Part shown: positions 1 to 64,000 of the stretch, piece after piece
Position numbering within the stretch: the first letter of the stretch is position 1
Layout: each line of letters opens with the position of its first letter
Assembly (NCBI GenBank): GCA_938028705.1
Contig: CALIZI010000150.1
Location: 1-64,000 of the forward strand
Source: an uncultured Saprospiraceae bacterium
GTDB taxonomy: Bacteria; Bacteroidota; Bacteroidia; Chitinophagales; Saprospiraceae
Direction of reading: 5' to 3'
Length of the DNA stretch: 64,000 nt
Program-made: the position numbers and the translations under genes
The notes under the pieces: model-generated
Databases searched by the model: none
Seen by the model: the letters and a program-made list of their open reading frames with translations, nothing else
Told to the model about the DNA's origin: nothing

Positions 1-1
1 T

Positions 2-898
2 AGCTCAAACTGGCAAGTTTACACCATGAGTTTTATCATGAATAGCCCAACAGATAATAACACCAGTTTTGGTTTATATATGGGTGGCAATACCATCAAT
101 ACCTACATAGATAATGTGAGTCTGCAAAAAGCGGATTGCGAAGGAGATAGCAACAACCCCCAGTCAGCTTATCCATCAGGCGTTCCTCATAGCATACCCG
201 GCACTATCAATACCACACATTATGATAATGGCGGACAGGATATTGCATATTACGACACTTCCAACAATAATACGGGAAGTGGTATTCGTCAAGATGAAGA
301 TGTGGATACTGAGAACAGGACATCTGGCGGTAACGTTGGTTGGATTGCCAGCGGAGAATGGTTGGAGTTTACGGTAGATGTAGAAACCCCTGGAGAATAC
401 ACTGTTTCCTATCAAGTTGCATCAAAAAATAACAACGGTAAATTCAAGTTACAATTTAACGAACAGGATGTTACTGGTACGGTCAGCGTAGCCTCAACCG
501 GAAGTTGGGCAACCTTCACAACTATACAGAATACGGTTTCTCTGAATAGCGGACAGCAGGTCATGCGTCTTTACTTTACCACAGGTAGCTTCAATATTGG
601 GAATATTACTTTTCAGTTGAGTCAGCCAAAAGTGGAGCAAACACAAGATATTGACCTATACGTTTATCCCAATCCATTTAGCAACGAACTAACCGTAGAG
701 CTACCCACAGAGATGGAAAGCGATGCTATGTCCGTTCAAGTTATAGACATCACCGGCAAAGTGGTATATGAAAGAACACAACTCAATGCCGGTCAAATCA
801 TACAAATCAAGGAAGAATTGTCAAATGGTTTTTATATTCTGAAATGGTCGGATGAGAAAAATCAAATGTCTGCCACACGGAAGATCATTAAACAATAA
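2..898 (+). CDS. C-terminal part of a secreted T9SS protein with carbohydrate-binding modules (5' partial)
   Basis: The frame is open to the left edge, so the gene starts before the window; the first ATG at 26 lies inside a domain. The opening residues (WQVYT, then an acidic YIDNVSL strand) look like the end of a CenC/CBM4_9 jelly roll. A second module runs from about nt 180 to 620, with GEWLEFTVDVETPGEYTV followed by conserved aromatic and Gly residues, and is typical of CBM6. The last 80 residues begin with VYPNPFSNEL and continue through a Gly-Lys-Val turn to NGFYILKW, which is a type A T9SS sorting domain. The protein should therefore be exported by type IX secretion and bind a polysaccharide. 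The catalytic domain, probably a glycoside hydrolase, would lie upstream of the window; this is inference from the usual company of these modules. Confidence 0.85.
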   Translation, partial: SSNWQVYTMSFIMNSPTDNNTSFGLYMGGNTINTYIDNVSLQKADCEGDSNNPQSAYPSGVPHSIPGTINTTHYDNGGQDIAYYDTSNNNTGSGIRQDEDVDTENRTSGGNVGWIASGEWLEFTVDVETPGEYTVSYQVASKNNNGKFKLQFNEQDVTGTVSVASTGSWATFTTIQNTVSLNSGQQVMRLYFTTGSFNIGNITFQLSQPKVEQTQDIDLYVYPNPFSNELTVELPTEMESDAMSVQVIDITGKVVYERTQLNAGQIIQIKEELSNGFYILKWSDEKNQMSATRKIIKQ

Positions 899-957
899 AA
901 ACAACGACCATTTTATATTAAAAAATATATTAAAATACGATTTTTAAAATAAAATAC

Positions 958-992
958 ATGCCACCAACTTTTTTGTTGGTGGCATTTTTTTG
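958..992 (+). terminator. Rho-independent terminator after the CBM/T9SS gene
   Basis: A 9-bp perfect stem (gccaccaac at 960-968, gttggtggc at 975-983) with a T6 loop is followed by a run of seven T. It lies 60 nt after the stop codon. Confidence 0.85.
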
Positions 993-997
993 TTGTA

Positions 998-1028
998 GAT
1001 GCCAGACACTTTCAAAGTGTCTGGCATC
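998..1028. repeat. Perfect 15-bp inverted repeat with one-base loop
   Basis: The arm at 998-1012 is perfectly complementary to 1014-1028 (gatgccagacacttt and its complement). It follows the terminator directly. It has no T tract, so it is probably a dispersed palindromic repeat and not a second terminator. Confidence 0.8.
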
Positions 1029-1085
1029 TTGGGTAAACTTAAATGGATAGCCAAAATAGATTCTTATTTATACATTAAAATAATT

Positions 1086-1452
1086 TGGTAGTGTTCGATT
1101 AACTTGATAATATCATGTTTTAAAAATAAAAATATGTTTGTATTTAACATGGGATATTTTTTCCGAATTTGGGCTAAAACTCGTCAGACATTTAAACTTT
1201 GCCGGAAAAATATGACATCATCGGTGAATTTTGAAAATGTCTGACGAGTTTTAGCCCAAATTCAAGGACAAACACTGACTATATTAAATAAAAATCGAAC
1301 ATGACATTGTCAATGTTAAAGTATGATTGATGTAAAACAAGAGTTGCAAGGCGAATTTCTCTATTGAAAATGAGTATTTCGGTCATCAAATTTCCGCATT
1401 TTACAAAAACATTCGCCTTGCAACTATTCCATACTTTACTCGAACACTATCA
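1086..1452. mobile_element. MITE-like element J (host), with element F nested inside
   Basis: The ends tggtagtgttcga (1086-1098) and tcgaacactatca (1440-1452) are inverted repeats with one mismatch. They are flanked by the direct repeat ATAATT at 1080-1085 and 1453-1458, consistent with a 6-bp target duplication. The inner arms match too: agttgcaaggcgaat near 1342-1357 faces its complement near 1412-1427. Element F interrupts the left arm after nt 1102. With F and one copy of its TTAA removed, J is about 150 bp. It has no coding capacity. The segment from 1459 to the next start codon holds nothing else I recognise. Confidence 0.7.
1103..1315 (+). mobile_element. MITE-like element F, copy 1, nested in J
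   Basis: The core is a perfect 28-bp inverted repeat (1166-1193 against 1235-1262, containing ctaaaactcgtcagac). The outer ends are imperfect inverted repeats (cttgataatatcatgtt on the left). TTAA occurs at 1099-1102 and 1316-1319; removing F plus one TTAA restores the left arm of J so that it pairs with its right arm. Two more copies of the core lie at about 26.2 kb and 28.5 kb. Confidence 0.75.
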
Positions 1453-1564
1453 ATAATTTAATATCTTTATAAAAAAACAAAATCACGCCTAATTTGCATT
1501 TTATTTACTTACTTTGTCAAACCTTCAAAAAAGGTAATGATTTTCTGTATTCAAATCACACAAT

Positions 1565-2557
1565 ATGAACAAACAAATTATTTTGACCAAACGCCCTGTC
1601 GGATTGCCCGAAAAAGACACATGGACACTCCGCGAAGAAGCCATACCAAGCATAAAAGACGGCGAGATATTGATACGTCAAGACTATATTTCATTAGACC
1701 CTGCGATGCGCGGTTGGCTGAATGATGTCAAATCCTACATCCCGCCTGTGGGTATTGGTGAGGTCATGCGTGCCGGTTCGGTAGGCGAAGTCATTGAGTC
1801 ACAACACCCTGATTATCAGGTAGGTGACTTCCTCTCAGGTTGGGGCGGCGTGCAGCAATATACAGCCACCGACGGGAAAAATTGGTACAAAGTAGAACCT
1901 ACACTCGCGCCTTTGCCCACCTATATCAGTACGCTTGGTATGCCGGGTATGACGGCGTATTTTGGCATCCTCGAAGTCGCTAAAATCAAGGAAGGTGACA
2001 TTGTGTTGGTCTCCGGTGCAGCGGGTGCTGTGGGCAGTGTCGTTGGGCAAATTGCCAAGATAAAAGGTTGCCATGTAGTCGGTATTGCAGGTGGTGCGGA
2101 GAAGTGCAAATATCTCATTGATGAACTCGGTTTTGACGGCGCGATTGATTACAAAAATGAAGATGTAAAAGCAGCTTTGAAGCGCGAATGTCCGAAGGGA
2201 ATTGATGTATATTTTGATAATGTAGGTGGCGAAATTCTCGATATTGCGCTCACACGCTTGCGTATGCACGCACGTATAGCGATATGCGGCGCGATTTCTC
2301 AATACAATAATCAAGCTGTCAAAGGACCGAGCAATTATTTATCCTTATTGGTGAATCGTGGAACAATGCAGGGCTTTGTGGTCATGGATTATGCGAAAAA
2401 TTACCGCGAAGCCGCCATGCAAATGGGGATATGGATGGCGGAAGGCAAACTGAAATCTAAAGAACATATCGCCGAAGGGATTGATAATTTTCACGATACC
2501 TTTTTACGTTTATTTAGCGGCGAAAAACTTGGAAAATTAGTCTTGAAAGTGTCCTAA
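1565..2557 (+). CDS. NADP-dependent MDR-family oxidoreductase (CurA / prostaglandin-reductase-like)
   Basis: This 330-residue protein has the length and layout of zinc-independent medium-chain dehydrogenases that reduce the C=C bond of 2-alkenals and enones with NADPH. The N-terminal GroES-like fold has the family segment SLDPAMRGW (residues 43-51). The Rossmann domain has the nucleotide-binding loop SGAAGAVGS (150-158), followed by VVGIAGGAEKC and the conserved FDNVGGEILD. I see no zinc-ligand cysteines, as expected for the CurA/LTB4DH branch. It probably detoxifies reactive carbonyls in the cytoplasm. It stands alone, with element J upstream and an inverted-repeat element downstream. The exact substrate cannot be read from the sequence. 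Confidence 0.9.
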   Translation: MNKQIILTKRPVGLPEKDTWTLREEAIPSIKDGEILIRQDYISLDPAMRGWLNDVKSYIPPVGIGEVMRAGSVGEVIESQHPDYQVGDFLSGWGGVQQYTATDGKNWYKVEPTLAPLPTYISTLGMPGMTAYFGILEVAKIKEGDIVLVSGAAGAVGSVVGQIAKIKGCHVVGIAGGAEKCKYLIDELGFDGAIDYKNEDVKAALKRECPKGIDVYFDNVGGEILDIALTRLRMHARIAICGAISQYNNQAVKGPSNYLSLLVNRGTMQGFVVMDYAKNYREAAMQMGIWMAEGKLKSKEHIAEGIDNFHDTFLRLFSGEKLGKLVLKVS

Positions 2558-2558
2558 T

Positions 2559-2821
2559 AAGTTTCAAGTACAAGTATCAAGCGCAAGTTCAAATTTCGAG
2601 GTTATACTGCTTTATGGTTAGATTGTTTTATTGTTGTATATAGCCAAAATAAAATCATAAATACCTGTTTATCAACAATATAGCAATATGACAATGAAAC
2701 ATTTTGAAAAATAAAAAGTATAATTTTAAACCTAATACAGTATACAAACAAACTCAATTTACAGAATTTGGCGAAGCCAAATCATAGCTTGAACTTGCGC
2801 TTGATACTTGCACTTGAACTT
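2559..2821. repeat. Intergenic inverted-repeat element reaching to the trmN6 start
   Basis: Arms of 33-34 bp at 2559-2592 and 2789-2821 are complementary with about two differences (shared core tatcaagcgcaagttcaa). They enclose about 195 bp of AT-rich DNA with a small hairpin at gatttggcttcgccaaat. The left arm begins one base after the upstream stop and the right arm ends four bases before the downstream ATG, so the element fills the whole intergenic space. Confidence 0.75.
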
Positions 2822-2825
2822 AAAA

Positions 2826-3527
2826 ATGTCCAATCCATTCAAATTCAAACAATTCACCATCCGTCAAAAAGACAGTCTGATGAAAGTCGGAACGGATAGT
2901 ATTCTACTTGGTTCTTGGGCGAGTGGCGAAGCGGTGCATCGTATTCTCGATATTGGCACAGGTACAGGCGTATTGGCTTTGATGCTTGCCCAACGCTACC
3001 CGCAGGCACAGATAGATGCCATCGAAATTGACAAGGCTTCTGCATTGGAGGCTTCTGAAAATATCCGGCAATCACTTTTCACTCATCGTGTCCAACTTGC
3101 ACACACTTCCATTCAACAATTTGCAGCGGAGACCACGAACCGCTATGATTTGATAGTCAGCAATCCGCCTTTTTTCAATACAGGATTAGCACGTAATCAA
3201 GCACGTCATACGACCACACTCACTCATGAGGATTTACTTTTTTGTATCGAAAAATTATTAATAAATAACGGGAAATTTTGTCTTATTTTACCCAAAAAAG
3301 AAGGAGAAGATTTTATTGAATCAGCCCACCGACATGCTCTATATTTAACTGTAAAAACATCGGTACGCCCCAAGCCCTCCAAGCCCATTGAGCGGTTGTT
3401 ATTACGCTTTTCTAATGTTGAACCAAACACAGAAGTCCTTGAAAATGAATTAATTGTAGAAGAAGATAGCCCAAAACGAATTTATACCAAAACCTTCATC
3501 GAACTAACAAAAGATTTTTATTTATGA
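2826..3527 (+). CDS. trmN6: tRNA1(Val) adenine(37)-N6-methyltransferase
   Basis: The 233-residue class I SAM-dependent methyltransferase has motif I DIGTGTGVLAL (residues 42-52), an acidic motif II (IDAIEID) and the amino-methylating motif NPPFFN (113-118). The length and the opening MSNPFKFKQFTIRQ followed by MKVGTDSILLG are characteristic of TrmN6/YfiC, which methylates A37 of tRNA-Val(UAC). An ATG six codons upstream (2808) lies within the right arm of the preceding inverted-repeat element, and homologues usually begin with the MSNxF segment, so I place the start at 2826. The protein is cytoplasmic and stands alone. Confidence 0.9.
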   Translation: MSNPFKFKQFTIRQKDSLMKVGTDSILLGSWASGEAVHRILDIGTGTGVLALMLAQRYPQAQIDAIEIDKASALEASENIRQSLFTHRVQLAHTSIQQFAAETTNRYDLIVSNPPFFNTGLARNQARHTTTLTHEDLLFCIEKLLINNGKFCLILPKKEGEDFIESAHRHALYLTVKTSVRPKPSKPIERLLLRFSNVEPNTEVLENELIVEEDSPKRIYTKTFIELTKDFYL

Positions 3528-3585
3528 TGTGTTAATCGTATTACAGTGTTATCGTGTTAGTGTATTATGACTACACATCAACACA

Positions 3586-4719
3586 TCAAAACCCATATTC
3601 GCTCATCACTTCGCTGAGTTGTTCTTCAATATCTTGTTTGGTAAAGCCATATTGCGCCAATGAATATTGGTGTTTGCTACGATATTTGGGATTGTTTTTG
3701 AGCGTATTTTTTAAACGTTTTTTAAACGCCGGAGATAGTGGCATATTGAAGTGAGTATAGACTTTTTCTACGGCTTGAATATGGTCATCAGTGAGTTCTG
3801 CATAAGGAATGGTCAGGAAATTCTCAGCTTTGAAATTATCTTTATTTTTATGAAAATAATTATAAAACCCAATAGGAATTTGTCCCAATGCACGGTACTC
3901 TTTGCTGTCTTCAGGAATTTCGGGAGCAATAAATTTCCACGTCGCGCTAAACATGCTGATGAAGGAAGGAACAGCCGATTCGGGGTCACGAATCAAATAT
4001 ACAATTCGGGCATCAGGAAACATATCCAGAATCGTATGTAGCCTGCCCGTTGTGATCACATTTTTGTTGAGCAATATTTTCCCCTTCCCTTCCGCATACA
4101 TAAACCGTTGGAGTGAACTGTGATAATATTTTTGGAGTTTTCGGCGCGTCTTTTCCGGCATTTCATCTATGATGGTCAGGTATTCAAAATGCTGCATAAA
4201 CGGACACAACAGGCAAACCGCTATGGATAAAAAACTGAAAATATACAGCCCCTCGTCCTCTTCGGTCTCATTAAAACCCGTTGGGTGGATACTTTTCCAA
4301 CCTTTGAAAAACCAACCGTCTATCCAATCGAACAGGCGACGGAAAGGTCGCCCTATACATTTGTCTATCAGGCTAATACCATCTACGATTTTATAAAATG
4401 TAATAGACGGAATAATGGTATGATACATCAACATATAGGCATAACGTTCCTCGTCCATAGCCAACAGGCGGTGCATAAAAGTAGTGCCGCTACGCGGATT
4501 GCTGACAATAAAAACAGGGGCTTCTATCTTGGTTTTTCGATAGCGAAAAAACAAGATTTCATCCATTAATCTAAATATTAATAAAAACGAACACACAATA
4601 ATCAAAACGATAACTGAAATAATAGTTGCCAGCAACCGCCGCCAACTAAAATGCTTAAAGCAATTCAGATAAATAATTTTGAAAAATGTTTTGAAATGAA
4701 TGTACAATATCGAAGACAT
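3586..4719 (-). CDS. Sulfotransferase family protein, membrane-anchored
   Basis: The protein has 377 residues. After a basic start there is one hydrophobic segment (LLATIISVIVLIIVCSFLLI), so it is probably anchored in the inner membrane. The PAPS-binding 5'-phosphosulfate loop is PVFIVSNPRSGTTFMHRLL (about residues 68-86), and the 3'-phosphate motif is RIVYLIRDPESAVPSF with its Arg and Ser. Both are diagnostic of Sulfotransfer_1/3 enzymes, which move sulfate from PAPS to a hydroxyl. The acceptor cannot be read from the sequence; in this phylum such enzymes often modify lipids or glycans. It converges on trmN6 with about 58 bp between them and is followed on its 5' side by the nested elements E and A. 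Confidence 0.85.
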   Translation of the reverse strand: MSSILYIHFKTFFKIIYLNCFKHFSWRRLLATIISVIVLIIVCSFLLIFRLMDEILFFRYRKTKIEAPVFIVSNPRSGTTFMHRLLAMDEERYAYMLMYHTIIPSITFYKIVDGISLIDKCIGRPFRRLFDWIDGWFFKGWKSIHPTGFNETEEDEGLYIFSFLSIAVCLLCPFMQHFEYLTIIDEMPEKTRRKLQKYYHSSLQRFMYAEGKGKILLNKNVITTGRLHTILDMFPDARIVYLIRDPESAVPSFISMFSATWKFIAPEIPEDSKEYRALGQIPIGFYNYFHKNKDNFKAENFLTIPYAELTDDHIQAVEKVYTHFNMPLSPAFKKRLKNTLKNNPKYRSKHQYSLAQYGFTKQDIEEQLSEVMSEYGF

Positions 4720-4742
4720 ATCCCTACTGTTCTTAATTTAAT

Positions 4743-5137
4743 CTGGACTTTGGATATTTTGGAAATTCGGTAACTGGGATATTCGATTTTAGATAGTGAG
4801 TACTTGGTTATCAGGTATTTTGTTTTATTAAAATTAAAAAATATTTAATTAATTTAATTTTATAATTATTTGATAAAAGGTTCTACTGAAATAAGGGCAT
4901 TTTTAAATTATTTTATAATAAAAAAATATTTAAGTAAGTGGACTGAATTAAATTATAAAAATAATTTCACTAACTATCTAATTGCCAGTATTTTAGTGTA
5001 TATTTTTTATAATATAAAAATGTTATATTACTTATAATTAATTAATTTTAATTTAAAAACGACTATATTTCAGTGCGACCATAAAAAATGGTTTACCTAA
5101 TATCAAATTTCCTAATTCCCCAATGTTCAAAGTCTAG
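4743..5137. mobile_element. MITE-like element E, copy 1, interrupted by element A
   Basis: The ends ctggactttgga (4743) and its near complement ending at 5137 (agtctag) are inverted repeats, flanked by the direct repeat ATTTAAT at 4736-4742 and 5138-5144. After subtracting nested element A and one copy of its target duplication the length is about 187 bp, matching the complete copy at 29.2 kb. It is non-coding. Confidence 0.75.
4879..5080. mobile_element. MITE-like element A, copy 1, nested in E
   Basis: The element starts ggttctactgaaat and ends atttcagtgcgacc. Its terminal inverted repeats extend imperfectly for about 30 bp (a shared tttttaaatt follows). The 6-bp direct repeat ATAAAA flanks it at 4873-4878 and 5081-5086. 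It is 202 bp, extremely AT-rich inside, and has no reading frame. The second copy, at 8.87-9.47 kb, has the same ends. Confidence 0.8.
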
Positions 5138-5231
5138 ATTTAATACAAAGAAACAAAAAATATCAGACACTTAGTAACTTGACTTAAAGCATTGTATTCT
5201 TTGGTTACACTATGACCCAAATTCTGAACTA

Positions 5232-5280
5232 AGGGAACTCGCAAAAAACAACTTCGCATCTTGGGTATTACGAGTTCCCT
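5232..5280. repeat. Hairpin upstream of the TonB receptor
   Basis: agggaactcg (5232-5241) faces cgagttccct (5271-5280). It lies just before the putative -7 box, so it is upstream of the transcript or part of an operator; its role is unknown. The rest of 5145-5347 holds nothing else I recognise. Confidence 0.6.
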
Positions 5281-5293
5281 AACAAAAATTCAC

Positions 5294-5301
5294 TACCTTT
5301 G
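5294..5301 (+). promoter_or_regulatory. Putative Bacteroidota -7 box for the TonB receptor
   Basis: TACCTTTG fits the Bacteroidota consensus TAnnTTTG and lies 47 nt before the start codon. I do not see a clear TTG box 19-20 nt upstream, so this is only moderately supported. Confidence 0.45.
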
Positions 5302-5347
5302 CACCTAAACCATCTGAATCATTCATCCACCACCTAAATCCTAAAAT

Positions 5348-7738
5348 ATGAAAAGGATAAAGTACTTAACTATCAGTCTATTCATTTTTTGTGTAGCCTT
5401 AAAATCAGAAGCCCAAAGTCTCGTCAGTGGTCTTGTCACCGATGCCAAATCGGGCGAAACACTGATTGGTGCTACCGTTGCCATTAAAGAAACAGGCAAC
5501 GGAGTTACCACTAACATTGAAGGCAAATACGAAATACGACTCAACAACGGAACACACCAACTCGTATTCAGCTACATTGGCTACGAAGATGTACAGAAAG
5601 CCATCACGATTAAAGGCGAAGAACAAATACTCGATGTCAAAATGGGAGAAGGCACATCCATTTTGGATGTCGTCACGGTTACGGGTAGCCAAACGGAGAA
5701 AAAACTGACAGAGGAGACCGTCTCCATTGATGTCATCTCGCCCGATTTTATACAAAAGCGAAACAACACCTCACTCGCCGATGCCATACAGCGCATTCCG
5801 GGCGTAGAAGTCATTGACGGTCAGCCCAATATACGTAGTGGTAGCGGTTTTGCTTATGGCGCAGGTAGTCGTGTAGCCGTCTTGGTAGATGACCAACCGC
5901 TCCTCTCTGCCGACCTCAGCGACATCAAGTGGAATTTCATTCCGATAGAAAACGCACAGCAAGTCGAAATCATCAAAGGCTCCTCATCGGTACTCTATGG
6001 CTCGTCGGCACTCAACGGCGTTATCAATGTCCGTTTGGCGCGGGCTACCGAAACCCCTTACACCTATCTTTCCATGTACTCCGGCATATACGACAGGATG
6101 AAAGATACCGCACAAGTCTGGTGGAACTCGCCCATAGAACGCCCCTACCAAACAGGCGTTTATATGGCGCACCGCCAAAAACTCACGCCCAATCTTGGAC
6201 TTGTACTCGGCGGCAACATTCACTTCCTCAAAGGCTACCTCAAAGATGCGGACGAAGAACGCGCCCGCTTCAATTTTGATTTGCGCTACAACCCGCCCGA
6301 AAATGACCGCCTTGCCTACGGCGTAACGGGCAACGTGATGTATCACAAAGTCGGTAATTTTTTCTTGTGGGGCAGTGGTGCCAACGAACATTACATCCAC
6401 GTAGATGACCCGATAGGCGGCGATAAATATTCTACCTTTTCGCTCGACCCCTGGGTAACGTATTTTGATAATTTTAATAATAAACACACCCTCAAAAGTC
6501 GTTATTTTGATGTCACCAAACTACGAGGAGCGAACAGCACTCCCGCAAAAATTTATAGTCTGGAATATCGCTACCAACGACAATTTACGGACAATCTGAA
6601 TGTTACAGCCGGCACACAGGGTCAGTATTTTTATGCCAAAAGCGTCTTGTTTGCCAGAGATAGTTTAGGCAATATCACGAGTACCAGCGGCGCAACTTAT
6701 GCTGCCTACGCACAGGCTGATAAGAAATTTTTTGACAAACTCAATACCACACTCGGTATGCGTTGGGAGGGATTTCAGATAGCGGGCGAATCCATTGCTG
6801 CACTGCCTGTTTTTCGTTTGGGGCTCAATTATCCCGCAAGCCGCACCGATTTCTTTCGGGCTTCCTTTGGTCAGGGCTATCGCGTACCCAGCCCCGCCGA
6901 GCGGTTTATTGACGACGATATTACCGAAGATGTATTCATATTTCCCAATCCCGAACTCCGCCCCGAAAGCGGCTGGAGCAGCGAAGTGGGCTACAAAAAA
7001 GTCATTGAAAAAGGAAAGGCATGGAACGGCTATATCGACTTCGCCGCATACCTCATGGAGTACAAAGACATGACCGAATTTTACTTTGACCTCTACCTGC
7101 CCGATAGTATCGTAGCTCCTTCGTTTGAGGATTTCCAAACCTATCTCGGCTTCAAAGCCATCAATGTCAGTCGGGCGCGGATAGCGGGTACGGAACTGAC
7201 CGTATTTGGCGAAGGCGAAATCAAAGGACTCCCCACCCGCGTATGGACGGGCATGACCTACAGCTTCCCCGGCGACCTGAGCGCAGACAGCACGCTCATC
7301 GGTATCGGTAATTATTTTCGTAGGGCATTCAGTAACTTCATGTCAGTAGATTCGGCAGATGTTGACGGCATTCTCAAATACCGTAGCCTGCACACCGCCC
7401 GCCTAGATATAGAAACGGACATCAATGATTTCACAATGGGCATTGCTGCCAATTATAAAAGTTTTATTTATAATGTAGATAAAGTCCTCGAAGGCAGAGG
7501 CGAATACGGCGTTTTGGTCGGCGGTACATTACCTGCCGTCAATGAAGTGAGAAAGTACCGAGCAGAACGCTACGGCAAAGGCGACCTCATACTCGATATC
7601 CGGCTCGGGTACAGCCTCAACGACAATCACCGCTTCGTTTTTTCCACCAACAACGTCCTCAACCGCGACCATACCATACGCGCCGCCAAACCCGGACCAC
7701 CACGCCTGTACAACTTGAAATATCAGATGGTGTTTTGA
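5348..7738 (+). CDS. TonB-dependent outer-membrane receptor with carboxypeptidase-regulatory-like domain
   Basis: The protein has 796 residues. The signal peptide ends in ALKSEAQ (about residue 23). Residues 25-95 form a CarboxypepD_reg-like beta sandwich (GLVTDAKSGETLIGA through GKYEIRL and FSYIGYED). The plug domain follows (DVISPDFIQKRNNTSLADAI, IPGVEV, RVAVLVDD, VEIIKGSSSVLYGSSALNGV), and then a 22-strand type barrel that ends in aromatic MVF, as outer-membrane proteins do. It imports a substrate across the outer membrane using TonB/ExbBD energy. No SusD partner, siderophore gene or cobalamin gene adjoins it, so the substrate is unknown. The GC-richer codon use than in the flanking AT-rich DNA is ordinary for a conserved gene. 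Confidence 0.92.
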   Translation: MKRIKYLTISLFIFCVALKSEAQSLVSGLVTDAKSGETLIGATVAIKETGNGVTTNIEGKYEIRLNNGTHQLVFSYIGYEDVQKAITIKGEEQILDVKMGEGTSILDVVTVTGSQTEKKLTEETVSIDVISPDFIQKRNNTSLADAIQRIPGVEVIDGQPNIRSGSGFAYGAGSRVAVLVDDQPLLSADLSDIKWNFIPIENAQQVEIIKGSSSVLYGSSALNGVINVRLARATETPYTYLSMYSGIYDRMKDTAQVWWNSPIERPYQTGVYMAHRQKLTPNLGLVLGGNIHFLKGYLKDADEERARFNFDLRYNPPENDRLAYGVTGNVMYHKVGNFFLWGSGANEHYIHVDDPIGGDKYSTFSLDPWVTYFDNFNNKHTLKSRYFDVTKLRGANSTPAKIYSLEYRYQRQFTDNLNVTAGTQGQYFYAKSVLFARDSLGNITSTSGATYAAYAQADKKFFDKLNTTLGMRWEGFQIAGESIAALPVFRLGLNYPASRTDFFRASFGQGYRVPSPAERFIDDDITEDVFIFPNPELRPESGWSSEVGYKKVIEKGKAWNGYIDFAAYLMEYKDMTEFYFDLYLPDSIVAPSFEDFQTYLGFKAINVSRARIAGTELTVFGEGEIKGLPTRVWTGMTYSFPGDLSADSTLIGIGNYFRRAFSNFMSVDSADVDGILKYRSLHTARLDIETDINDFTMGIAANYKSFIYNVDKVLEGRGEYGVLVGGTLPAVNEVRKYRAERYGKGDLILDIRLGYSLNDNHRFVFSTNNVLNRDHTIRAAKPGPPRLYNLKYQMVF

Positions 7739-7975
7739 AGTGTTGTGGTGTTGATGTGTTGATGTTTGTCGAACTGACGAGGTCTTTTTTATTTTAAAAA
7801 ATGCCTTTGCCTGACATCGTAGCACGGTGCTTCCAGCCCGTGTTCTCTCTAGTCGATACGAGGTCAGTGCATTATAGTTTTCAGGTGCTTTTTGCGGTTC
7901 ATTACGGCATTGCTAAATAGGTGGATACGCAGAAGGTTGCTCTTGGTGTACGAATTATTATTATATCAAAAAAAA
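7739..7975. other. Intergenic stretch with no recognised gene
   Basis: This stretch holds a short GT-rich run after the receptor stop (tgttgatgtgttgatg) and a fragment reading gcacggtgcttccagcccgtg, whose gcttccagccc core recurs inverted near 15.89 kb. I see no gene and no convincing terminator. Confidence 0.5.
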
Positions 7976-8153
7976 TGGACAAGTTTATCTAAACCATAAA
8001 AGTAGTTGATACTTTTGGAATCTGATTTTAAAAATGAAAACAAAATATAAGTAACCCGTTTGGTAAACTTTTCAAGTTTGCTAAACGGGTTACTTATATT
8101 TTGTGTAAAATTAATATCGTATAAAGTGTCAACCAATCAGATAAACTTGTCCA
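7976..8153. mobile_element. MITE-like element G, copy 1
   Basis: The terminal inverted repeat is tggacaagtttatct (7976-7990) against agataaacttgtcca (8139-8153), perfect over 15 bp and set in A-rich flanks. Inside is a 29-bp hairpin (8042-8070 against 8074-8102, two mismatches) around gtaacccgttt. A degenerate relative lies at 30.9-31.4 kb. It is non-coding and lies just 3' of msrA. Confidence 0.8.
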
Positions 8154-8191
8154 AAAAATCCACTCAATCCGCGAAAATCTGTGTTCTATCG

Positions 8192-8848
8192 CTATTCTTC
8201 CTTCAACAAGTCAGGAAATTTTGCCTGAAATCGCTTTAATCTCGGAATAGATACATTACGGACATAAGAGTGATTCGGATTTAGCCGCTCAAAATTTTGG
8301 TGATAATCTTCCGCCTCCCAAAATTTCTCAAAAGGCACAATTTCCGTAGCAATAGGTTTGCTATACTCACCCGCTATTTTTGCTTTGAAGGCTTCTGCAA
8401 TTTCCTTTTCTTCATCATTTTGATAAAAAATAATAGAACGATACTGCGTACCGAAATCCGGGCGTTGCCCGTTGACCGTAGTAGGGTCATGCGAACCATA
8501 ATAGACCTTGACCAATGTTTCATAAGATACCACTTCGGAATCATAATAGACCTCCACCGTTTCGGCATGTCCGGTTGTGCCTGTACCGATGAGTTTGTAG
8601 GTCGGGTTGCGGGTCTTGCCGCCTGCATAGCCCGATACGGCTTCCTCTACGCCACGCACACTTTCAAATACCGCCTCTACACACCAAAAACAACCACTGG
8701 CAAAATAAGCGGTACTCAATTTATCCAAATCCGCCGCAGGCTTATTCGCTACCTTGACGGCTGGCGTGGAAGGCTCATTGGTGGTTTTTTCATTGGCTAG
8801 CCCGCAGGCAGCAAAGACAAAGAGAAATGCAATAGCTATATATTTCAT
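8192..8848 (-). CDS. msrA: Peptide-methionine (S)-S-oxide reductase, lipoprotein form
   Basis: The protein has 218 residues. The N-terminus MKYIAIAFLFVFAACG is a lipoprotein signal with Cys15 as the acylated residue, so the enzyme is anchored in the periplasm or on the outer membrane. The catalytic motif GCFWC lies at residues 52-56 with Cys53 as the nucleophile, followed by EAVFESVRGVEEAVSGYAGG. The family segments GHAETVEVYYD and FYQNDEEKEIAE and the C-terminal EDYHQNF are all present. It reduces methionine S-sulfoxide in exported proteins. No MsrB domain is fused to it and no msrB neighbours it. Confidence 0.95.
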   Translation of the reverse strand: MKYIAIAFLFVFAACGLANEKTTNEPSTPAVKVANKPAADLDKLSTAYFASGCFWCVEAVFESVRGVEEAVSGYAGGKTRNPTYKLIGTGTTGHAETVEVYYDSEVVSYETLVKVYYGSHDPTTVNGQRPDFGTQYRSIIFYQNDEEKEIAEAFKAKIAGEYSKPIATEIVPFEKFWEAEDYHQNFERLNPNHSYVRNVSIPRLKRFQAKFPDLLKEE

Positions 8849-8915
8849 AAATTTATTTTTGAATTTTGAAAGGTCGCACTGAAATCAATGTGTTCGCCAA
8901 ATTATAAATTGAACG

Positions 8916-9241
8916 TAATGTCATTTCCATAACAAGATTCTATTGATACATTAATGTAAAAAATAATATTTAATTATATAAAACGCCGATAGGTGTGGGC
9001 GATTTGGTAGCCCCAAGTTTCAACTTGGGGAAAGCGATTTCCCACCCCCAAATGAGTGTCATAGACACAACACATTAAGGGATGTAACATGCCTACGGCA
9101 TTCCGATTTTGGGGAATCTCATCCCCCCAAGTTGAAACTTAGGGCTACCAAATTGGGCGTGTCTATCGACACTTTTTAAATCATTTACGCATTTTATTTT
9201 TACTAAAATGATTTTTAAAATTACTTATGGAAATGACATTA
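8916..9241. mobile_element. MITE-like element C, nested in B
   Basis: It has a perfect 17-bp terminal inverted repeat (taatgtcatttccataa at 8916-8932 and its complement at 9225-9241). The 10-bp direct repeat AAATTGAACG flanks it at 8906-8915 and 9242-9251. The length is 326 bp, with no coding capacity. Confidence 0.88.
8987..9168. repeat. Inner double-hairpin repeat D, possibly a fourth nesting level
   Basis: Arms of 29 bp at 9002-9030 and 9125-9153 pair with one mismatch (core ggtagccc), and cgatag / ctatcg pairs lie further out. The left arm also folds on itself (ccccaagtt tc aacttgggg). No clear target duplication was found, so insertion status is less certain than for A to C. Confidence 0.6.
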
Positions 9242-9488
9242 AAATTGAACGTGAATAGTTTATTTATTTTTAATTAAATACAAATTATAATTTAATTTTA
9301 TCAATAATCAAAAAACACTGAATACCCAATTTGGCGAACACATTGTGAAATATAGCCGTTTTTAAATTAATTAAAATTATTTTAAAATATATTAATTATT
9401 AAAAATTAATTATTTATAAATATTTTTTATCATAAAATTATTTAAAAATGCCCTTATTTCAGTAGAACCTTGAAAATAATAAATGACT

Positions 9489-9741
9489 TGAGTGTGATAC
9501 ACATAAGTGAATTTGTAATATTAAAATGCATCTTTGGTTTGATAAATACAAATTGTGGATACTGTAATGACTGCTTTAGCTGTCAAGTATATTTTTAATA
9601 TAATATTTTATCAACTTAAAAACAATTTTTTATGAAATATTGCCACCCACTTGACAGCTAAAGCAGTCATTACGGAGTCTCTTGCCAATCTTAGCTTTTT
9701 TTGATTTTACATTATGATTCCACTTATGTGTGTCACACTCA
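9489..9741. mobile_element. MITE-like element with 23-bp inner inverted repeat
   Basis: The ends tgagtgtgatacacataagtg and the near complement ending at 9741 are inverted repeats with one difference. The direct repeat AATGACT flanks it at 9482-9488 and 9742-9748. Inside is a perfect 23-bp inverted repeat (9565-9587 against 9650-9672) built on gactgctttagctgtc; that motif recurs at 21.8 kb. Confidence 0.8.
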
Positions 9742-9792
9742 AATGACTTTTTTATAAAAATAAAATCCACCCCAAAACGGCAAAAAGTAAGC

Positions 9793-9901
9793 GTCATTCC
9801 GCACCCCGACGCAGAATCTGTTGTCTCTAGCAAGGTATTAAACAGTAGCTCCTAAATCGCGCGCTGGCGGTAAAAGATTCCGCATCGGGGCGCGGAATGA
9901 C
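9793..9901. repeat. 26-bp imperfect inverted repeat
   Basis: gtcattccgc (9793 onward) faces gcggaatgac (ending 9901); the arms are 26 bp with three mismatches around a GC-rich centre. Nothing else is recognised between 9902 and 10148. Confidence 0.65.
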
Positions 9902-10148
9902 CTTAACTTTTGAGGATTTTTAGGTTGGTTCAGTTTTTTATTAATAACTATTTACACAGATAAACGAATAGCAAACAGATTTGTTTTTAGTTGATCAATC
10001 GTATTAAAAGATATGTCATTTTAATGACCAATCGCCTTTTCAAAAGTTTATTTCATTTGTTCCGATAGCTTTTTTTAACACGCTCTCCACAACACGAGAC
10101 TTTGGTAAGCTGTTTGTTATATACGCCTTGATATTGAATAAATATACG

Positions 10149-10218
10149 CAGGGTTAAAACCCTGCCCTTTTGTGAAATTAACGTGTGCATCACAAAAGCG
10201 GTGGGTTTCAACCCACCG
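10149..10218. repeat. Double hairpin directly upstream of the DUF5686 gene
   Basis: Two self-complementary hairpins (10149-10164, cagggttaaaaccctg; 10199-10218, around ggtgggtttcaaccc) are joined by a longer pairing ttttgtga / tcacaaaa. The structure ends 18 nt before the chosen start codon, so it would lie in the 5' leader of the mRNA if transcription begins upstream of it. Confidence 0.6.
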
Positions 10219-10236
10219 AACATCAAACACTCGTGT

Positions 10237-12774
10237 ATGAACAATTCCTTGCAATATATATTATTTTTCTTATTACTTCTCACTACCGCTTACCTATCGG
10301 CACAAAACACCGTCATCACAGGCACTGTTACTGACCACAAAACGGGTGAGTCACTGCCCTTTGCAAGTGTCTATTTTACAGGTACATCATCAGGTGTCAC
10401 GACTGACCTAAATGGCGTTTACGAAATCTCCACCACCGACCCTGCGCTCAAATCACTCACCTTTCATTATTTGGGCTATAAAGAAAAAACAGTCAAAATA
10501 AAGACAGGCATCACACAAGTCATTGATATAAAAATAAAACAAGAGGCAAGTTACGAATTGAATGATGTGGTGATAAAAGCCAAACGAAAGGTCAAAAAAG
10601 ATACTGCCGCTATTACACTGTATCGCAATGTTGTGAAAAATAAAGTGAATAATCGCGCCAATCGGCTCGACTATTTTTATTACGAAGATTATGCAAAAAC
10701 AGAATTTGATATTTATAATATAAAAGAGCGATTTACAAGGCGTAAAATCTTCAAACCCTTTTGGTTTGTGTTTGATTATGTTGACAGTACGGAGGTGGGT
10801 ACGCCTTTTTTGCCGATGTTGCTGAAAGAGCGTTTGGCGGACGTCTATTACCGGAAAGCTCCGCAAAAACGTAAGGAATTGCTCAAAGCTACACGCTTTT
10901 CGGGAGTTAGGGATTTTGCAAAAGTAGATGCAGTGGACGGTGTATTCCCCGATGCGGATATGTACGACAATATCATCGTGATTCAGGAAGAAAGTTTTTT
11001 AAGTCCTTTTGCCAATGGCGCATTGTCGAGTTATAAGTATTTTCTGGAAGATAGTACAGTGGTGGACGGCAGGTGGTCATACAAACTCGAATTTACGCCC
11101 CGCCGAAAATCCGACCTTGCTTTTACGGGTCATGCGTGGATAGATGCGGAGACTTTTGGTATCAAATCCATTGACCTGTATTTGCTCAAACAAGCCAATC
11201 TCAATTTTGTCAGCGACCTGCTGCTGCGCCAACAATTTGACCGCATTCAAGGGCATTGGTTCAAGACTTTTGACCAAACGGAGGTCTATCTCAACATCAC
11301 CCAACGCAAGCGCGATATGAGTATGCGCGTACTCCGCACCATACATCGCGACAAGGTAGAAATCAACAAACCCTACCCCGACAGCCTCTTTACCGGCGAC
11401 CCTTTCGTCGGCAATTGGAACGCTTACAAACGCTCGCACGAACAGTGGGATACCTTGCGCCCAATGCCGCTCTCCAAGACCGAAGGCGGTATTTATCAGA
11501 TGATAGATTCTTTACAAAAAACCCGTCAGTATAAAGTAGCGATGTGGGTTGGGCATCTGTTTGGAACGGGTTGGGCGCGTACCGGTCCGCTGGAGTTTGG
11601 CAAATGGTATCATGCTTTCAGTTGGAATGATTTGGAAGGTGAACGCTTCCGAATTGGAATGCGAAACAGCAAATTTGCCTTCAATCAAAAACTTGAACTC
11701 AATGCTTACGCCGCCTACGGAACAAAAGATAAAGAATGGAAGTATCATGCCGGATTCAAATTTCACCTGCCGCGCATCAACCAACGTTGGCAATCCATAG
11801 GTGCCTATTATCGTAAAGATTATTCTAATTTTAATTTTTATAGCCCTTGGGATTCGCATGATTATATTTTAAAATCTGTTTTTCGCGGACCTAATCAATT
11901 GCTTGCCAATAGTTTGTATATGCAAAAACAAGGGCAGGTATTTTATGAAAAAGAGTTGTTTCAAGGCTTCCGCGCCCGAATAGCCGGTACGCATAAAAGC
12001 GTGATGACTTGGCCCAATAGCAAGACCTTTATCTCACCGCGCACAGGCGAGGAATTTGTATCAGAGGCTAATCCTTTCCAAACCCTTGAGCTAAATGTCA
12101 AAGCAGAGTGGAGCATCGGTATCCGCTTCAACAACAGCATTCGCAATGAGCGGCGTGCCGCCAATAGAATTAAAGCACATAAACCCCATTTGAAGGTCAA
12201 TTATACCTACAGTCCGCATGGTGTTATGGGCAGTGATTATGAGTATCACCGCTTGGAAATGAGTGTCAAACAACAACTTCGCTCGCGCATAGGGCGCACC
12301 TATTATCAACTTGAAGGTGGGAAGATTTTTGGCGAATTGCCCTCACCGCTTTTTCGTATTCATAATGGTAATGAATCGTATATGTACAATCGTTGGGCGT
12401 ATAATATGATGAATGACCGCGAGTATGGCGGCGACCTTTGGGCTTCAGCTTGGTTTACGCACCGCTTTCGCGGCTTGTTTTTCAACCTGATTCCTTGGAA
12501 TGACTTTTTGCGGCTGCGTAGCCTTGTACATGGCAAGGTTTTGTATAGCAAAGTCAGCCCTGCCAATCAGGTCAATCTGGATGTCAATAATACCGACGGG
12601 AATCTACAAGACCTCAATGGCATTTATGCCGAAGTGGGCGTAGGTGTGGAGAATATCGCACGTTTTATTAAGGTGGATTTTATGTGGCGACTCACCCAAC
12701 ACGACGAGATACGACCGGAAGGTAATCAGATTAGTAAATTTGGCATTAAACTGGAATTTTCGCCAAGTTTCTAA
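10237..12774 (+). CDS. DUF5686 family outer-membrane protein with carboxypeptidase-regulatory-like domain
   Basis: The protein has 845 residues from the ATG at 10237. That start gives a clean signal peptide (MNNSLQYILFFLLLLTTAYL ending SAQ); an in-frame ATG 18 codons earlier would put hairpin-derived residues in front of it. Residues 25-100 are a CarboxypepD_reg-like sandwich (ITGTVTDHKTGESLPFASV, YEIS, FHYLGYKEK). The remainder matches DUF5686: NRANRLDYFYYEDYAK near residue 140, a long mixed segment, and a C-terminal aromatic-alternating region ending SFGIKLEFSPSF-like, consistent with an outer-membrane beta barrel. The function is unknown; the family is nearly confined to Bacteroidota. It is monocistronic and converges with the following gene. 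Confidence 0.85.
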   Translation: MNNSLQYILFFLLLLTTAYLSAQNTVITGTVTDHKTGESLPFASVYFTGTSSGVTTDLNGVYEISTTDPALKSLTFHYLGYKEKTVKIKTGITQVIDIKIKQEASYELNDVVIKAKRKVKKDTAAITLYRNVVKNKVNNRANRLDYFYYEDYAKTEFDIYNIKERFTRRKIFKPFWFVFDYVDSTEVGTPFLPMLLKERLADVYYRKAPQKRKELLKATRFSGVRDFAKVDAVDGVFPDADMYDNIIVIQEESFLSPFANGALSSYKYFLEDSTVVDGRWSYKLEFTPRRKSDLAFTGHAWIDAETFGIKSIDLYLLKQANLNFVSDLLLRQQFDRIQGHWFKTFDQTEVYLNITQRKRDMSMRVLRTIHRDKVEINKPYPDSLFTGDPFVGNWNAYKRSHEQWDTLRPMPLSKTEGGIYQMIDSLQKTRQYKVAMWVGHLFGTGWARTGPLEFGKWYHAFSWNDLEGERFRIGMRNSKFAFNQKLELNAYAAYGTKDKEWKYHAGFKFHLPRINQRWQSIGAYYRKDYSNFNFYSPWDSHDYILKSVFRGPNQLLANSLYMQKQGQVFYEKELFQGFRARIAGTHKSVMTWPNSKTFISPRTGEEFVSEANPFQTLELNVKAEWSIGIRFNNSIRNERRAANRIKAHKPHLKVNYTYSPHGVMGSDYEYHRLEMSVKQQLRSRIGRTYYQLEGGKIFGELPSPLFRIHNGNESYMYNRWAYNMMNDREYGGDLWASAWFTHRFRGLFFNLIPWNDFLRLRSLVHGKVLYSKVSPANQVNLDVNNTDGNLQDLNGIYAEVGVGVENIARFIKVDFMWRLTQHDEIRPEGNQISKFGIKLEFSPSF

Positions 12775-12832
12775 AACCTAGCATAATGCTTCCTGCTTGT
12801 GTAGTGTGGATTTTTTTGTCAGAATAATGTGC

Positions 12833-14350
12833 TTACTGACTTTCTTCGAGCAACTCCGCTATCTTTTCTTCCAGCCAAGCACGTTCTATTAAAGGATTCA
12901 AGTCGGCAAGGTCATTTTGGAGGACTTTGAGATTAGTTGTCGTTAATTTTTCACCATAAATGAGTTTCTTTTTACGATTGAGGATGCGCTTGAAGAAATT
13001 GGTGAAGTTGCTGTATAGTAAGCGAGTCGCTTCTGCCATAGTTTTGTTATTACCTTCGAGTAGGTATTGTCGCAGGGCTTCGATTTCGTAATTGATGGGA
13101 TGCGTTTCGGCATTATTAATATTCAAGGTGTTGGTATCGTAGAAAATTTTGATGTAGAGGATTTTGAATTGGATGTGATAGGCAAAGTCTTCGGCGGTAT
13201 TGATTTTGCCCATATAATCCTGTGCTTTATCGTATTCCTTTAATTCAAAAGCAAGTAGAGCTTGATAATAGTTTACAAAAACATCTTGGACTTTTGGATT
13301 GAGTAGGTTTTTATGGTCTTTAAAAAATGTTTGCACCCAATCTATCTCATGCAATGCAAGTGCTGTTTTGACGATGTGAACAAATTGATGCTCGGAGAAG
13401 TATGTACCTGCCGACCAACATTTTAGCTCAATTCCTTTTTTATATACTTCAAAACGTTCTTGTATAAATTCAGATGCCCCATATTTTATTTTCCAATTAC
13501 AATGATTGGTCATATGATTAAAAAACTGTCTGATATCTGTTGTTCCAAAGTTTTTAGGATAGTTAAATAGATATTTTTTCAAATCATAGTAATCTTCTGC
13601 TTTTTCATTTTCGAGTAATTTCAATAAGGAATAATATACACGAATAATGGGGATTTCGTTATCAGGGTTAGCTTCAAGAAAGTCTTTGATATATTTTAGG
13701 AATGGATAATCATATTTAACCTTTAGGATTTTTTCACGATTGATAATTGCACAATAATATTTCAGACTTTTACTAAAATAAGATTGTCTTAATGTCTCTG
13801 TTACACGTTGCAATTCGGAATGAGTATTACGGTTTCCTATTAGAATAGTCAAATAAAATTCCATTTCGGTTAATACAAACACATCTTCATAGTATTTAAT
13901 ATCACGTAATTGAGTGTTTCCAAGTTTGTTTTTTGATTTATTCAAAATAGATGGAATAAGTGTATAAATTGTTTTCTCTAAATAGGTATCCATCACACGA
14001 CGTTTTGCCTGAATTCCATCTCGTTGTATATTTTTCCATAATAGAAAATCTTGTGTTTGCAGATATAATAAGTGTAACACTTGTTGAAGTGCTTTTCTAT
14101 GTTCTTGTGTAACAGGCTTTTTTTTTGATGCACTGGAAATCACATCAATGGACTTGAGTAAAATGCGTTCGTTGAGTGGCGATGTAGTATTTCGCCACCT
14201 GTTTCTGATACATTTATAAAGTTGAATAACTTTTCCGGAACTGTTGTGAATAGGCGAATGCAACCACAAACCTAAATCATTTAATTCTTCTTTGTTAAAT
14301 TTTTTTAGTAAAATCAGAACTTTTGAATCATTCACAATACCTTTTTTCAT
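12833..14350 (-). CDS. Uncharacterised helical protein, 505 residues
   Basis: I do not recognise a named family. The protein has no signal peptide and is rich in Lys, Leu and Tyr; the sequence reads as stacked amphipathic helices, including the C-terminal pair of segments around KEYDKAQDYMGKI (TPR-like spacing, but I would not assign TPR). The opening motif KKFNKEELNDLGLWLHSPIHN resembles the start of long helical hypothetical proteins common in Saprospiria. Its codon use is AT-rich. It converges on the DUF5686 gene and diverges from the small secreted protein at 14.58 kb. A cytoplasmic scaffold or interaction role is only a guess. Confidence 0.7.
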   Translation of the reverse strand: MKKGIVNDSKVLILLKKFNKEELNDLGLWLHSPIHNSSGKVIQLYKCIRNRWRNTTSPLNERILLKSIDVISSASKKKPVTQEHRKALQQVLHLLYLQTQDFLLWKNIQRDGIQAKRRVMDTYLEKTIYTLIPSILNKSKNKLGNTQLRDIKYYEDVFVLTEMEFYLTILIGNRNTHSELQRVTETLRQSYFSKSLKYYCAIINREKILKVKYDYPFLKYIKDFLEANPDNEIPIIRVYYSLLKLLENEKAEDYYDLKKYLFNYPKNFGTTDIRQFFNHMTNHCNWKIKYGASEFIQERFEVYKKGIELKCWSAGTYFSEHQFVHIVKTALALHEIDWVQTFFKDHKNLLNPKVQDVFVNYYQALLAFELKEYDKAQDYMGKINTAEDFAYHIQFKILYIKIFYDTNTLNINNAETHPINYEIEALRQYLLEGNNKTMAEATRLLYSNFTNFFKRILNRKKKLIYGEKLTTTNLKVLQNDLADLNPLIERAWLEEKIAELLEESQ

Positions 14351-14504
14351 CTTTTTTAAAGTTTTTTTAAAATTTAAATTATAATTATAAAATGCTGATA
14401 ATCAATTAATTAAAAATATATAAGACTGCAAAAATAAACTTTTTATTGCTTAATAATAAGATTTAATTTGAAAAATCTACGTTTTTTATGTTTTTTATTC
14501 ATCA

Positions 14505-14512
14505 TATATTTG
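14505..14512 (+). promoter_or_regulatory. Putative -7 box TATATTTG
   Basis: The box fits TAnnTTTG and lies 72 nt upstream of the small secreted protein. No clear -33 box is visible, so support is weak. Confidence 0.35.
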
Positions 14513-14583
14513 CGATGTAATCAAAAGAGATAATTACAATTTTTTATGACACTTTATTTTTTAATTCTTAAACCATTTTCAAT

Positions 14584-14949
14584 ATGAAAATTTTAATAAA
14601 ACTTTGTGTACTTTGCTTAATTATTTTTTGTGGAGTCACTGACATGCAGGCACAACTTATGAATTGTAATGCTGATACTAATATGAGTGTTACCTATATT
14701 GGCAAACAAGGAAGTAACCAATGTTATGATGTAAAGATGACTACCACTCAGCCTGTTTACTCTATTATTATTAAGCGTATTAATATGTCTGACAAAGTAT
14801 GTGGTAATACAACTTCTTGTCAAACTACAGTGTGTTTTCAAGGAGTAGGGTATGAAGATAGAACTGATAAAATCGAATGCTATACTAAAAAGACTGCAAG
14901 CTGTCTCGCTATATACGACGGCTGTACAGTAACTATCGGACCAAAATAG
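14584..14949 (+). CDS. Small secreted Cys-rich protein of unknown function
   Basis: The protein has 121 residues. A signal peptide (MKILIKLCVLCLIIFCGV) ends at DMQAQ, about residue 24. The mature part of about 97 residues has nine Cys (CNADTNM, CYDVKM, CGNTTSC, TTVCF, ECY, SCLA, DGC), which suggests a disulfide-stabilised extracytoplasmic protein. It lacks a lipobox and any sorting domain. It is the first gene of the small exported-protein cluster up to 18.9 kb, but it does not share the leader of the lipoproteins that follow. Confidence 0.75.
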   Translation: MKILIKLCVLCLIIFCGVTDMQAQLMNCNADTNMSVTYIGKQGSNQCYDVKMTTTQPVYSIIIKRINMSDKVCGNTTSCQTTVCFQGVGYEDRTDKIECYTKKTASCLAIYDGCTVTIGPK

Positions 14950-15029
14950 AATATATCATTAGCCCTAAAATAATATTTAATAACATAAAAACAAACAAGT
15001 AATTATTTCCATTAGCCAGAAGAAACAAT

Positions 15030-15064
15030 GTCGGTGGGTTGAACCTCAGCCCCCGACCTTTTAT
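15030..15064 (+). terminator. Probable terminator after the small secreted gene
   Basis: gtcggtggg (15030-15038) pairs with ccccgac (ending 15057), followed by cttttatt. It lies 80 nt after the stop codon. Confidence 0.5.
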
Positions 15065-15246
15065 TCAAACATTTTTCCAACTCTGCAAAAACACATAACC
15101 GTAAGGTTTTCCACTAAACATTTTTAAAGATCATCCACGCATCTGTTCCGTACTTGACAGCAGGGTGGATTTTTTATACCCATATTGATTTTATTAAAAT
15201 TTATATTTTTTAAATTATTATTTAACCATCTATAAAATATTTGATT

Positions 15247-15726
15247 ATGAACACTTTAAAAGTAAAAAGCATTTTATTTAGCCTCTTAGCTATCATGGCA
15301 GCTACGGTCTTCATGACTTCTTGTGAACAAGCACTTGAGCAAGTAGAACCCACGATGGATGATACCGCTATCTTCTTAACACTCTTGGATGCTGCGGAGG
15401 ATAAAGCGACCATTAATACATCGGGCAATTACGAAATCCGCGTAAATGCAGCCGACATCGACTCCGAAATACTTGACAGCAAAGAATATCTTGTCTTGAA
15501 TGAAGATTTAAATATTCCACAAAACGTTGCAGAAGACATCCTTTGCCTGTCAGATAATGGATGTAGCGACATGGTTTATACGGTCAATAAAGGAGAATAT
15601 ATCACAGCATCAAACGATGTATTCAGAGCCGATTGCGTGACGATTACTGTAACCATCACTGTTACTGACAGAAATGGAAATACAGCTACTATAGTCATAA
15701 CAATGACAATATGTAATGAACAATAA
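15247..15726 (+). CDS. Lipoprotein 1 of the leader-sharing cluster
   Basis: The protein has 159 residues from the ATG at 15247; a TTG two codons earlier is in frame but paralogues begin at this ATG. The signal is MNTLKVKSILFSLLAIMAAT followed by the lipobox MTSC and then EQ. The mature region is acidic; its C-terminal half has two Cys (ILCLSDNGCSD) and a Thr/Ile-rich strand run (TVTITVTDRNGNTATIVI). I recognise no domain. Its leader is about 85-90% identical to those at 17.08 and 17.88 kb, while the mature sequence is unrelated. Confidence 0.8.
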   Translation: MNTLKVKSILFSLLAIMAATVFMTSCEQALEQVEPTMDDTAIFLTLLDAAEDKATINTSGNYEIRVNAADIDSEILDSKEYLVLNEDLNIPQNVAEDILCLSDNGCSDMVYTVNKGEYITASNDVFRADCVTITVTITVTDRNGNTATIVITMTICNEQ

Positions 15727-15950
15727 CCGTGGTTTTTCACTACGATTAACCTCAAAATAATTTGTGAATAACACTAAAGAAACGCATTAACGCCAAATTA
15801 AACATTAACCACTTTAAATACCTATCAACCTCATTATCAAACATTTAGCTTGTTGCTGACAGCCCGCCGCTTGTACCTAACATGAAACGCGGGCTGGAAG
15901 CACCACGCTACACAATCACATTTTATTAATCATTAAAAACACGCATTATT
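15727..15950. other. Intergenic segment with cognate hairpin fragment
   Basis: gacagcccgccgc and gcgggctg (about 15860-15893) can pair, and gcttccagcccgc relates to a fragment near 7.83 kb. I see no gene here. Confidence 0.45.
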
Positions 15951-16991
15951 ATGAAAGGTACAAACGTAAAAACCATACTAATTAGTTGTTCGATTGTATT
16001 AGCAATTATCTTAGCGATGAGTTCTTGTGAGCAAGAAAGTATCATCACCCAACTCAATGAAAACAATCCTTTGAATATAACCCATCACAGTATCAATGGC
16101 GATGTGCTTAAATTTGAAACGCTCGAAGATTTTGAAGCATTTTATAATCAGTTAAACACACTATATGACGAAGACTATCAAACGTTTAACCGGATAGTGG
16201 AAGCCATTGATTTAAATACCGTTCATAATAAAATGGCAAATGACGTATTTACCAATCCGGCAGATAGATATCAGCCGTTTTTGCTCGACCCTGTGATGAT
16301 GGCAATATCGAATGAACATCTGGAATTTCAAATTGATGATATGCTCATCACTACAATAAGCACGGATGCTTTTCTTGTTTCAAAAATTGATGATACAGAA
16401 ACCAAAGCACACATTCGTTTGATGAAAAAAGACAAAAGTTTGAATGTTGATGAAATTCCAGATAGAGCCTATCCTGTATTTGATGACAAGATGCAAAATT
16501 TGATAGCTCCGTTTGTGCCAAATTCTACTTATTCTAAAAGGGATGCCCTTCATAAATTGAATGTCAAGCAAGTAGAAAAAGACCCATGTACACAAGATGA
16601 AGGAGCTAGCTCTTGGGGATGGAAACAAGGAACAGAGTACGCTGTCAATGATGTCGCATTAAGTTATCTGACTAAAAATTATAATAAATGGGGACGAACT
16701 TATGAAGAAGCAAAAGTCAATGCTTATTCTAAAAATAATGGTTCATGGTCTAATCAAGAAGCTCACGAACTTAAAGTGACCGTTACAGCTCAGAGAAGAG
16801 ATAAAGATTGTTATGAAGATGGTGATGAAGGTGAATTCAAAATATGCACTGACTGCAAAGACTATAGGGCAAGAGTCAATGTATGGGGTAAGAAATATCA
16901 TCACGGTGGCGATGTATATGGAGGTTTTGTAAGATATTCGGGATATAATGATGGACTTATCATAACTGCCTCTAAAAGAGTCTATTATTGA
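15951..16991 (+). CDS. Lipoprotein 2 of the cluster, 346 residues
   Basis: The signal peptide differs in detail from its neighbours (MKGTNVKTILISCSIVLAII) but ends in the same SSCEQE lipobox context, with Cys at about residue 26. The mature N-terminal part (HSINGDVLKFETLEDFEAFYNQL) resembles lipoprotein 4 (INIKSGVLHFDTYEDQIYFEN), so the two share an N-terminal domain although the rest differs. The C-terminal third has Cys pairs (CTDCKDYRARV) and ends in alternating strand residues. It faces the periplasm or cell surface. The function is unknown. Confidence 0.75.
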   Translation: MKGTNVKTILISCSIVLAIILAMSSCEQESIITQLNENNPLNITHHSINGDVLKFETLEDFEAFYNQLNTLYDEDYQTFNRIVEAIDLNTVHNKMANDVFTNPADRYQPFLLDPVMMAISNEHLEFQIDDMLITTISTDAFLVSKIDDTETKAHIRLMKKDKSLNVDEIPDRAYPVFDDKMQNLIAPFVPNSTYSKRDALHKLNVKQVEKDPCTQDEGASSWGWKQGTEYAVNDVALSYLTKNYNKWGRTYEEAKVNAYSKNNGSWSNQEAHELKVTVTAQRRDKDCYEDGDEGEFKICTDCKDYRARVNVWGKKYHHGGDVYGGFVRYSGYNDGLIITASKRVYY

Positions 16992-17050
16992 TAAACATAA
17001 TAACATAAGTAAATATTTATTCACTTCCGATTTTCACAATTAAACAATCA

Positions 17051-17160
17051 TATATAATTTTTTTAAACACTTTAATTATGAAAACTTTAAAAGTAAAAAG
17101 CATTTTATTCAGCCTCTTGGCTATCATGGCAGTTGCCGTCTTGATGACTTCTTGTGAGCA
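17051..17160 (+). repeat. Shared leader/signal-peptide cassette, copy 2
   Basis: This 110-bp stretch (5' leader, start codon and signal-peptide codons through CEQ) is nearly identical to 17853-17962. A more divergent copy spans about 15226-15335. Homology stops a few codons after the lipobox Cys. Confidence 0.85.
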
Positions 17161-17536
17161 GGAACTTGATTCCTTAGAGCAAGATACGTCCTTTATTGTT
17201 CAGCCACCTTTAGCAGACAAAGAAGTATCATCTGAAACAGATTTTCTAAAAGGTTCTTGTTCAACTATTCCATCTTCTAAGCACAAATACACTTATAGAA
17301 ACTGCACTTCAAAATATGTCTATGCTTTTGGTACATCCGGTCAAAATAAAAGATTCGAATTATACCAATATGGAGTAGGAAAGGTAGATGAAGTCGAATC
17401 AAGTAACTATTATGCAGTTTTCTATAATTTACAGGATGGAGCTCAATATCAATACAAAGCAATTAGATTGTGTCCTGGTGGTCACGAAAGTTCTCAACCA
17501 TTTTCAGTCGGTATCGGACGAGGAGGATGTAGATAA
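17078..17536 (+). CDS. Lipoprotein 3 of the cluster, 152 residues
   Basis: The signal is MKTLKVKSILFSLLAIMAVA followed by VLMTSCEQE, with the lipobox Cys at residue 26. The mature part of about 125 residues is unlike its neighbours: a flexible acidic stretch, then a Tyr-rich domain (KHKYTYRNCTSKYVYAFG, QYQYKAIRLCPGG) ending in GRGGCR with four Cys in all. It was probably exported to the outer membrane and could be surface exposed. The leader DNA is almost the same as for lipoprotein 4. No known domain is recognised. Confidence 0.8.
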   Translation: MKTLKVKSILFSLLAIMAVAVLMTSCEQELDSLEQDTSFIVQPPLADKEVSSETDFLKGSCSTIPSSKHKYTYRNCTSKYVYAFGTSGQNKRFELYQYGVGKVDEVESSNYYAVFYNLQDGAQYQYKAIRLCPGGHESSQPFSVGIGRGGCR

Positions 17537-17654
17537 TATCCATCAGCATTTATTAGATATTGTTACACATAACCGTTCAATATTCTCTTTGAAAAAGATA
17601 CAAATGGATTTCAGAATTTACTTGTCCACAACTATAACTGGATATTTGTAAACG

Positions 17655-17760
17655 AATAGTTATCATGAAGTAGCTCCAAAGCACTTCTCGAACACGCAAG
17701 TCGAATAAAGTGTCATTCACAAAAGCAGGGCACTTCTTCAGAAGTACCTTGCTTTCATTA
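17655..17760 (+). terminator. Duplicated 3' flank with terminator hairpin, copy 1
   Basis: The hairpin at 17722-17755 (aaagcagggcacttct paired with agaagtaccttgcttt) follows a 60-nt stretch, including cgaataaagtgtcattcac, that recurs after lipoprotein 4. A T-rich tail follows. Between 17537 and 17879 there is otherwise no gene; the end of this stretch is the next shared leader. Confidence 0.75.
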
Positions 17761-17852
17761 TCATTCTTTTTTTCAAGTCTATTGCACAGATGGAATATTG
17801 TTTCTGTAGAAAAAAAATACTGCAAATTTACACCTCCAAAAAAACATATTTT

Positions 17853-17962
17853 TTATATAATTTTTTAAACACTTTAATTATGAAAACTTTAAAAGTAAAA
17901 AGCATTTTATTCAGCCTCTTGGCTATCATGGCAGTTGCCGTCTTAATGACTTCTTGTGAGCA
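17853..17962 (+). repeat. Shared leader/signal-peptide cassette, copy 3
   Basis: Nearly base-for-base the same as 17051-17160, covering the leader (atataattttttaaacac), the start codon and the signal peptide through CEQ. Confidence 0.85.
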
Positions 17963-18917
17963 GCAAGAGTTGTTCCCTGAACTATCGAATAATATCGATG
18001 ACGATAATAAAGTTCAATTTAAAGACATCTCTATTAATATAAAAAGTGGTGTTCTGCATTTTGATACTTATGAAGATCAAATATATTTTGAAAATGAGGT
18101 TGCTAAAATGAAAGATGATGAAATAAAGTCCCTTGAAACCAGACTGAATTATAAATCCTCTGCAACTCAAATTCTTAATAACATTGAATCACTTGGAGAA
18201 TTGGATAGACAAAATTTACCAAAACTTTCTGAATTGAATGATATGTTTGACAATATTACTTTTACTTATGATAAGAAAGAAAAAGCATTTGTTATAGAAA
18301 ATAAATTCATCCACCAATATGCCTTAAACGATAAAAGTATCGTAAATGTAAATGGCATTTACAATGGATATCAGGATGATAAAATTTATGCTGGTACCTC
18401 ATTAAACAATGTTGTATTATCAATGGAATATAATAAACCTATCGACAATTCAGTCCAAGAAATAGAAAATATTATTAATAATAATTATAAAAATTTTACT
18501 AGTTGTAACGAGACTGATCAATATCTTAATTGGGCTAGGTTGAGATTAAGTTCAAGTAAACGAATTACTGAGAGTTATTCTAACTGCGATCCGAATGACC
18601 CATACTTCGAATATTATAGCGATTACTGCGACACCGAGCATTCAACTAGATATTCTTATTCCTTAAAACATGAAGACAAAGTCGCTTTTTGGGGGATTTA
18701 TCTTTACTGGAAAAGTTATACCGTTGACAATATGTCAGGAAGTATACAGCTTACCCACTCAGGAAGTACGACTTCAAGTAATTTCCCTCCCAGAAGAGCT
18801 TCTGGCATAAATTGGAGTAGAACCTTCTATAACAACAACTCTGGAATTATTCTTAATGCTTCTGGTCAGTGTGATTCAGGATGGGGCGATGCAGTGATAA
18901 CAGTAGGATGTGATTAA
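17880..18917 (+). CDS. Lipoprotein 4 of the cluster, 345 residues
   Basis: The start at 17880 is fixed by the conserved MKTLKVKSILFSLLAIMAVA leader; a longer frame from 17790 would translate the duplicated untranslated region. The lipobox is MTSCEQQE. The N-terminal mature region (KSGVLHFDTYEDQIYFEN) resembles lipoprotein 2. The centre is Asn/Lys/Ile-rich with helices; the C-terminal part has Cys pairs (SNCDPNDPYFEYYSDYCD, GQCDSGWGDAVITVGC) and Ser/Thr-rich strands. Its function is unknown. With lipoproteins 1-3 it forms a row of separately terminated genes with common control signals. Confidence 0.8.
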   Translation: MKTLKVKSILFSLLAIMAVAVLMTSCEQQELFPELSNNIDDDNKVQFKDISINIKSGVLHFDTYEDQIYFENEVAKMKDDEIKSLETRLNYKSSATQILNNIESLGELDRQNLPKLSELNDMFDNITFTYDKKEKAFVIENKFIHQYALNDKSIVNVNGIYNGYQDDKIYAGTSLNNVVLSMEYNKPIDNSVQEIENIINNNYKNFTSCNETDQYLNWARLRLSSSKRITESYSNCDPNDPYFEYYSDYCDTEHSTRYSYSLKHEDKVAFWGIYLYWKSYTVDNMSGSIQLTHSGSTTSSNFPPRRASGINWSRTFYNNNSGIILNASGQCDSGWGDAVITVGCD

Positions 18918-18944
18918 TAAGCTGGGCGGTGCATCAATTATCAA

Positions 18945-19055
18945 ATAAAGAAATAGTAATCACGAAGCAGCTCCACGCTTCTCGAACATTAAAGTCGAAT
19001 AAAGTGTCATTCACAAAAGCAGGGTACTTCCCCGGAAGTGCCTTGCTTTATTTTC
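18945..19055 (+). terminator. Duplicated 3' flank with terminator hairpin, copy 2
   Basis: The hairpin at 19016-19049 (aaagcagggtacttcc paired with ggaagtgccttgcttt) and the preceding 60 nt match the flank at 17655-17760. The stretch 19056-19265 holds no gene that I recognise. Confidence 0.75.
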
Positions 19056-19265
19056 AAAGCAGCAACACAACTTAAGGCACTAAGATCAACAAACAAAAAC
19101 ACACGTTGGTAAGAAAATGAAGGAAACAGGAATTGAAGTCTTGCTTGGTTCATGGCTGTTCAATCGGGGCGGTAAACGACTGTTCACTTTATCAACTTAC
19201 TTGAAAAGATTAGTTATTAAAGTGTGTTTATCAAGGGGATAGGTTCATGTAACTTATCCTCTTTT

Positions 19266-19700
19266 TTATCGCATCCGCTGAAAAAAACTTTTCAACAAAT
19301 CGCTGCACACTACTTCCATAATACCGCCGATAATGACCGTTTTGGGGTGTAGTACATTAGGTTGATGACGAGTAAAACCTCGTTTTTCGTCGGCTGCACC
19401 ATAGACCAATTTACCGAGTTGCGCCCAAGCGAGTGCGCCTGCACACATCGCACAAGGTTCGAGCGTCACGTATAGCGTACAATCATTTAAATACTTGTTG
19501 TTCAGGTTATTAGCTGCCGCAGTGACAGCGAGCATTTCTGCGTGTGCTGTTACATCTTTCAATAATTCGGTCTGATTATGAGCGCGGGCAATAACCCGAT
19601 TTTGACTCACCACCACCGCCCCTACCGGAATCTCTCCATCCTCCAATGCGGCTTCCGCTTCCCGAATCGCCATTCTCATAAAATACTCGTCGCCAAACAT
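19266..19700 (-). CDS. tadA: tRNA-specific adenosine deaminase
   Basis: The protein has 144 residues and is a zinc deaminase with HAE at 53-55 (Glu55 is the proton shuttle) and PCAMC at 82-86 providing two zinc cysteines. The N-terminal MRMAIREAEAALEDGEIPVGAVVV and GALAWAQLGKLVYGAADEKRG segments are typical of TadA, which converts A34 of tRNA-Arg(ACG) to inosine. A general nucleoside deaminase is the alternative. It lies on the same strand as pyrG, downstream of it, separated by a 7-bp tandem repeat. Confidence 0.9.
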   Translation of the reverse strand: MFGDEYFMRMAIREAEAALEDGEIPVGAVVVSQNRVIARAHNQTELLKDVTAHAEMLAVTAAANNLNNKYLNDCTLYVTLEPCAMCAGALAWAQLGKLVYGAADEKRGFTRHQPNVLHPKTVIIGGIMEVVCSDLLKSFFQRMR

Positions 19701-19706
19701 AAAACG

Positions 19707-19794
19707 TAATGGTTAATGATTAATGATTAATGATTAATGATTAATGGTTAATGGTTAATGGTTAATGATTAATGGTTAATGGTTAATGATTAAT
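19707..19794. repeat. 7-bp tandem repeat (TAATGRT)n
   Basis: About 12.5 copies of taatgat / taatggt lie between tadA and pyrG. It would be prone to slippage and overlaps the likely promoter region of tadA. Confidence 0.9.
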
Positions 19795-19840
19795 ACCTAA
19801 TAACCTGTTCAACCAATTACCTGATTACCTGCTCAACTGA

Positions 19841-21445
19841 TTAACTATTCTCCATGGCGGCTTTGATAAAATGTACAAAAAGCGGATGCGGATTCTCAAC
19901 CGTACTTTTCAATTCAGGATGAAATTGAACACCCACAAACCACGGATGGTCTTTGATTTCCACGATTTCCACCAAGCCTGATTTTGGGTTAACACCGGTA
20001 GCTATCATACCTTTTTCTGCAAGTTGTTTTTCGTAATAGTCATTAAATTCGTAGCGATGCCGATGTCGCTCATTGATGCTCGTATTTTGATAGGCTTTAT
20101 ATGCGTGAGAACGTTTTTTGAGTTCACATTTGTAGCTGCCCAGTCGCATCGTACCGCCCAGTTGGGTGATATTTTTTTGCTCTTCCATGATATCAATGAC
20201 CGGATGCGGGGTGTGTTCATCCACTTCCGTAGAAGCGGCATCGTCAATATCCAACACATTTTGTGCAAACTCCACTACCGCACATTGCATACCCAAACAA
20301 ATTCCAAAAAAGGGAATATTATGTTCTCTGACGTATTGAATTGCAATAATTTTTCCATTAATTCCACGTTCTCCAAAGCCCGGCGCGACCAATATACCAT
20401 CCAGATTTTTTAATACATCATACACATTTTCATCTGTAATTTGCTCGGAATGAATGGGTTTTACATGTACCTTGCACTCATTGACGGCACCGGCATGAAT
20501 GAAAGATTCGTAAATAGACTTATAAGCATCCTGTAATTCGTTATACTTACCCACCAAGCCGATATTCACCTCACGAAGCGGATTTTTGAGTTTGCCTAAA
20601 AAGGTTTTCCATTGGGTGAGTTCCGGGTCTTGTTTACTTTTAAGTTTGAATTTTTTGAGTACCGTCTTGTCCAGTTTTTCTTTGAGCATCAGTAGCGGCA
20701 CATCATAAATCGTATCCGCATCTATCGCTTCAATGACCGAACTCAGCTCCACATTACAAAACAAAGCTAACTTTTTTCGAATCGACAAACTAAGCGGATG
20801 TTCGGTACGACATACCAATATATCAGGCTGCACACCCGAACTCAACAGTACCTTTACGGAGTGTTGTGTTGGCTTGGTTTTCAGTTCTTTAGCTGCACTC
20901 AAATACGGAATATACGTCAGGTGAATGACCATACAATCCACCGCACCAAGTTCCCAACGCATCTGCCGCATCGCTTCCACATAAGGCAGCGATTCGATGT
21001 CGCCCACCGTACCGCCAATCTCCGAAATGATGATTTCGTACTCCTCCGTTTCGCCCAACAGACAAAACCGCCGCTTAATCTCATCGGTGATGTGCGGCAC
21101 GACCTGCACCGTCTTTCCCAAGTAATCTCCGGCGCGTTCTTTATTGATGACAGTTTGATAAATTCGCCCTGTCGTCACGTTGTTTGCCTGCGAAGTCGGT
21201 ACATTCAAAAAACGCTCATAATGCCCCAAATCAAGGTCGGTCTCTGCACCATCATCGGTGACGTAGCACTCGCCATGTTCATACGGATTGAGTGTGCCGG
21301 GATCGACATTGATATAAGGGTCAAATTTTTGAATCGTTACGGAAAAGCCACGCGCTTGAAGCAATTTGGCAAGTGAAGCAGAGATAATCCCCTTACCCAA
21401 AGAGGAACTCACGCCACCCGTAACAAAAATATATTTCGTCTGCAT
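19841..21445 (-). CDS. pyrG: CTP synthase
   Basis: The protein has 534 residues, the usual length. The N-terminal amidoligase domain starts [17 protein letters not shown] with the P-loop-like glycine segment, followed by [18 protein letters not shown] and [11 protein letters not shown]. The C-terminal class I glutamine amidotransferase domain has the nucleophile loop [10 protein letters not shown] and the His/Glu pair in [12 protein letters not shown]. It converts UTP to CTP using ATP and glutamine, is cytoplasmic and is essential in most bacteria. An unrelated run of taatga motifs separates it from tadA downstream. Confidence 0.98.
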
Positions 21446-21806
21446 GTTATTGGATTAATGGGTAATGATTGGTCGTTTGTTTGTTCATTTGCGGTGAGAA
21501 ATGTTGCATCACATTCTACCAAAATACAAAACCCTTGTTACGGGATACAAAAGTACGAATAAAAATGATTGGTTTTTTAATTCCTGTATATTTTAACGGT
21601 CATATTGATGTAGTTATTTTTTTATAAAATTATTTTTAATTAAATTATTTAAATAAATAATTTTTATTTTATTAATTTTTAAAATATTATAAATAATAAA
21701 AATAATTTTATTAAAAAATTTTGTATTGTTTATTCTTAATAAATTTATTGCAAATATTTTTACCTTTACAGAAAAACTGTGCTGACTGCTTTAGCTGTAC
21801 AAGAAT
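21446..21806. other. AT-rich intergenic stretch
   Basis: This is the divergent spacer between pyrG and the small membrane protein. It is extremely AT-rich from 21600 to 21720 and no clear promoter box is seen. Confidence 0.5.
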
Positions 21807-21869
21807 AGTACGGGCTGCTTTAGCTGCCCACAAAAAGCCGATAAACAGGCAGCTAAAGCAGCCTGTACT
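21807..21869. repeat. Hairpin with gctgctttagctg motif
   Basis: 22-bp arms at 21807-21828 and 21848-21869 pair with one mismatch. A third partial copy of the motif lies just before (gactgctttagctgt, from 21784), and the motif is shared with the element at 9.5-9.7 kb. The hairpin ends 16 nt before the next start codon. Confidence 0.75.
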
Positions 21870-21885
21870 ACTAACTATTTTTATC

Positions 21886-22179
21886 ATGACAACATCAAAA
21901 AATTTATGGCTTCCTGCCTTAGAAATATTCCTTCTTGAAGTCGCAGTTTTTATGGCTTTGTGGTTAATCAATCCTTTTTGGGCAGGTTTTCTAACTATCA
22001 TTATCGTTACTATCGGCATACCTATATTGTTGATTGCGCTTATCGCAGAATGGCTGGAACGGACGCGGATTTCACGCCTGTATTTTGTAGCGATGTTGAT
22101 GTCAATTCTTGTACCGCCTTTGGTGGCTGTTGTCTATAATTTCCTTTCGGGCAATGGGTGGAATTTTCTCAAGTTTTAG
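21886..22179 (+). CDS. Small membrane protein, two transmembrane helices
   Basis: The protein has 97 residues from the ATG at 21886; the frame is open further upstream but that part encodes the hairpin and has no sense as protein. Hydrophobic segments span about residues 10-50 (LEIFLLEVAVFMALWLI, then FLTIIIVTIGIPILLIALIA) and 63-85 (LYFVAMLMSILVPPLVAVVYN). I recognise no family. It is probably an inner-membrane protein of unknown function. Confidence 0.6.
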   Translation: MTTSKNLWLPALEIFLLEVAVFMALWLINPFWAGFLTIIIVTIGIPILLIALIAEWLERTRISRLYFVAMLMSILVPPLVAVVYNFLSGNGWNFLKF

Positions 22180-22410
22180 GATAGAATAAGAAAGAATTGG
22201 ATACTTTTTGATAACAATAGCTGACTGTAAGTGGGTTAAAAACCATAGATACAGTTAAAGATAAATATTTATAACACATAGAAAATTGACAGACATATTT
22301 TTATTTATTCTTTACTTTAAAATAAATAAAATTTATATTATTTGTAACTATCCAAATTATTTTAAATACAAAAATATCTTTTAAAACTATTTACACATTT
22401 ATATTTTTCA

Positions 22411-22418
22411 TACCTTTG
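22411..22418 (+). promoter_or_regulatory. Putative -7 box TACCTTTG
   Basis: It fits TAnnTTTG and lies 53 nt before the RDD gene start; no strong -33 element is visible. The remaining AT-rich sequence from 22180 shows no gene. Confidence 0.4.
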
Positions 22419-22470
22419 AAAGATTAATTGCAAAAAAGTGTACTTTCTCAACCATAAAATTCAACGCTAT

Positions 22471-22947
22471 ATGAATAACGAAGAAACCAAACCTATCTTA
22501 GACCAAGAAATGACAACGGTACCTGACCAAGTCGAACAAGAAGAAATCAACTTTAATCGCCCTAGTTTATTGGCAAGGCTCAAATCAATGTTGGCAGATT
22601 CTGTCGTGATTATTATTTTAATGATGATTGCGTCAAGTATTTTGAATGCACTAGATATAGAATCCGGTTTGGTGCGGGGCATAGCTCTGGGTTTAGTCTT
22701 TTTGTATGAGCCGATTATGGTAGCCATTGACAGGACTATCGGGCAGCGAATCATAGGATTGCGAGTAAGGAATTATAGCAAATTTATCAACGAATCTAAT
22801 CATCAAAATATTAATATATTTTATTCATTAATCAGATATGTGGGAAAGATTCTATTGGGTTGGGTATCCTTGCTGACCATTCATTCCAATCCTTACGGAC
22901 AAGCTATACATGATAAAATTGGCAATTCTATGATGATATTTGAGTAA
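22471..22947 (+). CDS. RDD family membrane protein
   Basis: The protein has 158 residues from the ATG at 22471, which follows an AT-rich leader; an ATG eleven codons upstream is possible. An acidic N-terminal tail is followed by the RDD signature: Arg in LLARLKSML, Asp in ADSVVIIILMMIAS, and then the second helix (GIALGLVFLYEPIMVAI) and DRTIGQRIIGLRV. The third membrane segment is VGKILLGWVSLLTI. RDD proteins are small inner-membrane proteins; a few are implicated in ion exchange, and the role here is unknown. Confidence 0.8.
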   Translation: MNNEETKPILDQEMTTVPDQVEQEEINFNRPSLLARLKSMLADSVVIIILMMIASSILNALDIESGLVRGIALGLVFLYEPIMVAIDRTIGQRIIGLRVRNYSKFINESNHQNINIFYSLIRYVGKILLGWVSLLTIHSNPYGQAIHDKIGNSMMIFE

Positions 22948-22962
22948 AATTTATTCCCTGTT

Positions 22963-24801
22963 CTACCGCACCAAAGTCACATCCCCCGAATACGTCACCA
23001 TCTCACCATCAAGAAATCGCACACGCGCCACATACAGATACACACCCGGATTGAGTGCCTTAGCACGAGCGGTGCCGTCCCAACCAAGTGTCGGGTTATT
23101 CGGTTGAAAATTATTTTGTTCAAACACCAGCCCACCCCAACGGTCATAAATCGTCAGTTGTTCAATTTCTGCTACATTCGGGGTATCGCCGAATACGGTA
23201 AAGAAATCATTATCTCCATCAGCATTTGGTGAGAATACATTAGGAATAAATACCTTTTGTGTATTATCAATATTGATACGAATGGAATCTGTGGCAAAGC
23301 ATCCCATTTCAGAGATGGCATTAATAAAAACCGTCAGCGAACCGGAAGGCGTGAAATCAAGCGTGTTGCAGTCCGGTTCACAAATACCCGCAGGTTGCCA
23401 TTCGTAAGATTCGGCGGCTAAACTAAAATTTGGGCTGATCGTCACCTGCTCACCCAATTCGATAATCAAATCATTTCCAATATCAACGGTGAATGGAATC
23501 GGTGTTTCAAGGCTAATCGTTTCTTCAAAAGTACAGCCGTATTGGTCAGTGATTTGATAAACATAATCGCCGCCACCCAAGTTAAATGCTCCGAAATCAT
23601 CATCCTGCACACCATTAATAGACACCGAAAATGGCGGTATTCCGCCCAATATAGTATCCAAACCCACACTACCGTCCTGCAAGTACGAACAAGAAGGATT
23701 TTCGCCTGTCAATATCGCATCAATTTGCGTATTGGGAACAATCGTCAGGTCAAGTGTTACGATGCTATCGCAGCCTTCTGTGGTCATCAAGGTATCAGTA
23801 TAAATTCCTGTGGTCGAATATAAATTATTGCCAAGCGAAAAAGATAAACCCTGACACAAAGTATCCGTTATGACATAAGTATTTGGTAATATATTAATTA
23901 TTTGCACATCAGATATGACCCGACATTTTGAATTGAGTAAATTATCCATACCATTAGCCAATAGGTAACGGTAGTAATACATTCCTGCCGAAAAATCGGT
24001 GTGCATGTAAGTGTCTGCATTGGCACCTGTGATGTCCGTCCAGTTGATGCCATCGGTACTTATTTGCCATTGATAAACGGGCATATCATATTGATTACCA
24101 ACGATATTTGCAGTAATATCAATCGGCATACCATCATTGCATACATTAGAAATAACATCAGATAAAATGAGTGCTTCCGGTCCGCAGGGGCGAAAGGCGA
24201 TATTGTCGAGTGCAAGGTCGTTGCCGATACCGCCGGGGGCATTATTCCGCAAAGAAAGCACAACGGAGGTCTGTCCGGGCGGCGTAGTAAACGTAAAACC
24301 ATAAGTATTCCACTGTCCATTTTCTGGGATGTCACCCGTTTGGTATTGCACCATACCATCAATTAAAAAAGACACATTTGGGAGGATAATATTGAAATTC
24401 GGCTCAATCAAATTGATGACATCCGCCGAAAAACTGTACACTGTATTTTCACACAAACCCTCAATTTCCTGCTCGTAAAACAAACCCGGTTCGACATTCG
24501 CATTAACGACCATCATATAGCCGTTAGGGTCAGAACTGTTGTCACCAATCCCCAACCAACCACCAAAAGTGTAGCCCCATCCGGTATTATTGGTAATGGT
24601 GTAAAAACCATCTTGTGGCGGCGGATTGGTGGTGTAAATATAGCCGGGCGCAATCATCGGGTCGGTTTGTACCACATTATCTGTACCACTACCAAAATCG
24701 CCTTCGGTAAAGATGTTTTCACCTAAATTACCTGTGCAAACTTGGGCAGTGATTTGAGTGGTCATTATGAAAAATACAATAACATTAAAACAGGTTTTCA
24801 T
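22963..24801 (-). CDS. T9SS type B (CHU_C) secreted protein
   Basis: The protein has 612 residues from the internal ATG at 24801 (MKTCFNVIVFFIMTTQITAQ), which gives a better signal peptide than the ATG six codons earlier. The mature N-terminus (CTGNLGENIFTEGDFGSG) opens a jelly-roll-like domain of about 190 residues ending in DLALDNIAFRPC. Ig/PKD-like segments follow (YQWQISTDGINWTDI; CDSIVTLDLTIV; GCTFEETISL). The last 90 residues are the gliding motility-associated C-terminal domain: IPNVFSPNADGDNDFF, then YDRWGGLVFE, WDGTARAKALNPGVYLY and the terminal VTLVR. Type IX secretion should attach it to the cell surface. The binding target is unknown. Confidence 0.88.
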   Translation of the reverse strand: MKTCFNVIVFFIMTTQITAQVCTGNLGENIFTEGDFGSGTDNVVQTDPMIAPGYIYTTNPPPQDGFYTITNNTGWGYTFGGWLGIGDNSSDPNGYMMVVNANVEPGLFYEQEIEGLCENTVYSFSADVINLIEPNFNIILPNVSFLIDGMVQYQTGDIPENGQWNTYGFTFTTPPGQTSVVLSLRNNAPGGIGNDLALDNIAFRPCGPEALILSDVISNVCNDGMPIDITANIVGNQYDMPVYQWQISTDGINWTDITGANADTYMHTDFSAGMYYYRYLLANGMDNLLNSKCRVISDVQIINILPNTYVITDTLCQGLSFSLGNNLYSTTGIYTDTLMTTEGCDSIVTLDLTIVPNTQIDAILTGENPSCSYLQDGSVGLDTILGGIPPFSVSINGVQDDDFGAFNLGGGDYVYQITDQYGCTFEETISLETPIPFTVDIGNDLIIELGEQVTISPNFSLAAESYEWQPAGICEPDCNTLDFTPSGSLTVFINAISEMGCFATDSIRINIDNTQKVFIPNVFSPNADGDNDFFTVFGDTPNVAEIEQLTIYDRWGGLVFEQNNFQPNNPTLGWDGTARAKALNPGVYLYVARVRFLDGEMVTYSGDVTLVR

Positions 24802-24938
24802 ATTATAAAGGTAGTACATTTTATCTTCTTTTGTCTATATTTTGAAATGACGTTTTAAAATAAACACTATCTTTACGTATTGAGTTTACGGATATTCACT
24901 CACCCATTTATTTATTCACTCATTCACTCATTGTACTT

Positions 24939-25967
24939 ATGCAAGACATCATTCAAGAACTTAAACAATGGCAAGATGACGGCAAACGCTTTGCGCTGGC
25001 AACCGTCGTCAAAACATGGGGGTCTGCGCCGCGTGTAGCGGGGTCGGCAATGGCGGTTTCTACTGATATGGAAATGTGCGGCTCGGTCAGTGGCGGCTGT
25101 GTTGAAAATGACGTGGTACGGGAAGCACTTGCGGTGCTCGAATCGGGTCAATCGAAGCTGCTCGAATATGGTGTGAGTGATGAAGATGCATGGTCGGTCG
25201 GGCTGAGTTGTGGTGGGCAGATACGGGTATTTGTTGAGCCTTTTATTGCCTTTGGTAATGAAGCCGATGTTTGGGAAAATCTCTACGATTCCGTACAAAA
25301 AAATGAAGGTTGTGTCTTGGTCAGCAGCTTGCGAGAAGGACAGTATGTTCATGCTTTGGTGTATGCTGATGGTCGGCGTTTCGGGCAGTTAAATGATGAT
25401 AAAATTACGGAAATAGCTATTCAGAAAATTTATAAAGAACGAAAAAATCAGCTTGTCGAAATTGAAGGTAGTCCATATTTCGCACAAGTCTTTCCGCCTA
25501 AAAGTCAACTGATTATCGTAGGTGCAGCACACCTGACCGCCGACTTGGTTCACCTCGCGCATCAATTTGATTTTGAGACACTTGTGATTGACCCGCGAGG
25601 TATTTTTACTCAAAAAACACATTTCACCACAGCACCCGACCAAAGCTACGAGGATTGGCCCGCCGAGGTACTTCCAAAATTCAATTTAGACAATTACACC
25701 TATGCCGTACTTCTCACGCACGATCCCAAAATTGACGACCAAGCCATTCACCTGCTCTTGCGTTCTGAGGTTGCCTACATCGGTGCATTAGGCGGGCGCA
25801 AAACTCAAGGCAAACGTCGCGCCCGTTTGTTGGAAGCAGGCTTTTCGGAAAACGAAATTGACCGGATACACGGACCGGTCGGTATTGATATTCATGCTAA
25901 AAAACCGCGTGAGATTGCATTGAGTATCTTAGCGCAAATTATTCAGGAGAAAAATAAATATTTTTAA
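24939..25967 (+). CDS. XdhC/CoxI family protein
   Basis: The protein has 342 residues. The N-terminal XdhC_CoxI domain has ATVVKTWGSAPRVAGSAMAV and CGSVSGGCVENDVV with conserved Cys at about residues 47 and 54. The C-terminal Rossmann-like XdhC domain has IIVGAAHLTADLV, YAVLLTHDPKIDDQAI and YIGALGGRKTQGKR. XdhC proteins handle the molybdenum cofactor (sulfuration or insertion) for xanthine dehydrogenase-type enzymes. No xdhAB or coxLMS genes adjoin it here, so its client enzyme is encoded elsewhere or differs. It diverges from the CHU_C gene across about 137 bp. Confidence 0.88.
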   Translation: MQDIIQELKQWQDDGKRFALATVVKTWGSAPRVAGSAMAVSTDMEMCGSVSGGCVENDVVREALAVLESGQSKLLEYGVSDEDAWSVGLSCGGQIRVFVEPFIAFGNEADVWENLYDSVQKNEGCVLVSSLREGQYVHALVYADGRRFGQLNDDKITEIAIQKIYKERKNQLVEIEGSPYFAQVFPPKSQLIIVGAAHLTADLVHLAHQFDFETLVIDPRGIFTQKTHFTTAPDQSYEDWPAEVLPKFNLDNYTYAVLLTHDPKIDDQAIHLLLRSEVAYIGALGGRKTQGKRRARLLEAGFSENEIDRIHGPVGIDIHAKKPREIALSILAQIIQEKNKYF

Positions 25968-25981
25968 TTGTTTAATTTATA

Positions 25982-26150
25982 TTGGACTTTGGACAAAATG
26001 GGAATTAGGAAATTAGGAAACTTGGCTTAAATCCATAACTCATTGATAATCAATTGGATAAATTTTATTAATAAAATAAAACATGTAATTAATTATTTTT
26101 TATAAAAATCTAAAAAAGAGGGGATTACCTAATTTCCCAATTCCCCCAAG
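25982..26150. mobile_element. MITE-like element E, copy 2, right end lost
   Basis: The left end ttggactttggac and the interior (attttattaataaaataaaa, then acatgtaattaatta) match the reverse complement of the copy at 29.2 kb at roughly 85-90% by eye. The right end stops at ttccccc, where element F begins, so it was probably truncated or interrupted there. Confidence 0.7.
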
Positions 26151-26370
26151 AGTGCGATTCATTTTTGTACCCATGCTCATTTTAATTTTTATTCAATAAT
26201 GGACGGCATTTTGCTCTTGAATTTGGGCTAAAACTCGTCAGATATTTTCAAAATTCACCGATGATGCCATATTTTTCCAGCAATGTTTAAATGTCAGACG
26301 AGTTTTAGTCCAAATTTGGAAAAAATATCCCATGTTAAATACAAACATATTTTTAAAACATGATGTCAAG
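26151..26370 (-). mobile_element. MITE-like element F, copy 2
   Basis: This is the reverse orientation of copies 1 and 3. The core arms are 26220-26247 and 26289-26316 (28 bp, three mismatches). The left end gtgcgattcatttttgtac matches the terminal repeat of copy 3; the right end is not resolved. Confidence 0.7.
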
Positions 26371-26424
26371 ATAACTTGAAGTTAAAATATTTTAATTACG
26401 CAAAAAAATTGCGTAGTAATCCTA

Positions 26425-26432
26425 TACCTTTG
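26425..26432 (+). promoter_or_regulatory. Putative -7 box for the RNA ligase
   Basis: TACCTTTG fits TAnnTTTG, 38 nt before the start codon; the upstream -33 box is not clear. A small hairpin (attacgcaa / ttgcgtagt) overlaps the expected -33 region. Confidence 0.45.
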
Positions 26433-26470
26433 CAATTTATCGAATCACGAAACAAACAAATCACAAAATC

Positions 26471-27481
26471 ATGAATCAAGATATTTTAAATAAAATGATT
26501 GGCGAAAAATATGTAAAGGTGCAAAAGCATCCTGGGGCAGAGTTATACATTTATAATTATACACCAAAAGCGCAGTATGAGCAGTTTTGGAATGACTGTA
26601 CTTTACAATGCAGAGGTTTGATTTTGAATGATGTGTATGAAACGGTGGCGCGTCCTTTTCCAAAGTTTTTTAATTTGGGCGAACAAGAAAATCAGCACAT
26701 CCCGAATGAGTCTTTTGAAGTGTATGAAAAAATGGATGGTTCTTTGGGCATTTTGTATTGGCTTGATGGAGAAGCATTTATAGCTACGCGGGGTTCGTTT
26801 ATAAGCGAACAATCGCAACGGGCTACGCAGATGTTACACATACAATACGCACAGGCAATATCAAAATTGGACACTTCACTGACGTATTTATTTGAAATTA
26901 TTTATCCTCAAAATCGTATTGTCGTGGATTACGGCGGGCGCGAGGAATTGGTTTTATTGGCGATTATTGACACACAAACAGGTGAGGAATTACCTTTGCA
27001 GGACATTGGTTTTCCTGTGGTCAAACGCTATGATGGTGTACAGGATTTGGAGGAATTAAAGACCTTGGAAGAGGACAATAAAGAGGGTTTTGTGGTGCGT
27101 TTTCAGAGTGGTTATCGCCTCAAAGTTAAGTTTGAGGAGTATGTGCGTATTCACAAAATCGTAACGCAAGTTTCGACGGTCAATATTTGGGAATATCTGA
27201 AAACCGGACAAAGCATGAATGAACTATTGGAGCGTGTACCGGATGAATTTTATGCTTGGGTAAAAGCCACCAAAGAAGGCTTAGAAGCTGATTATCAACG
27301 AATTGAAAACCAAGCCAAAGCTGATTTCAAAGTATTGGACACCCGAAAAGATACGGCTATGTATTTCAAAACTTGTGCGTATCCGCAACTCATGTTTGCT
27401 ATGCTCGACGGTAAAGCTTATGACCAAATCATCTGGAAAATGCTCCGCCCCGAATATGAACGTCCTTTTAAGGTGTTGTAG
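26471..27481 (+). CDS. T4 Rnl1-like RNA ligase
   Basis: The 336-residue protein is a covalent nucleotidyltransferase with all signature motifs: motif I YEKMDGSLG with nucleophile Lys87; motif Ia near RGSFISEQ; motif III/IIIa FEIIYPQNRIVVDY (about 141-154); motif IV EGFVVRF; motif V RLKVKFEEYV. The N-terminal QCRGLILN and FPKFFNLGE segments are the ones that precede motif I in T4 Rnl1 (RnlA). Rnl1 enzymes seal 5'-phosphate and 3'-hydroxyl RNA ends using ATP and repair cleaved tRNA anticodons. No polynucleotide kinase/phosphatase or anticodon nuclease gene adjoins it. It is cytoplasmic and probably has its own promoter. Confidence 0.88.
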   Translation: MNQDILNKMIGEKYVKVQKHPGAELYIYNYTPKAQYEQFWNDCTLQCRGLILNDVYETVARPFPKFFNLGEQENQHIPNESFEVYEKMDGSLGILYWLDGEAFIATRGSFISEQSQRATQMLHIQYAQAISKLDTSLTYLFEIIYPQNRIVVDYGGREELVLLAIIDTQTGEELPLQDIGFPVVKRYDGVQDLEELKTLEEDNKEGFVVRFQSGYRLKVKFEEYVRIHKIVTQVSTVNIWEYLKTGQSMNELLERVPDEFYAWVKATKEGLEADYQRIENQAKADFKVLDTRKDTAMYFKTCAYPQLMFAMLDGKAYDQIIWKMLRPEYERPFKVL

Positions 27482-27529
27482 TGTTGGTGTAGTGTTGTTG
27501 TGTTGTTGTTCTAATCAAAGTAACGACTA

Positions 27530-27581
27530 ATAAACTCCATAAACTCCATAAACTCCATCAACTCTATCAACTCCATAAACT
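27530..27581. repeat. 9-bp tandem repeat (ATAAACTCC)n
   Basis: About six copies, two with c or t substitutions, lie between the RNA ligase and START genes. Confidence 0.85.
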
Positions 27582-27639
27582 AAATTGGTACGTGATTTGT
27601 TTTATTTGAATTGTCTCCTAACTCATTTAGATTTAAAGC

Positions 27640-28254
27640 ATGAAAGATTTAAAAATATCTTATTTTCCTACCATTGTTATTCTTTTATTTGCTGCATTTG
27701 TCATGCCCGAATTGCCTGTCGAATGGACTTTGAAAAAAGATAAAGACGGTGTGCAGATCTATACCCGTCCGGTAGAGGGATCAGCTTTGAAAGAGTATAA
27801 AGGTGTGGTCAATATTCGCACGACTGCCCAAGCCGCCAAAGCCCTGATTCTTGACCTCGAATCATATACCGAATGGCAGCATAATTGTACCGAATCAAAA
27901 ATTTTACACATAAATAATGAAAACGATATATACGGTTATTCGCTAACCGATGCGCCTTGGCCCGTACAAGATCGCGAGGCGATTGTCCGCACACAAGTCT
28001 CTGAAAAAGAAGGTATTATCACACTTAAAATGATATGCACACCCGACTACATCAAACCCAATGACGGTGTAGTTCGTGTACCTGCGATGACCGGTTTTTG
28101 GCGCATAACGCCACTACAAGATGGTATGGTGGAAGTCATCCAACAAGTACACGCCAGCCCCGGCGGACGCATTCCCGACTGGCTCGCCAATTCCGCTGTG
28201 GTGGATACGCCTTTCCAATCACTTTTGAATATGAAAAGAAGGTTGGAACGGTAG
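27640..28254 (+). CDS. START domain-containing protein
   Basis: The protein has 204 residues. An N-terminal hydrophobic stretch (FPTIVILLFAAFVM) suggests export or anchoring. The rest is one START/SRPBCC lipid-binding fold: WTLKKDKDGVQIYTRPVEG, KEYKGVV, the helix DLESYTEWQHNC, the characteristic WPVQDREAIVR, and the C-terminal helix DTPFQSLLNMKRRLE. START proteins bind lipids or other hydrophobic ligands in the cavity; the ligand is unknown. A perfect palindrome starts 18 bp after the stop. Confidence 0.88.
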   Translation: MKDLKISYFPTIVILLFAAFVMPELPVEWTLKKDKDGVQIYTRPVEGSALKEYKGVVNIRTTAQAAKALILDLESYTEWQHNCTESKILHINNENDIYGYSLTDAPWPVQDREAIVRTQVSEKEGIITLKMICTPDYIKPNDGVVRVPAMTGFWRITPLQDGMVEVIQQVHASPGGRIPDWLANSAVVDTPFQSLLNMKRRLER

Positions 28255-28272
28255 TTGTCATTATGTTATTCC

Positions 28273-28336
28273 GAAAAATATTTTATCACAAAAGCACTGG
28301 GTTTAAACCCAGTGCTTTTGTGATAAAATATTTTTC
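28273..28336. repeat. Perfect 64-bp palindrome
   Basis: Arms 28273-28304 and 28305-28336 are exactly complementary with no loop (centre gggtttaaaccc). It is related in the aaaagc-ggt/ctgggttt part to the double hairpin at 10.2 kb. It may serve as a terminator for the START gene although it lacks a long T tract. Confidence 0.9.
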
Positions 28337-28389
28337 AAATTCATAAGCAGCTAACAATCAGATTGTTTTACTGAATCTGATTACCCTAT

Positions 28390-28684
28390 GGGTGCGATTC
28401 GTTTTTGTACCCACTAATATTCTTGATTATCAATATTTTATGAATTTTAAATTAACTTGAAATAATACATTTGTAAAAATAATAATGTATTTGTGTTTAG
28501 GATGGGATATTTTTTCCGAATTTGAGCTAAAACTCGTCAGACATTTTCAAAATCTACCAACGATATCATGTTTCCCGATAAAGTCTAAATGTCAGACGAG
28601 TTTTAGCCCAAATTCAAGCCCAATGCCGCCCATTATTGAATAAAAATTAAAAATGAGATATGGGTACAAAAACGAATCGTACCC
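28390..28684 (+). mobile_element. MITE-like element F, copy 3, with 24-bp terminal repeats
   Basis: The terminal arms 28390-28413 and 28661-28684 pair at 23 of 24 positions (gattcgtttttgtaccca). Core arms: 28519-28546 and 28587-28614. The flank to the right (28685-28713, ending ccaaagtccag) is the end of an element E, so F seems to have entered E here. The target duplication is unclear. The following stretch to the tRNA promoter shows no gene. Confidence 0.75.
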
Positions 28685-28832
28685 TTTCCTAATTCCCCAA
28701 TATCCAAAGTCCAGTTACCCCAATTACTCAATAAACCAATGAACTTTTTACAGTGTAAATATGTTCTTTACTGACATGTGGGTAGTGCGTGTGTTATTCT
28801 CCAAAAAATATAAATAAAAACCGAAAGATAAA

Positions 28833-28864
28833 TTTTGCTTTTAAAAGTAATCCTTGTATCTTTG
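28833..28864 (+). promoter_or_regulatory. Bacteroidota promoter of tRNA-Lys
   Basis: TTTTG (28833-28837), a 19-nt spacer and TATCTTTG (28857-28864) match the Bacteroidota sigma consensus TTTG-N19-TAnnTTTG well. It lies 35 nt before the tRNA. Confidence 0.8.
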
Positions 28865-28898
28865 CATCGCTAAAAGCAGAAGAAAATAAATATAGGTT

Positions 28899-28971
28899 GA
28901 TTCAGTAGCTCAGTTGGTAGAGCATTTGACTTTTAATCAAAGGGTCCCGGGTTCGAACCCCGGCTGAATCA
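28899..28971 (+). tRNA. tRNA-Lys (anticodon UUU)
   Basis: The 73-nt cloverleaf has acceptor arms gattcag / ctgaatc, a D arm gctc-agttggta-gagc, an anticodon stem tttga / tcaaa with loop ctTTTaa, and a T arm with gttcgaa. The discriminator is A and the CCA end is not encoded. A promoter lies upstream and a terminator follows. Confidence 0.97.
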
Positions 28972-28982
28972 CAATCAAAATC

Positions 28983-29020
28983 AGGCACTTACGAAATAAA
29001 AATCGTAAGTGCCTTTTTTA
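28983..29020 (+). terminator. Rho-independent terminator after tRNA-Lys
   Basis: aggcacttacga (28983-28994) pairs with tcgtaagtgcct (29003-29014), followed by tttttt. Confidence 0.9.
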
Positions 29021-29042
29021 TTTGAAAACGACCCGGTAATGG

Positions 29043-29105
29043 AATGTAAGGCCGTCAGCCTGACGGCAAACCGCCGGACTACCGTCAAGCTGACGGTATT
29101 ACATT
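29043..29105. repeat. Double hairpin repeat
   Basis: Outer arms aatgtaa / ttacatt enclose two separate hairpins (gccgtcagcctgacggc at 29051-29067, accgtcaagctgacggt at 29081-29097) that can also pair with each other. It has the same layout as the repeats at 10.2 and 9.0 kb. Confidence 0.75.
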
Positions 29106-29224
29106 TCACCCAATTTGGGAGCTACATATTCAACTTGGGTTAAAAAAATCCTTACCTTTAACCGCAAATTACTTATGGTTCACAATCTCCATTGAACCGT
29201 CAATCACAAAACATGAGTATTTTA

Positions 29225-29412
29225 TTAGACTTTGGACAGAGGAAATTGGGGAATTAGGTAATCCTAACTATCGGGACTTTTTTAGATTTTTACAAAAAGT
29301 AATTAATTACATGTTTTATTTTATTAATAAAATCTATTCAATTAATTATCAGTGAGTTACGATTTTAAATCGAGTTTCCCAATTTCCTAATTCCCATTTT
29401 GTCCAAAGTCCA
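29225..29412 (-). mobile_element. MITE-like element E, copy 4, complete
   Basis: Terminal inverted repeats tagactttggac and gtccaaagtcca, with further pairing of ggaaattggggaatt against its near complement. The size is about 188 bp. The reverse complement matches 25982-26150. No clear target duplication was found. The region 29413-29538 shows no gene. Confidence 0.75.
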
Positions 29413-29538
29413 AAAGTAACTTAATTTTAATAATATTGATAAGAGCATTTTTGTATGTTCATTCAAATATAAATCATCAATATTTTACAAACAAATAAAG
29501 ACATTAACGAAATTTCACATTTCAAAAAAAAATAAACA

Positions 29539-30699
29539 ATGTATTTTAGTGAAGAGCATAATTTGTTCAGAGAAGGCTTCCGAAGTTTTTTACAAAAAGA
29601 AGTCGTACCCCATATCGACAAATGGGAAAAAACAGGTACAATAGATCGGTTTATCTGGGAAAAATTTGGTGAAATGGGCTACTTTGGTATCAATTATCCC
29701 GAAGCCTACGGTGGTATGGATTTAGACCTTTTTTACACCGTCATTTTTTTGGAAGAATTGCAACGCATTAATTCAGGCGGCTTCGCTGCGGCGATGTGGG
29801 CGCATGCTTATCTGGCAATGACCCACCTGAATGCGGAAGGCTCCGGTGCCATCAAAGAAAAGTACCTCCGCCAAAGCATTGAAGGAAAGATGATAGGTTG
29901 CCTGTGTATCAGCGAACCCTTTGCGGGGTCGGATGTAGCCGGAATGCGAACCACCGCTGTCAAAGACGGTGACAAATATATTCTGAACGGCTCCAAAATC
30001 TTCATCACCAATGGTGTTTACAGCGATTATTTGGTGGTGGCTGCCAAGACCAATCCCGAACTCAAGCACAAGGGCATGTCTATGTTTTTGGTAGATAGAA
30101 ATACGCCCGGTGTATCTGCCAACAAGCTCGACAAGTTGGGTTGGCGGGCTTCCGATACGGGCGATATTGCTTTTGACGGTGTAGAAATTCCTGCCCAAAA
30201 CCTAATGGGCGAAGAGGGGAGAGGCTTTGCATATATTATGCAGCATTTTGCATTGGAACGCTTGATTATGGGCATCAATGCACATGCTCGTGCAGAGTAT
30301 GCCTTGGAATATGCCATGCAATATATGTCAGAAAGAGAGGCATTCGGGAAGCAGCTCAAAGACTTTCAGGTGCTACGCCATAAGATAGCGAAAATGGCAA
30401 GTGAGGTAGAAATGCACAAGACCTTTAACTATAATATCACGCACCGCTTGAACCAAGGCGAGTACGTTGTCAAAGAGGCAAGTATGTCCAAATTGCTCAC
30501 CACGAAAATGGCGGATGAGGTCATTTACGAATGTCTCCAGATGCTGGGCGGATACGGCTATATGGAAGAATATCCTATGGCAAGGTACTTCAGAGACAGC
30601 CGTTTGGGTCCTATCGGCGGTGGCACGAGCGAGATTTTATGTGAGATTATTGCAAAAATGGTTTTGGATAATAAGGTCTATGAAAAGACGGCAAGCTAA
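29539..30699 (+). CDS. Acyl-CoA dehydrogenase
   Basis: The 386-residue FAD enzyme introduces the alpha-beta double bond in acyl-CoA. Signatures: CLCISEPFAGSDVAGMRTTA (residues 121-140; FAD and substrate contacts), a second WRASDTGDIAFDGVEIP strand region, EAFGKQLKDFQ (FAD-binding helix start, about 267-277), and QMLGGYGYMEEYPMARYFRD near the C-terminus. At the site where medium-chain enzymes have catalytic Glu the sequence is PIGGGTSEI (Gly), but ALERLIMG places Glu240 in the alternative position used by isovaleryl- and long-chain-type enzymes. It stands alone, so the substrate is not clear from context. Confidence 0.92.
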   Translation: MYFSEEHNLFREGFRSFLQKEVVPHIDKWEKTGTIDRFIWEKFGEMGYFGINYPEAYGGMDLDLFYTVIFLEELQRINSGGFAAAMWAHAYLAMTHLNAEGSGAIKEKYLRQSIEGKMIGCLCISEPFAGSDVAGMRTTAVKDGDKYILNGSKIFITNGVYSDYLVVAAKTNPELKHKGMSMFLVDRNTPGVSANKLDKLGWRASDTGDIAFDGVEIPAQNLMGEEGRGFAYIMQHFALERLIMGINAHARAEYALEYAMQYMSEREAFGKQLKDFQVLRHKIAKMASEVEMHKTFNYNITHRLNQGEYVVKEASMSKLLTTKMADEVIYECLQMLGGYGYMEEYPMARYFRDSRLGPIGGGTSEILCEIIAKMVLDNKVYEKTAS

Positions 30700-30899
30700 A
30701 ATACGTTTTTAGCTCGTTGCAAGGTGATTTATAAATTTAAATTAATGTAAAATGTAAAATAATAAATTTAAAATGTAAAAGTAATAGGACGCGAGACAAG
30801 CGTATTTTTTCGTATTTATTTGATTTTAAATTTATTAAAAATAAAAAAATGCTTTGACATGTTTAGAAAATTGCTTGACATTTTATGATTAGGTAAAAA
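30700..30899. other. AT-rich intergenic stretch
   Basis: This stretch contains tgtaaaatgtaaaataataaa, also found inside the element at 31.0-31.2 kb, and no gene. Confidence 0.5.
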
Positions 30900-31430
30900 T
30901 GATGTACCCCGTTTGCTAAACTTCAAAAAGTTTGGTCTCCGATAGCTATCGGAGAAGTAAAGTGCTGATTTTTAGCTAACTATAAATTTCAGCGCTCATC
31001 TGTATTAAAAGGTGAAAAGTACAAAATATGAAAATATCATTGCAATGTAAAATAATTTATTTTAAAATAATTTTATTTATAAAATATTGTAAATTAGTTT
31101 TTTATAAAAAATATTCACGTTATACACTTTTATATTTTACATTTATTATTTTACATTTTACATTACAATAACGATTTTCACCTTATAGTACAGATGAGCG
31201 GATTTCAGTGCCCTGCCCACGTTTAAACGGCTTGCTTATATTTTGTGTAAAATTAATGTCGTATGAAGGTGTCAACTAATCAGATAAAAGTAGTTGACAC
31301 TTTTTCACGCAGAGGAACGCTACATCAAATCTCTGCGAACTCTGCGTTCTCTGCATGATACTCAATTTGGATAATCTGCTACATTTCAAAAAGGTATCAA
31401 CTACTTCGATAAACATGTCTAATGTTTTCC
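30900..31430. mobile_element. Degenerate relative of element G carrying nested element H
   Basis: ccccgtttgctaaactt (about 30907) and cttatattttgtgtaaaat (about 31230) plus tcaactaatcagataaa resemble the halves of element G at 7976-8153. A further inverted fragment (ggtatcaactacttcgataaa) ends near 31410. The right boundary is uncertain. Confidence 0.55.
30993..31201. mobile_element. MITE-like element H
   Basis: The left end cgctcatctgta runs on to aaaaggtgaaaa; the right end is its near complement (ttttcacctt, then acagatgagcg). The arms are 26 bp with about three differences. The direct repeat ATTTCAG flanks it at 30986-30992 and 31202-31208. The interior is almost pure A/T. Confidence 0.8.
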
Positions 31431-31458
31431 ACATTATCGCATTACATCATTTCAAACA

Positions 31459-33048
31459 TTATCGCATTAGTTTCAAGAAAACTCCATTGCTCCACCCAAA
31501 GCCATCTTGCACAGGATATTCTCCGCCGCCGGCATCAAGGCTCATGTCTATGACATTATATTTTTCGACCATTTTTCCGGTATTTTTATACACTTTTTTA
31601 TTGAGGGCAATCCAACGTTGAGCGATAGTGTTCGCCAGTATGTCGTGTCCGTAATTGCGTAAGCCCTGTATGGTCATCCATTGGAGCGGAGCCCAGCCGT
31701 TGGGGGCATCCCATTGTTGTCCGGGTGTATCTGTCAGTGTGCTGACGACTCCACCGGGTTTCAGAAAGTGCTGCTGAATATAAGCTGCTGCTTGGTCGGC
31801 TTGTTGCTGAGTTGCCATATTAAAAAATAAGGGATACATACCTGCAAGCGTAGGTACATCCGTAGTAGTTTTTTTTACAAAATCATAATCCGTAAAAAAG
31901 CCTTCTTCGCTCCAACAATATTTCGACATAGCGGCTTTGCGTTTTTTGGTGCGTTCCTGCATGTCTTTTTCGCCTTTTCTGTTGCCTGTCAAATCATAGC
32001 CCCTTTCGAGCATCCTTTCCAAATGATATAGTAAAGCATTTTGGTCCACAGGAATCAACTCGGTGGTGCGGATAGTTGCGAGATTTTTGCCATCCCGAAA
32101 CCAACGGGTACTAAAATCCCAACCCGACTCGCAGGCTGCACGCAGATTGCGGTAGAGGTCTTTGGCTTCCCGTCCTGATGTTTTGGCGAGTTCTACATCT
32201 TCTTTGTACGACTCCGGGCGCGGCGCAGGCAGGTCATCCCAATAGCGATTCATCACCGTTTCATCATTGAGGCGCACTACGCGGCGGTGACTTGACTTGG
32301 CAGCATTCAGCCCCTCGCTGCCTTGCATCCAAAAGGCATATTCTTTTTCCAATTGAGGTAAATATTTCTTAATGATTTCATCTCCTTTTTGTTCTGCCAA
32401 CAGATTGACCATGACAGAATAAAAAGGCGGCTGCGATCTTCCGGCAAAATAAGTACGATTTCCGTTAGGTATAAAACCAACATTATCAATTAGATAAGAA
32501 AAATTATCCAACATGTTTTCTATCATGTCCAATCGTCCGGCTTCTACCAAGCCGAGCATGGTGAAATAGCTATCCCAATAATAAATCTCACCAAACCGTC
32601 CGCCCGGAACGATGTAAGACTTGGGCAAGGCAATCAAAGAACTGCCTTCAACGGCAGTATCCGCTTCGCGTGTGAGGACATCCCACAAGGCATCGATGTG
32701 TTGGTCGATACTTCGGTTGGGGTCGCTTTTGAAGCCACTCGAATACTGCTTGGGCAGGTTGAAATTATTGTTGACAAAAGTCTCTAGACCAAAACCCCTG
32801 CTTCTTTTTTCTCTTTCATAATTCGCCAGTATTTTTTCCGGTGCAAAACGCGGTGTACAATCCACAAAGGTCTTGGAATCGGGAAAGACGGCATTGAGTT
32901 GTACGGCTTCAAAGAGTTCGCCATAGACCTCGTCGGGTGCTTTGAAACGTTCAGTGGCAGCTACTTTATCGGGTGTATTTTGAGTAGTATTCTGTTTGCA
33001 AGACATCATTAGCAGTAAAGCAAAGACGGATAAATATTTAAATGACAT
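31459..33048 (-). CDS. treA: Alpha,alpha-trehalase (GH37), lipoprotein
   Basis: The protein has 529 residues. The N-terminus MSFKYLSVFALLLMMSCKQ is a lipoprotein signal with Cys17 acylated, so the enzyme acts outside the cytoplasm. GH37 signature 1 is PGGRFGEIYYWDSYF (148-162) and signature 2 is QWDAPNGWAPLQW. The catalytic acid Asp311 lies in ESGWDFSTRWF and the base Glu510 in GGGEYPVQDGFGW. It hydrolyses trehalose to two glucose. The gene is alone; no trehalose transporter or kinase adjoins it. The symbol follows the periplasmic E. coli enzyme; treF-type cytoplasmic enzymes lack the signal. Confidence 0.93.
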   Translation of the reverse strand: MSFKYLSVFALLLMMSCKQNTTQNTPDKVAATERFKAPDEVYGELFEAVQLNAVFPDSKTFVDCTPRFAPEKILANYEREKRSRGFGLETFVNNNFNLPKQYSSGFKSDPNRSIDQHIDALWDVLTREADTAVEGSSLIALPKSYIVPGGRFGEIYYWDSYFTMLGLVEAGRLDMIENMLDNFSYLIDNVGFIPNGNRTYFAGRSQPPFYSVMVNLLAEQKGDEIIKKYLPQLEKEYAFWMQGSEGLNAAKSSHRRVVRLNDETVMNRYWDDLPAPRPESYKEDVELAKTSGREAKDLYRNLRAACESGWDFSTRWFRDGKNLATIRTTELIPVDQNALLYHLERMLERGYDLTGNRKGEKDMQERTKKRKAAMSKYCWSEEGFFTDYDFVKKTTTDVPTLAGMYPLFFNMATQQQADQAAAYIQQHFLKPGGVVSTLTDTPGQQWDAPNGWAPLQWMTIQGLRNYGHDILANTIAQRWIALNKKVYKNTGKMVEKYNVIDMSLDAGGGEYPVQDGFGWSNGVFLKLMR

Positions 33049-33397
33049 AATTGGTTAATCGGTTAATTAGTTGAATAGGTAATTAGGTAATCAGTGATTT
33101 GTATTATAAATTAAAATAATTTTATATAAAATTTATCATTCATAAATGATTTTTTATGAAAAAGCTATTTTAAAAATTCTCAATCTATTGTAAAGTTATC
33201 ATTTAATTTGAATTTCCATTTCGTATTTTCAATTTCAGTTTGATATTGTCGTATCTTTGAGGCTTATTTAGTTGATTAGTGAATTAGTGAATTGGTTGAT
33301 TAGTTAATCAGGTAATTAGGCTATCAGTTCACAGTATTTAAATTAAATTTACTAATCAACTAATCAACCGATTTACTAATTTACCAATTACTGATTT
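33049..33397. other. Divergent intergenic region with simple repeats
   Basis: Both flanks carry ggttaatt/agttgatt-type repeats (33050-33100; 33268-33330), and 33355-33395 carries their complement, giving an inverted repeat before the start codon of the next gene. A -7-like TATCTTTG is at 33252-33259. No gene. Confidence 0.55.
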
Positions 33398-35329
33398 ATG
33401 AAAAGAACTATACCAATTATCATACTTTCTTTTTTGCTTCACTATGCTGATGTAGATGCACAATGCCCGTCCGGTACAGTGAGTTTGCAGACACAGGCGG
33501 CGATGGATAATTTTGCTGCTAATTATCCGAATTGCACTGAAATCAACGGTACGCTATATATAGGTGGTACGGTGGATAATATTGTGGGTTTGTCGAATAT
33601 TACTAAGGTCAATGGCGAGTTGCTGATTACGGGCAACAGTGTATTATTTGACATGGCGGGCTTTCCTCAATTAGATTCTATTACGGGCGATCTTACGATT
33701 AATACGAATGGTAGTTTGCGCGATATTTCGGGCTTGAATGGCTTGGATTGGATTGGCGGACAGGCGGTCATTATCAATAATTCGAGTTTGGAAAATATCA
33801 GCGGTTTGAATCAAATCGTTGACATGAATCACCTTGATATTTCTGATAATATTGTCTTGGAAAGCATTAATGGATTCCAACAGATAAAGACTTTGGGTAC
33901 TTTAGAAATTATTAATAATATCAATTTGTCGGGGCTGAACGGCTTAGAAGGTTTGGAGCAGGTCAATGCTAATTTTTTGCTGGAGAATAATGATGGTTTG
34001 ACCACATTTAATCAGAATAACCTGACAGAGGTAAATGGACGGTTGAGTATTTCATTGAATGACAATTTATTAACTATCAATGGATTGCAGAAATTAAGCG
34101 ATGCCAATGAATTGTTTTTTTCTGCCAATAATGCACTAACGACGATTAGCGGATTGGGCGCATTGAATGCTATTGCAGGGAATTTGAGTATTCTTGGAAA
34201 TCCGCTGCTTACAGACATCAGTGCCTTTGATCATAGCATAAATATTGGCGGAGAGGTTTTGATGATCAGTAACAACACACTATCTGAATGTTCGGTGGAG
34301 GCAGTGTGTACACACCTTGCTGCTATGGGGGCGATTACTTTGCAAAGTAATAGTTCGGGTTGCAATAATATTCCAGAAATTGAAGCTGAATGCCCCTTAC
34401 CGTCTTGCCCGGCAGGTGATGTGCTATTGACTTCACAAGCTGCTGTGGACGACTTTGTGACCATGTACCCGAACTGTACCGAGATAGCAGGTAGATTGTT
34501 CATAGGAGTGGTATCAACAAATACTTCGGACATTACCGATATATCTGATTTGTCTAATATAATGAGTGTGGCAGACGACCTCAGCATTCAAGCTAATTCT
34601 AATTTGACGACCCTGACAGGCTTAGGTCAACTGGACTCGATAGGCGGAGGATTGTATATTGATGCTAATATAAATTTGGTCAATCTTGATGTACTCAGTC
34701 AACTTTCGCATGTAGGAGAAAGTATATCTATTATGAGTAATACTGCCCTTACAGGCATTGGAGGTTTGGGGCAAATCAGTACAATTTTCGGAAGTTTGAT
34801 GATAGATGATAATGGGGTTTTGAGCAATTTAAATGGCTTGCAATCTATTGCTTCCATTCAGGAAAATCTGACCATACAAAACAATGCGGCACTGACCGAT
34901 ATAAGTGCCTTAGACCACGCCTTGTCTATCACCGGTGAATTGACCATTCAGAGCAATACTCAATTGGCGGTATGTGATGTGCAAGCTGTCTGCGAATATC
35001 TGGAACTTGGAGGTACAGCCAATATCCAGAATAATGCAACAAATTGTAATAGCGTAGAGGAAGTAACTGCTATATGTACGGTATCAACGGAAGGTATTAT
35101 AGAAGAAAATAATATTAATATTTTCCCTAATCCTTCTACCGGCATTTTTAATATTTCCGGCGTAGCTAAAATTACGAAAATTACTATTCACAACACCGCA
35201 GGAAAACTGGTTTATTATACCAATCAACCCGTCAATACGATAAATATATCTACACTCCCAAGAGGCGTATATTGGCTGAAAATCGATACTAATACAAGTA
35301 GTGCTTATAAAAAAGTGCTTCTTCGATAA
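33398..35329 (+). CDS. T9SS type A protein with receptor-L/leucine-rich-like repeats
   Basis: The protein has 643 residues with a signal peptide ending DVDAQ. Two similar modules start CPSGTVSLQTQAAMDNFA and CPAGDVLLTSQAAVDDFV, each followed by YPNCTEI and a series of solenoid turns of 20-25 residues (GLNGLDWIGGQAVIINN; LSQLSHVGESISIMSN), like the receptor L-domain. Each module closes with a Cys pair (CSVEAVCTHLAAMG; CDVQAVCEYLELGG). The C-terminal 75 residues (NIFPNPSTGIFNISG to PRGVYWLKI) form a type A T9SS sorting domain. It is a cell-surface or secreted protein, probably adhesive or binding; the ligand is unknown. It stands alone, 450 bp before the giant gene. Confidence 0.88.
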   Translation: MKRTIPIIILSFLLHYADVDAQCPSGTVSLQTQAAMDNFAANYPNCTEINGTLYIGGTVDNIVGLSNITKVNGELLITGNSVLFDMAGFPQLDSITGDLTINTNGSLRDISGLNGLDWIGGQAVIINNSSLENISGLNQIVDMNHLDISDNIVLESINGFQQIKTLGTLEIINNINLSGLNGLEGLEQVNANFLLENNDGLTTFNQNNLTEVNGRLSISLNDNLLTINGLQKLSDANELFFSANNALTTISGLGALNAIAGNLSILGNPLLTDISAFDHSINIGGEVLMISNNTLSECSVEAVCTHLAAMGAITLQSNSSGCNNIPEIEAECPLPSCPAGDVLLTSQAAVDDFVTMYPNCTEIAGRLFIGVVSTNTSDITDISDLSNIMSVADDLSIQANSNLTTLTGLGQLDSIGGGLYIDANINLVNLDVLSQLSHVGESISIMSNTALTGIGGLGQISTIFGSLMIDDNGVLSNLNGLQSIASIQENLTIQNNAALTDISALDHALSITGELTIQSNTQLAVCDVQAVCEYLELGGTANIQNNATNCNSVEEVTAICTVSTEGIIEENNINIFPNPSTGIFNISGVAKITKITIHNTAGKLVYYTNQPVNTINISTLPRGVYWLKIDTNTSSAYKKVLLR

Positions 35330-35348
35330 GTTGAATTGATACTATGAT

Positions 35349-35388
35349 TAAAAAAACGGGTAAGGCTATCGGCTTTATCCGTTTTTTA
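35349..35388 (+). terminator. Rho-independent terminator after the L-domain gene
   Basis: aaaaacgggtaaggc pairs with gctttatccgttttt (G-T pairs allowed) around a short loop, followed by T residues; 20 nt after the stop codon. Confidence 0.8.
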
Positions 35389-35782
35389 TTTGTCACGCTC
35401 TAATTATTTTTTCTTTTTTGAAAATTATATATTAAAAAAATAAGATGATAATTGTGATTTTAAAGTATACAATACAAGAATTTTTATTATCTTATTAATT
35501 GATAGTTAGTTGATTATAATTAGTATGTAAATGTTTTATTAAAAATAGATTTCATTTAAAATTTAATTAAAAATAAAATATTTAATTAAAATTTAAAAAA
35601 TAATCAATAATTTATCCTGTCACATTCCTTTTATTCTATAACCCTAAATAAGACCTAAATCATACGCACTTTACGTGATAGCTAATCTGCAATTTCCCTT
35701 TTTATTAGACTAATCTCTACATTTTTAATCAAAAATCTGATTGAAAATAATGGGTATGCACTCTATCATCAAAGTCAGTTTT
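35389..35782. other. AT-rich leader of the giant gene
   Basis: This region is very AT-rich to about 35630, then mixed sequence. I find no good TAnnTTTG box. Two in-frame ATGs (35750, 35756) lie upstream of the chosen start. Confidence 0.5.
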
Positions 35783-38700
35783 ATGAAAAATTTTACACAT
35801 CAAACACGTAAAAATCCAATAGTTTTTAGTAAGCAATTTATCCAAAATACTTTCAAATTTATTCCGGTCTTATTGTTCTTCACAATAAGCTCGCAAGTAT
35901 CCGCCCAATGCCCGACCATCTTCATAGATGACCTCAACGGCGTACCCGGATACCCGACACTCAATGAAGCGAGTGTCTGTGGCGAACCGGATACTTTGAC
36001 TTATTATTTACTCAATACCTCCGGGCAGGAATTGCTCAATTCGCAAATCGAATTGGAGATTCCACAGGGTTTTGCTTATGCGGGATTTTATGATTATTAC
36101 GACCCGGCTTATGTCATCAATCAGGGCAGCACTTCCGACCCCAATGCGCCTTCCTTTGTGATGACCAATTTCAGTGCGGATAGTGTGCAGATATTTACAG
36201 TGGGAGTAGTAGCAGTGTGCGATGTGTACGAATTGCCCAGTACAGCCGTTTTTGAGTTTGATATGAACTTTAATTATATCTACAATGACCCTGCACTTGG
36301 CTTGCTTTCTTGTACGACAACCTCCAATGGTGATATTAATTACAGCCCTTTTCTCAAGCGACCTACCTTGAATATCATTGGGAATAGTGCGCCCAATATC
36401 GGTATTACCAATAATGCCAGAAGGTGTACCAATGTTACGGTCTCTCAAAATGGAATCGGAGCATCACTGACAGATTTCAAATTTGAAATACAAGGCATAG
36501 ACCTCACCACAAATTATATATTAGATAGATTCAGAGTAAATGGCACCAACGCTCCATGGACTTACGATCCGGCTACGATGACCGTCACCGCAGATGTGAC
36601 TTCGGGTTTTCTGCCCGGCGGTTCATTGACAGAGGATGAATCCGTGGTGATACAGATTTGCTATATGGACGCGCTTGATTGTGAAACCAACCAAGCAATA
36701 AGTAATATAACTTATGCCGCCTCATTTGGTTGTGGTGGCGGAGAGGCTTGTGTTGAACCTTCTACTTCGGAGGGTACTATAAACTACGCACCTAATTTTG
36801 GAGCAGACCCTGTGGTCAATGTAACTCAAGTGCAAAGTCCGGCTATCTGTGGCGATAATGCCATTTTTGATGTGACGGTCAATAGTGATGTCAGCGACCC
36901 ACTTACGGGACTTTTTGAAAGTCTTGAAGTAGGCTTTCAGATTTGTGAGGCAGATGCTTTCGATGCGGCAGATGTCAGAATCAATGGTGTATCTATCGAC
37001 CCCAGTTATTTTTATTATGATAATTTTGATTTTGTAATTAATACGACACTATTCACAACCGACCTCGACGGTCCCGGTATAGGTTTGGAGGATGTTGATG
37101 GCGATGGTTTCTTTGATGACCTGCCCGGTGGCAATACATTCAGCCTGACCATAGAAGCAGCCATTAAATGTCAAGACCCACAACAAATTGTGGGCTGTGC
37201 GGCTTTGGATTGTACTTTTGAACAGGCTACCGTAAAAGGACAACGCCACTGCGGTCAAGATTTCCAACGATTACCTGTCGTCAGTCCTGCCCCCGTATTT
37301 TCTTATGGTGCAGATACGGTATATGTAGATGAAGGCAATATCGGTACGGAGACCAGCCCGGTTTTTGGTTTTGATTTTGGTACAGGTGTTAATGATGCTC
37401 TGACTGATATTACAGCTACTTATTGTTATGAATTTGGTTCTGATGGAATTGGTGAATGTGCGGAAGGGAATACGTATTTTGAAGTGGCTGTTGCCGGACC
37501 GCTTATCGTGACTACAGATTTGGCAATTAATAATGCTACCGTAATGTTTGATGACGGTGTATCGGGTCCTACGCCCGTCGCTTCAAATTTAATTAGCACT
37601 TATTATCCTTATGCTCCGCTTGACAGTCAGCAGATAGTATTTAGAATAGAAGCAGGAAGCAACAATCAGGATGTAGATATATGTTATACATTTACTTTAG
37701 AATTAGATGAATGTTTGTGTTATCCCGAACAAATATTAGTCGCCAATATGCGTGTGGTAGAGGAATGTACGGCTTGCTCACCCGATGCCTGTACGATTGT
37801 GCGCTCCTGTGATGAAACCTTTCTTGCTACCCGACGAACTTGTGCCTGTACCTGCCCGATGAGCGATGATATTGTCGAAATACATCGCGTCGAATTTGGA
37901 TATGATGATAGGTCACGCTCCAATCCATTTGACCTCAACTCGCCCGAAGTAGCCAATGACCTAAATCGGTATTTACCCTGCGATTCGGTCTATATACACA
38001 TTGAATATGAAGTCTTGGATGCACTGACGGTCAGTTCAGCCAGTTGGCTGCGACTTTACCTTTATGGACGTGCATTGGAAGGACGGAACTTCAATCCCGG
38101 ATTAGAACTCTTTCCCGACCTCACACATGCCCGTATGAATGAATTTGCTTTTGAAAAAGTAGGCAATCCGGGTACGCGTGTACCGATTGATTTTTCTTCT
38201 ATTGATTGTACCACAGGTGATGCAGCCCAAGTTACGAATCTTAATGATGGTTTTTTGGAAGCAGCAGGTTTTGAAAGACGGGGAATTGCCGGATCCACAG
38301 GACTTTCCGTATATAATGTAGGCAGAGATGTCTTTGATAATGAACTCATTTACATGGACATCTTTGATAGAGACGAGATGGCTGCAGATGGTGGCGGCAA
38401 TGTAAACCTCAGCGGCGACTGTCTCAATCATCTCTTCGATACCCAGATGGGAGGATTGGAGACAGGAGATAAGTTTCACTGGATTATCACCGTACCCCTG
38501 CAAAAAAATCCTTACCGTTTGCTCAATGCCGACATTGCCGCCAAACCCAAATCCACCCTCAATTTTAGAGGCTTCGCCAATATATGGCAGAGTGTAGGAG
38601 GCTCTACTACTCATATTAGTGGTACTTGCGGTGGCAACACACCCGTAGAAACCTATTGCCCCGACAAAATCAACTCCACCACACTACTCGAAGTAGATGA

Positions 38701-41700
38701 CTGTACCGCCACAGTAGAGCATGTATTTAAAGTAGAAAACCTACCAAATGACTGGTATCTCAACGAGTACCGACCATTCTTTGAATTTGACCAACTTACC
38801 GTACCGATTGCCAGTCCATTCGTTTATGCAGGCAATCCAACGGTACAATTTCCCGACGGTACGATAGTACCACTTAGCGAACCGACCTTTGCATCCGATA
38901 TGTTTTGCGCCTTTGATAATGGGCAAAATTTCTGCACCCCAACAGGTACAACGGGGTATGCCACCTTTGATGTTTCCGAAATTCCAAATCTCGGTGTCGG
39001 ACTTACCGGAGAACTCCCCGATTCCATAGTAGTACGCTACGACCTCGCGCGTATCTGCCCCGGTATAGTCGATAAACCGCAAGATTTTGAATTATATTAC
39101 GATTATAGTTATTTATGTGAATATAATCCCGGGGGAAATTATTGTAATTTGACCATTGCGGATGGTAATGGAAATAACAGCTTCTTCAATGACAACTTGG
39201 CTTATCCCGTAGAAGATTGTCCCGGAACTGTATCAACAAGTAGTTTACTCTTCGACCAAAGAGATTATCACGCTTTTGAAGATACCACATTCACCCTCAA
39301 TTTTCAAGATAATAGCAACCAACTCCCTACACTGAGTTCGGGTATAGACTTTTCACTCGTAGCCGATGCTCCGGGCGAACCCGAAGTCAACGCCTACCAA
39401 GTCTGTGTCAATACCGACGGTACAATACCCCATAGCAATATATTGACCACCATCAATGTACCGACAACCATCGACCTGTTGACCGTTACTTACCCTAATG
39501 GTTCGCCTGTCGTTTATACCCAAACGGGAAGCACACCGACCAGCAAAACTTACCTTATCGAGCATCCCGCAGATATGCAGCCCGGCGAGTGTTTTGACAT
39601 CAATATCGAAACAGAACTTATCTTCTGCCCAACACCCGATACCGATACCGAAGTCTGTATTGGTACAACCTCAAGCTGTATGCCGCCCACTCTAGCTTCA
39701 CAATTATTCGCCGAAGGTGGCGGGGCTTGTACCAGTACCGAGTCTTGCTTTGAGTACATCGCAGGCGAAGCCGAAATTCAGGCAGAGTGGACTACGCTAA
39801 ACGTCGATCCGATTGCTTTATGCCAAATAGACACCTTAGAAGTTTTAGTTAAAAATACAAAACTTGCTACCCTCGTTGATTTAGATTTCAATTTTATCCT
39901 TCCGGCGGGTATGAATGTCGTTCCCGGAACATTTGAATACTCCTATCCGGGCGGACCCACCAATTTCGGACCTTGGCTACCTATCGCCGACCCTGTGCCA
40001 AATGGTAGCAATGTATTCGGAGATGTAATTACCATGACCGACAATGGTATGCCGTATATCAGTTCCAATGGCATGCCCGGCATTGCATCCTCGCTTGACT
40101 CCAACAGACTCTCCATACGATTTGCCGTAGAGACGCTTTGTGATGAATACACTTCCAATACACCACTCTACTTTGAAGCTACCGCAGCCGACCCTTGCGA
40201 AAGTCGTATTACTTCAGGATTTACAGTCAACGAAGGTATCCTGATAGACGGTGCAATTCCGGCTGACCAAGCCCAATTCCTCATCGTTGCCGACCCGCTA
40301 AAATACACTTGCGGCGGTCCCGTTCAGGTCAATATTGGAGCTATCAATCTCTCTCAAACCGGAGGTGAAACCAACTCATCCGTCTCTTGTTTTACCTTCC
40401 CTTCGCAAATTCCATACACGCCCGGTAGTTTTAGTTTTACTTCTCCGGGGTCACATGTTCCTGTATTGACAGAAACGAATTTAGGTGGCGGTATTTACGA
40501 AGTTTGCTTTGATTTGCCCGATGGTATTGCGCCCCAACAATCATTTGCTTTCAATGTAGAACTTACGCCCGACCCATCTATTGAGTGTCAAGAATTATCA
40601 TTTACAGCACTCATACGTTCAGTCATCGAAAATCAAATATGTGTTTCCGATAATTCGACCTGTTCTGTATTTGTCAATAATACCATTAATCAGGAAGTGA
40701 TTATGCAAATCGCTCCAGCCGTAGAAGTCGCCGAAATGGATGTTATCGTTCAATGCGACGATGACCCCACCGTCACTACTTACGATTATACCATGACACT
40801 CGAAGGCGTTTCTACTTCGGATTATATTGGAAATGTATTGATAGAATTTTATCAGGATGTGGACCAAAACGGTCAATTGGACAGCTACGATGTACTCGCA
40901 GCACCTGCCGTCAGTCAATTGGTCAATGTAAGTAGTGGAGAAGAAACAGATGTATTAGGAACAGTTACTTTAGCTGAAAGCATCTCTTGTCCGATTTTGA
41001 TAAGAGCTACTTTTGATGTCAATTGCGAATGTAATTCGCATATATTCCTTTATAATGAAGCACCAACACCCGATTTCATCGCCCAATTCGACGGCAGCGA
41101 AACCGTACTCTGCCCCGGCGACGAACTCACACTTGATGTCTGTACAGGATACAATTTTAGTTTATCTCCTTCCTTTGCAGGTACAATAAATAACTCAGGC
41201 GGCATACTCTCTGTTGATATTAATAATGGTTTTGGAATCAACGCACCCGTCACCCTCAATGTCGCTTCACAACAGGCTAATTGTGGCGGCAATTTCAGCT
41301 TGGATATTTACCAACTCGAAGATTTCGCTATCGGACCTTACGGGCAATTGGATGTCTGTGCGACAGGTTGCCAACAATTAGACCTCAACATTCCAGCCGA
41401 ATGGGAAACCAGTTTCGACTTTGAATGGACACCTACCGATTTCTTAGACGACCCGACTTCGCCTACTCCGACGATTTGCAACCCAACCTACGATGTCGTC
41501 TATACCGTAACAGTCCGCGAAGCCACCGGACAGTGCGAAACAAGCGCAGTATTCCCCGTCAATATTATTGGTACAAACCAACCAACATTAGACTATTTGG
41601 GTAGTGATAATTGCTACTTGCCCTACGCACCTGCCATGATAGAGGCTTTCCCTCCGGGACTATCTAATTATGAATTTTATTATATTTTAAATGGTGTAGA

Positions 41701-44700
41701 TGTATTATTACAATCAGGTTCAAACAATCAATTTACGCTCCCATTTGGCACAGGTGATTTTTATGTCATTACAAATGACGGACAATGCGATGTAGCATCA
41801 GATATAATGACGCTTGATGTAGATGAATGTATCTTTGACATGGCTTTAATAAAGGTACTTTCTCCCTCTCAAAATACGCCCGTATATCCCGGCGATATTG
41901 TCACTTACGATATTCAGGTCTTCAATCAAGGTACAGTTCCTGCCGTTGATATTGAAGTTATAGATTACATTCCGACTTGCTTCCAATTAGCGGATAATAA
42001 TTGGTTTGATTTAGGAAATAATGAAGCGAGCATCTCCATTCCCGGACCGCTTGCCGCAGGTACTTCTACTACCGTTTCTATTGATTTAGAGGTATTGCCA
42101 TGCGTTACCGCAGGTACATCAGCCAACTTTGCAGAAATCGCGTCTGCCGATGATATTAATGGAGAAGCTTATCCCGATATTGATTCCGACCCTGATACCG
42201 ACCTCTTCAATGATGGCAAACCCGACGACGATATAACCGACAATACCGGTGGAGATGAAGACGACCACGATATTGCAATTGTTCCTGTCGAAGTATTTGA
42301 TTTAGCCATAGTAAAATTAATCCCTGCCACACAAGCTAGTCCGGTCACCCTAGGTGATGATGTCACTTATACGGTAAAAGTCTGTAATCAAGGTACTGTT
42401 GATGCTTATAATGTTGATATCATTGATTACATCCCAACAGGCATGACCCTCAACGACCCTGCATGGATACCAACTGCCAATAATACCGCTACCTATACCA
42501 TTGCAGGACCTGTAGTTGTTGGAGATTGCTTCCCCATTGATGTTACTATGACAGTCAACACCCTTCCTGCAAATGGTGTGTATCAAAATTTCGTAGAAAT
42601 CACCGACGCAGAAGACGTGGACGGCGACCACCCCAACGATGTAGATAGTACCCCCGACAGCGACCCAACGAATGATGGGCCCGTTACCGATGATGAAACT
42701 AATAATACCAATGACGACGAAGATGACCACGACCCCGCAGTCATTCCCGTACTCATTCTTGGCTGCGAAGTCTCCAATAATGGACCAATTTGCCCCGGCG
42801 ATGATGCCGAACTTTACGAAACCTCCGGAGACGGCGCATCATGGGCTTGGACAGGTCCCGGCGGCTTCACCAGCACGCTCCAAAATCCGATAGTCAGCCC
42901 CGCAGTAGGTGGTGTTTATTCCGTTGTGATTACGGATGCAAATGGTATTACACAAGAATGTTTTACTCAACTCGACGTTACGCCTTCCATGCTCATCAAT
43001 GGCACGACCCAAGATGCCCTTTGTAATGGCAGCACAGATGGTACTATCGACATCCTTGTAAATGGCGGTCTCGCACCCATCACTTATGATTGGGACAATG
43101 ACGGTGCAGATGCCATAGATAATGATTTTGAAGATTTAATAGGACTTGCCGCAGGTACATACACTGTTACCGTTACCGATGCCAACAGTTGTACCATTAT
43201 CGCATCTTACACTGTGGGCGAACCGGCTGCAATTGCTTGTACCACCACACCTACCGATGCACTTTGCAACGGCAGTGCAGACGGTCTCGTAACTATCGCA
43301 GCCACAGGAGGCACTGCCCCTTACGAGTATAGCCTTGCAGGAGGTCCATGGCAACCCGGCAATATGTTCTCCGGCTTGGCGGCAGGTACTTATACCGTTG
43401 ATGTCAGAGATGTGCAAAGTTGTTTGGGTACGTGCAGCGTCACCATTGGCGAACCTATGCCCCTCACTTGCACAGTCGCACCTACCGACCTTACTGATTG
43501 TTTTGCTGATGATGGCACACTGACCGTCACAGGCACAGGTGGTGTAGGCACATATATGTATAGTTTGAATGGCGGAAATACTCAACAAGCAAGCAATGTA
43601 TTTACAGGACTTGCAGTTGATACCTACACCGTCATGGTCATTGATGCCAATGGCTGTACCACAGAATGTACTGCCACTATCGGCACACAACCCACGCCGA
43701 CTTGTACCATTACAGCCACTGCAAATGTTAGTTGTAATGGTGCCGATGGTATGCTTACTATACAAGGCGCAGATGGTACAGGTAATTATGAATACAGTAT
43801 TGACGGTATCAATTTCCAAACAAACAGCACATTCACAGGATTGAATGAAGGAAGTTATATCATCACAGTGAGAAATGTCGAAAGCCCATCGTGTACAAGC
43901 ACTTGTGAGGCTATCATTATAGAAGATTGCTGTATCTATCCTATCGTTGATGCCTTTGTAATTTCACCGAGCTGTACCGATGGCATACCCAATGACGACG
44001 GCTATTTCAGGCTTAGTTCAGTCTTTAACGGTACACATTATGATTTCAGCGAAGGTGTTACTTATACCGGAACAGGTATTGCAAATGCAACACCACTCAC
44101 CGGTACTTCTGTAGAATTTGCCACACTAAACAATCCCGCTACAACGACCTATTACACCATTCGTGTATTCAATCAAGAAGACGACTGTTTTACAGATGTC
44201 GTACTGACCCTCGAACCACAAAACTGTGAATCAGATTGTAGCTGTACCGAAATGCTCTACCTCAATGATACCGGAACAGGAGAAGTACATAAATTTTCTA
44301 TTGACCCGGCTACCGGAGCAATTACCGAAATAGGCTCACCGTGGATGAGTGGCTTTACTAATCCACACGGGCTTGGCTCCGATGCCAATGGTAATTTATA
44401 CATAGGAAATGACCTCACCGGACCTATCTATCAGGTGCCTTACAATGGTGGAACAGTAGCAAATGACGGTGTAGTATGGTTCAATAATTATGAAAACGGA
44501 CTCACCAATGTAGGCAGCTACCAAGACTATATCATCACTACCGGATATCAACCCGGAGACAATGGTAAATACCTCACCGTTCACGATATATGTACAGGCG
44601 ATATACTCGGGCAAATTTGTCTCAATGATGCCGGAAGCGGTCCTTGGTCTTCCGATTGGGGATTACAAGTATTGGATGACGGTACTGTATTGGCTACCGA

Positions 44701-47700
44701 CGGTCAGGGATTCGGACCGGACACAGACCGTGCGATTTGGAAGTTCCAATTTGACCCGAGTTTAATCGGCTCATCAACTTGTGTAGATGCAATTGCCACC
44801 GATGATAATAATAGTTATTTGTCCGGCGTATATGATGTATTGGGAATTACAACCGATGGTACACACCTATATGTGCTTACCAGAGATATTAATGCAATGG
44901 CTACTATTTTGAAAATTGATGCCAACACCGGAGCATTAGTTACCTCTGTCACCGACAATCCAAATGACGGAGTTGGTTGGCATGCAGCTTTGGGATTGGT
45001 ATATGCACCTTCAAGCAACTATTTATATGTATCAGGTTTTGAAGATTGTATTGCCATAGTAAATCCTGATGATTTATCTTATGTAGGACCCGGCAACGGT
45101 ATAATTCCATTCGGTTCTGTACCCAAAGCAATAACACTCAAGAAAGAATGTTGTCCTGCCAATACTAACCAGACTATTGACGAAACCTATTGTATATCAG
45201 ACACTTTAAGAGTCATCTTACTCAATGATGTTTACGATTGTGACGGCTCCATTACTCCCGGTACTTGGGAAATGGTAAGTGTTGAAGGTTCGGTTACTTA
45301 TGACCAATGCGACCAAACTGTAACCGTTGGTGACATAGGTGGTTGTGCAACATTCGTCAAGTCATCTGACGGACTAAGCGATGGTGGTTTGCAATGTGGT
45401 GCTTTTGAGATGACTATGAATATAGAGTTTCTCTACAATGCGCCCCCTGTACTCGCAGACACAACAGTCTGTGGTGACAATCCTTTCACCTTGACACCAA
45501 CAATTGACCCTGGCATTACAGGACTCAATTACCAATGGCAAAGTAGTGCTATATCTTGTAGTACAGGCTTTAATAATATAGTAGGTGCAACAGATTATAC
45601 TTACACAACAACAATACCGACCGGAAGTACCATGTACTACCGCTTATTGACCACTTTAGAGGGCGATTGCAGTAGTGGTGAATGTACTGAAATTAGTAAT
45701 TGTGCTACCGTAGTTGCTGATAATTGCAACTTCGATTTAGCATTAGTAAAAACCGTTTCCGCTACACAAGCCACACCAATTGTTCCCGGCGATATGGTGA
45801 CTTACGAAATTGAAGTCATCAATCAAGGGGCGGTTGATGCCTATAATATAGAAGTCGTAGATTACATCCCAAGCGGATTATTACTTGCAGATGCTACATG
45901 GTCTCCGGGCGCAAATCCGTCTGAAGTCTATCAGAATATTCCCGGACCGCTTGCCGCAGGTACAAGTACAACTCTAACTATCGTACTACAAGTCGATCCA
46001 AATTATAATGGCGGTGATATGCAAAACTTCGCAGAAATCAGCGAAGCCGACAACGACACCGACCCAAGCAACGACCCACCAACAGACACAGATTCTAACC
46101 CCGACAACGACCCCGACAATGATGGTGATTTCACAGATGATACAACCGACAACACCAACGGCGACGAAGATGACCACGACCCCGCAGACATCTTTGTAGA
46201 AGTATTTGATTTGGCATTGGTAAAAACATTATCCGCCACACAAACGCTTCCTGTAGGACCCGGTGATGATGTGACATTTACATTAACAATTATAAATCAG
46301 GGTAATGTTGATGCTTATTCCATTGAATTAGCGGATTACATTCCGTCAGATATGACTTTGAATGATGCAGATTGGACGGAAAATGTCGCAGGTCTAGCTG
46401 ATTTGAATGTACCAATTGCGGGCGCACTCGCTCCGGGCGCATCCACAACGGTTGACATCACCTTAACAATCGACCCGACATTCCAGGGCGATGCTATCAC
46501 CAATTATGCGGAAATTAGCGGTGCAGATAATGATACGGATTCTGGAAATACACCACCAACAGATATAGATTCTGACCCTGACAGCGACAATACCAACGAC
46601 GGCGCACCCGAAGACAACGTAACCGACAACACCAACGGCGACGAAGACGACCACGACCCCGAAACCGTCCCTGTCGGACAAGTATTTGATTTAGCATTAA
46701 TCAAAACACTCGCTCCCGGACAGCCCAATCCCGTAGCTCCCGGTGATATGGTGACTTACGAAATTGAAGTCATCAATCAAGGTACTTTGGATGCTTTCAA
46801 TGTAGAAGTCGTAGATTATATCCCAAGCGGCTTTAGCCTCGCGGATGCAACATGGACACCCGGCGCAGTGACTTCTGAAGTATTCCAAAACATTCCCGGA
46901 CCAATCGCTCCGGGTACGAGCGTTACTTTGACACTTACCGTTCAGGTGAATCCAACTTTCACAGGTGGAAGCTCTGTCAACTTTGCTGAAATCAGCCAAG
47001 CCGACGACGACACCGACCCCACCAACACGCCACCAACTGATACGGATTCTACACCCGACAACGACAATACCAACGACGGACCACCGGAAGACGATGACGT
47101 GGACAACACCAACGGCGACGAAGACGACCACGACCCCGCAGAAGTCGTAGTAGAAATATTTGATTTAGCATTGGTAAAAACTGTCGCAGCCGCACAAACC
47201 TTCCCCCTAGCACCCGGCGATGATGTGACCTTCACATTAACCGTGACCAATCAGGGAACAGTTGACGCATACAATATTGATTTGACAGATTACATTCCGT
47301 CAGATATGAGTTTGAATGATGCAGATTGGACAGAGAATATTCCCGGCGAAGCCGACTTAAATGTACCAATCACTTCATTAGCCGCAGGCGCAAGTACAAC
47401 GGTGGACATTACCTTAACGATTGACCCGACATTCCAAGGCGATGCCATCACAAATTATGCGGAAATTTCAGACGCAGACGATGACACCAATCCGAATAAT
47501 ACACCACCAACGGATATAGATTCTACCCCTGACGCAGACGGCAATAATGACGCAGGTGGCGACCCCGATTCACCCGCAGACAATGCCACAGACGGTGACG
47601 GTACAGGCACAATAGGTGACAGCGACCCAACTACGGACGAGGATGACCACGACCCCGAAACCATCCCCGTCGGACAGGTATTTGATTTGGCATTAATTAA

Positions 47701-50700
47701 AACACTCGCAGGTGGACAGTCGCCAAGCGTAGCGATTGGCGATTTGATTACCTTCAACATTACCCTTGCCAATCAAGGTACATTGGATGCTTATAATATT
47801 GAATTGGTAGATTATCTTCCGACAGGACTTGTGCTTGCAGACCCGAATTGGATTGCAGGTCAGGCAGCCAACGAGGTATTCTACACCGTACCCGGACCAC
47901 TCGCGCCCAACACAAGTATGGTCGTGCCGATTACAATGCAAGTGACTTCCGCAGCCGCTGCAGGTAATAATACCAACTTCACCGAAATCAGTCAGGCAGA
48001 TGATGACACCGACCCAAGCAACACACCGCCGACAGACGTAGATTCCGACCCGGACAACGACCCGAACAACGACGGTCCTGTTTCGGATAATGAAATGAAC
48101 AACGGCAACGGTGACGAAGACGACCACGACCCGCAAGATTTCTTCGTAGAAAACTTTGACCTTGCATTGGTTAAAACACTCGCAAATACACAATCTTTAC
48201 CGATTGCAGCCGGCGATAATGTTACTTTCATTATCGAAGTATTCAATCAAGGTAATGTATTCGCTTATAGTATAGAAATTACTGATTACCTGCCCGCAGG
48301 TACGACTTTAAATGATGCACTTTGGACAGATAACGGAGACGGCACAGCTACATACACCGGTATGACAGGCGCACTCGCTCCGGGCGCATCTTTTAATGTA
48401 CCGATTACCATTCAATTGGATGCTAATTTCATGGATACGTCTATCACGAATTTCTCTGAAATCAGCGCGGCAGACGACGACCTCGACCCGAATAATACGC
48501 CACCAACAGACATTGATTCTACACCGGACGACGACGACAGTAACGACGGCACACCGGACGACAACGTAACCGACAACAGCAACGGCGACGAAGACGACCA
48601 CGACCCCGAAACCGTACCAATTGGTCAAACATTTGACTTAGCATTAGTCAAAACAGTTGACCCGAATCAGCCTATGCCTATCGTCCCCGGCGATTTGGTG
48701 ACTTATCAAATTGATGTCATCAATCAAGGAACTTTAGAGGCTTATAATGTAGAAGTAGTTGATTACACGCCAAGCGGAATGTTAGCTGCCGACCCATCGT
48801 GGTCAGTAGGTGCGAATCCGAGTGAATTATACCAAACCATTCCGGGACCAATCGCTCCGGGGGCAACGGTAACATTGACGCTTACCCTGCAAGTTGACCC
48901 GAATTACGCAGGAGGAGATACGCAAAACTTTGCAGAAATCACCCAAGCGGATGACGACACCGACCCAAGCAACGATCCGCCGACAGATATAGATTCTGAC
49001 CCCGATTCTGATGTAAATAATGATGGCGATTACGAAGACGACGCCACCGACAACACCAACGGCGACGAAGACGACCACGACCCTGCAGACGTATTCGTAC
49101 AGGTATTTGATTTAGCATTGGTAAAAACATTATCTCCTACACAGATGCTCCCCGTAGCTCCCGGTGATGATGTGACCTTTACATTAACTGTTACCAATCA
49201 AGGTAATGTAGATGCCTATTCGATTGAATTAGCGGATTACATTCCCTCAGATATGACTTTGAATGATTCAGATTGGACGGATAATGCAGGTGTAGCCGAA
49301 TTAAATGTACCCATCGCGGGCGCACTCGCTCCGGGCGCATCTACTACGGTTGACATCACATTAACAATCGACCCGAATTTCCAAGGCGATGAAATCACCA
49401 ATTATGCGGAAATTAGTGCTGCAGATAACGATACAGACGACACCAATACACCACCGACAGACATAGATTCTGACCCGGACGGCGACAACACCAACGATGG
49501 CGCACCCGAAGACAACGTAACGGACGGAACCAACGGAGACGAAGACGACCATGACCCCGAAACCGTTCCTGTCGGACAAGTATTTGATTTAGCATTAATC
49601 AAAACACTCGCGCCCGGACAACCAAATCCGGTAGCTCCCGGCGACTTGGTGACTTACGAAATTACAGTCTTCAATCAAGGTACGCTTGATGCCTATAATG
49701 TGGATGTAGTCGATTACATCCCCGCAGGTTTCACTTATGCAGACAATGATTGGAATATAGGCGGCTCACCCAACGAATATTACCAACTCATTCCCGGACC
49801 AATCGCGCCGGGCGGTGCTGTGGTATTGGATTTGACCTTACAGGTTGACGCGAATTTTGCAGGGGGAACTACTACTAACTATGCAGAAATCGCAAGTGCG
49901 GACGATGACAACGACCCGACCAATACGCCGCCAACCGACACCGATTCCACGCCCGATAGCGACAATTCAAATGACGGTGATTCGGAAGATGATGTAACCG
50001 ACAATACCAACGGTGACGAAGACGACCACGACCCCGCAGAAGTAGTGGTAGAAATATTTGATTTAGCATTGGTAAAAACTGTCGCAGCCGCACAGACCTT
50101 CCCCGTATTACCGGGCGATGATGTGACCTTTACATTGACGGTGACCAATCAAGGTACAATAGATGCTTACGCGATTGATTTGACGGATTACATTCCGGCG
50201 GATATGAGTTTGAATGATGCGGATTGGTCAGAGAATATTCCCGGCGAAGCCGATTTGAATGTACCACTCGCAGGACCAATCGCTCCCGGCGCATCCGTTA
50301 CGGTGGACATCACCTTAATGATTGACCCGACATTCCAGGGCGATGCCATCACAAATTATGCGGAAATTTCAGACGCAGATGATGACAACAACCCGAATAA
50401 TACGCCACCAACGGATATAGATTCCACCCCTGACGCAGACGGCAATAATGACGCAGGTGGTGACCCCGATTCACCCGCAGACAACGCCACCGACGGTGAC
50501 GGTACAGGTGCAATAGGCGACGGCGACCCGACAACGGACGAGGACGACCACGACCCCGAAACCATCCCTGTCGGTCAGATATTTGACCTGGCATTAATCA
50601 AAACATTGGCGGCTGGTCAGTCTCCAAATGTAGCGATTGGCGATTTGATTACTTTTAATATCACCATTGCCAATCAAGGTACGCTTGATGCTTATAATGT

Positions 50701-53700
50701 TGAAATCGTCGATTACCTACCCGCAGGTCTTACTTTGGCAGATGCCAATTGGTTGCCCGGTCAGGTAGCGAATGAAGTATTCACGACCTACGCCGGACCG
50801 CTTTCACCCAATACAAGTACAGTCATTCCACTGACACTTGAAGTGACCGCAGCGGCTGCCGGAGGCGATACGCAAAACTTTGCAGAAATCACAAGTGCCG
50901 ACGACGATACTGACCCGACCAACACGCCGCCAACTGACATCGACTCTACACCGGATGACGACCCGAATAATGACGGTCCTTATACAGATAATGATTTTGA
51001 CAATACAAATGGTGACGAAGACGACCACGACCCTGAAGATTTCTTTATTGAAATTTTCGACCTCGCACTCGTCAAAACACTCGCACCAAATCAGCCGATG
51101 CCGATTACGCAAGGCGATGATATTACTTTCGTAGTAGAAGTATTTAATCAAGGTAATATTGATGCTTATAATGTTGAAATCACGGATTACATTCCAACAG
51201 GTACAACATTAAATGATGTATTCTGGACAGATAACGGCAACGGTACAGCAACATACAGCGCAATACCCGGACCAATCGCGCCCGGAGCTTCCGCTATAGT
51301 TGGAATTACTATTGAATTAGACCCGAATTTCATAGACTTGGAAATCACCAACTATGCTGAAATCAGCGCAGCCGATGATGACCTTGACCCGAATAATGAC
51401 GCACCGGAAGATATAGATTCCACACCCGACCCGTTCAACAACAACGATGCAGGTGGTGATCCGGATTCTCCGGCAGACAACGCCACAGACGGTGACGGTA
51501 CAGGTACAGTAGGTGACGGCGACCCGATAACAGACGAGGACGACCACGACCCGGAAACCGTTCCGGTCAATCAAACTTTTGACTTGGCATTGGTCAAAGT
51601 CCTCGACCCTGCACAAGCAATGCCCGTCAATCCGGGCGATTTGGTGACGTACTTTATTACGGTCTCCAATCAAGGTACATTATTAGCTTATAATATTGAA
51701 GTAGTGGATTATATCCCTGCCGGAATGTTATTGGCAGATGCAACTTGGATGCCGGGTGCCAACCCATCCGAGACCTTCCAAACCATTCCGGGACCAATCC
51801 TCCCCGGCGATGATATGGTCTTGAGTTTGACCTTACAGGTTGACCCGAATTATGCAGGAGGTGACTTACAAAACTTCGCCGAAATCAGCGAAGCCGACGA
51901 CGACACCGACCCGAATAATACGCCACCGACAGATATAGATTCTGACCCGGATACTGATCCGGATAATGACGGTAATTATACGGATGATGTAACAGATAAT
52001 ACCAATGGCGACGAAGACGACCACGATCCGGCAGACCTTTTTGTAGAAGTATTTGATTTAGCTTTAGTTAAAACAATGTCTTTTACCCAAACAATGCCCG
52101 TAGCTCCCGGCGATGATGTCACATTCACATTGACGGTGACTAATCAGGGTAATGTTGATGCGTATTCTATCGAATTAGTGGATTACATTCCAGCGGATAT
52201 GAGTTTGAATGATCCGGATTGGACAGAGAATGTCGCGGGAATAGCTGATTTGAATGTACCAATCGCAGGCGCATTAGCTCCGGGTGCTTCTACAACGGTG
52301 GACATCACATTGACCATTGACCCGACCTTCCAGGGCGATGCCATTACAAATTATGCGGAAATCGCAGGCGCAGACAACGACACAGACGATACCAACACGC
52401 CACCGACAGATGAAGATTCTACACCGGACGGCGACGATAGCAATGATGCAGGTGGCTCACCCGATTCACCAACGGATGACAGTACAAACGGTGACGGCTC
52501 AGGCGCACCCGGCGATACTGATCCGACAACGGACGAAGACGACCACGACCCCGAAACATTTGAAGTACAACAAACCTTCGACCTCGCATTGGTCAAAGTC
52601 CTCGACCCTGCACAGCCGATGCCGGTCAATCCGGGCGATATGCTGACTTACTTCATTACGGTCTATAATCAAGGTACAGTCGATGCCTACGATATTGAAG
52701 TAGTAGATTATATTCCTGCGGGAATGTTATTGGCAGACGCAAATTGGTCTTTGGGTGTCAACACATCGGAGGCTTACCAAACTTACGCCGGACCAATAGC
52801 TCCGGGTGCTAATGCGGTATTGCCTATCGTGATGCAAGTTGACCCGAATTATGCAGGTGGTGATTTACAAAACTTCGCTGAAATCAGCGCAGCCGACGAC
52901 GACACCGACCCGAATAATACGCCACCAACTGACGTGGATTCAACACCGGATAGTGATGATAGCAATGAAGGAGATTTCGTTGATGATGTCACCGACAATA
53001 CCAACGGCGACGAAGACGACCACGACCCGGCAGACGTATTTGTAGAAGTATTTGATGTAGCATTGGAAAAAATCCTATCGCCAAATCAATCGCTACCTCT
53101 AGTTCCCGGTGATGATGTGACCTTTACACTCGTCATTACGAATGAAGGAAATGTTGATGCGTATTCCATCGAATTAGTGGATTACATTCCGGCTGATATG
53201 AGCTTGAATGATGCGGATTGGACAGAAACGAATGGTATTGCTTATTTGAATAATGCCATCACCGGACCACTCGCGCCCGGCGCATCGGCTATGGTGGATA
53301 TTACATTTACCATCAATCCGAATTTCCAAGGCGAAACCATCACCAATTACTCAGAAATCAGTGCTGCGGATAATGACACCGACCCAACAAACGATCCGCC
53401 AACTGACGAAGATTCCACACCGGATGATATTGATAATGGTGAAGACGAGGACGATTACGACCCTGAAACCGTACCTGTCGGACAAGTATTTGATTTGGCA
53501 TTGACCAAAATGTTGACCGACCCGAACAAACTCTACTATCCGGGCGATAGCGTGACCTTCACCATTGAAGTCACCAATCAGGGTACGATTGATGCTTACG
53601 ATGTACAAATCATTGACTACATTCCAAGCAATACGACATTGGCAGACGTGAATTGGTTTATGGGCTTTGGCGGAAACGTAGCTTTCTACCAAATGGCAGG

Positions 53701-56700
53701 ACCAATCGCAGCCTACGGTGGTACACAAACGGTGGATATTACGCTGATTATCAACCCGACGATTAGCAATGTACAGAGTATTCTCAACCTTGCGGAAATC
53801 AGTGGTGCAGAAGACGAAAACGGTATTCCGCAAGACGATATAGATTCTACACCAAACGGAAATCCTGACGATGACAATCTATTCGTAGATGACAATATCG
53901 ACAGTGTATTTGGTGATGAAGACGACCACGATCCGGCAGTAGTGCCATTGAGTTACTTCGATTTGGCATTAATCAAAACCGTCTCCAACGCGCAAGTTAT
54001 GCCCGTAGGACCCGGCGATGATATTACATTTACATTAGCCATTACAAATCAAGGAAATGTAGATGCCTATAATATCGAATTGGCAGATTATATTCCAACT
54101 GATTTAATATTAAATGATGCAGATTGGACAGATAATGCAGGTACAGCCGAATTAAATACACCAATCGCCGGACCAATCGCACCCAATGCGACGACGACGA
54201 TAGATATTACATTCACCATTGATGCGAATTTCCAAGGCACCTCTATCACCAACTACGCTGAAATCAGCGGAGGCGATGATGACGGCGACCCAACGACTGA
54301 CGCACCGGAAGATATAGATTCTACACCGGACAGCAATGACGGCAATGACGCAGGTGGCGAACCCGATTCACCGGCTGACGACAGCACAGGCGGTGACGGT
54401 ACAGGTACTCCGGGCGACGACAATCCAAATACGGATGAAGACGACCACGACCCGGCGACATTTGAAGTGGAGCAAACATTTGATTTAGCATTAATTAAAA
54501 CGCTTGCGGCAGGACAATCGCCCAACGTATCTATCGGCGATTTTGTGACCTATAATATTACAGTCGCAAATCAAGGTACAATTGATGCGTATAATGTAGA
54601 AGTAGTCGATTATATCCCTGCGGGAATGACAGTAGCTGACCCGAATTGGATTGCAGGACAAGCGGTGAACGAATACTTCACAACGATTCCTTTCTTAGCG
54701 AAAAATACAAGTACGGTCATTAGTATTACTTTGGAAGTGCAGCCGGACATCGTAGGCGGTACATCTCAAAACTTTGCTGAAATCAGCGATGCAGATGACG
54801 ATACCGACCCAACGAATACACCACCGACAGACATCGACTCTGACCCGGATGACGACCCGAATAATGACGGTCCATCCAGCGACAACTACACCAACAACTT
54901 CAACGGTGACGAAGACGACCACGACCCCGCAGAAGTATTTGTAGAAATATTTGATTTGGCTTTGGTCAAAACAGTATCAAGCGCACAAACCTTCCCCGTA
55001 GGACCGGGCGATGATGTGACCTTTACATTGACCATTACAAATCAAGGAAATATTGATGCGTATAATATTGAAATAGCGGATTACATCCCGTCTGATATGA
55101 GTTTGAATGATCCCGATTGGGCAATTTCAAACACATCCGGCGCAGCCGGGTTAGTGATGCCGATACCCGGACCACTTGCGCCCGGCTTCTCGACTTCCGT
55201 TGATATTACGCTAATGATTGACCCGACCTTCCAAGGCGATGAAATCACAAATTATGCAGAAATCAGTGGCGCAGATGACGACCAAAATCCGAACAATGCA
55301 CCACCAAACGACGAAGATTCCACGCCCGACAGTGACAACACCAACGACGGCGCACCGGAAGACAACGTAACCGATAATACCAACGGCGACGAAGACGACC
55401 ACGACCCCGAAACTATCCCCGTAGGTCAGTCATTCGACCTTGCTTTGGTCAAAACACTTGACCCGACACAGCCGAATCCGGTAGCTCCCGGAGATATGGT
55501 GACGTATAATATTGCTGTCATCAATCAAGGTACTTTGGATGCTTATAATGTGGACGTAGTGGATTACATTCCGGCAGGATTTACATTGGCAGATGCCAAT
55601 TGGTCACCGGGTGCAGTCACAAGCGAAGTCTATCAATTGATTCCCGGACCAATCATGCCGGGTGCTACGGTAGTCTTGGAATTGACCTTACAAGTGGATG
55701 CGAATTATGCAGGTGGTACATCAACCAACTTTGCTGAAATCAGCGAAGCCGACGATGACCAAGACCCAAGCAACGATCCACCACAAGACGCAGATTCGAC
55801 ACCGGATAATGACAATACCAACGACGGTACACCGGAAGACGACGACACCGACAATACCAACGGTGACGAAGACGACCACGACCCGGCGGATATTACAGTA
55901 GAAATATTTGACTTGGCATTGGTGAAAACAGTCGCACCTTCACAAACATTCCCTGTATTTCCGGGCGATGATGTGACCTTTACGCTGACTGTTTCCAATC
56001 AAGGTACTGTTGATGCGTACAATATTGCATTAGCCGATTACATTCCGATTGATATGAGTTTGAATGATGCGGATTGGACGGAAAATGTAGCGGGTATCGC
56101 AAACTTGAATATGCCAATTACTTCATTAGCCGCAGGTGCAAGTACAACGGTTGAAATTACCTTGAATATTGACCCAACATTCCAAGGGGAAGACATCACC
56201 AACTTTGCAGAAATCACCGAAGCGGATGATGACACCGACCCAACGAATGACGCACCGGAAGACATAGATTCGACACCGGACGATGACAATAATAACGACG
56301 GCGCACCGGAAGACAATATCACCGACAACACCAACGGTGATGAAGACGACCACGACCCTGAGACGATTCCTGTCGGTCAAATATTTGACTTGGCATTAAT
56401 CAAAACACTTGCGGCAGGTCAGTCTCCAAATGTCTCTATCGGCGACCAAGTGACTTACAATATTACAGTGGCAAATCAAGGTACGCTTGATGCTTATAAT
56501 ATTGAAGTCGTAGATTATATTCCTGCGGGAATGATAATGGTAGATCCGAATTGGACACCGGGACAGGTAGCGAATGAATACTTCACGTCTATCAATTTCT
56601 TGGCAGCCAATACAAGTACAGTCATTACGATTACGCTTGAGGTTGGACCGGATATCACAGGCGGTACATCTCAAAACTTCGCTGAAATCAGCAATGCAGA

Positions 56701-59700
56701 TGACGACATGGATCCGAATAATACGCCACCAACTGATATAGATTCGACACCAGACGACGACGACACCAACGATGGTCCATATACCGACGACATCACCGAT
56801 AATACGAATGGTGACGAAGACGACCACGACCCGGCAGAAGTATTTATTGAAATATTTGACTTGGCATTGACCAAAACACTTGACCTCAACCAGCCAATGC
56901 CAATTACACCCGGCGGTGATGCGACTTTCTTAGTGGAAGTCATCAATCAGGGTAATATTGATGCTTATGATATTGTACTGACCGATTATTTACCAACAGG
57001 CACTACATTAAATGATGCCAATTGGATGGACAACGGTGACGGTACAGCAACATACAACTCAATTGCCGGACCAATTGCTCCGGGCAATGCTGTCACCGTT
57101 TCAATTACGGTTCAATTAGATGCGACATTCGCAGAAAATAGTATTACCAATTTCTCTGAAATAAGTAGTGCAGACGACGACCTCGATCCGAATAATGACC
57201 CACCAACAGACGTGGATTCTACACCGGATGCAGATGGTAGCAATGATGCAGGTGGCGAACCCGATTCACCTTCGGATGATAGCACAGCCGGTGACGGCTC
57301 AGGCGCACCGGGCGACGAAGATCCAACTACGGATGAAGACGACCACGACCCTGCAACTACACCTGTCGGACAAGTATTTGATTTGGCATTGACCAAAATA
57401 CTACTCAATCCGAATGATACATATTACATCGGCGATGATGTAACGTTCCAAATCGAAGTCACCAATCAAGGTACATTAGATGCCTATAATGTGGACATCG
57501 TGGACTACATCCCCGCAGGCTTGACGCTCAATGATGCCAACTGGATTTCTGGTTTTGGTAATGAAGCATTTACCACAATCGCAGGACCAATCGCAGCTTA
57601 TGGCGGTACGAGTTTGGTGGATATTACGGTAACGATTGATGCAACATTCACAGGCGGTACGCTCACCAATTTTGCGGAAATCACAGACGCAGAAGACGAG
57701 GACGGCAACCATCCGCAAGACGTAGATTCTGATTCGGATAATGACCCAACTAACGATGGTCCACACGTAGATAATGAGACAAACAATCTCAACGACGACG
57801 AAGACGACCACGATCCGGCAGACATCACAGTCGATGTATTTGACTTGGCACTCTTGAAAGATTTGTCACCAAATCAGACGCTTCCGGTATTCCCCGGACA
57901 AGACGTGACCTTCATTTTGACGGTCTATAATCAAGGTACGGTAGCTGCACAAAATGTACTCCTTACGGATTACATCCCGGCAGGATATGTCTTGAATGAT
58001 AATGACTGGACTTCAGTTTCTCCAACAGAAGCGAATACAGTTGTACCCGGACCGATTGCTGCAGGTTCAAGCGCGAGCGTAGCCGTCACGATGACGGTAC
58101 AGCCCGGCGCAACCGCAAGTGATTTGGTCAACTACGGTGAAATCACAGACGCAGAAGATACCGAAGGCAATCATCCACCGGACACCGATTCTACACCGGA
58201 CAATACCAACGACGACCCATCGGTGGACGGCGTAACAGACGGTACAGGTGGCGACGAGGACGACCACGATCCGGCTACTGTTCCGATTAGTGGATTTGAC
58301 TTGGCATTGAATAAAGTATTGAGCGATCCGGCTTCGGGCGGACCCGTTCAGTCAGGCGATGATATTACATTTACCGTTTTCGTTCACAATCAAGGTTCGG
58401 AAGATGCGTACAATGTACTCGTCACCGATTACATCCCGTCCGACCTCACATTGAATGATGCAGACTGGACTTCGGTAAGCGCGACAGAGGCGAATATCGT
58501 CATACCCGGACCAATCATGGCAGGTATGAGCGAAGAAGTTGAAATTACCCTTACCGTCAATCCGAATGTAAGTGGCAATTTGACGAATTATGCGGAAATT
58601 TCTGATGCAGAAGATGAAAACGGCAATCACCCGATTGACGCAGATTCTACACCGGATAATGACCCGAATAATGACGGTGACGCAGAGGATGAAGAGATTT
58701 TTGAAAATGGTGAAAACGGAAATGACGAAGACGACCACGATCCGGCAAGCGTATTTGTAGGTGAATTTGACTTGGCTTTAAGCAAAACTTTAGCCGGCGG
58801 ACAAGCCTCAACCGTAGCCGTAGGTGATTTGGTGACATTCCAAATTGAAGTCTTCAATCAAGGTGATTTCGATGCGGCTGATGTAGAAATTACAGATTAC
58901 ATTCCGGCTGGATTTACATTGGCAGACCCGAATTGGGTCAGTGTAGATGCTTCGACGGCAACAACCACGATTACCGGACCAATTACGGTCAATAGTAGCG
59001 AGATTGTTACCATTATACTTGAAGTAATGCCCGATGTTTCCGCAGGAAATCATGTCAATTTTGCAGAAATTTCTTACGCAGAAGATACCAACGACAATCC
59101 GCAGGATGATGTAGATTCTACCCCTGACGGCGACAATAACAATGATGCAGGCGGTTCACCGGATTCTCCGGCGGATGATAGCACAGGCGGTGACGGTACA
59201 GGTAATCCGGGCGACACCAATGCAGCTACGGACGAAGACGACCACGATCCGGCAGATATTAATGTAGAAGTATTCGACTTGGCACTTACAAAAGTATTGA
59301 GCGATACAACTATTAATTATTATCCCGGCTCTAATGTCACTTACACCATCGAAGTATTCAATCAAGGTTCGATTGACGCTTATAATGTAGAAATTTATGA
59401 CTACATACCAAGCGGACTCATCCTGAATGATACCGACTGGGCAAGCTTCACAGGAAGCGAAGCCGTAACGACTATCGCAGGACCGATTACCGTAGGCAAT
59501 AGCGTGACAGTGGACATCACTTTCACCATTGACCCGGACATCACTAGTGCGGATTCAGTAACGAATTTTGCTGAAATCACAAAAGGTGAAGACCTAAACG
59601 GTACACCACAAGACGACGTAGATTCTACACCGGATAATGACCCAACCAACGACGGCATACCGGAAGATGACGTAACCGACAACACCAACGGCGACGAGGA

Positions 59701-62700
59701 CGACCACGACCCGGCTACTTTGGATATTGAAATATTCGACTTGGCATTGATGAAAGTATTGGTCAACCCAACGGAGGCTTACTTCCCCGGCGATACGGTG
59801 ACCTTTACGCATGAAGTATTCAATCAAGGTACGGTGGACGCTTACAATATTGACGTAGCGGATTATATTCCAAGCGGATTGATATTAGCGGATAATGACT
59901 GGACACAAACAGGTACTACCGCATTCATCAGCCTGAATGGACCGATTGCCGTAGGCATGAGTGAGACGGTGGATATTACATTCATCATCGACCCAAGCCT
60001 TACAAGCGAAAGTTCGATACAGAACTTTGGTGAAATCGTAGGCGCAGAAGATGAAGACGGTCAGAAACCGGATGATATCGACTCCGAAGGCGATGCCAAC
60101 GATAGCAATGACGGTGATTATTCAGATAATGAAATATTTGAAGACGGTGAAAATGGAAATGACGAAGACGACCACGATCCGGCTCAGGTGAATGTCGATA
60201 TTTTCGACCTTGCATTGGTCAAAACATTGGCTGACCCAACAACAATTTACACTGTCGGTAGCGATGTCACTTTCAATGTCGAAGTCATCAATCAAGGTAC
60301 GGCAGACGCATATAATGTTGATGTTGTAGATTATATCCCAACCGGATTAATCTTGAATGATGCAGGTTGGAGTTTCCTCAATGCAGGTACAGCAACAAGG
60401 TCTATCACAGGACCGATACCTCCGGGAGCTTCCGAAATGCTGACGATTACCTTTACTATTGACCCGAACTTACCCGCAAGCGTGACTTCATTGGAGAACT
60501 TTGCTGAAATCAGCGGAGCGGAAGATGAAAATAACGATGTAGCAGAAGACATCGACTCCACACCGGATAGCGACGACAGCAATGATGCAGGCGGTGCATC
60601 AGACACAGCTTCTGATGATGCTACGGACGGTGACGGTACAGGCACACCGGGCGACAGCAATCCGGCAACGGATGAAGATGACCACGATCCGGCACTAGTA
60701 TCGGTAGGTACATTTGACTTGGCATTGATTAAAACATTGGCAGGTGGACAGAGTGCGATGGTAGCACCCGGAGACCTCGTTACCTTCCAGATTACTGTCT
60801 TTAATCAAGGTAATATTGATGCAACAGATGTAGTTATTATAGATTATATTCCGGCTGGATTTACGCTCGCGGACAGCGACTGGACGAGTACCAATCCTTT
60901 GAGTTTGAGAGCCACTTACACAATGACAAGCGTAATCGCTGCGGGTAGTTCTGAAACAGTAGAAATTACTTTGAAAGTTAATGGTAATGCACAAGGCGAT
61001 TACACCAACTTTGCAGAGATTGCTCACGCAGAAGATACGGACGGTAATGATATGGACGACAAAGATGTGGATTCCACACCTGACACCGATAATACCAACG
61101 ATGGTCCGGTCAGAGATGATACGACCAATAATAATGATGGCGACGAAGACGACCACGACCCGGCTACTGTTACGGTAGAATACTTCGACCTTGCATTGAC
61201 GAAAGTATTGGCGAGTTCACAAGTATATTACAATCCGGGCGATGCCGTTACCTTTACGATTGAAGTATTTAATCAAGGTACAATTCCGGCATACAACATA
61301 GCAGTGACGGATTATCCACCAACAGGTTTGACACTTGCGGATAATGACTGGACAGAATCATTTACGGGAGATATTCTTTATCAAATTCCGGGACCAATTG
61401 CACCGGGTGCTTCGACCACAGTGGATGTTACCTTCATTATTGATGCGAATGTTACTGATGCGAGTTTGACTAACTTTGCAGAAATTGCAGACGCAGAAGA
61501 TGCAGAGGGCAACCACCCGAATGATATTGATTCTAATCCGAATACCGACCCGACTGATGATGTAGTTATTTATGATAATGATACAGGCAGCACATTGGGT
61601 GATGAAGATGACCACGACCCGGCAGTAGTCTTGATTGGCGACCAAATATTTGACTTGGCATTGAGAAAAGTATTGGCGAATCCAAACGCGACTTACTTCG
61701 CAGGAGATGATGTTATCTTTACTATCGAAGTGATTAATCAAGGTACAATTGATGCTTACAACGTCAGCATCGTGGATTACATACCCGCAGGTATGATGCT
61801 CAACGATGCGAACTGGACCCTTGCCGCAGGCAACGAGGCATTCACCAATATCGCAGGACCGATTGCTGCCAACGGTGGTACGACTACCGTTGACATTACG
61901 CTTACGATTGATGCAAATACGAGTTTACAAAACTTCACAAATTATGCAGAAATCAACGGTGCGGAAGATGTAAATGGCATTGCACAAGATGACATCGACT
62001 CGACACCAGACAACAATCCGGGTAACGACCCACTACTTGTAGATGACGACATCAACAGCACGAATGGTGACGAGGACGACCACGATCCCGCTACCGTTTC
62101 ATTGAGTGTATTTGATTTGGCATTGGTCAAAACATTAAGCGCGACACAAAATACGCCTGTTGGCGTAGGCAGTGATGTGACATTTACATTGACCATCACC
62201 AATCAAGGTAATACAGATGCGTATAATGTCAATATTGCTGATTACATTCCAACAGGACTCATTTTGAATGATAATGACTGGATTGAAAATACACCGGGCG
62301 TAGCAGAATTGTTCTTCCCAATTGCAGGACCGATTGCCGCAGGCAGTTCGTATAATGTCGATATTACATTTACGGTAGATCCTACATTTACAGGTACTTC
62401 TATCACAAATTATGCGGAAATCAGCGAAGCTGATGATGATACCAATACGGCGAATACGCCGCCAACGGATAGCGATTCTACGCCGGACAGCGACGATACA
62501 AATGACGCAGGTGGCGCACCGGATACATCGTCAGATGACGCAACAGGCGGTGACGGTACAGGCACCCCCGGCAGCAACGATGCAGCTACGGACGAAGACG
62601 ACCACGACCCGGCAACGATTGAGATAGCGCAAATATTTGACCTTGCCTTAACAAAGGTATTGGCAAATCCGCAAGGTAATTACTACGCCGGTAATGATGT

Positions 62701-64000
62701 AACTTTCACTATCGAAGTATTCAATCAAGGTACAATTGATGCCTATAATGTGGACATCATCGACTACATACCGACAGGCTTGAACTTGAATGACAGCGAC
62801 TGGATACCGGGCATACAATCGGCTACGGCATTGGCGACCATACCGGGACCAATCACACCGGGCAATAGTGCAACGGTTGACATCACCTTAAAACTTGATT
62901 CATTGAGCGGTACGCCGACCTTGACCAACTTTGCTGAGATTACCGATGCAGAGGACGTGGACGGTAATTCGCCTGACGATGTGGATTCCGATGCTGACGT
63001 GGATGGACTTAACGATGGTTTCTACCTAGATGATGAAATTGATAATGCCAGCGGTGACGAAGATGACCACGACCCCGCAAGCGTCACCTTGCAGATATTT
63101 GACCTCGCATTGGTCAAAAATCTTTCACCGACACAATCACTGCCTGTCTTTGAAGGTCAGGATGCTACCTTTGTATTTACCGTTTACAATCAAGGTACGG
63201 TAGATGCAACCAATGTAACTATTACAGATTACATACCCTCCGGCTTCCTCTTGAATGACAGCGACTGGGTGTCTGTAAGTCCAAGCGAGGCATACACCAT
63301 CATTACGGATGTGATACCCGCAGGCGGAGATTATCAGGTAGAAGTCACCATGACGGTACAGCCCGGTGCAGGTGGTATGGATTTAATCAACTTCGGTGAA
63401 ATCTCCGAAGCTGAAGATACACAAGGCAATATGCCTGAAGATGTGGACAGTACACCGGATGATAATAATACTGACGATTGGATAGACGGTGTAATCGACA
63501 ACTCAAGCGGCGACGAAGACGACCACGACCCCGCTCAATTACCGGTAGGTGTATTTGATGTGGCATTAGCAAAAGTCACTTTACTGCCATCGGTAGGAAC
63601 GCCGATATATGAAGGAGATTACGTGATATTTGGATTGTACATTTACAATCAAGGTACAGATACGATACAGAATATTGAATTGACCGATTATATTCCGCCT
63701 GAACTGACATTAACTGATCCGGACTGGACATTAGTGAGTCCGACTGAAGCTACTTTCCTATACACCGGAAAAATAGCACCGGGAAGTTCAGGACTGGTAC
63801 ACATCGGATTTACGGTCAATGATGTCTCCAATGGTATCATTACCAACTACGCAGAGGTCAGTGATGCCGAAGATACCAATGGTAATCATCCGCCGGATGT
63901 GGATTCTACACCGGATAATGACAATACCAATGACGGTAATGTACAGGATAATGAAATATTTGAAAATGGTCAAAACGGCAATGACGAAGATGACCACGAT
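35783..64000 (+). CDS. Giant T9SS-type repeat adhesin, at least 9,406 residues (3' partial)
   Basis: One reading frame runs without a stop from 35783 to the window edge. Signal peptide: residues 1 to about 42 (FKFIPVLLFFTISSQVSAQ). Residues 43 to about 2010 hold many Cys-containing beta-sandwich-like modules. Two DUF11 units follow (FDMALIK and FDLAIVK, about 2015 and 2171), then an Ig/PKD-like segment and SprB-like repeats (about 2395-2715), a propeller-like section (GEVHKFSIDPATGAI; residues 2820-3120), Ig-like modules, and from about residue 3317 at least 38 DUF11 units (FDLALxKT, NQGxxDAY, xDYIP, NxAEIS, DEDDHDP). I see no Cys in the units I translated. The upstream ATGs at 35750 and 35756 would only lengthen the signal region. 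The C-terminal sorting domain is not in the window; T9SS export is inferred. Confidence 0.93.
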   Translation, partial: MKNFTHQTRKNPIVFSKQFIQNTFKFIPVLLFFTISSQVSAQCPTIFIDDLNGVPGYPTLNEASVCGEPDTLTYYLLNTSGQELLNSQIELEIPQGFAYAGFYDYYDPAYVINQGSTSDPNAPSFVMTNFSADSVQIFTVGVVAVCDVYELPSTAVFEFDMNFNYIYNDPALGLLSCTTTSNGDINYSPFLKRPTLNIIGNSAPNIGITNNARRCTNVTVSQNGIGASLTDFKFEIQGIDLTTNYILDRFRVNGTNAPWTYDPATMTVTADVTSGFLPGGSLTEDESVVIQICYMDALDCETNQAISNITYAASFGCGGGEACVEPSTSEGTINYAPNFGADPVVNVTQVQSPAICGDNAIFDVTVNSDVSDPLTGLFESLEVGFQICEADAFDAADVRINGVSIDPSYFYYDNFDFVINTTLFTTDLDGPGIGLEDVDGDGFFDDLPGGNTFSLTIEAAIKCQDPQQIVGCAALDCTFEQATVKGQRHCGQDFQRLPVVSPAPVFSYGADTVYVDEGNIGTETSPVFGFDFGTGVNDALTDITATYCYEFGSDGIGECAEGNTYFEVAVAGPLIVTTDLAINNATVMFDDGVSGPTPVASNLISTYYPYAPLDSQQIVFRIEAGSNNQDVDICYTFTLELDECLCYPEQILVANMRVVEECTACSPDACTIVRSCDETFLATRRTCACTCPMSDDIVEIHRVEFGYDDRSRSNPFDLNSPEVANDLNRYLPCDSVYIHIEYEVLDALTVSSASWLRLYLYGRALEGRNFNPGLELFPDLTHARMNEFAFEKVGNPGTRVPIDFSSIDCTTGDAAQVTNLNDGFLEAAGFERRGIAGSTGLSVYNVGRDVFDNELIYMDIFDRDEMAADGGGNVNLSGDCLNHLFDTQMGGLETGDKFHWIITVPLQKNPYRLLNADIAAKPKSTLNFRGFANIWQSVGGSTTHISGTCGGNTPVETYCPDKINSTTLLEVDDCTATVEHVFKVENLPNDWYLNEYRPFFEFDQLTVPIASPFVYAGNPTVQFPDGTIVPLSEPTFASDMFCAFDNGQNFCTPTGTTGYATFDVSEIPNLGVGLTGELPDSIVVRYDLARICPGIVDKPQDFELYYDYSYLCEYNPGGNYCNLTIADGNGNNSFFNDNLAYPVEDCPGTVSTSSLLFDQRDYHAFEDTTFTLNFQDNSNQLPTLSSGIDFSLVADAPGEPEVNAYQVCVNTDGTIPHSNILTTINVPTTIDLLTVTYPNGSPVVYTQTGSTPTSKTYLIEHPADMQPGECFDINIETELIFCPTPDTDTEVCIGTTSSCMPPTLASQLFAEGGGACTSTESCFEYIAGEAEIQAEWTTLNVDPIALCQIDTLEVLVKNTKLATLVDLDFNFILPAGMNVVPGTFEYSYPGGPTNFGPWLPIADPVPNGSNVFGDVITMTDNGMPYISSNGMPGIASSLDSNRLSIRFAVETLCDEYTSNTPLYFEATAADPCESRITSGFTVNEGILIDGAIPADQAQFLIVADPLKYTCGGPVQVNIGAINLSQTGGETNSSVSCFTFPSQIPYTPGSFSFTSPGSHVPVLTETNLGGGIYEVCFDLPDGIAPQQSFAFNVELTPDPSIECQELSFTALIRSVIENQICVSDNSTCSVFVNNTINQEVIMQIAPAVEVAEMDVIVQCDDDPTVTTYDYTMTLEGVSTSDYIGNVLIEFYQDVDQNGQLDSYDVLAAPAVSQLVNVSSGEETDVLGTVTLAESISCPILIRATFDVNCECNSHIFLYNEAPTPDFIAQFDGSETVLCPGDELTLDVCTGYNFSLSPSFAGTINNSGGILSVDINNGFGINAPVTLNVASQQANCGGNFSLDIYQLEDFAIGPYGQLDVCATGCQQLDLNIPAEWETSFDFEWTPTDFLDDPTSPTPTICNPTYDVVYTVTVREATGQCETSAVFPVNIIGTNQPTLDYLGSDNCYLPYAPAMIEAFPPGLSNYEFYYILNGVDVLLQSGSNNQFTLPFGTGDFYVITNDGQCDVASDIMTLDVDECIFDMALIKVLSPSQNTPVYPGDIVTYDIQVFNQGTVPAVDIEVIDYIPTCFQLADNNWFDLGNNEASISIPGPLAAGTSTTVSIDLEVLPCVTAGTSANFAEIASADDINGEAYPDIDSDPDTDLFNDGKPDDDITDNTGGDEDDHDIAIVPVEVFDLAIVKLIPATQASPVTLGDDVTYTVKVCNQGTVDAYNVDIIDYIPTGMTLNDPAWIPTANNTATYTIAGPVVVGDCFPIDVTMTVNTLPANGVYQNFVEITDAEDVDGDHPNDVDSTPDSDPTNDGPVTDDETNNTNDDEDDHDPAVIPVLILGCEVSNNGPICPGDDAELYETSGDGASWAWTGPGGFTSTLQNPIVSPAVGGVYSVVITDANGITQECFTQLDVTPSMLINGTTQDALCNGSTDGTIDILVNGGLAPITYDWDNDGADAIDNDFEDLIGLAAGTYTVTVTDANSCTIIASYTVGEPAAIACTTTPTDALCNGSADGLVTIAATGGTAPYEYSLAGGPWQPGNMFSGLAAGTYTVDVRDVQSCLGTCSVTIGEPMPLTCTVAPTDLTDCFADDGTLTVTGTGGVGTYMYSLNGGNTQQASNVFTGLAVDTYTVMVIDANGCTTECTATIGTQPTPTCTITATANVSCNGADGMLTIQGADGTGNYEYSIDGINFQTNSTFTGLNEGSYIITVRNVESPSCTSTCEAIIIEDCCIYPIVDAFVISPSCTDGIPNDDGYFRLSSVFNGTHYDFSEGVTYTGTGIANATPLTGTSVEFATLNNPATTTYYTIRVFNQEDDCFTDVVLTLEPQNCESDCSCTEMLYLNDTGTGEVHKFSIDPATGAITEIGSPWMSGFTNPHGLGSDANGNLYIGNDLTGPIYQVPYNGGTVANDGVVWFNNYENGLTNVGSYQDYIITTGYQPGDNGKYLTVHDICTGDILGQICLNDAGSGPWSSDWGLQVLDDGTVLATDGQGFGPDTDRAIWKFQFDPSLIGSSTCVDAIATDDNNSYLSGVYDVLGITTDGTHLYVLTRDINAMATILKIDANTGALVTSVTDNPNDGVGWHAALGLVYAPSSNYLYVSGFEDCIAIVNPDDLSYVGPGNGIIPFGSVPKAITLKKECCPANTNQTIDETYCISDTLRVILLNDVYDCDGSITPGTWEMVSVEGSVTYDQCDQTVTVGDIGGCATFVKSSDGLSDGGLQCGAFEMTMNIEFLYNAPPVLADTTVCGDNPFTLTPTIDPGITGLNYQWQSSAISCSTGFNNIVGATDYTYTTTIPTGSTMYYRLLTTLEGDCSSGECTEISNCATVVADNCNFDLALVKTVSATQATPIVPGDMVTYEIEVINQGAVDAYNIEVVDYIPSGLLLADATWSPGANPSEVYQNIPGPLAAGTSTTLTIVLQVDPNYNGGDMQNFAEISEADNDTDPSNDPPTDTDSNPDNDPDNDGDFTDDTTDNTNGDEDDHDPADIFVEVFDLALVKTLSATQTLPVGPGDDVTFTLTIINQGNVDAYSIELADYIPSDMTLNDADWTENVAGLADLNVPIAGALAPGASTTVDITLTIDPTFQGDAITNYAEISGADNDTDSGNTPPTDIDSDPDSDNTNDGAPEDNVTDNTNGDEDDHDPETVPVGQVFDLALIKTLAPGQPNPVAPGDMVTYEIEVINQGTLDAFNVEVVDYIPSGFSLADATWTPGAVTSEVFQNIPGPIAPGTSVTLTLTVQVNPTFTGGSSVNFAEISQADDDTDPTNTPPTDTDSTPDNDNTNDGPPEDDDVDNTNGDEDDHDPAEVVVEIFDLALVKTVAAAQTFPLAPGDDVTFTLTVTNQGTVDAYNIDLTDYIPSDMSLNDADWTENIPGEADLNVPITSLAAGASTTVDITLTIDPTFQGDAITNYAEISDADDDTNPNNTPPTDIDSTPDADGNNDAGGDPDSPADNATDGDGTGTIGDSDPTTDEDDHDPETIPVGQVFDLALIKTLAGGQSPSVAIGDLITFNITLANQGTLDAYNIELVDYLPTGLVLADPNWIAGQAANEVFYTVPGPLAPNTSMVVPITMQVTSAAAAGNNTNFTEISQADDDTDPSNTPPTDVDSDPDNDPNNDGPVSDNEMNNGNGDEDDHDPQDFFVENFDLALVKTLANTQSLPIAAGDNVTFIIEVFNQGNVFAYSIEITDYLPAGTTLNDALWTDNGDGTATYTGMTGALAPGASFNVPITIQLDANFMDTSITNFSEISAADDDLDPNNTPPTDIDSTPDDDDSNDGTPDDNVTDNSNGDEDDHDPETVPIGQTFDLALVKTVDPNQPMPIVPGDLVTYQIDVINQGTLEAYNVEVVDYTPSGMLAADPSWSVGANPSELYQTIPGPIAPGATVTLTLTLQVDPNYAGGDTQNFAEITQADDDTDPSNDPPTDIDSDPDSDVNNDGDYEDDATDNTNGDEDDHDPADVFVQVFDLALVKTLSPTQMLPVAPGDDVTFTLTVTNQGNVDAYSIELADYIPSDMTLNDSDWTDNAGVAELNVPIAGALAPGASTTVDITLTIDPNFQGDEITNYAEISAADNDTDDTNTPPTDIDSDPDGDNTNDGAPEDNVTDGTNGDEDDHDPETVPVGQVFDLALIKTLAPGQPNPVAPGDLVTYEITVFNQGTLDAYNVDVVDYIPAGFTYADNDWNIGGSPNEYYQLIPGPIAPGGAVVLDLTLQVDANFAGGTTTNYAEIASADDDNDPTNTPPTDTDSTPDSDNSNDGDSEDDVTDNTNGDEDDHDPAEVVVEIFDLALVKTVAAAQTFPVLPGDDVTFTLTVTNQGTIDAYAIDLTDYIPADMSLNDADWSENIPGEADLNVPLAGPIAPGASVTVDITLMIDPTFQGDAITNYAEISDADDDNNPNNTPPTDIDSTPDADGNNDAGGDPDSPADNATDGDGTGAIGDGDPTTDEDDHDPETIPVGQIFDLALIKTLAAGQSPNVAIGDLITFNITIANQGTLDAYNVEIVDYLPAGLTLADANWLPGQVANEVFTTYAGPLSPNTSTVIPLTLEVTAAAAGGDTQNFAEITSADDDTDPTNTPPTDIDSTPDDDPNNDGPYTDNDFDNTNGDEDDHDPEDFFIEIFDLALVKTLAPNQPMPITQGDDITFVVEVFNQGNIDAYNVEITDYIPTGTTLNDVFWTDNGNGTATYSAIPGPIAPGASAIVGITIELDPNFIDLEITNYAEISAADDDLDPNNDAPEDIDSTPDPFNNNDAGGDPDSPADNATDGDGTGTVGDGDPITDEDDHDPETVPVNQTFDLALVKVLDPAQAMPVNPGDLVTYFITVSNQGTLLAYNIEVVDYIPAGMLLADATWMPGANPSETFQTIPGPILPGDDMVLSLTLQVDPNYAGGDLQNFAEISEADDDTDPNNTPPTDIDSDPDTDPDNDGNYTDDVTDNTNGDEDDHDPADLFVEVFDLALVKTMSFTQTMPVAPGDDVTFTLTVTNQGNVDAYSIELVDYIPADMSLNDPDWTENVAGIADLNVPIAGALAPGASTTVDITLTIDPTFQGDAITNYAEIAGADNDTDDTNTPPTDEDSTPDGDDSNDAGGSPDSPTDDSTNGDGSGAPGDTDPTTDEDDHDPETFEVQQTFDLALVKVLDPAQPMPVNPGDMLTYFITVYNQGTVDAYDIEVVDYIPAGMLLADANWSLGVNTSEAYQTYAGPIAPGANAVLPIVMQVDPNYAGGDLQNFAEISAADDDTDPNNTPPTDVDSTPDSDDSNEGDFVDDVTDNTNGDEDDHDPADVFVEVFDVALEKILSPNQSLPLVPGDDVTFTLVITNEGNVDAYSIELVDYIPADMSLNDADWTETNGIAYLNNAITGPLAPGASAMVDITFTINPNFQGETITNYSEISAADNDTDPTNDPPTDEDSTPDDIDNGEDEDDYDPETVPVGQVFDLALTKMLTDPNKLYYPGDSVTFTIEVTNQGTIDAYDVQIIDYIPSNTTLADVNWFMGFGGNVAFYQMAGPIAAYGGTQTVDITLIINPTISNVQSILNLAEISGAEDENGIPQDDIDSTPNGNPDDDNLFVDDNIDSVFGDEDDHDPAVVPLSYFDLALIKTVSNAQVMPVGPGDDITFTLAITNQGNVDAYNIELADYIPTDLILNDADWTDNAGTAELNTPIAGPIAPNATTTIDITFTIDANFQGTSITNYAEISGGDDDGDPTTDAPEDIDSTPDSNDGNDAGGEPDSPADDSTGGDGTGTPGDDNPNTDEDDHDPATFEVEQTFDLALIKTLAAGQSPNVSIGDFVTYNITVANQGTIDAYNVEVVDYIPAGMTVADPNWIAGQAVNEYFTTIPFLAKNTSTVISITLEVQPDIVGGTSQNFAEISDADDDTDPTNTPPTDIDSDPDDDPNNDGPSSDNYTNNFNGDEDDHDPAEVFVEIFDLALVKTVSSAQTFPVGPGDDVTFTLTITNQGNIDAYNIEIADYIPSDMSLNDPDWAISNTSGAAGLVMPIPGPLAPGFSTSVDITLMIDPTFQGDEITNYAEISGADDDQNPNNAPPNDEDSTPDSDNTNDGAPEDNVTDNTNGDEDDHDPETIPVGQSFDLALVKTLDPTQPNPVAPGDMVTYNIAVINQGTLDAYNVDVVDYIPAGFTLADANWSPGAVTSEVYQLIPGPIMPGATVVLELTLQVDANYAGGTSTNFAEISEADDDQDPSNDPPQDADSTPDNDNTNDGTPEDDDTDNTNGDEDDHDPADITVEIFDLALVKTVAPSQTFPVFPGDDVTFTLTVSNQGTVDAYNIALADYIPIDMSLNDADWTENVAGIANLNMPITSLAAGASTTVEITLNIDPTFQGEDITNFAEITEADDDTDPTNDAPEDIDSTPDDDNNNDGAPEDNITDNTNGDEDDHDPETIPVGQIFDLALIKTLAAGQSPNVSIGDQVTYNITVANQGTLDAYNIEVVDYIPAGMIMVDPNWTPGQVANEYFTSINFLAANTSTVITITLEVGPDITGGTSQNFAEISNADDDMDPNNTPPTDIDSTPDDDDTNDGPYTDDITDNTNGDEDDHDPAEVFIEIFDLALTKTLDLNQPMPITPGGDATFLVEVINQGNIDAYDIVLTDYLPTGTTLNDANWMDNGDGTATYNSIAGPIAPGNAVTVSITVQLDATFAENSITNFSEISSADDDLDPNNDPPTDVDSTPDADGSNDAGGEPDSPSDDSTAGDGSGAPGDEDPTTDEDDHDPATTPVGQVFDLALTKILLNPNDTYYIGDDVTFQIEVTNQGTLDAYNVDIVDYIPAGLTLNDANWISGFGNEAFTTIAGPIAAYGGTSLVDITVTIDATFTGGTLTNFAEITDAEDEDGNHPQDVDSDSDNDPTNDGPHVDNETNNLNDDEDDHDPADITVDVFDLALLKDLSPNQTLPVFPGQDVTFILTVYNQGTVAAQNVLLTDYIPAGYVLNDNDWTSVSPTEANTVVPGPIAAGSSASVAVTMTVQPGATASDLVNYGEITDAEDTEGNHPPDTDSTPDNTNDDPSVDGVTDGTGGDEDDHDPATVPISGFDLALNKVLSDPASGGPVQSGDDITFTVFVHNQGSEDAYNVLVTDYIPSDLTLNDADWTSVSATEANIVIPGPIMAGMSEEVEITLTVNPNVSGNLTNYAEISDAEDENGNHPIDADSTPDNDPNNDGDAEDEEIFENGENGNDEDDHDPASVFVGEFDLALSKTLAGGQASTVAVGDLVTFQIEVFNQGDFDAADVEITDYIPAGFTLADPNWVSVDASTATTTITGPITVNSSEIVTIILEVMPDVSAGNHVNFAEISYAEDTNDNPQDDVDSTPDGDNNNDAGGSPDSPADDSTGGDGTGNPGDTNAATDEDDHDPADINVEVFDLALTKVLSDTTINYYPGSNVTYTIEVFNQGSIDAYNVEIYDYIPSGLILNDTDWASFTGSEAVTTIAGPITVGNSVTVDITFTIDPDITSADSVTNFAEITKGEDLNGTPQDDVDSTPDNDPTNDGIPEDDVTDNTNGDEDDHDPATLDIEIFDLALMKVLVNPTEAYFPGDTVTFTHEVFNQGTVDAYNIDVADYIPSGLILADNDWTQTGTTAFISLNGPIAVGMSETVDITFIIDPSLTSESSIQNFGEIVGAEDEDGQKPDDIDSEGDANDSNDGDYSDNEIFEDGENGNDEDDHDPAQVNVDIFDLALVKTLADPTTIYTVGSDVTFNVEVINQGTADAYNVDVVDYIPTGLILNDAGWSFLNAGTATRSITGPIPPGASEMLTITFTIDPNLPASVTSLENFAEISGAEDENNDVAEDIDSTPDSDDSNDAGGASDTASDDATDGDGTGTPGDSNPATDEDDHDPALVSVGTFDLALIKTLAGGQSAMVAPGDLVTFQITVFNQGNIDATDVVIIDYIPAGFTLADSDWTSTNPLSLRATYTMTSVIAAGSSETVEITLKVNGNAQGDYTNFAEIAHAEDTDGNDMDDKDVDSTPDTDNTNDGPVRDDTTNNNDGDEDDHDPATVTVEYFDLALTKVLASSQVYYNPGDAVTFTIEVFNQGTIPAYNIAVTDYPPTGLTLADNDWTESFTGDILYQIPGPIAPGASTTVDVTFIIDANVTDASLTNFAEIADAEDAEGNHPNDIDSNPNTDPTDDVVIYDNDTGSTLGDEDDHDPAVVLIGDQIFDLALRKVLANPNATYFAGDDVIFTIEVINQGTIDAYNVSIVDYIPAGMMLNDANWTLAAGNEAFTNIAGPIAANGGTTTVDITLTIDANTSLQNFTNYAEINGAEDVNGIAQDDIDSTPDNNPGNDPLLVDDDINSTNGDEDDHDPATVSLSVFDLALVKTLSATQNTPVGVGSDVTFTLTITNQGNTDAYNVNIADYIPTGLILNDNDWIENTPGVAELFFPIAGPIAAGSSYNVDITFTVDPTFTGTSITNYAEISEADDDTNTANTPPTDSDSTPDSDDTNDAGGAPDTSSDDATGGDGTGTPGSNDAATDEDDHDPATIEIAQIFDLALTKVLANPQGNYYAGNDVTFTIEVFNQGTIDAYNVDIIDYIPTGLNLNDSDWIPGIQSATALATIPGPITPGNSATVDITLKLDSLSGTPTLTNFAEITDAEDVDGNSPDDVDSDADVDGLNDGFYLDDEIDNASGDEDDHDPASVTLQIFDLALVKNLSPTQSLPVFEGQDATFVFTVYNQGTVDATNVTITDYIPSGFLLNDSDWVSVSPSEAYTIITDVIPAGGDYQVEVTMTVQPGAGGMDLINFGEISEAEDTQGNMPEDVDSTPDDNNTDDWIDGVIDNSSGDEDDHDPAQLPVGVFDVALAKVTLLPSVGTPIYEGDYVIFGLYIYNQGTDTIQNIELTDYIPPELTLTDPDWTLVSPTEATFLYTGKIAPGSSGLVHIGFTVNDVSNGIITNYAEVSDAEDTNGNHPPDVDSTPDNDNTNDGNVQDNEIFENGQNGNDEDDHD
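41824..42759 (+). repeat. First two DUF11 units of the giant protein
   Basis: FDMALIKVL and FDLAIVKLI mark two units that resemble the main array but are separated from it by about 3 kb of other domains. Both have the DxDSxPD acidic tail; the first reads DEDDHDI and the second DEDDHDP. Confidence 0.85.
42970..43925 (+). repeat. SprB-like repeats in the giant protein
   Basis: Four or five units of about 75-80 residues carry DALCNGSxDG near their starts and LAAGTYTVxVxDxNxC at their ends. This is the pattern of the SprB repeat known from the gliding adhesin of Flavobacterium. Confidence 0.8.
44230..45150 (+). other. Propeller-like segment of the giant protein
   Basis: Repeated blade-like strings (NPHGLGSDANGNLYIGN, YDVLGITTDGTHLYVLT, WHAALGLVYAPSSNYLYVSG) resemble beta-propeller turns that bind ligands or other proteins. 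Propeller identity is inference. Confidence 0.5.
45731..64000 (+). repeat. Tandem DUF11 array, at least 38 units
   Basis: Unit starts (FDLALxK) lie near 45731, 46204, 46683, 47158, 47680, 48157, 48632, 49105 and so on to about 63556. The mean period is about 482 bp (161 residues). Each unit ends in acidic Asp-Pro-Thr/Asn-rich linkers and DEDDHDP, encoded by nearly the same bases each time. Nine units have a longer Gly/Asp/Ser-rich linker. Units 3-8 and 9-14 (numbering the two early units 1-2) repeat as a block of six. The array continues past the edge. Confidence 0.95.

Follow-up and report, generated by a model that had tools for sequence, protein, structure and literature searches.

A megadalton DUF11-repeat protein of an uncultured Saprospiraceae bacterium: a predicted cross-linked surface fibre with a large cysteine-rich head

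The crystal structure of a DUF11 domain shows an intramolecular Lys-Asn isopeptide bond, associated with heat and protease resistance, the formation of which is presumably assisted by an Asp (PMC12617251). In CnaA-like isopeptide domains the Lys is located in the first strand and the Asn in the penultimate strand, and SdrD_B is also listed as an isopeptide domain family in the same survey (PMC12617251). That survey of the AlphaFold database, which established DUF11 as an isopeptide domain, was blind to proteins longer than 1,280 aa (PMC12617251), and giant arrays such as the one described here therefore fell outside its reach. DUF11 is listed among the frequent domains of proteins longer than 5,000 aa in a survey of huge proteins (PMC11573180). 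Regarding the anchoring of proteins secreted by the type IX secretion system (T9SS), type A cargo is attached to anionic LPS, whereas type B cargo is bound to PorP-like proteins (PMC9143113).

The window analysed here is a stretch of 64,000 nucleotides that forms the start of contig C150 (79,013 bp) in the genome of an uncultured Saprospiraceae bacterium (G000; 8.0 Mb, 483 contigs, 98.5% complete). On its plus strand a stop-free frame of 9,420 codons runs from 35741 to the window end at 64000; considering that a random frame at 41.7% GC meets a stop about every 16 codons, a chance origin of this frame is excluded. The original prediction, which was made from the window and described a single uninterrupted frame of more than 9,400 codons, is thus borne out, and the stop codon that it proposed to seek beyond the edge is present in the contig, where the gene ends at position 64852 followed by TAA, 855 bases past the window. 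Counted from the ATG at 35783 the gene has 9,690 codons (9,704 from the first in-frame TTG) and a product of approximately 1.03 MDa. This ATG is the better start, because the orthologue in a genome of the same genus (G191) starts at the homologous MLNFTHQ. Bacterial proteins larger than this one are known, so size alone does not make it exceptional. Neither a stop nor a frameshift interrupts the completed gene, which carries a signal-peptide-like N-terminus and a sorting domain. The N-terminus, judged by inspection, has a basic start and a hydrophobic core, with cleavage probably after VSA. HMM searches give the domain order as head, two DUF11 units, four SprB repeats, an inserted module, 38 DUF11 units, about 190 other residues and a T9SS type A sorting domain, in agreement with the order read earlier from the letters (Cys-rich part, two DUF11, SprB, a part named propeller-like, DUF11 array). 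The features are as follows.

35783..64000, continuing to C150 64852 + TAA, plus strand: coding sequence of the giant protein (frame scan; start set by the G191 orthologue)
35783..35905, plus strand: signal-peptide-like N-terminus (sequence inspection; similar in same-genus genomes G191 and G003)
35903..41830, plus strand: conserved Cys-rich head of 1,976 aa, without a Pfam family (profile and alignment of relatives)
41831..42778, plus strand: first two DUF11 units, with the Lys-Asp-Asn triad (Pfam and our own HMM)
42995..43930, plus strand, boundaries approximate: four SprB repeats (PF13573; Pfam HMM)
43931..45547, plus strand, boundaries approximate: inserted module (absent from two same-genus orthologues)
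45731..64000, ending at contig position 64018, plus strand: array of 38 tandem DUF11 units (HMM), with the triad in all units and a net charge of -1199

The same genome contains further giants. A second complete one on contig C33 (L032:579 to L033:7629) has 9,016 codons, a head of its own type, Asp-rich 'DGDGIPD' repeats, about 33 DUF11 units and a sorting domain near-identical to that of the C150 giant. The third DUF11 giant, on C149 (L034:658-17565; 5,635 codons, 23 units), shares the sorting-domain type and has a different, unrelated-looking N-terminus. A further giant on C245 (L036:5835-19562) is open at the contig end after 4,576 codons; the repeat carries on in a short contig, C38 (L040), which ends in an IPTL-CTERM-like tail, and the two may therefore be one broken gene.

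An array of similar units in a genome split into 483 contigs and holding three DUF11-array giants raises the question of whether the array is chimeric or of wrong length, particularly as the C245 giant, of which C38 may be the continuation, is interrupted by a contig end. However, exact DNA repeats of at least 50 bp were not found within the gene, so that even short reads could plausibly assemble it, and no exact repeats of at least 60 bp are common to it and the C33 or C149 genes. In G191 an orthologous frame, cut off by its contig end, has the same order (head, two DUF11, SprB, DUF11 array) and a head 82% identical to that of C150. Seven of its first nine units (1, 2, 3, 4, 7, 8 and 9) best match the same-numbered C150 units at 83-94%; the match is less clean for units 5, 6 and 10-13. 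Complete relatives of 5,968-8,098 codons also sit inside contigs of 53-577 kb. Both the lack of exact repeats and the collinearity of the units with those of an independent genome speak against an assembly artefact, which is unlikely and to which we give hardly any weight. The second same-genus genome, G003, likewise has a head 82% identical to that of C150 and the same early architecture, and a comparison of C150 with G191 gives a dN/dS of about 0.1 for the head and of 0.05-0.1 for the compared units. The collinear orthologue, the G003 head and the low dN/dS argue that the gene is real and maintained. A megablast search of the region against plasmids gave no match.

Whereas at least 40 DUF11 units had been predicted, an HMM built from the units counts exactly 40 (2 + 38), all starting inside the window, and Pfam DUF11 (PF01345) matches above the cut-off along the protein are in line with this count. 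The tandem units are 146-175 aa long, with a mutual identity of 53% on average and 90% at most. Among the first 15 units of the array identity is highest between units six apart (77%), atop a two-unit alternation, which points to old block duplications in the history of the array.

Two aspects of the units are highlighted. First, the Lys7-Asp44-Asn99 triad is kept in 40 of 40; second, the 6,097-aa array has only 46 lysines, 38 of which occupy the triad Lys position, and it combines its strongly negative net charge with a complete lack of cysteines. In an AlphaFold2 model of two units (pLDDT 90), Lys7 is part of the first strand (residues 3-9) and Asp44 of strand 37-45, Asn99 belongs to the penultimate strand (95-107), and an acidic stretch of about 40 residues forms a loop before the last strand (149-156), after which the next domain follows directly. 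The model matches the CnaA-like beta-sandwich, whose first strand bears the Lys and whose penultimate strand bears the Asn. A sequence search of the PDB found no solved DUF11 relative of these units, and the triad was therefore matched to that of 9IFR through its spacing and the strands that bear it rather than through an alignment; Foldseek with the two-unit model returned generic Ig-like chains only. Covalent Lys-Asn cross-links are, on the strength of the triad and the model, strongly predicted to form in the stalk units, and such a stalk should resist proteases and pulling. Where relatives lack the triad Asp, the replacement is mostly Glu. One relative with the same head has none of these DUF11 units and SdrD_B domains instead; a cross-linked stalk thus seems to recur in the head family although the module changes. 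Calcium binding by the Asp-rich loops is a guess, and calcium-motif models are not among the Pfam matches of the protein. With 40 predicted self-forming cross-links in a chain that would have to cross the outer membrane, it becomes directly testable whether folding and cross-linking precede, accompany or follow the passage through the T9SS.

The Cys-rich region at the N-terminus, which had been described as modules, is indeed Cys-rich and constitutes a single head family, coherent and conserved, with a length of about 1,980 aa. An alignment of 31 heads shows 56 cysteine positions kept in at least 90% of them, and the C150 head is probably disulphide-rich. The second giant of the genome, that on C33, carries a related head, about 30% identical. 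Relatives in GTDB genomes comprise 19 loci, of which 18 belong to Saprospiraceae MAGs; the remaining one, a distant partial match, comes from a Flavobacterium MAG. A head profile at E 1e-10 matches in 210 of 398 sampled Saprospiraceae genomes, some of these matches covering only the C-terminal part of the head, and at E 1e-40 gives none in about 390 sampled class members outside the family. The head represents a large conserved family absent from Pfam, present in whole or in part in approximately half of the sampled Saprospiraceae genomes. A Pfam scan of 12 heads gave only one marginal DUF11 match, in one member, and a PDB sequence search gave no relative. Derivation of the head from a divergent DUF11 is not supported, as profile comparison reached at best E 0.006 and 6% probability. 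The N-terminal half is predicted, at moderate confidence (pLDDT 76, pTM 0.49), as an all-beta chain of sandwich-like domains, and Foldseek with this model found only generic Ig-like chains with low TM-scores. In a tree of the heads the C150 and C33 types form separate well-supported groups, with long-branch warnings. In two places (G242:C11:53718-66348 and G353:C14:96254-109137) head matches occur as adjacent pairs, in frames no longer than about 2,100-2,200 aa, which suggests that head-only versions without a long stalk exist.

Between the first two DUF11 units and the array lie the SprB repeats and a module that was formerly called propeller-like. The module is present; it is missing from both same-genus orthologues (G191 and G003), which makes it a lineage-specific insertion, and a propeller fold is only weakly supported. 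A separate frame of 713 aa in G003 contains a part with 78% identity to the 310-aa core of the module (44222-45151). Its absence from both orthologues, together with this separate copy, makes a recent capture in this lineage the most likely origin.

The sorting domain that the original prediction hoped to find is present at the C-terminus of the completed gene (TIGR04183, E 2.7e-9; PF18962, Por_Secre_tail, E 2e-9). All matching models are of type A, and no type B (CHU_C) domain was matched. The genome encodes the T9SS translocon protein SprA (2440 bits) and the PorU sortase (1295 bits), and at least 150 type A sorting-domain matches are found in it. A surface location of the protein is well supported by these sequence features, and LPS anchoring, taken by analogy from type A cargo of Porphyromonas, is probable. 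Among relatives the sorting domains are type A-like or type B: a relative in genome G005, with a head 52% identical to that of C150, carries a type B domain (CHU_C), and its gene is directly followed by one for PorP/SprF. Judged from these domains, the head family uses both anchoring routes.

The four SprB repeats, the SprA in the genome and the type B relative with its adjacent PorP/SprF gene invite the reading of a gliding adhesin of SprB type, moved along the cell by the T9SS motor. Yet the sorting domain here is type A, and the neighbours tested are an LRR/receptor-L gene upstream and a TIR gene downstream, neither being PorP/SprF; this makes a gliding role improbable. The comparison with SprB drawn earlier stands for size and repeats and fails for the sorting domain and the neighbouring genes. 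As a candidate SprB orthologue the protein was rejected on the same two grounds. The upstream neighbour (33398-35329) is a receptor-L/LRR protein with its own type A sorting domain, and similar proteins occur in tandem on contig C451 of the same genome. Just downstream, on the minus strand (C150 66810-71331; L031:6810-11331), the TIR-domain gene overlaps a gene for a 1,193-aa protein without a Pfam match, and the two might be a defence pair.

What function, then, would such a protein perform? We favour, with a probability of roughly 0.6, a T9SS-exported, LPS-anchored cell-surface fibre, in which a cross-linked acidic stalk presents a binding head. After Sec export the protein would pass the outer membrane by the T9SS, and PorU would remove the sorting domain and join the C-terminus to anionic LPS. 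A very acidic stalk would be formed by the 38 tandem units, each domain locked by its self-formed Lys-Asn bond, and would carry the head at its distal end, perhaps 150-190 nm away from the cell if each domain spans 4-5 nm, where it could bind a surface, another cell or prey. Aureispira, likewise a member of the Saprospiraceae, is a predator, and a grappling-hook role for the head is no more than a lead. The 38-unit repeat stalk and the surface-anchor sorting domain present here belong to the fibrillar-adhesin plan, and from this architecture adhesion by the head is a reasonable inference. No recognised adhesive domain was found in the head with Pfam, PDB sequences or a fold search. Of the surface adhesin originally proposed, the giant Bacteroidota surface protein of DUF11 and SprB repeats is substantiated by the sorting domain, and its adhesive role keeps the standing of an inference.

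The same gene could also encode a structural sheath, S-layer or extracellular-matrix fibre that coats or links the organism's own cells, heads assembling with heads and not with foreign targets. DUF11 is found in archaeal proteins that stabilise cell aggregates and in proposed S-layer components (PMC12617251). The head has no recognised ligand-binding domain, two or more such giants occur per genome, and head-length versions with little stalk seem to exist, all of which suit a structural role. On the other hand, a long tandem stalk, a distal module and a C-terminal anchor together constitute the plan of fibrillar adhesins, and surface-lattice proteins are usually far shorter, for which reasons the structural reading is considered rather unlikely.

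Beyond the LPS-anchored fibre with its binding head, a broader proposal may be put forward tentatively: a class of megadalton fibres specific to the Saprospiraceae, in which nearly all stalk lysines would be engaged in internal covalent bonds (up to 40 per chain) and a protease-resistant stalk of great length would carry an undescribed, disulphide-locked head of 2,000 aa that catches cells or particles, relatives keeping the head while swapping cross-linked stalk modules and type A and type B anchors.

SprB of Flavobacterium johnsoniae is, like the C150 giant, a giant T9SS cargo with SprB repeats, but it is type B cargo bound to SprF (PMC9143113), whereas the C150 giant is type A, with no SprF found beside its gene. 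The CLIPPER (DUF11) fibrillar adhesin B9T28_05395 of Acinetobacter silvestris (PMC12617251; PDB 9IFR) shares the tandem DUF11 stalk, the Lys-Asp-Asn triad, an N-terminal head and a C-terminal anchor. It has 2,129 aa, a CshA-type head and an OmpA-like anchor (PMC12617251); the C150 giant, in contrast, is 9,690 aa long with 40 units, carries a T9SS sorting domain and has a Cys-rich head that is undescribed. Giant1-5 of Apilactobacillus kunkeei (PMC12863079) are likewise very large extracellular proteins (3,000-8,000 aa) with an N-terminal head and several copies per genome; they belong to Gram-positive hosts and have beta-solenoid heads (PMC12863079), and the likeness to the C150 giant is one of plan. 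Neither the isopeptide triad nor this head family is mentioned in the consulted passages of the huge-protein survey (PMC11573180). The C150 giant follows the known fibrillar-adhesin plan, with a large head family outside Pfam.
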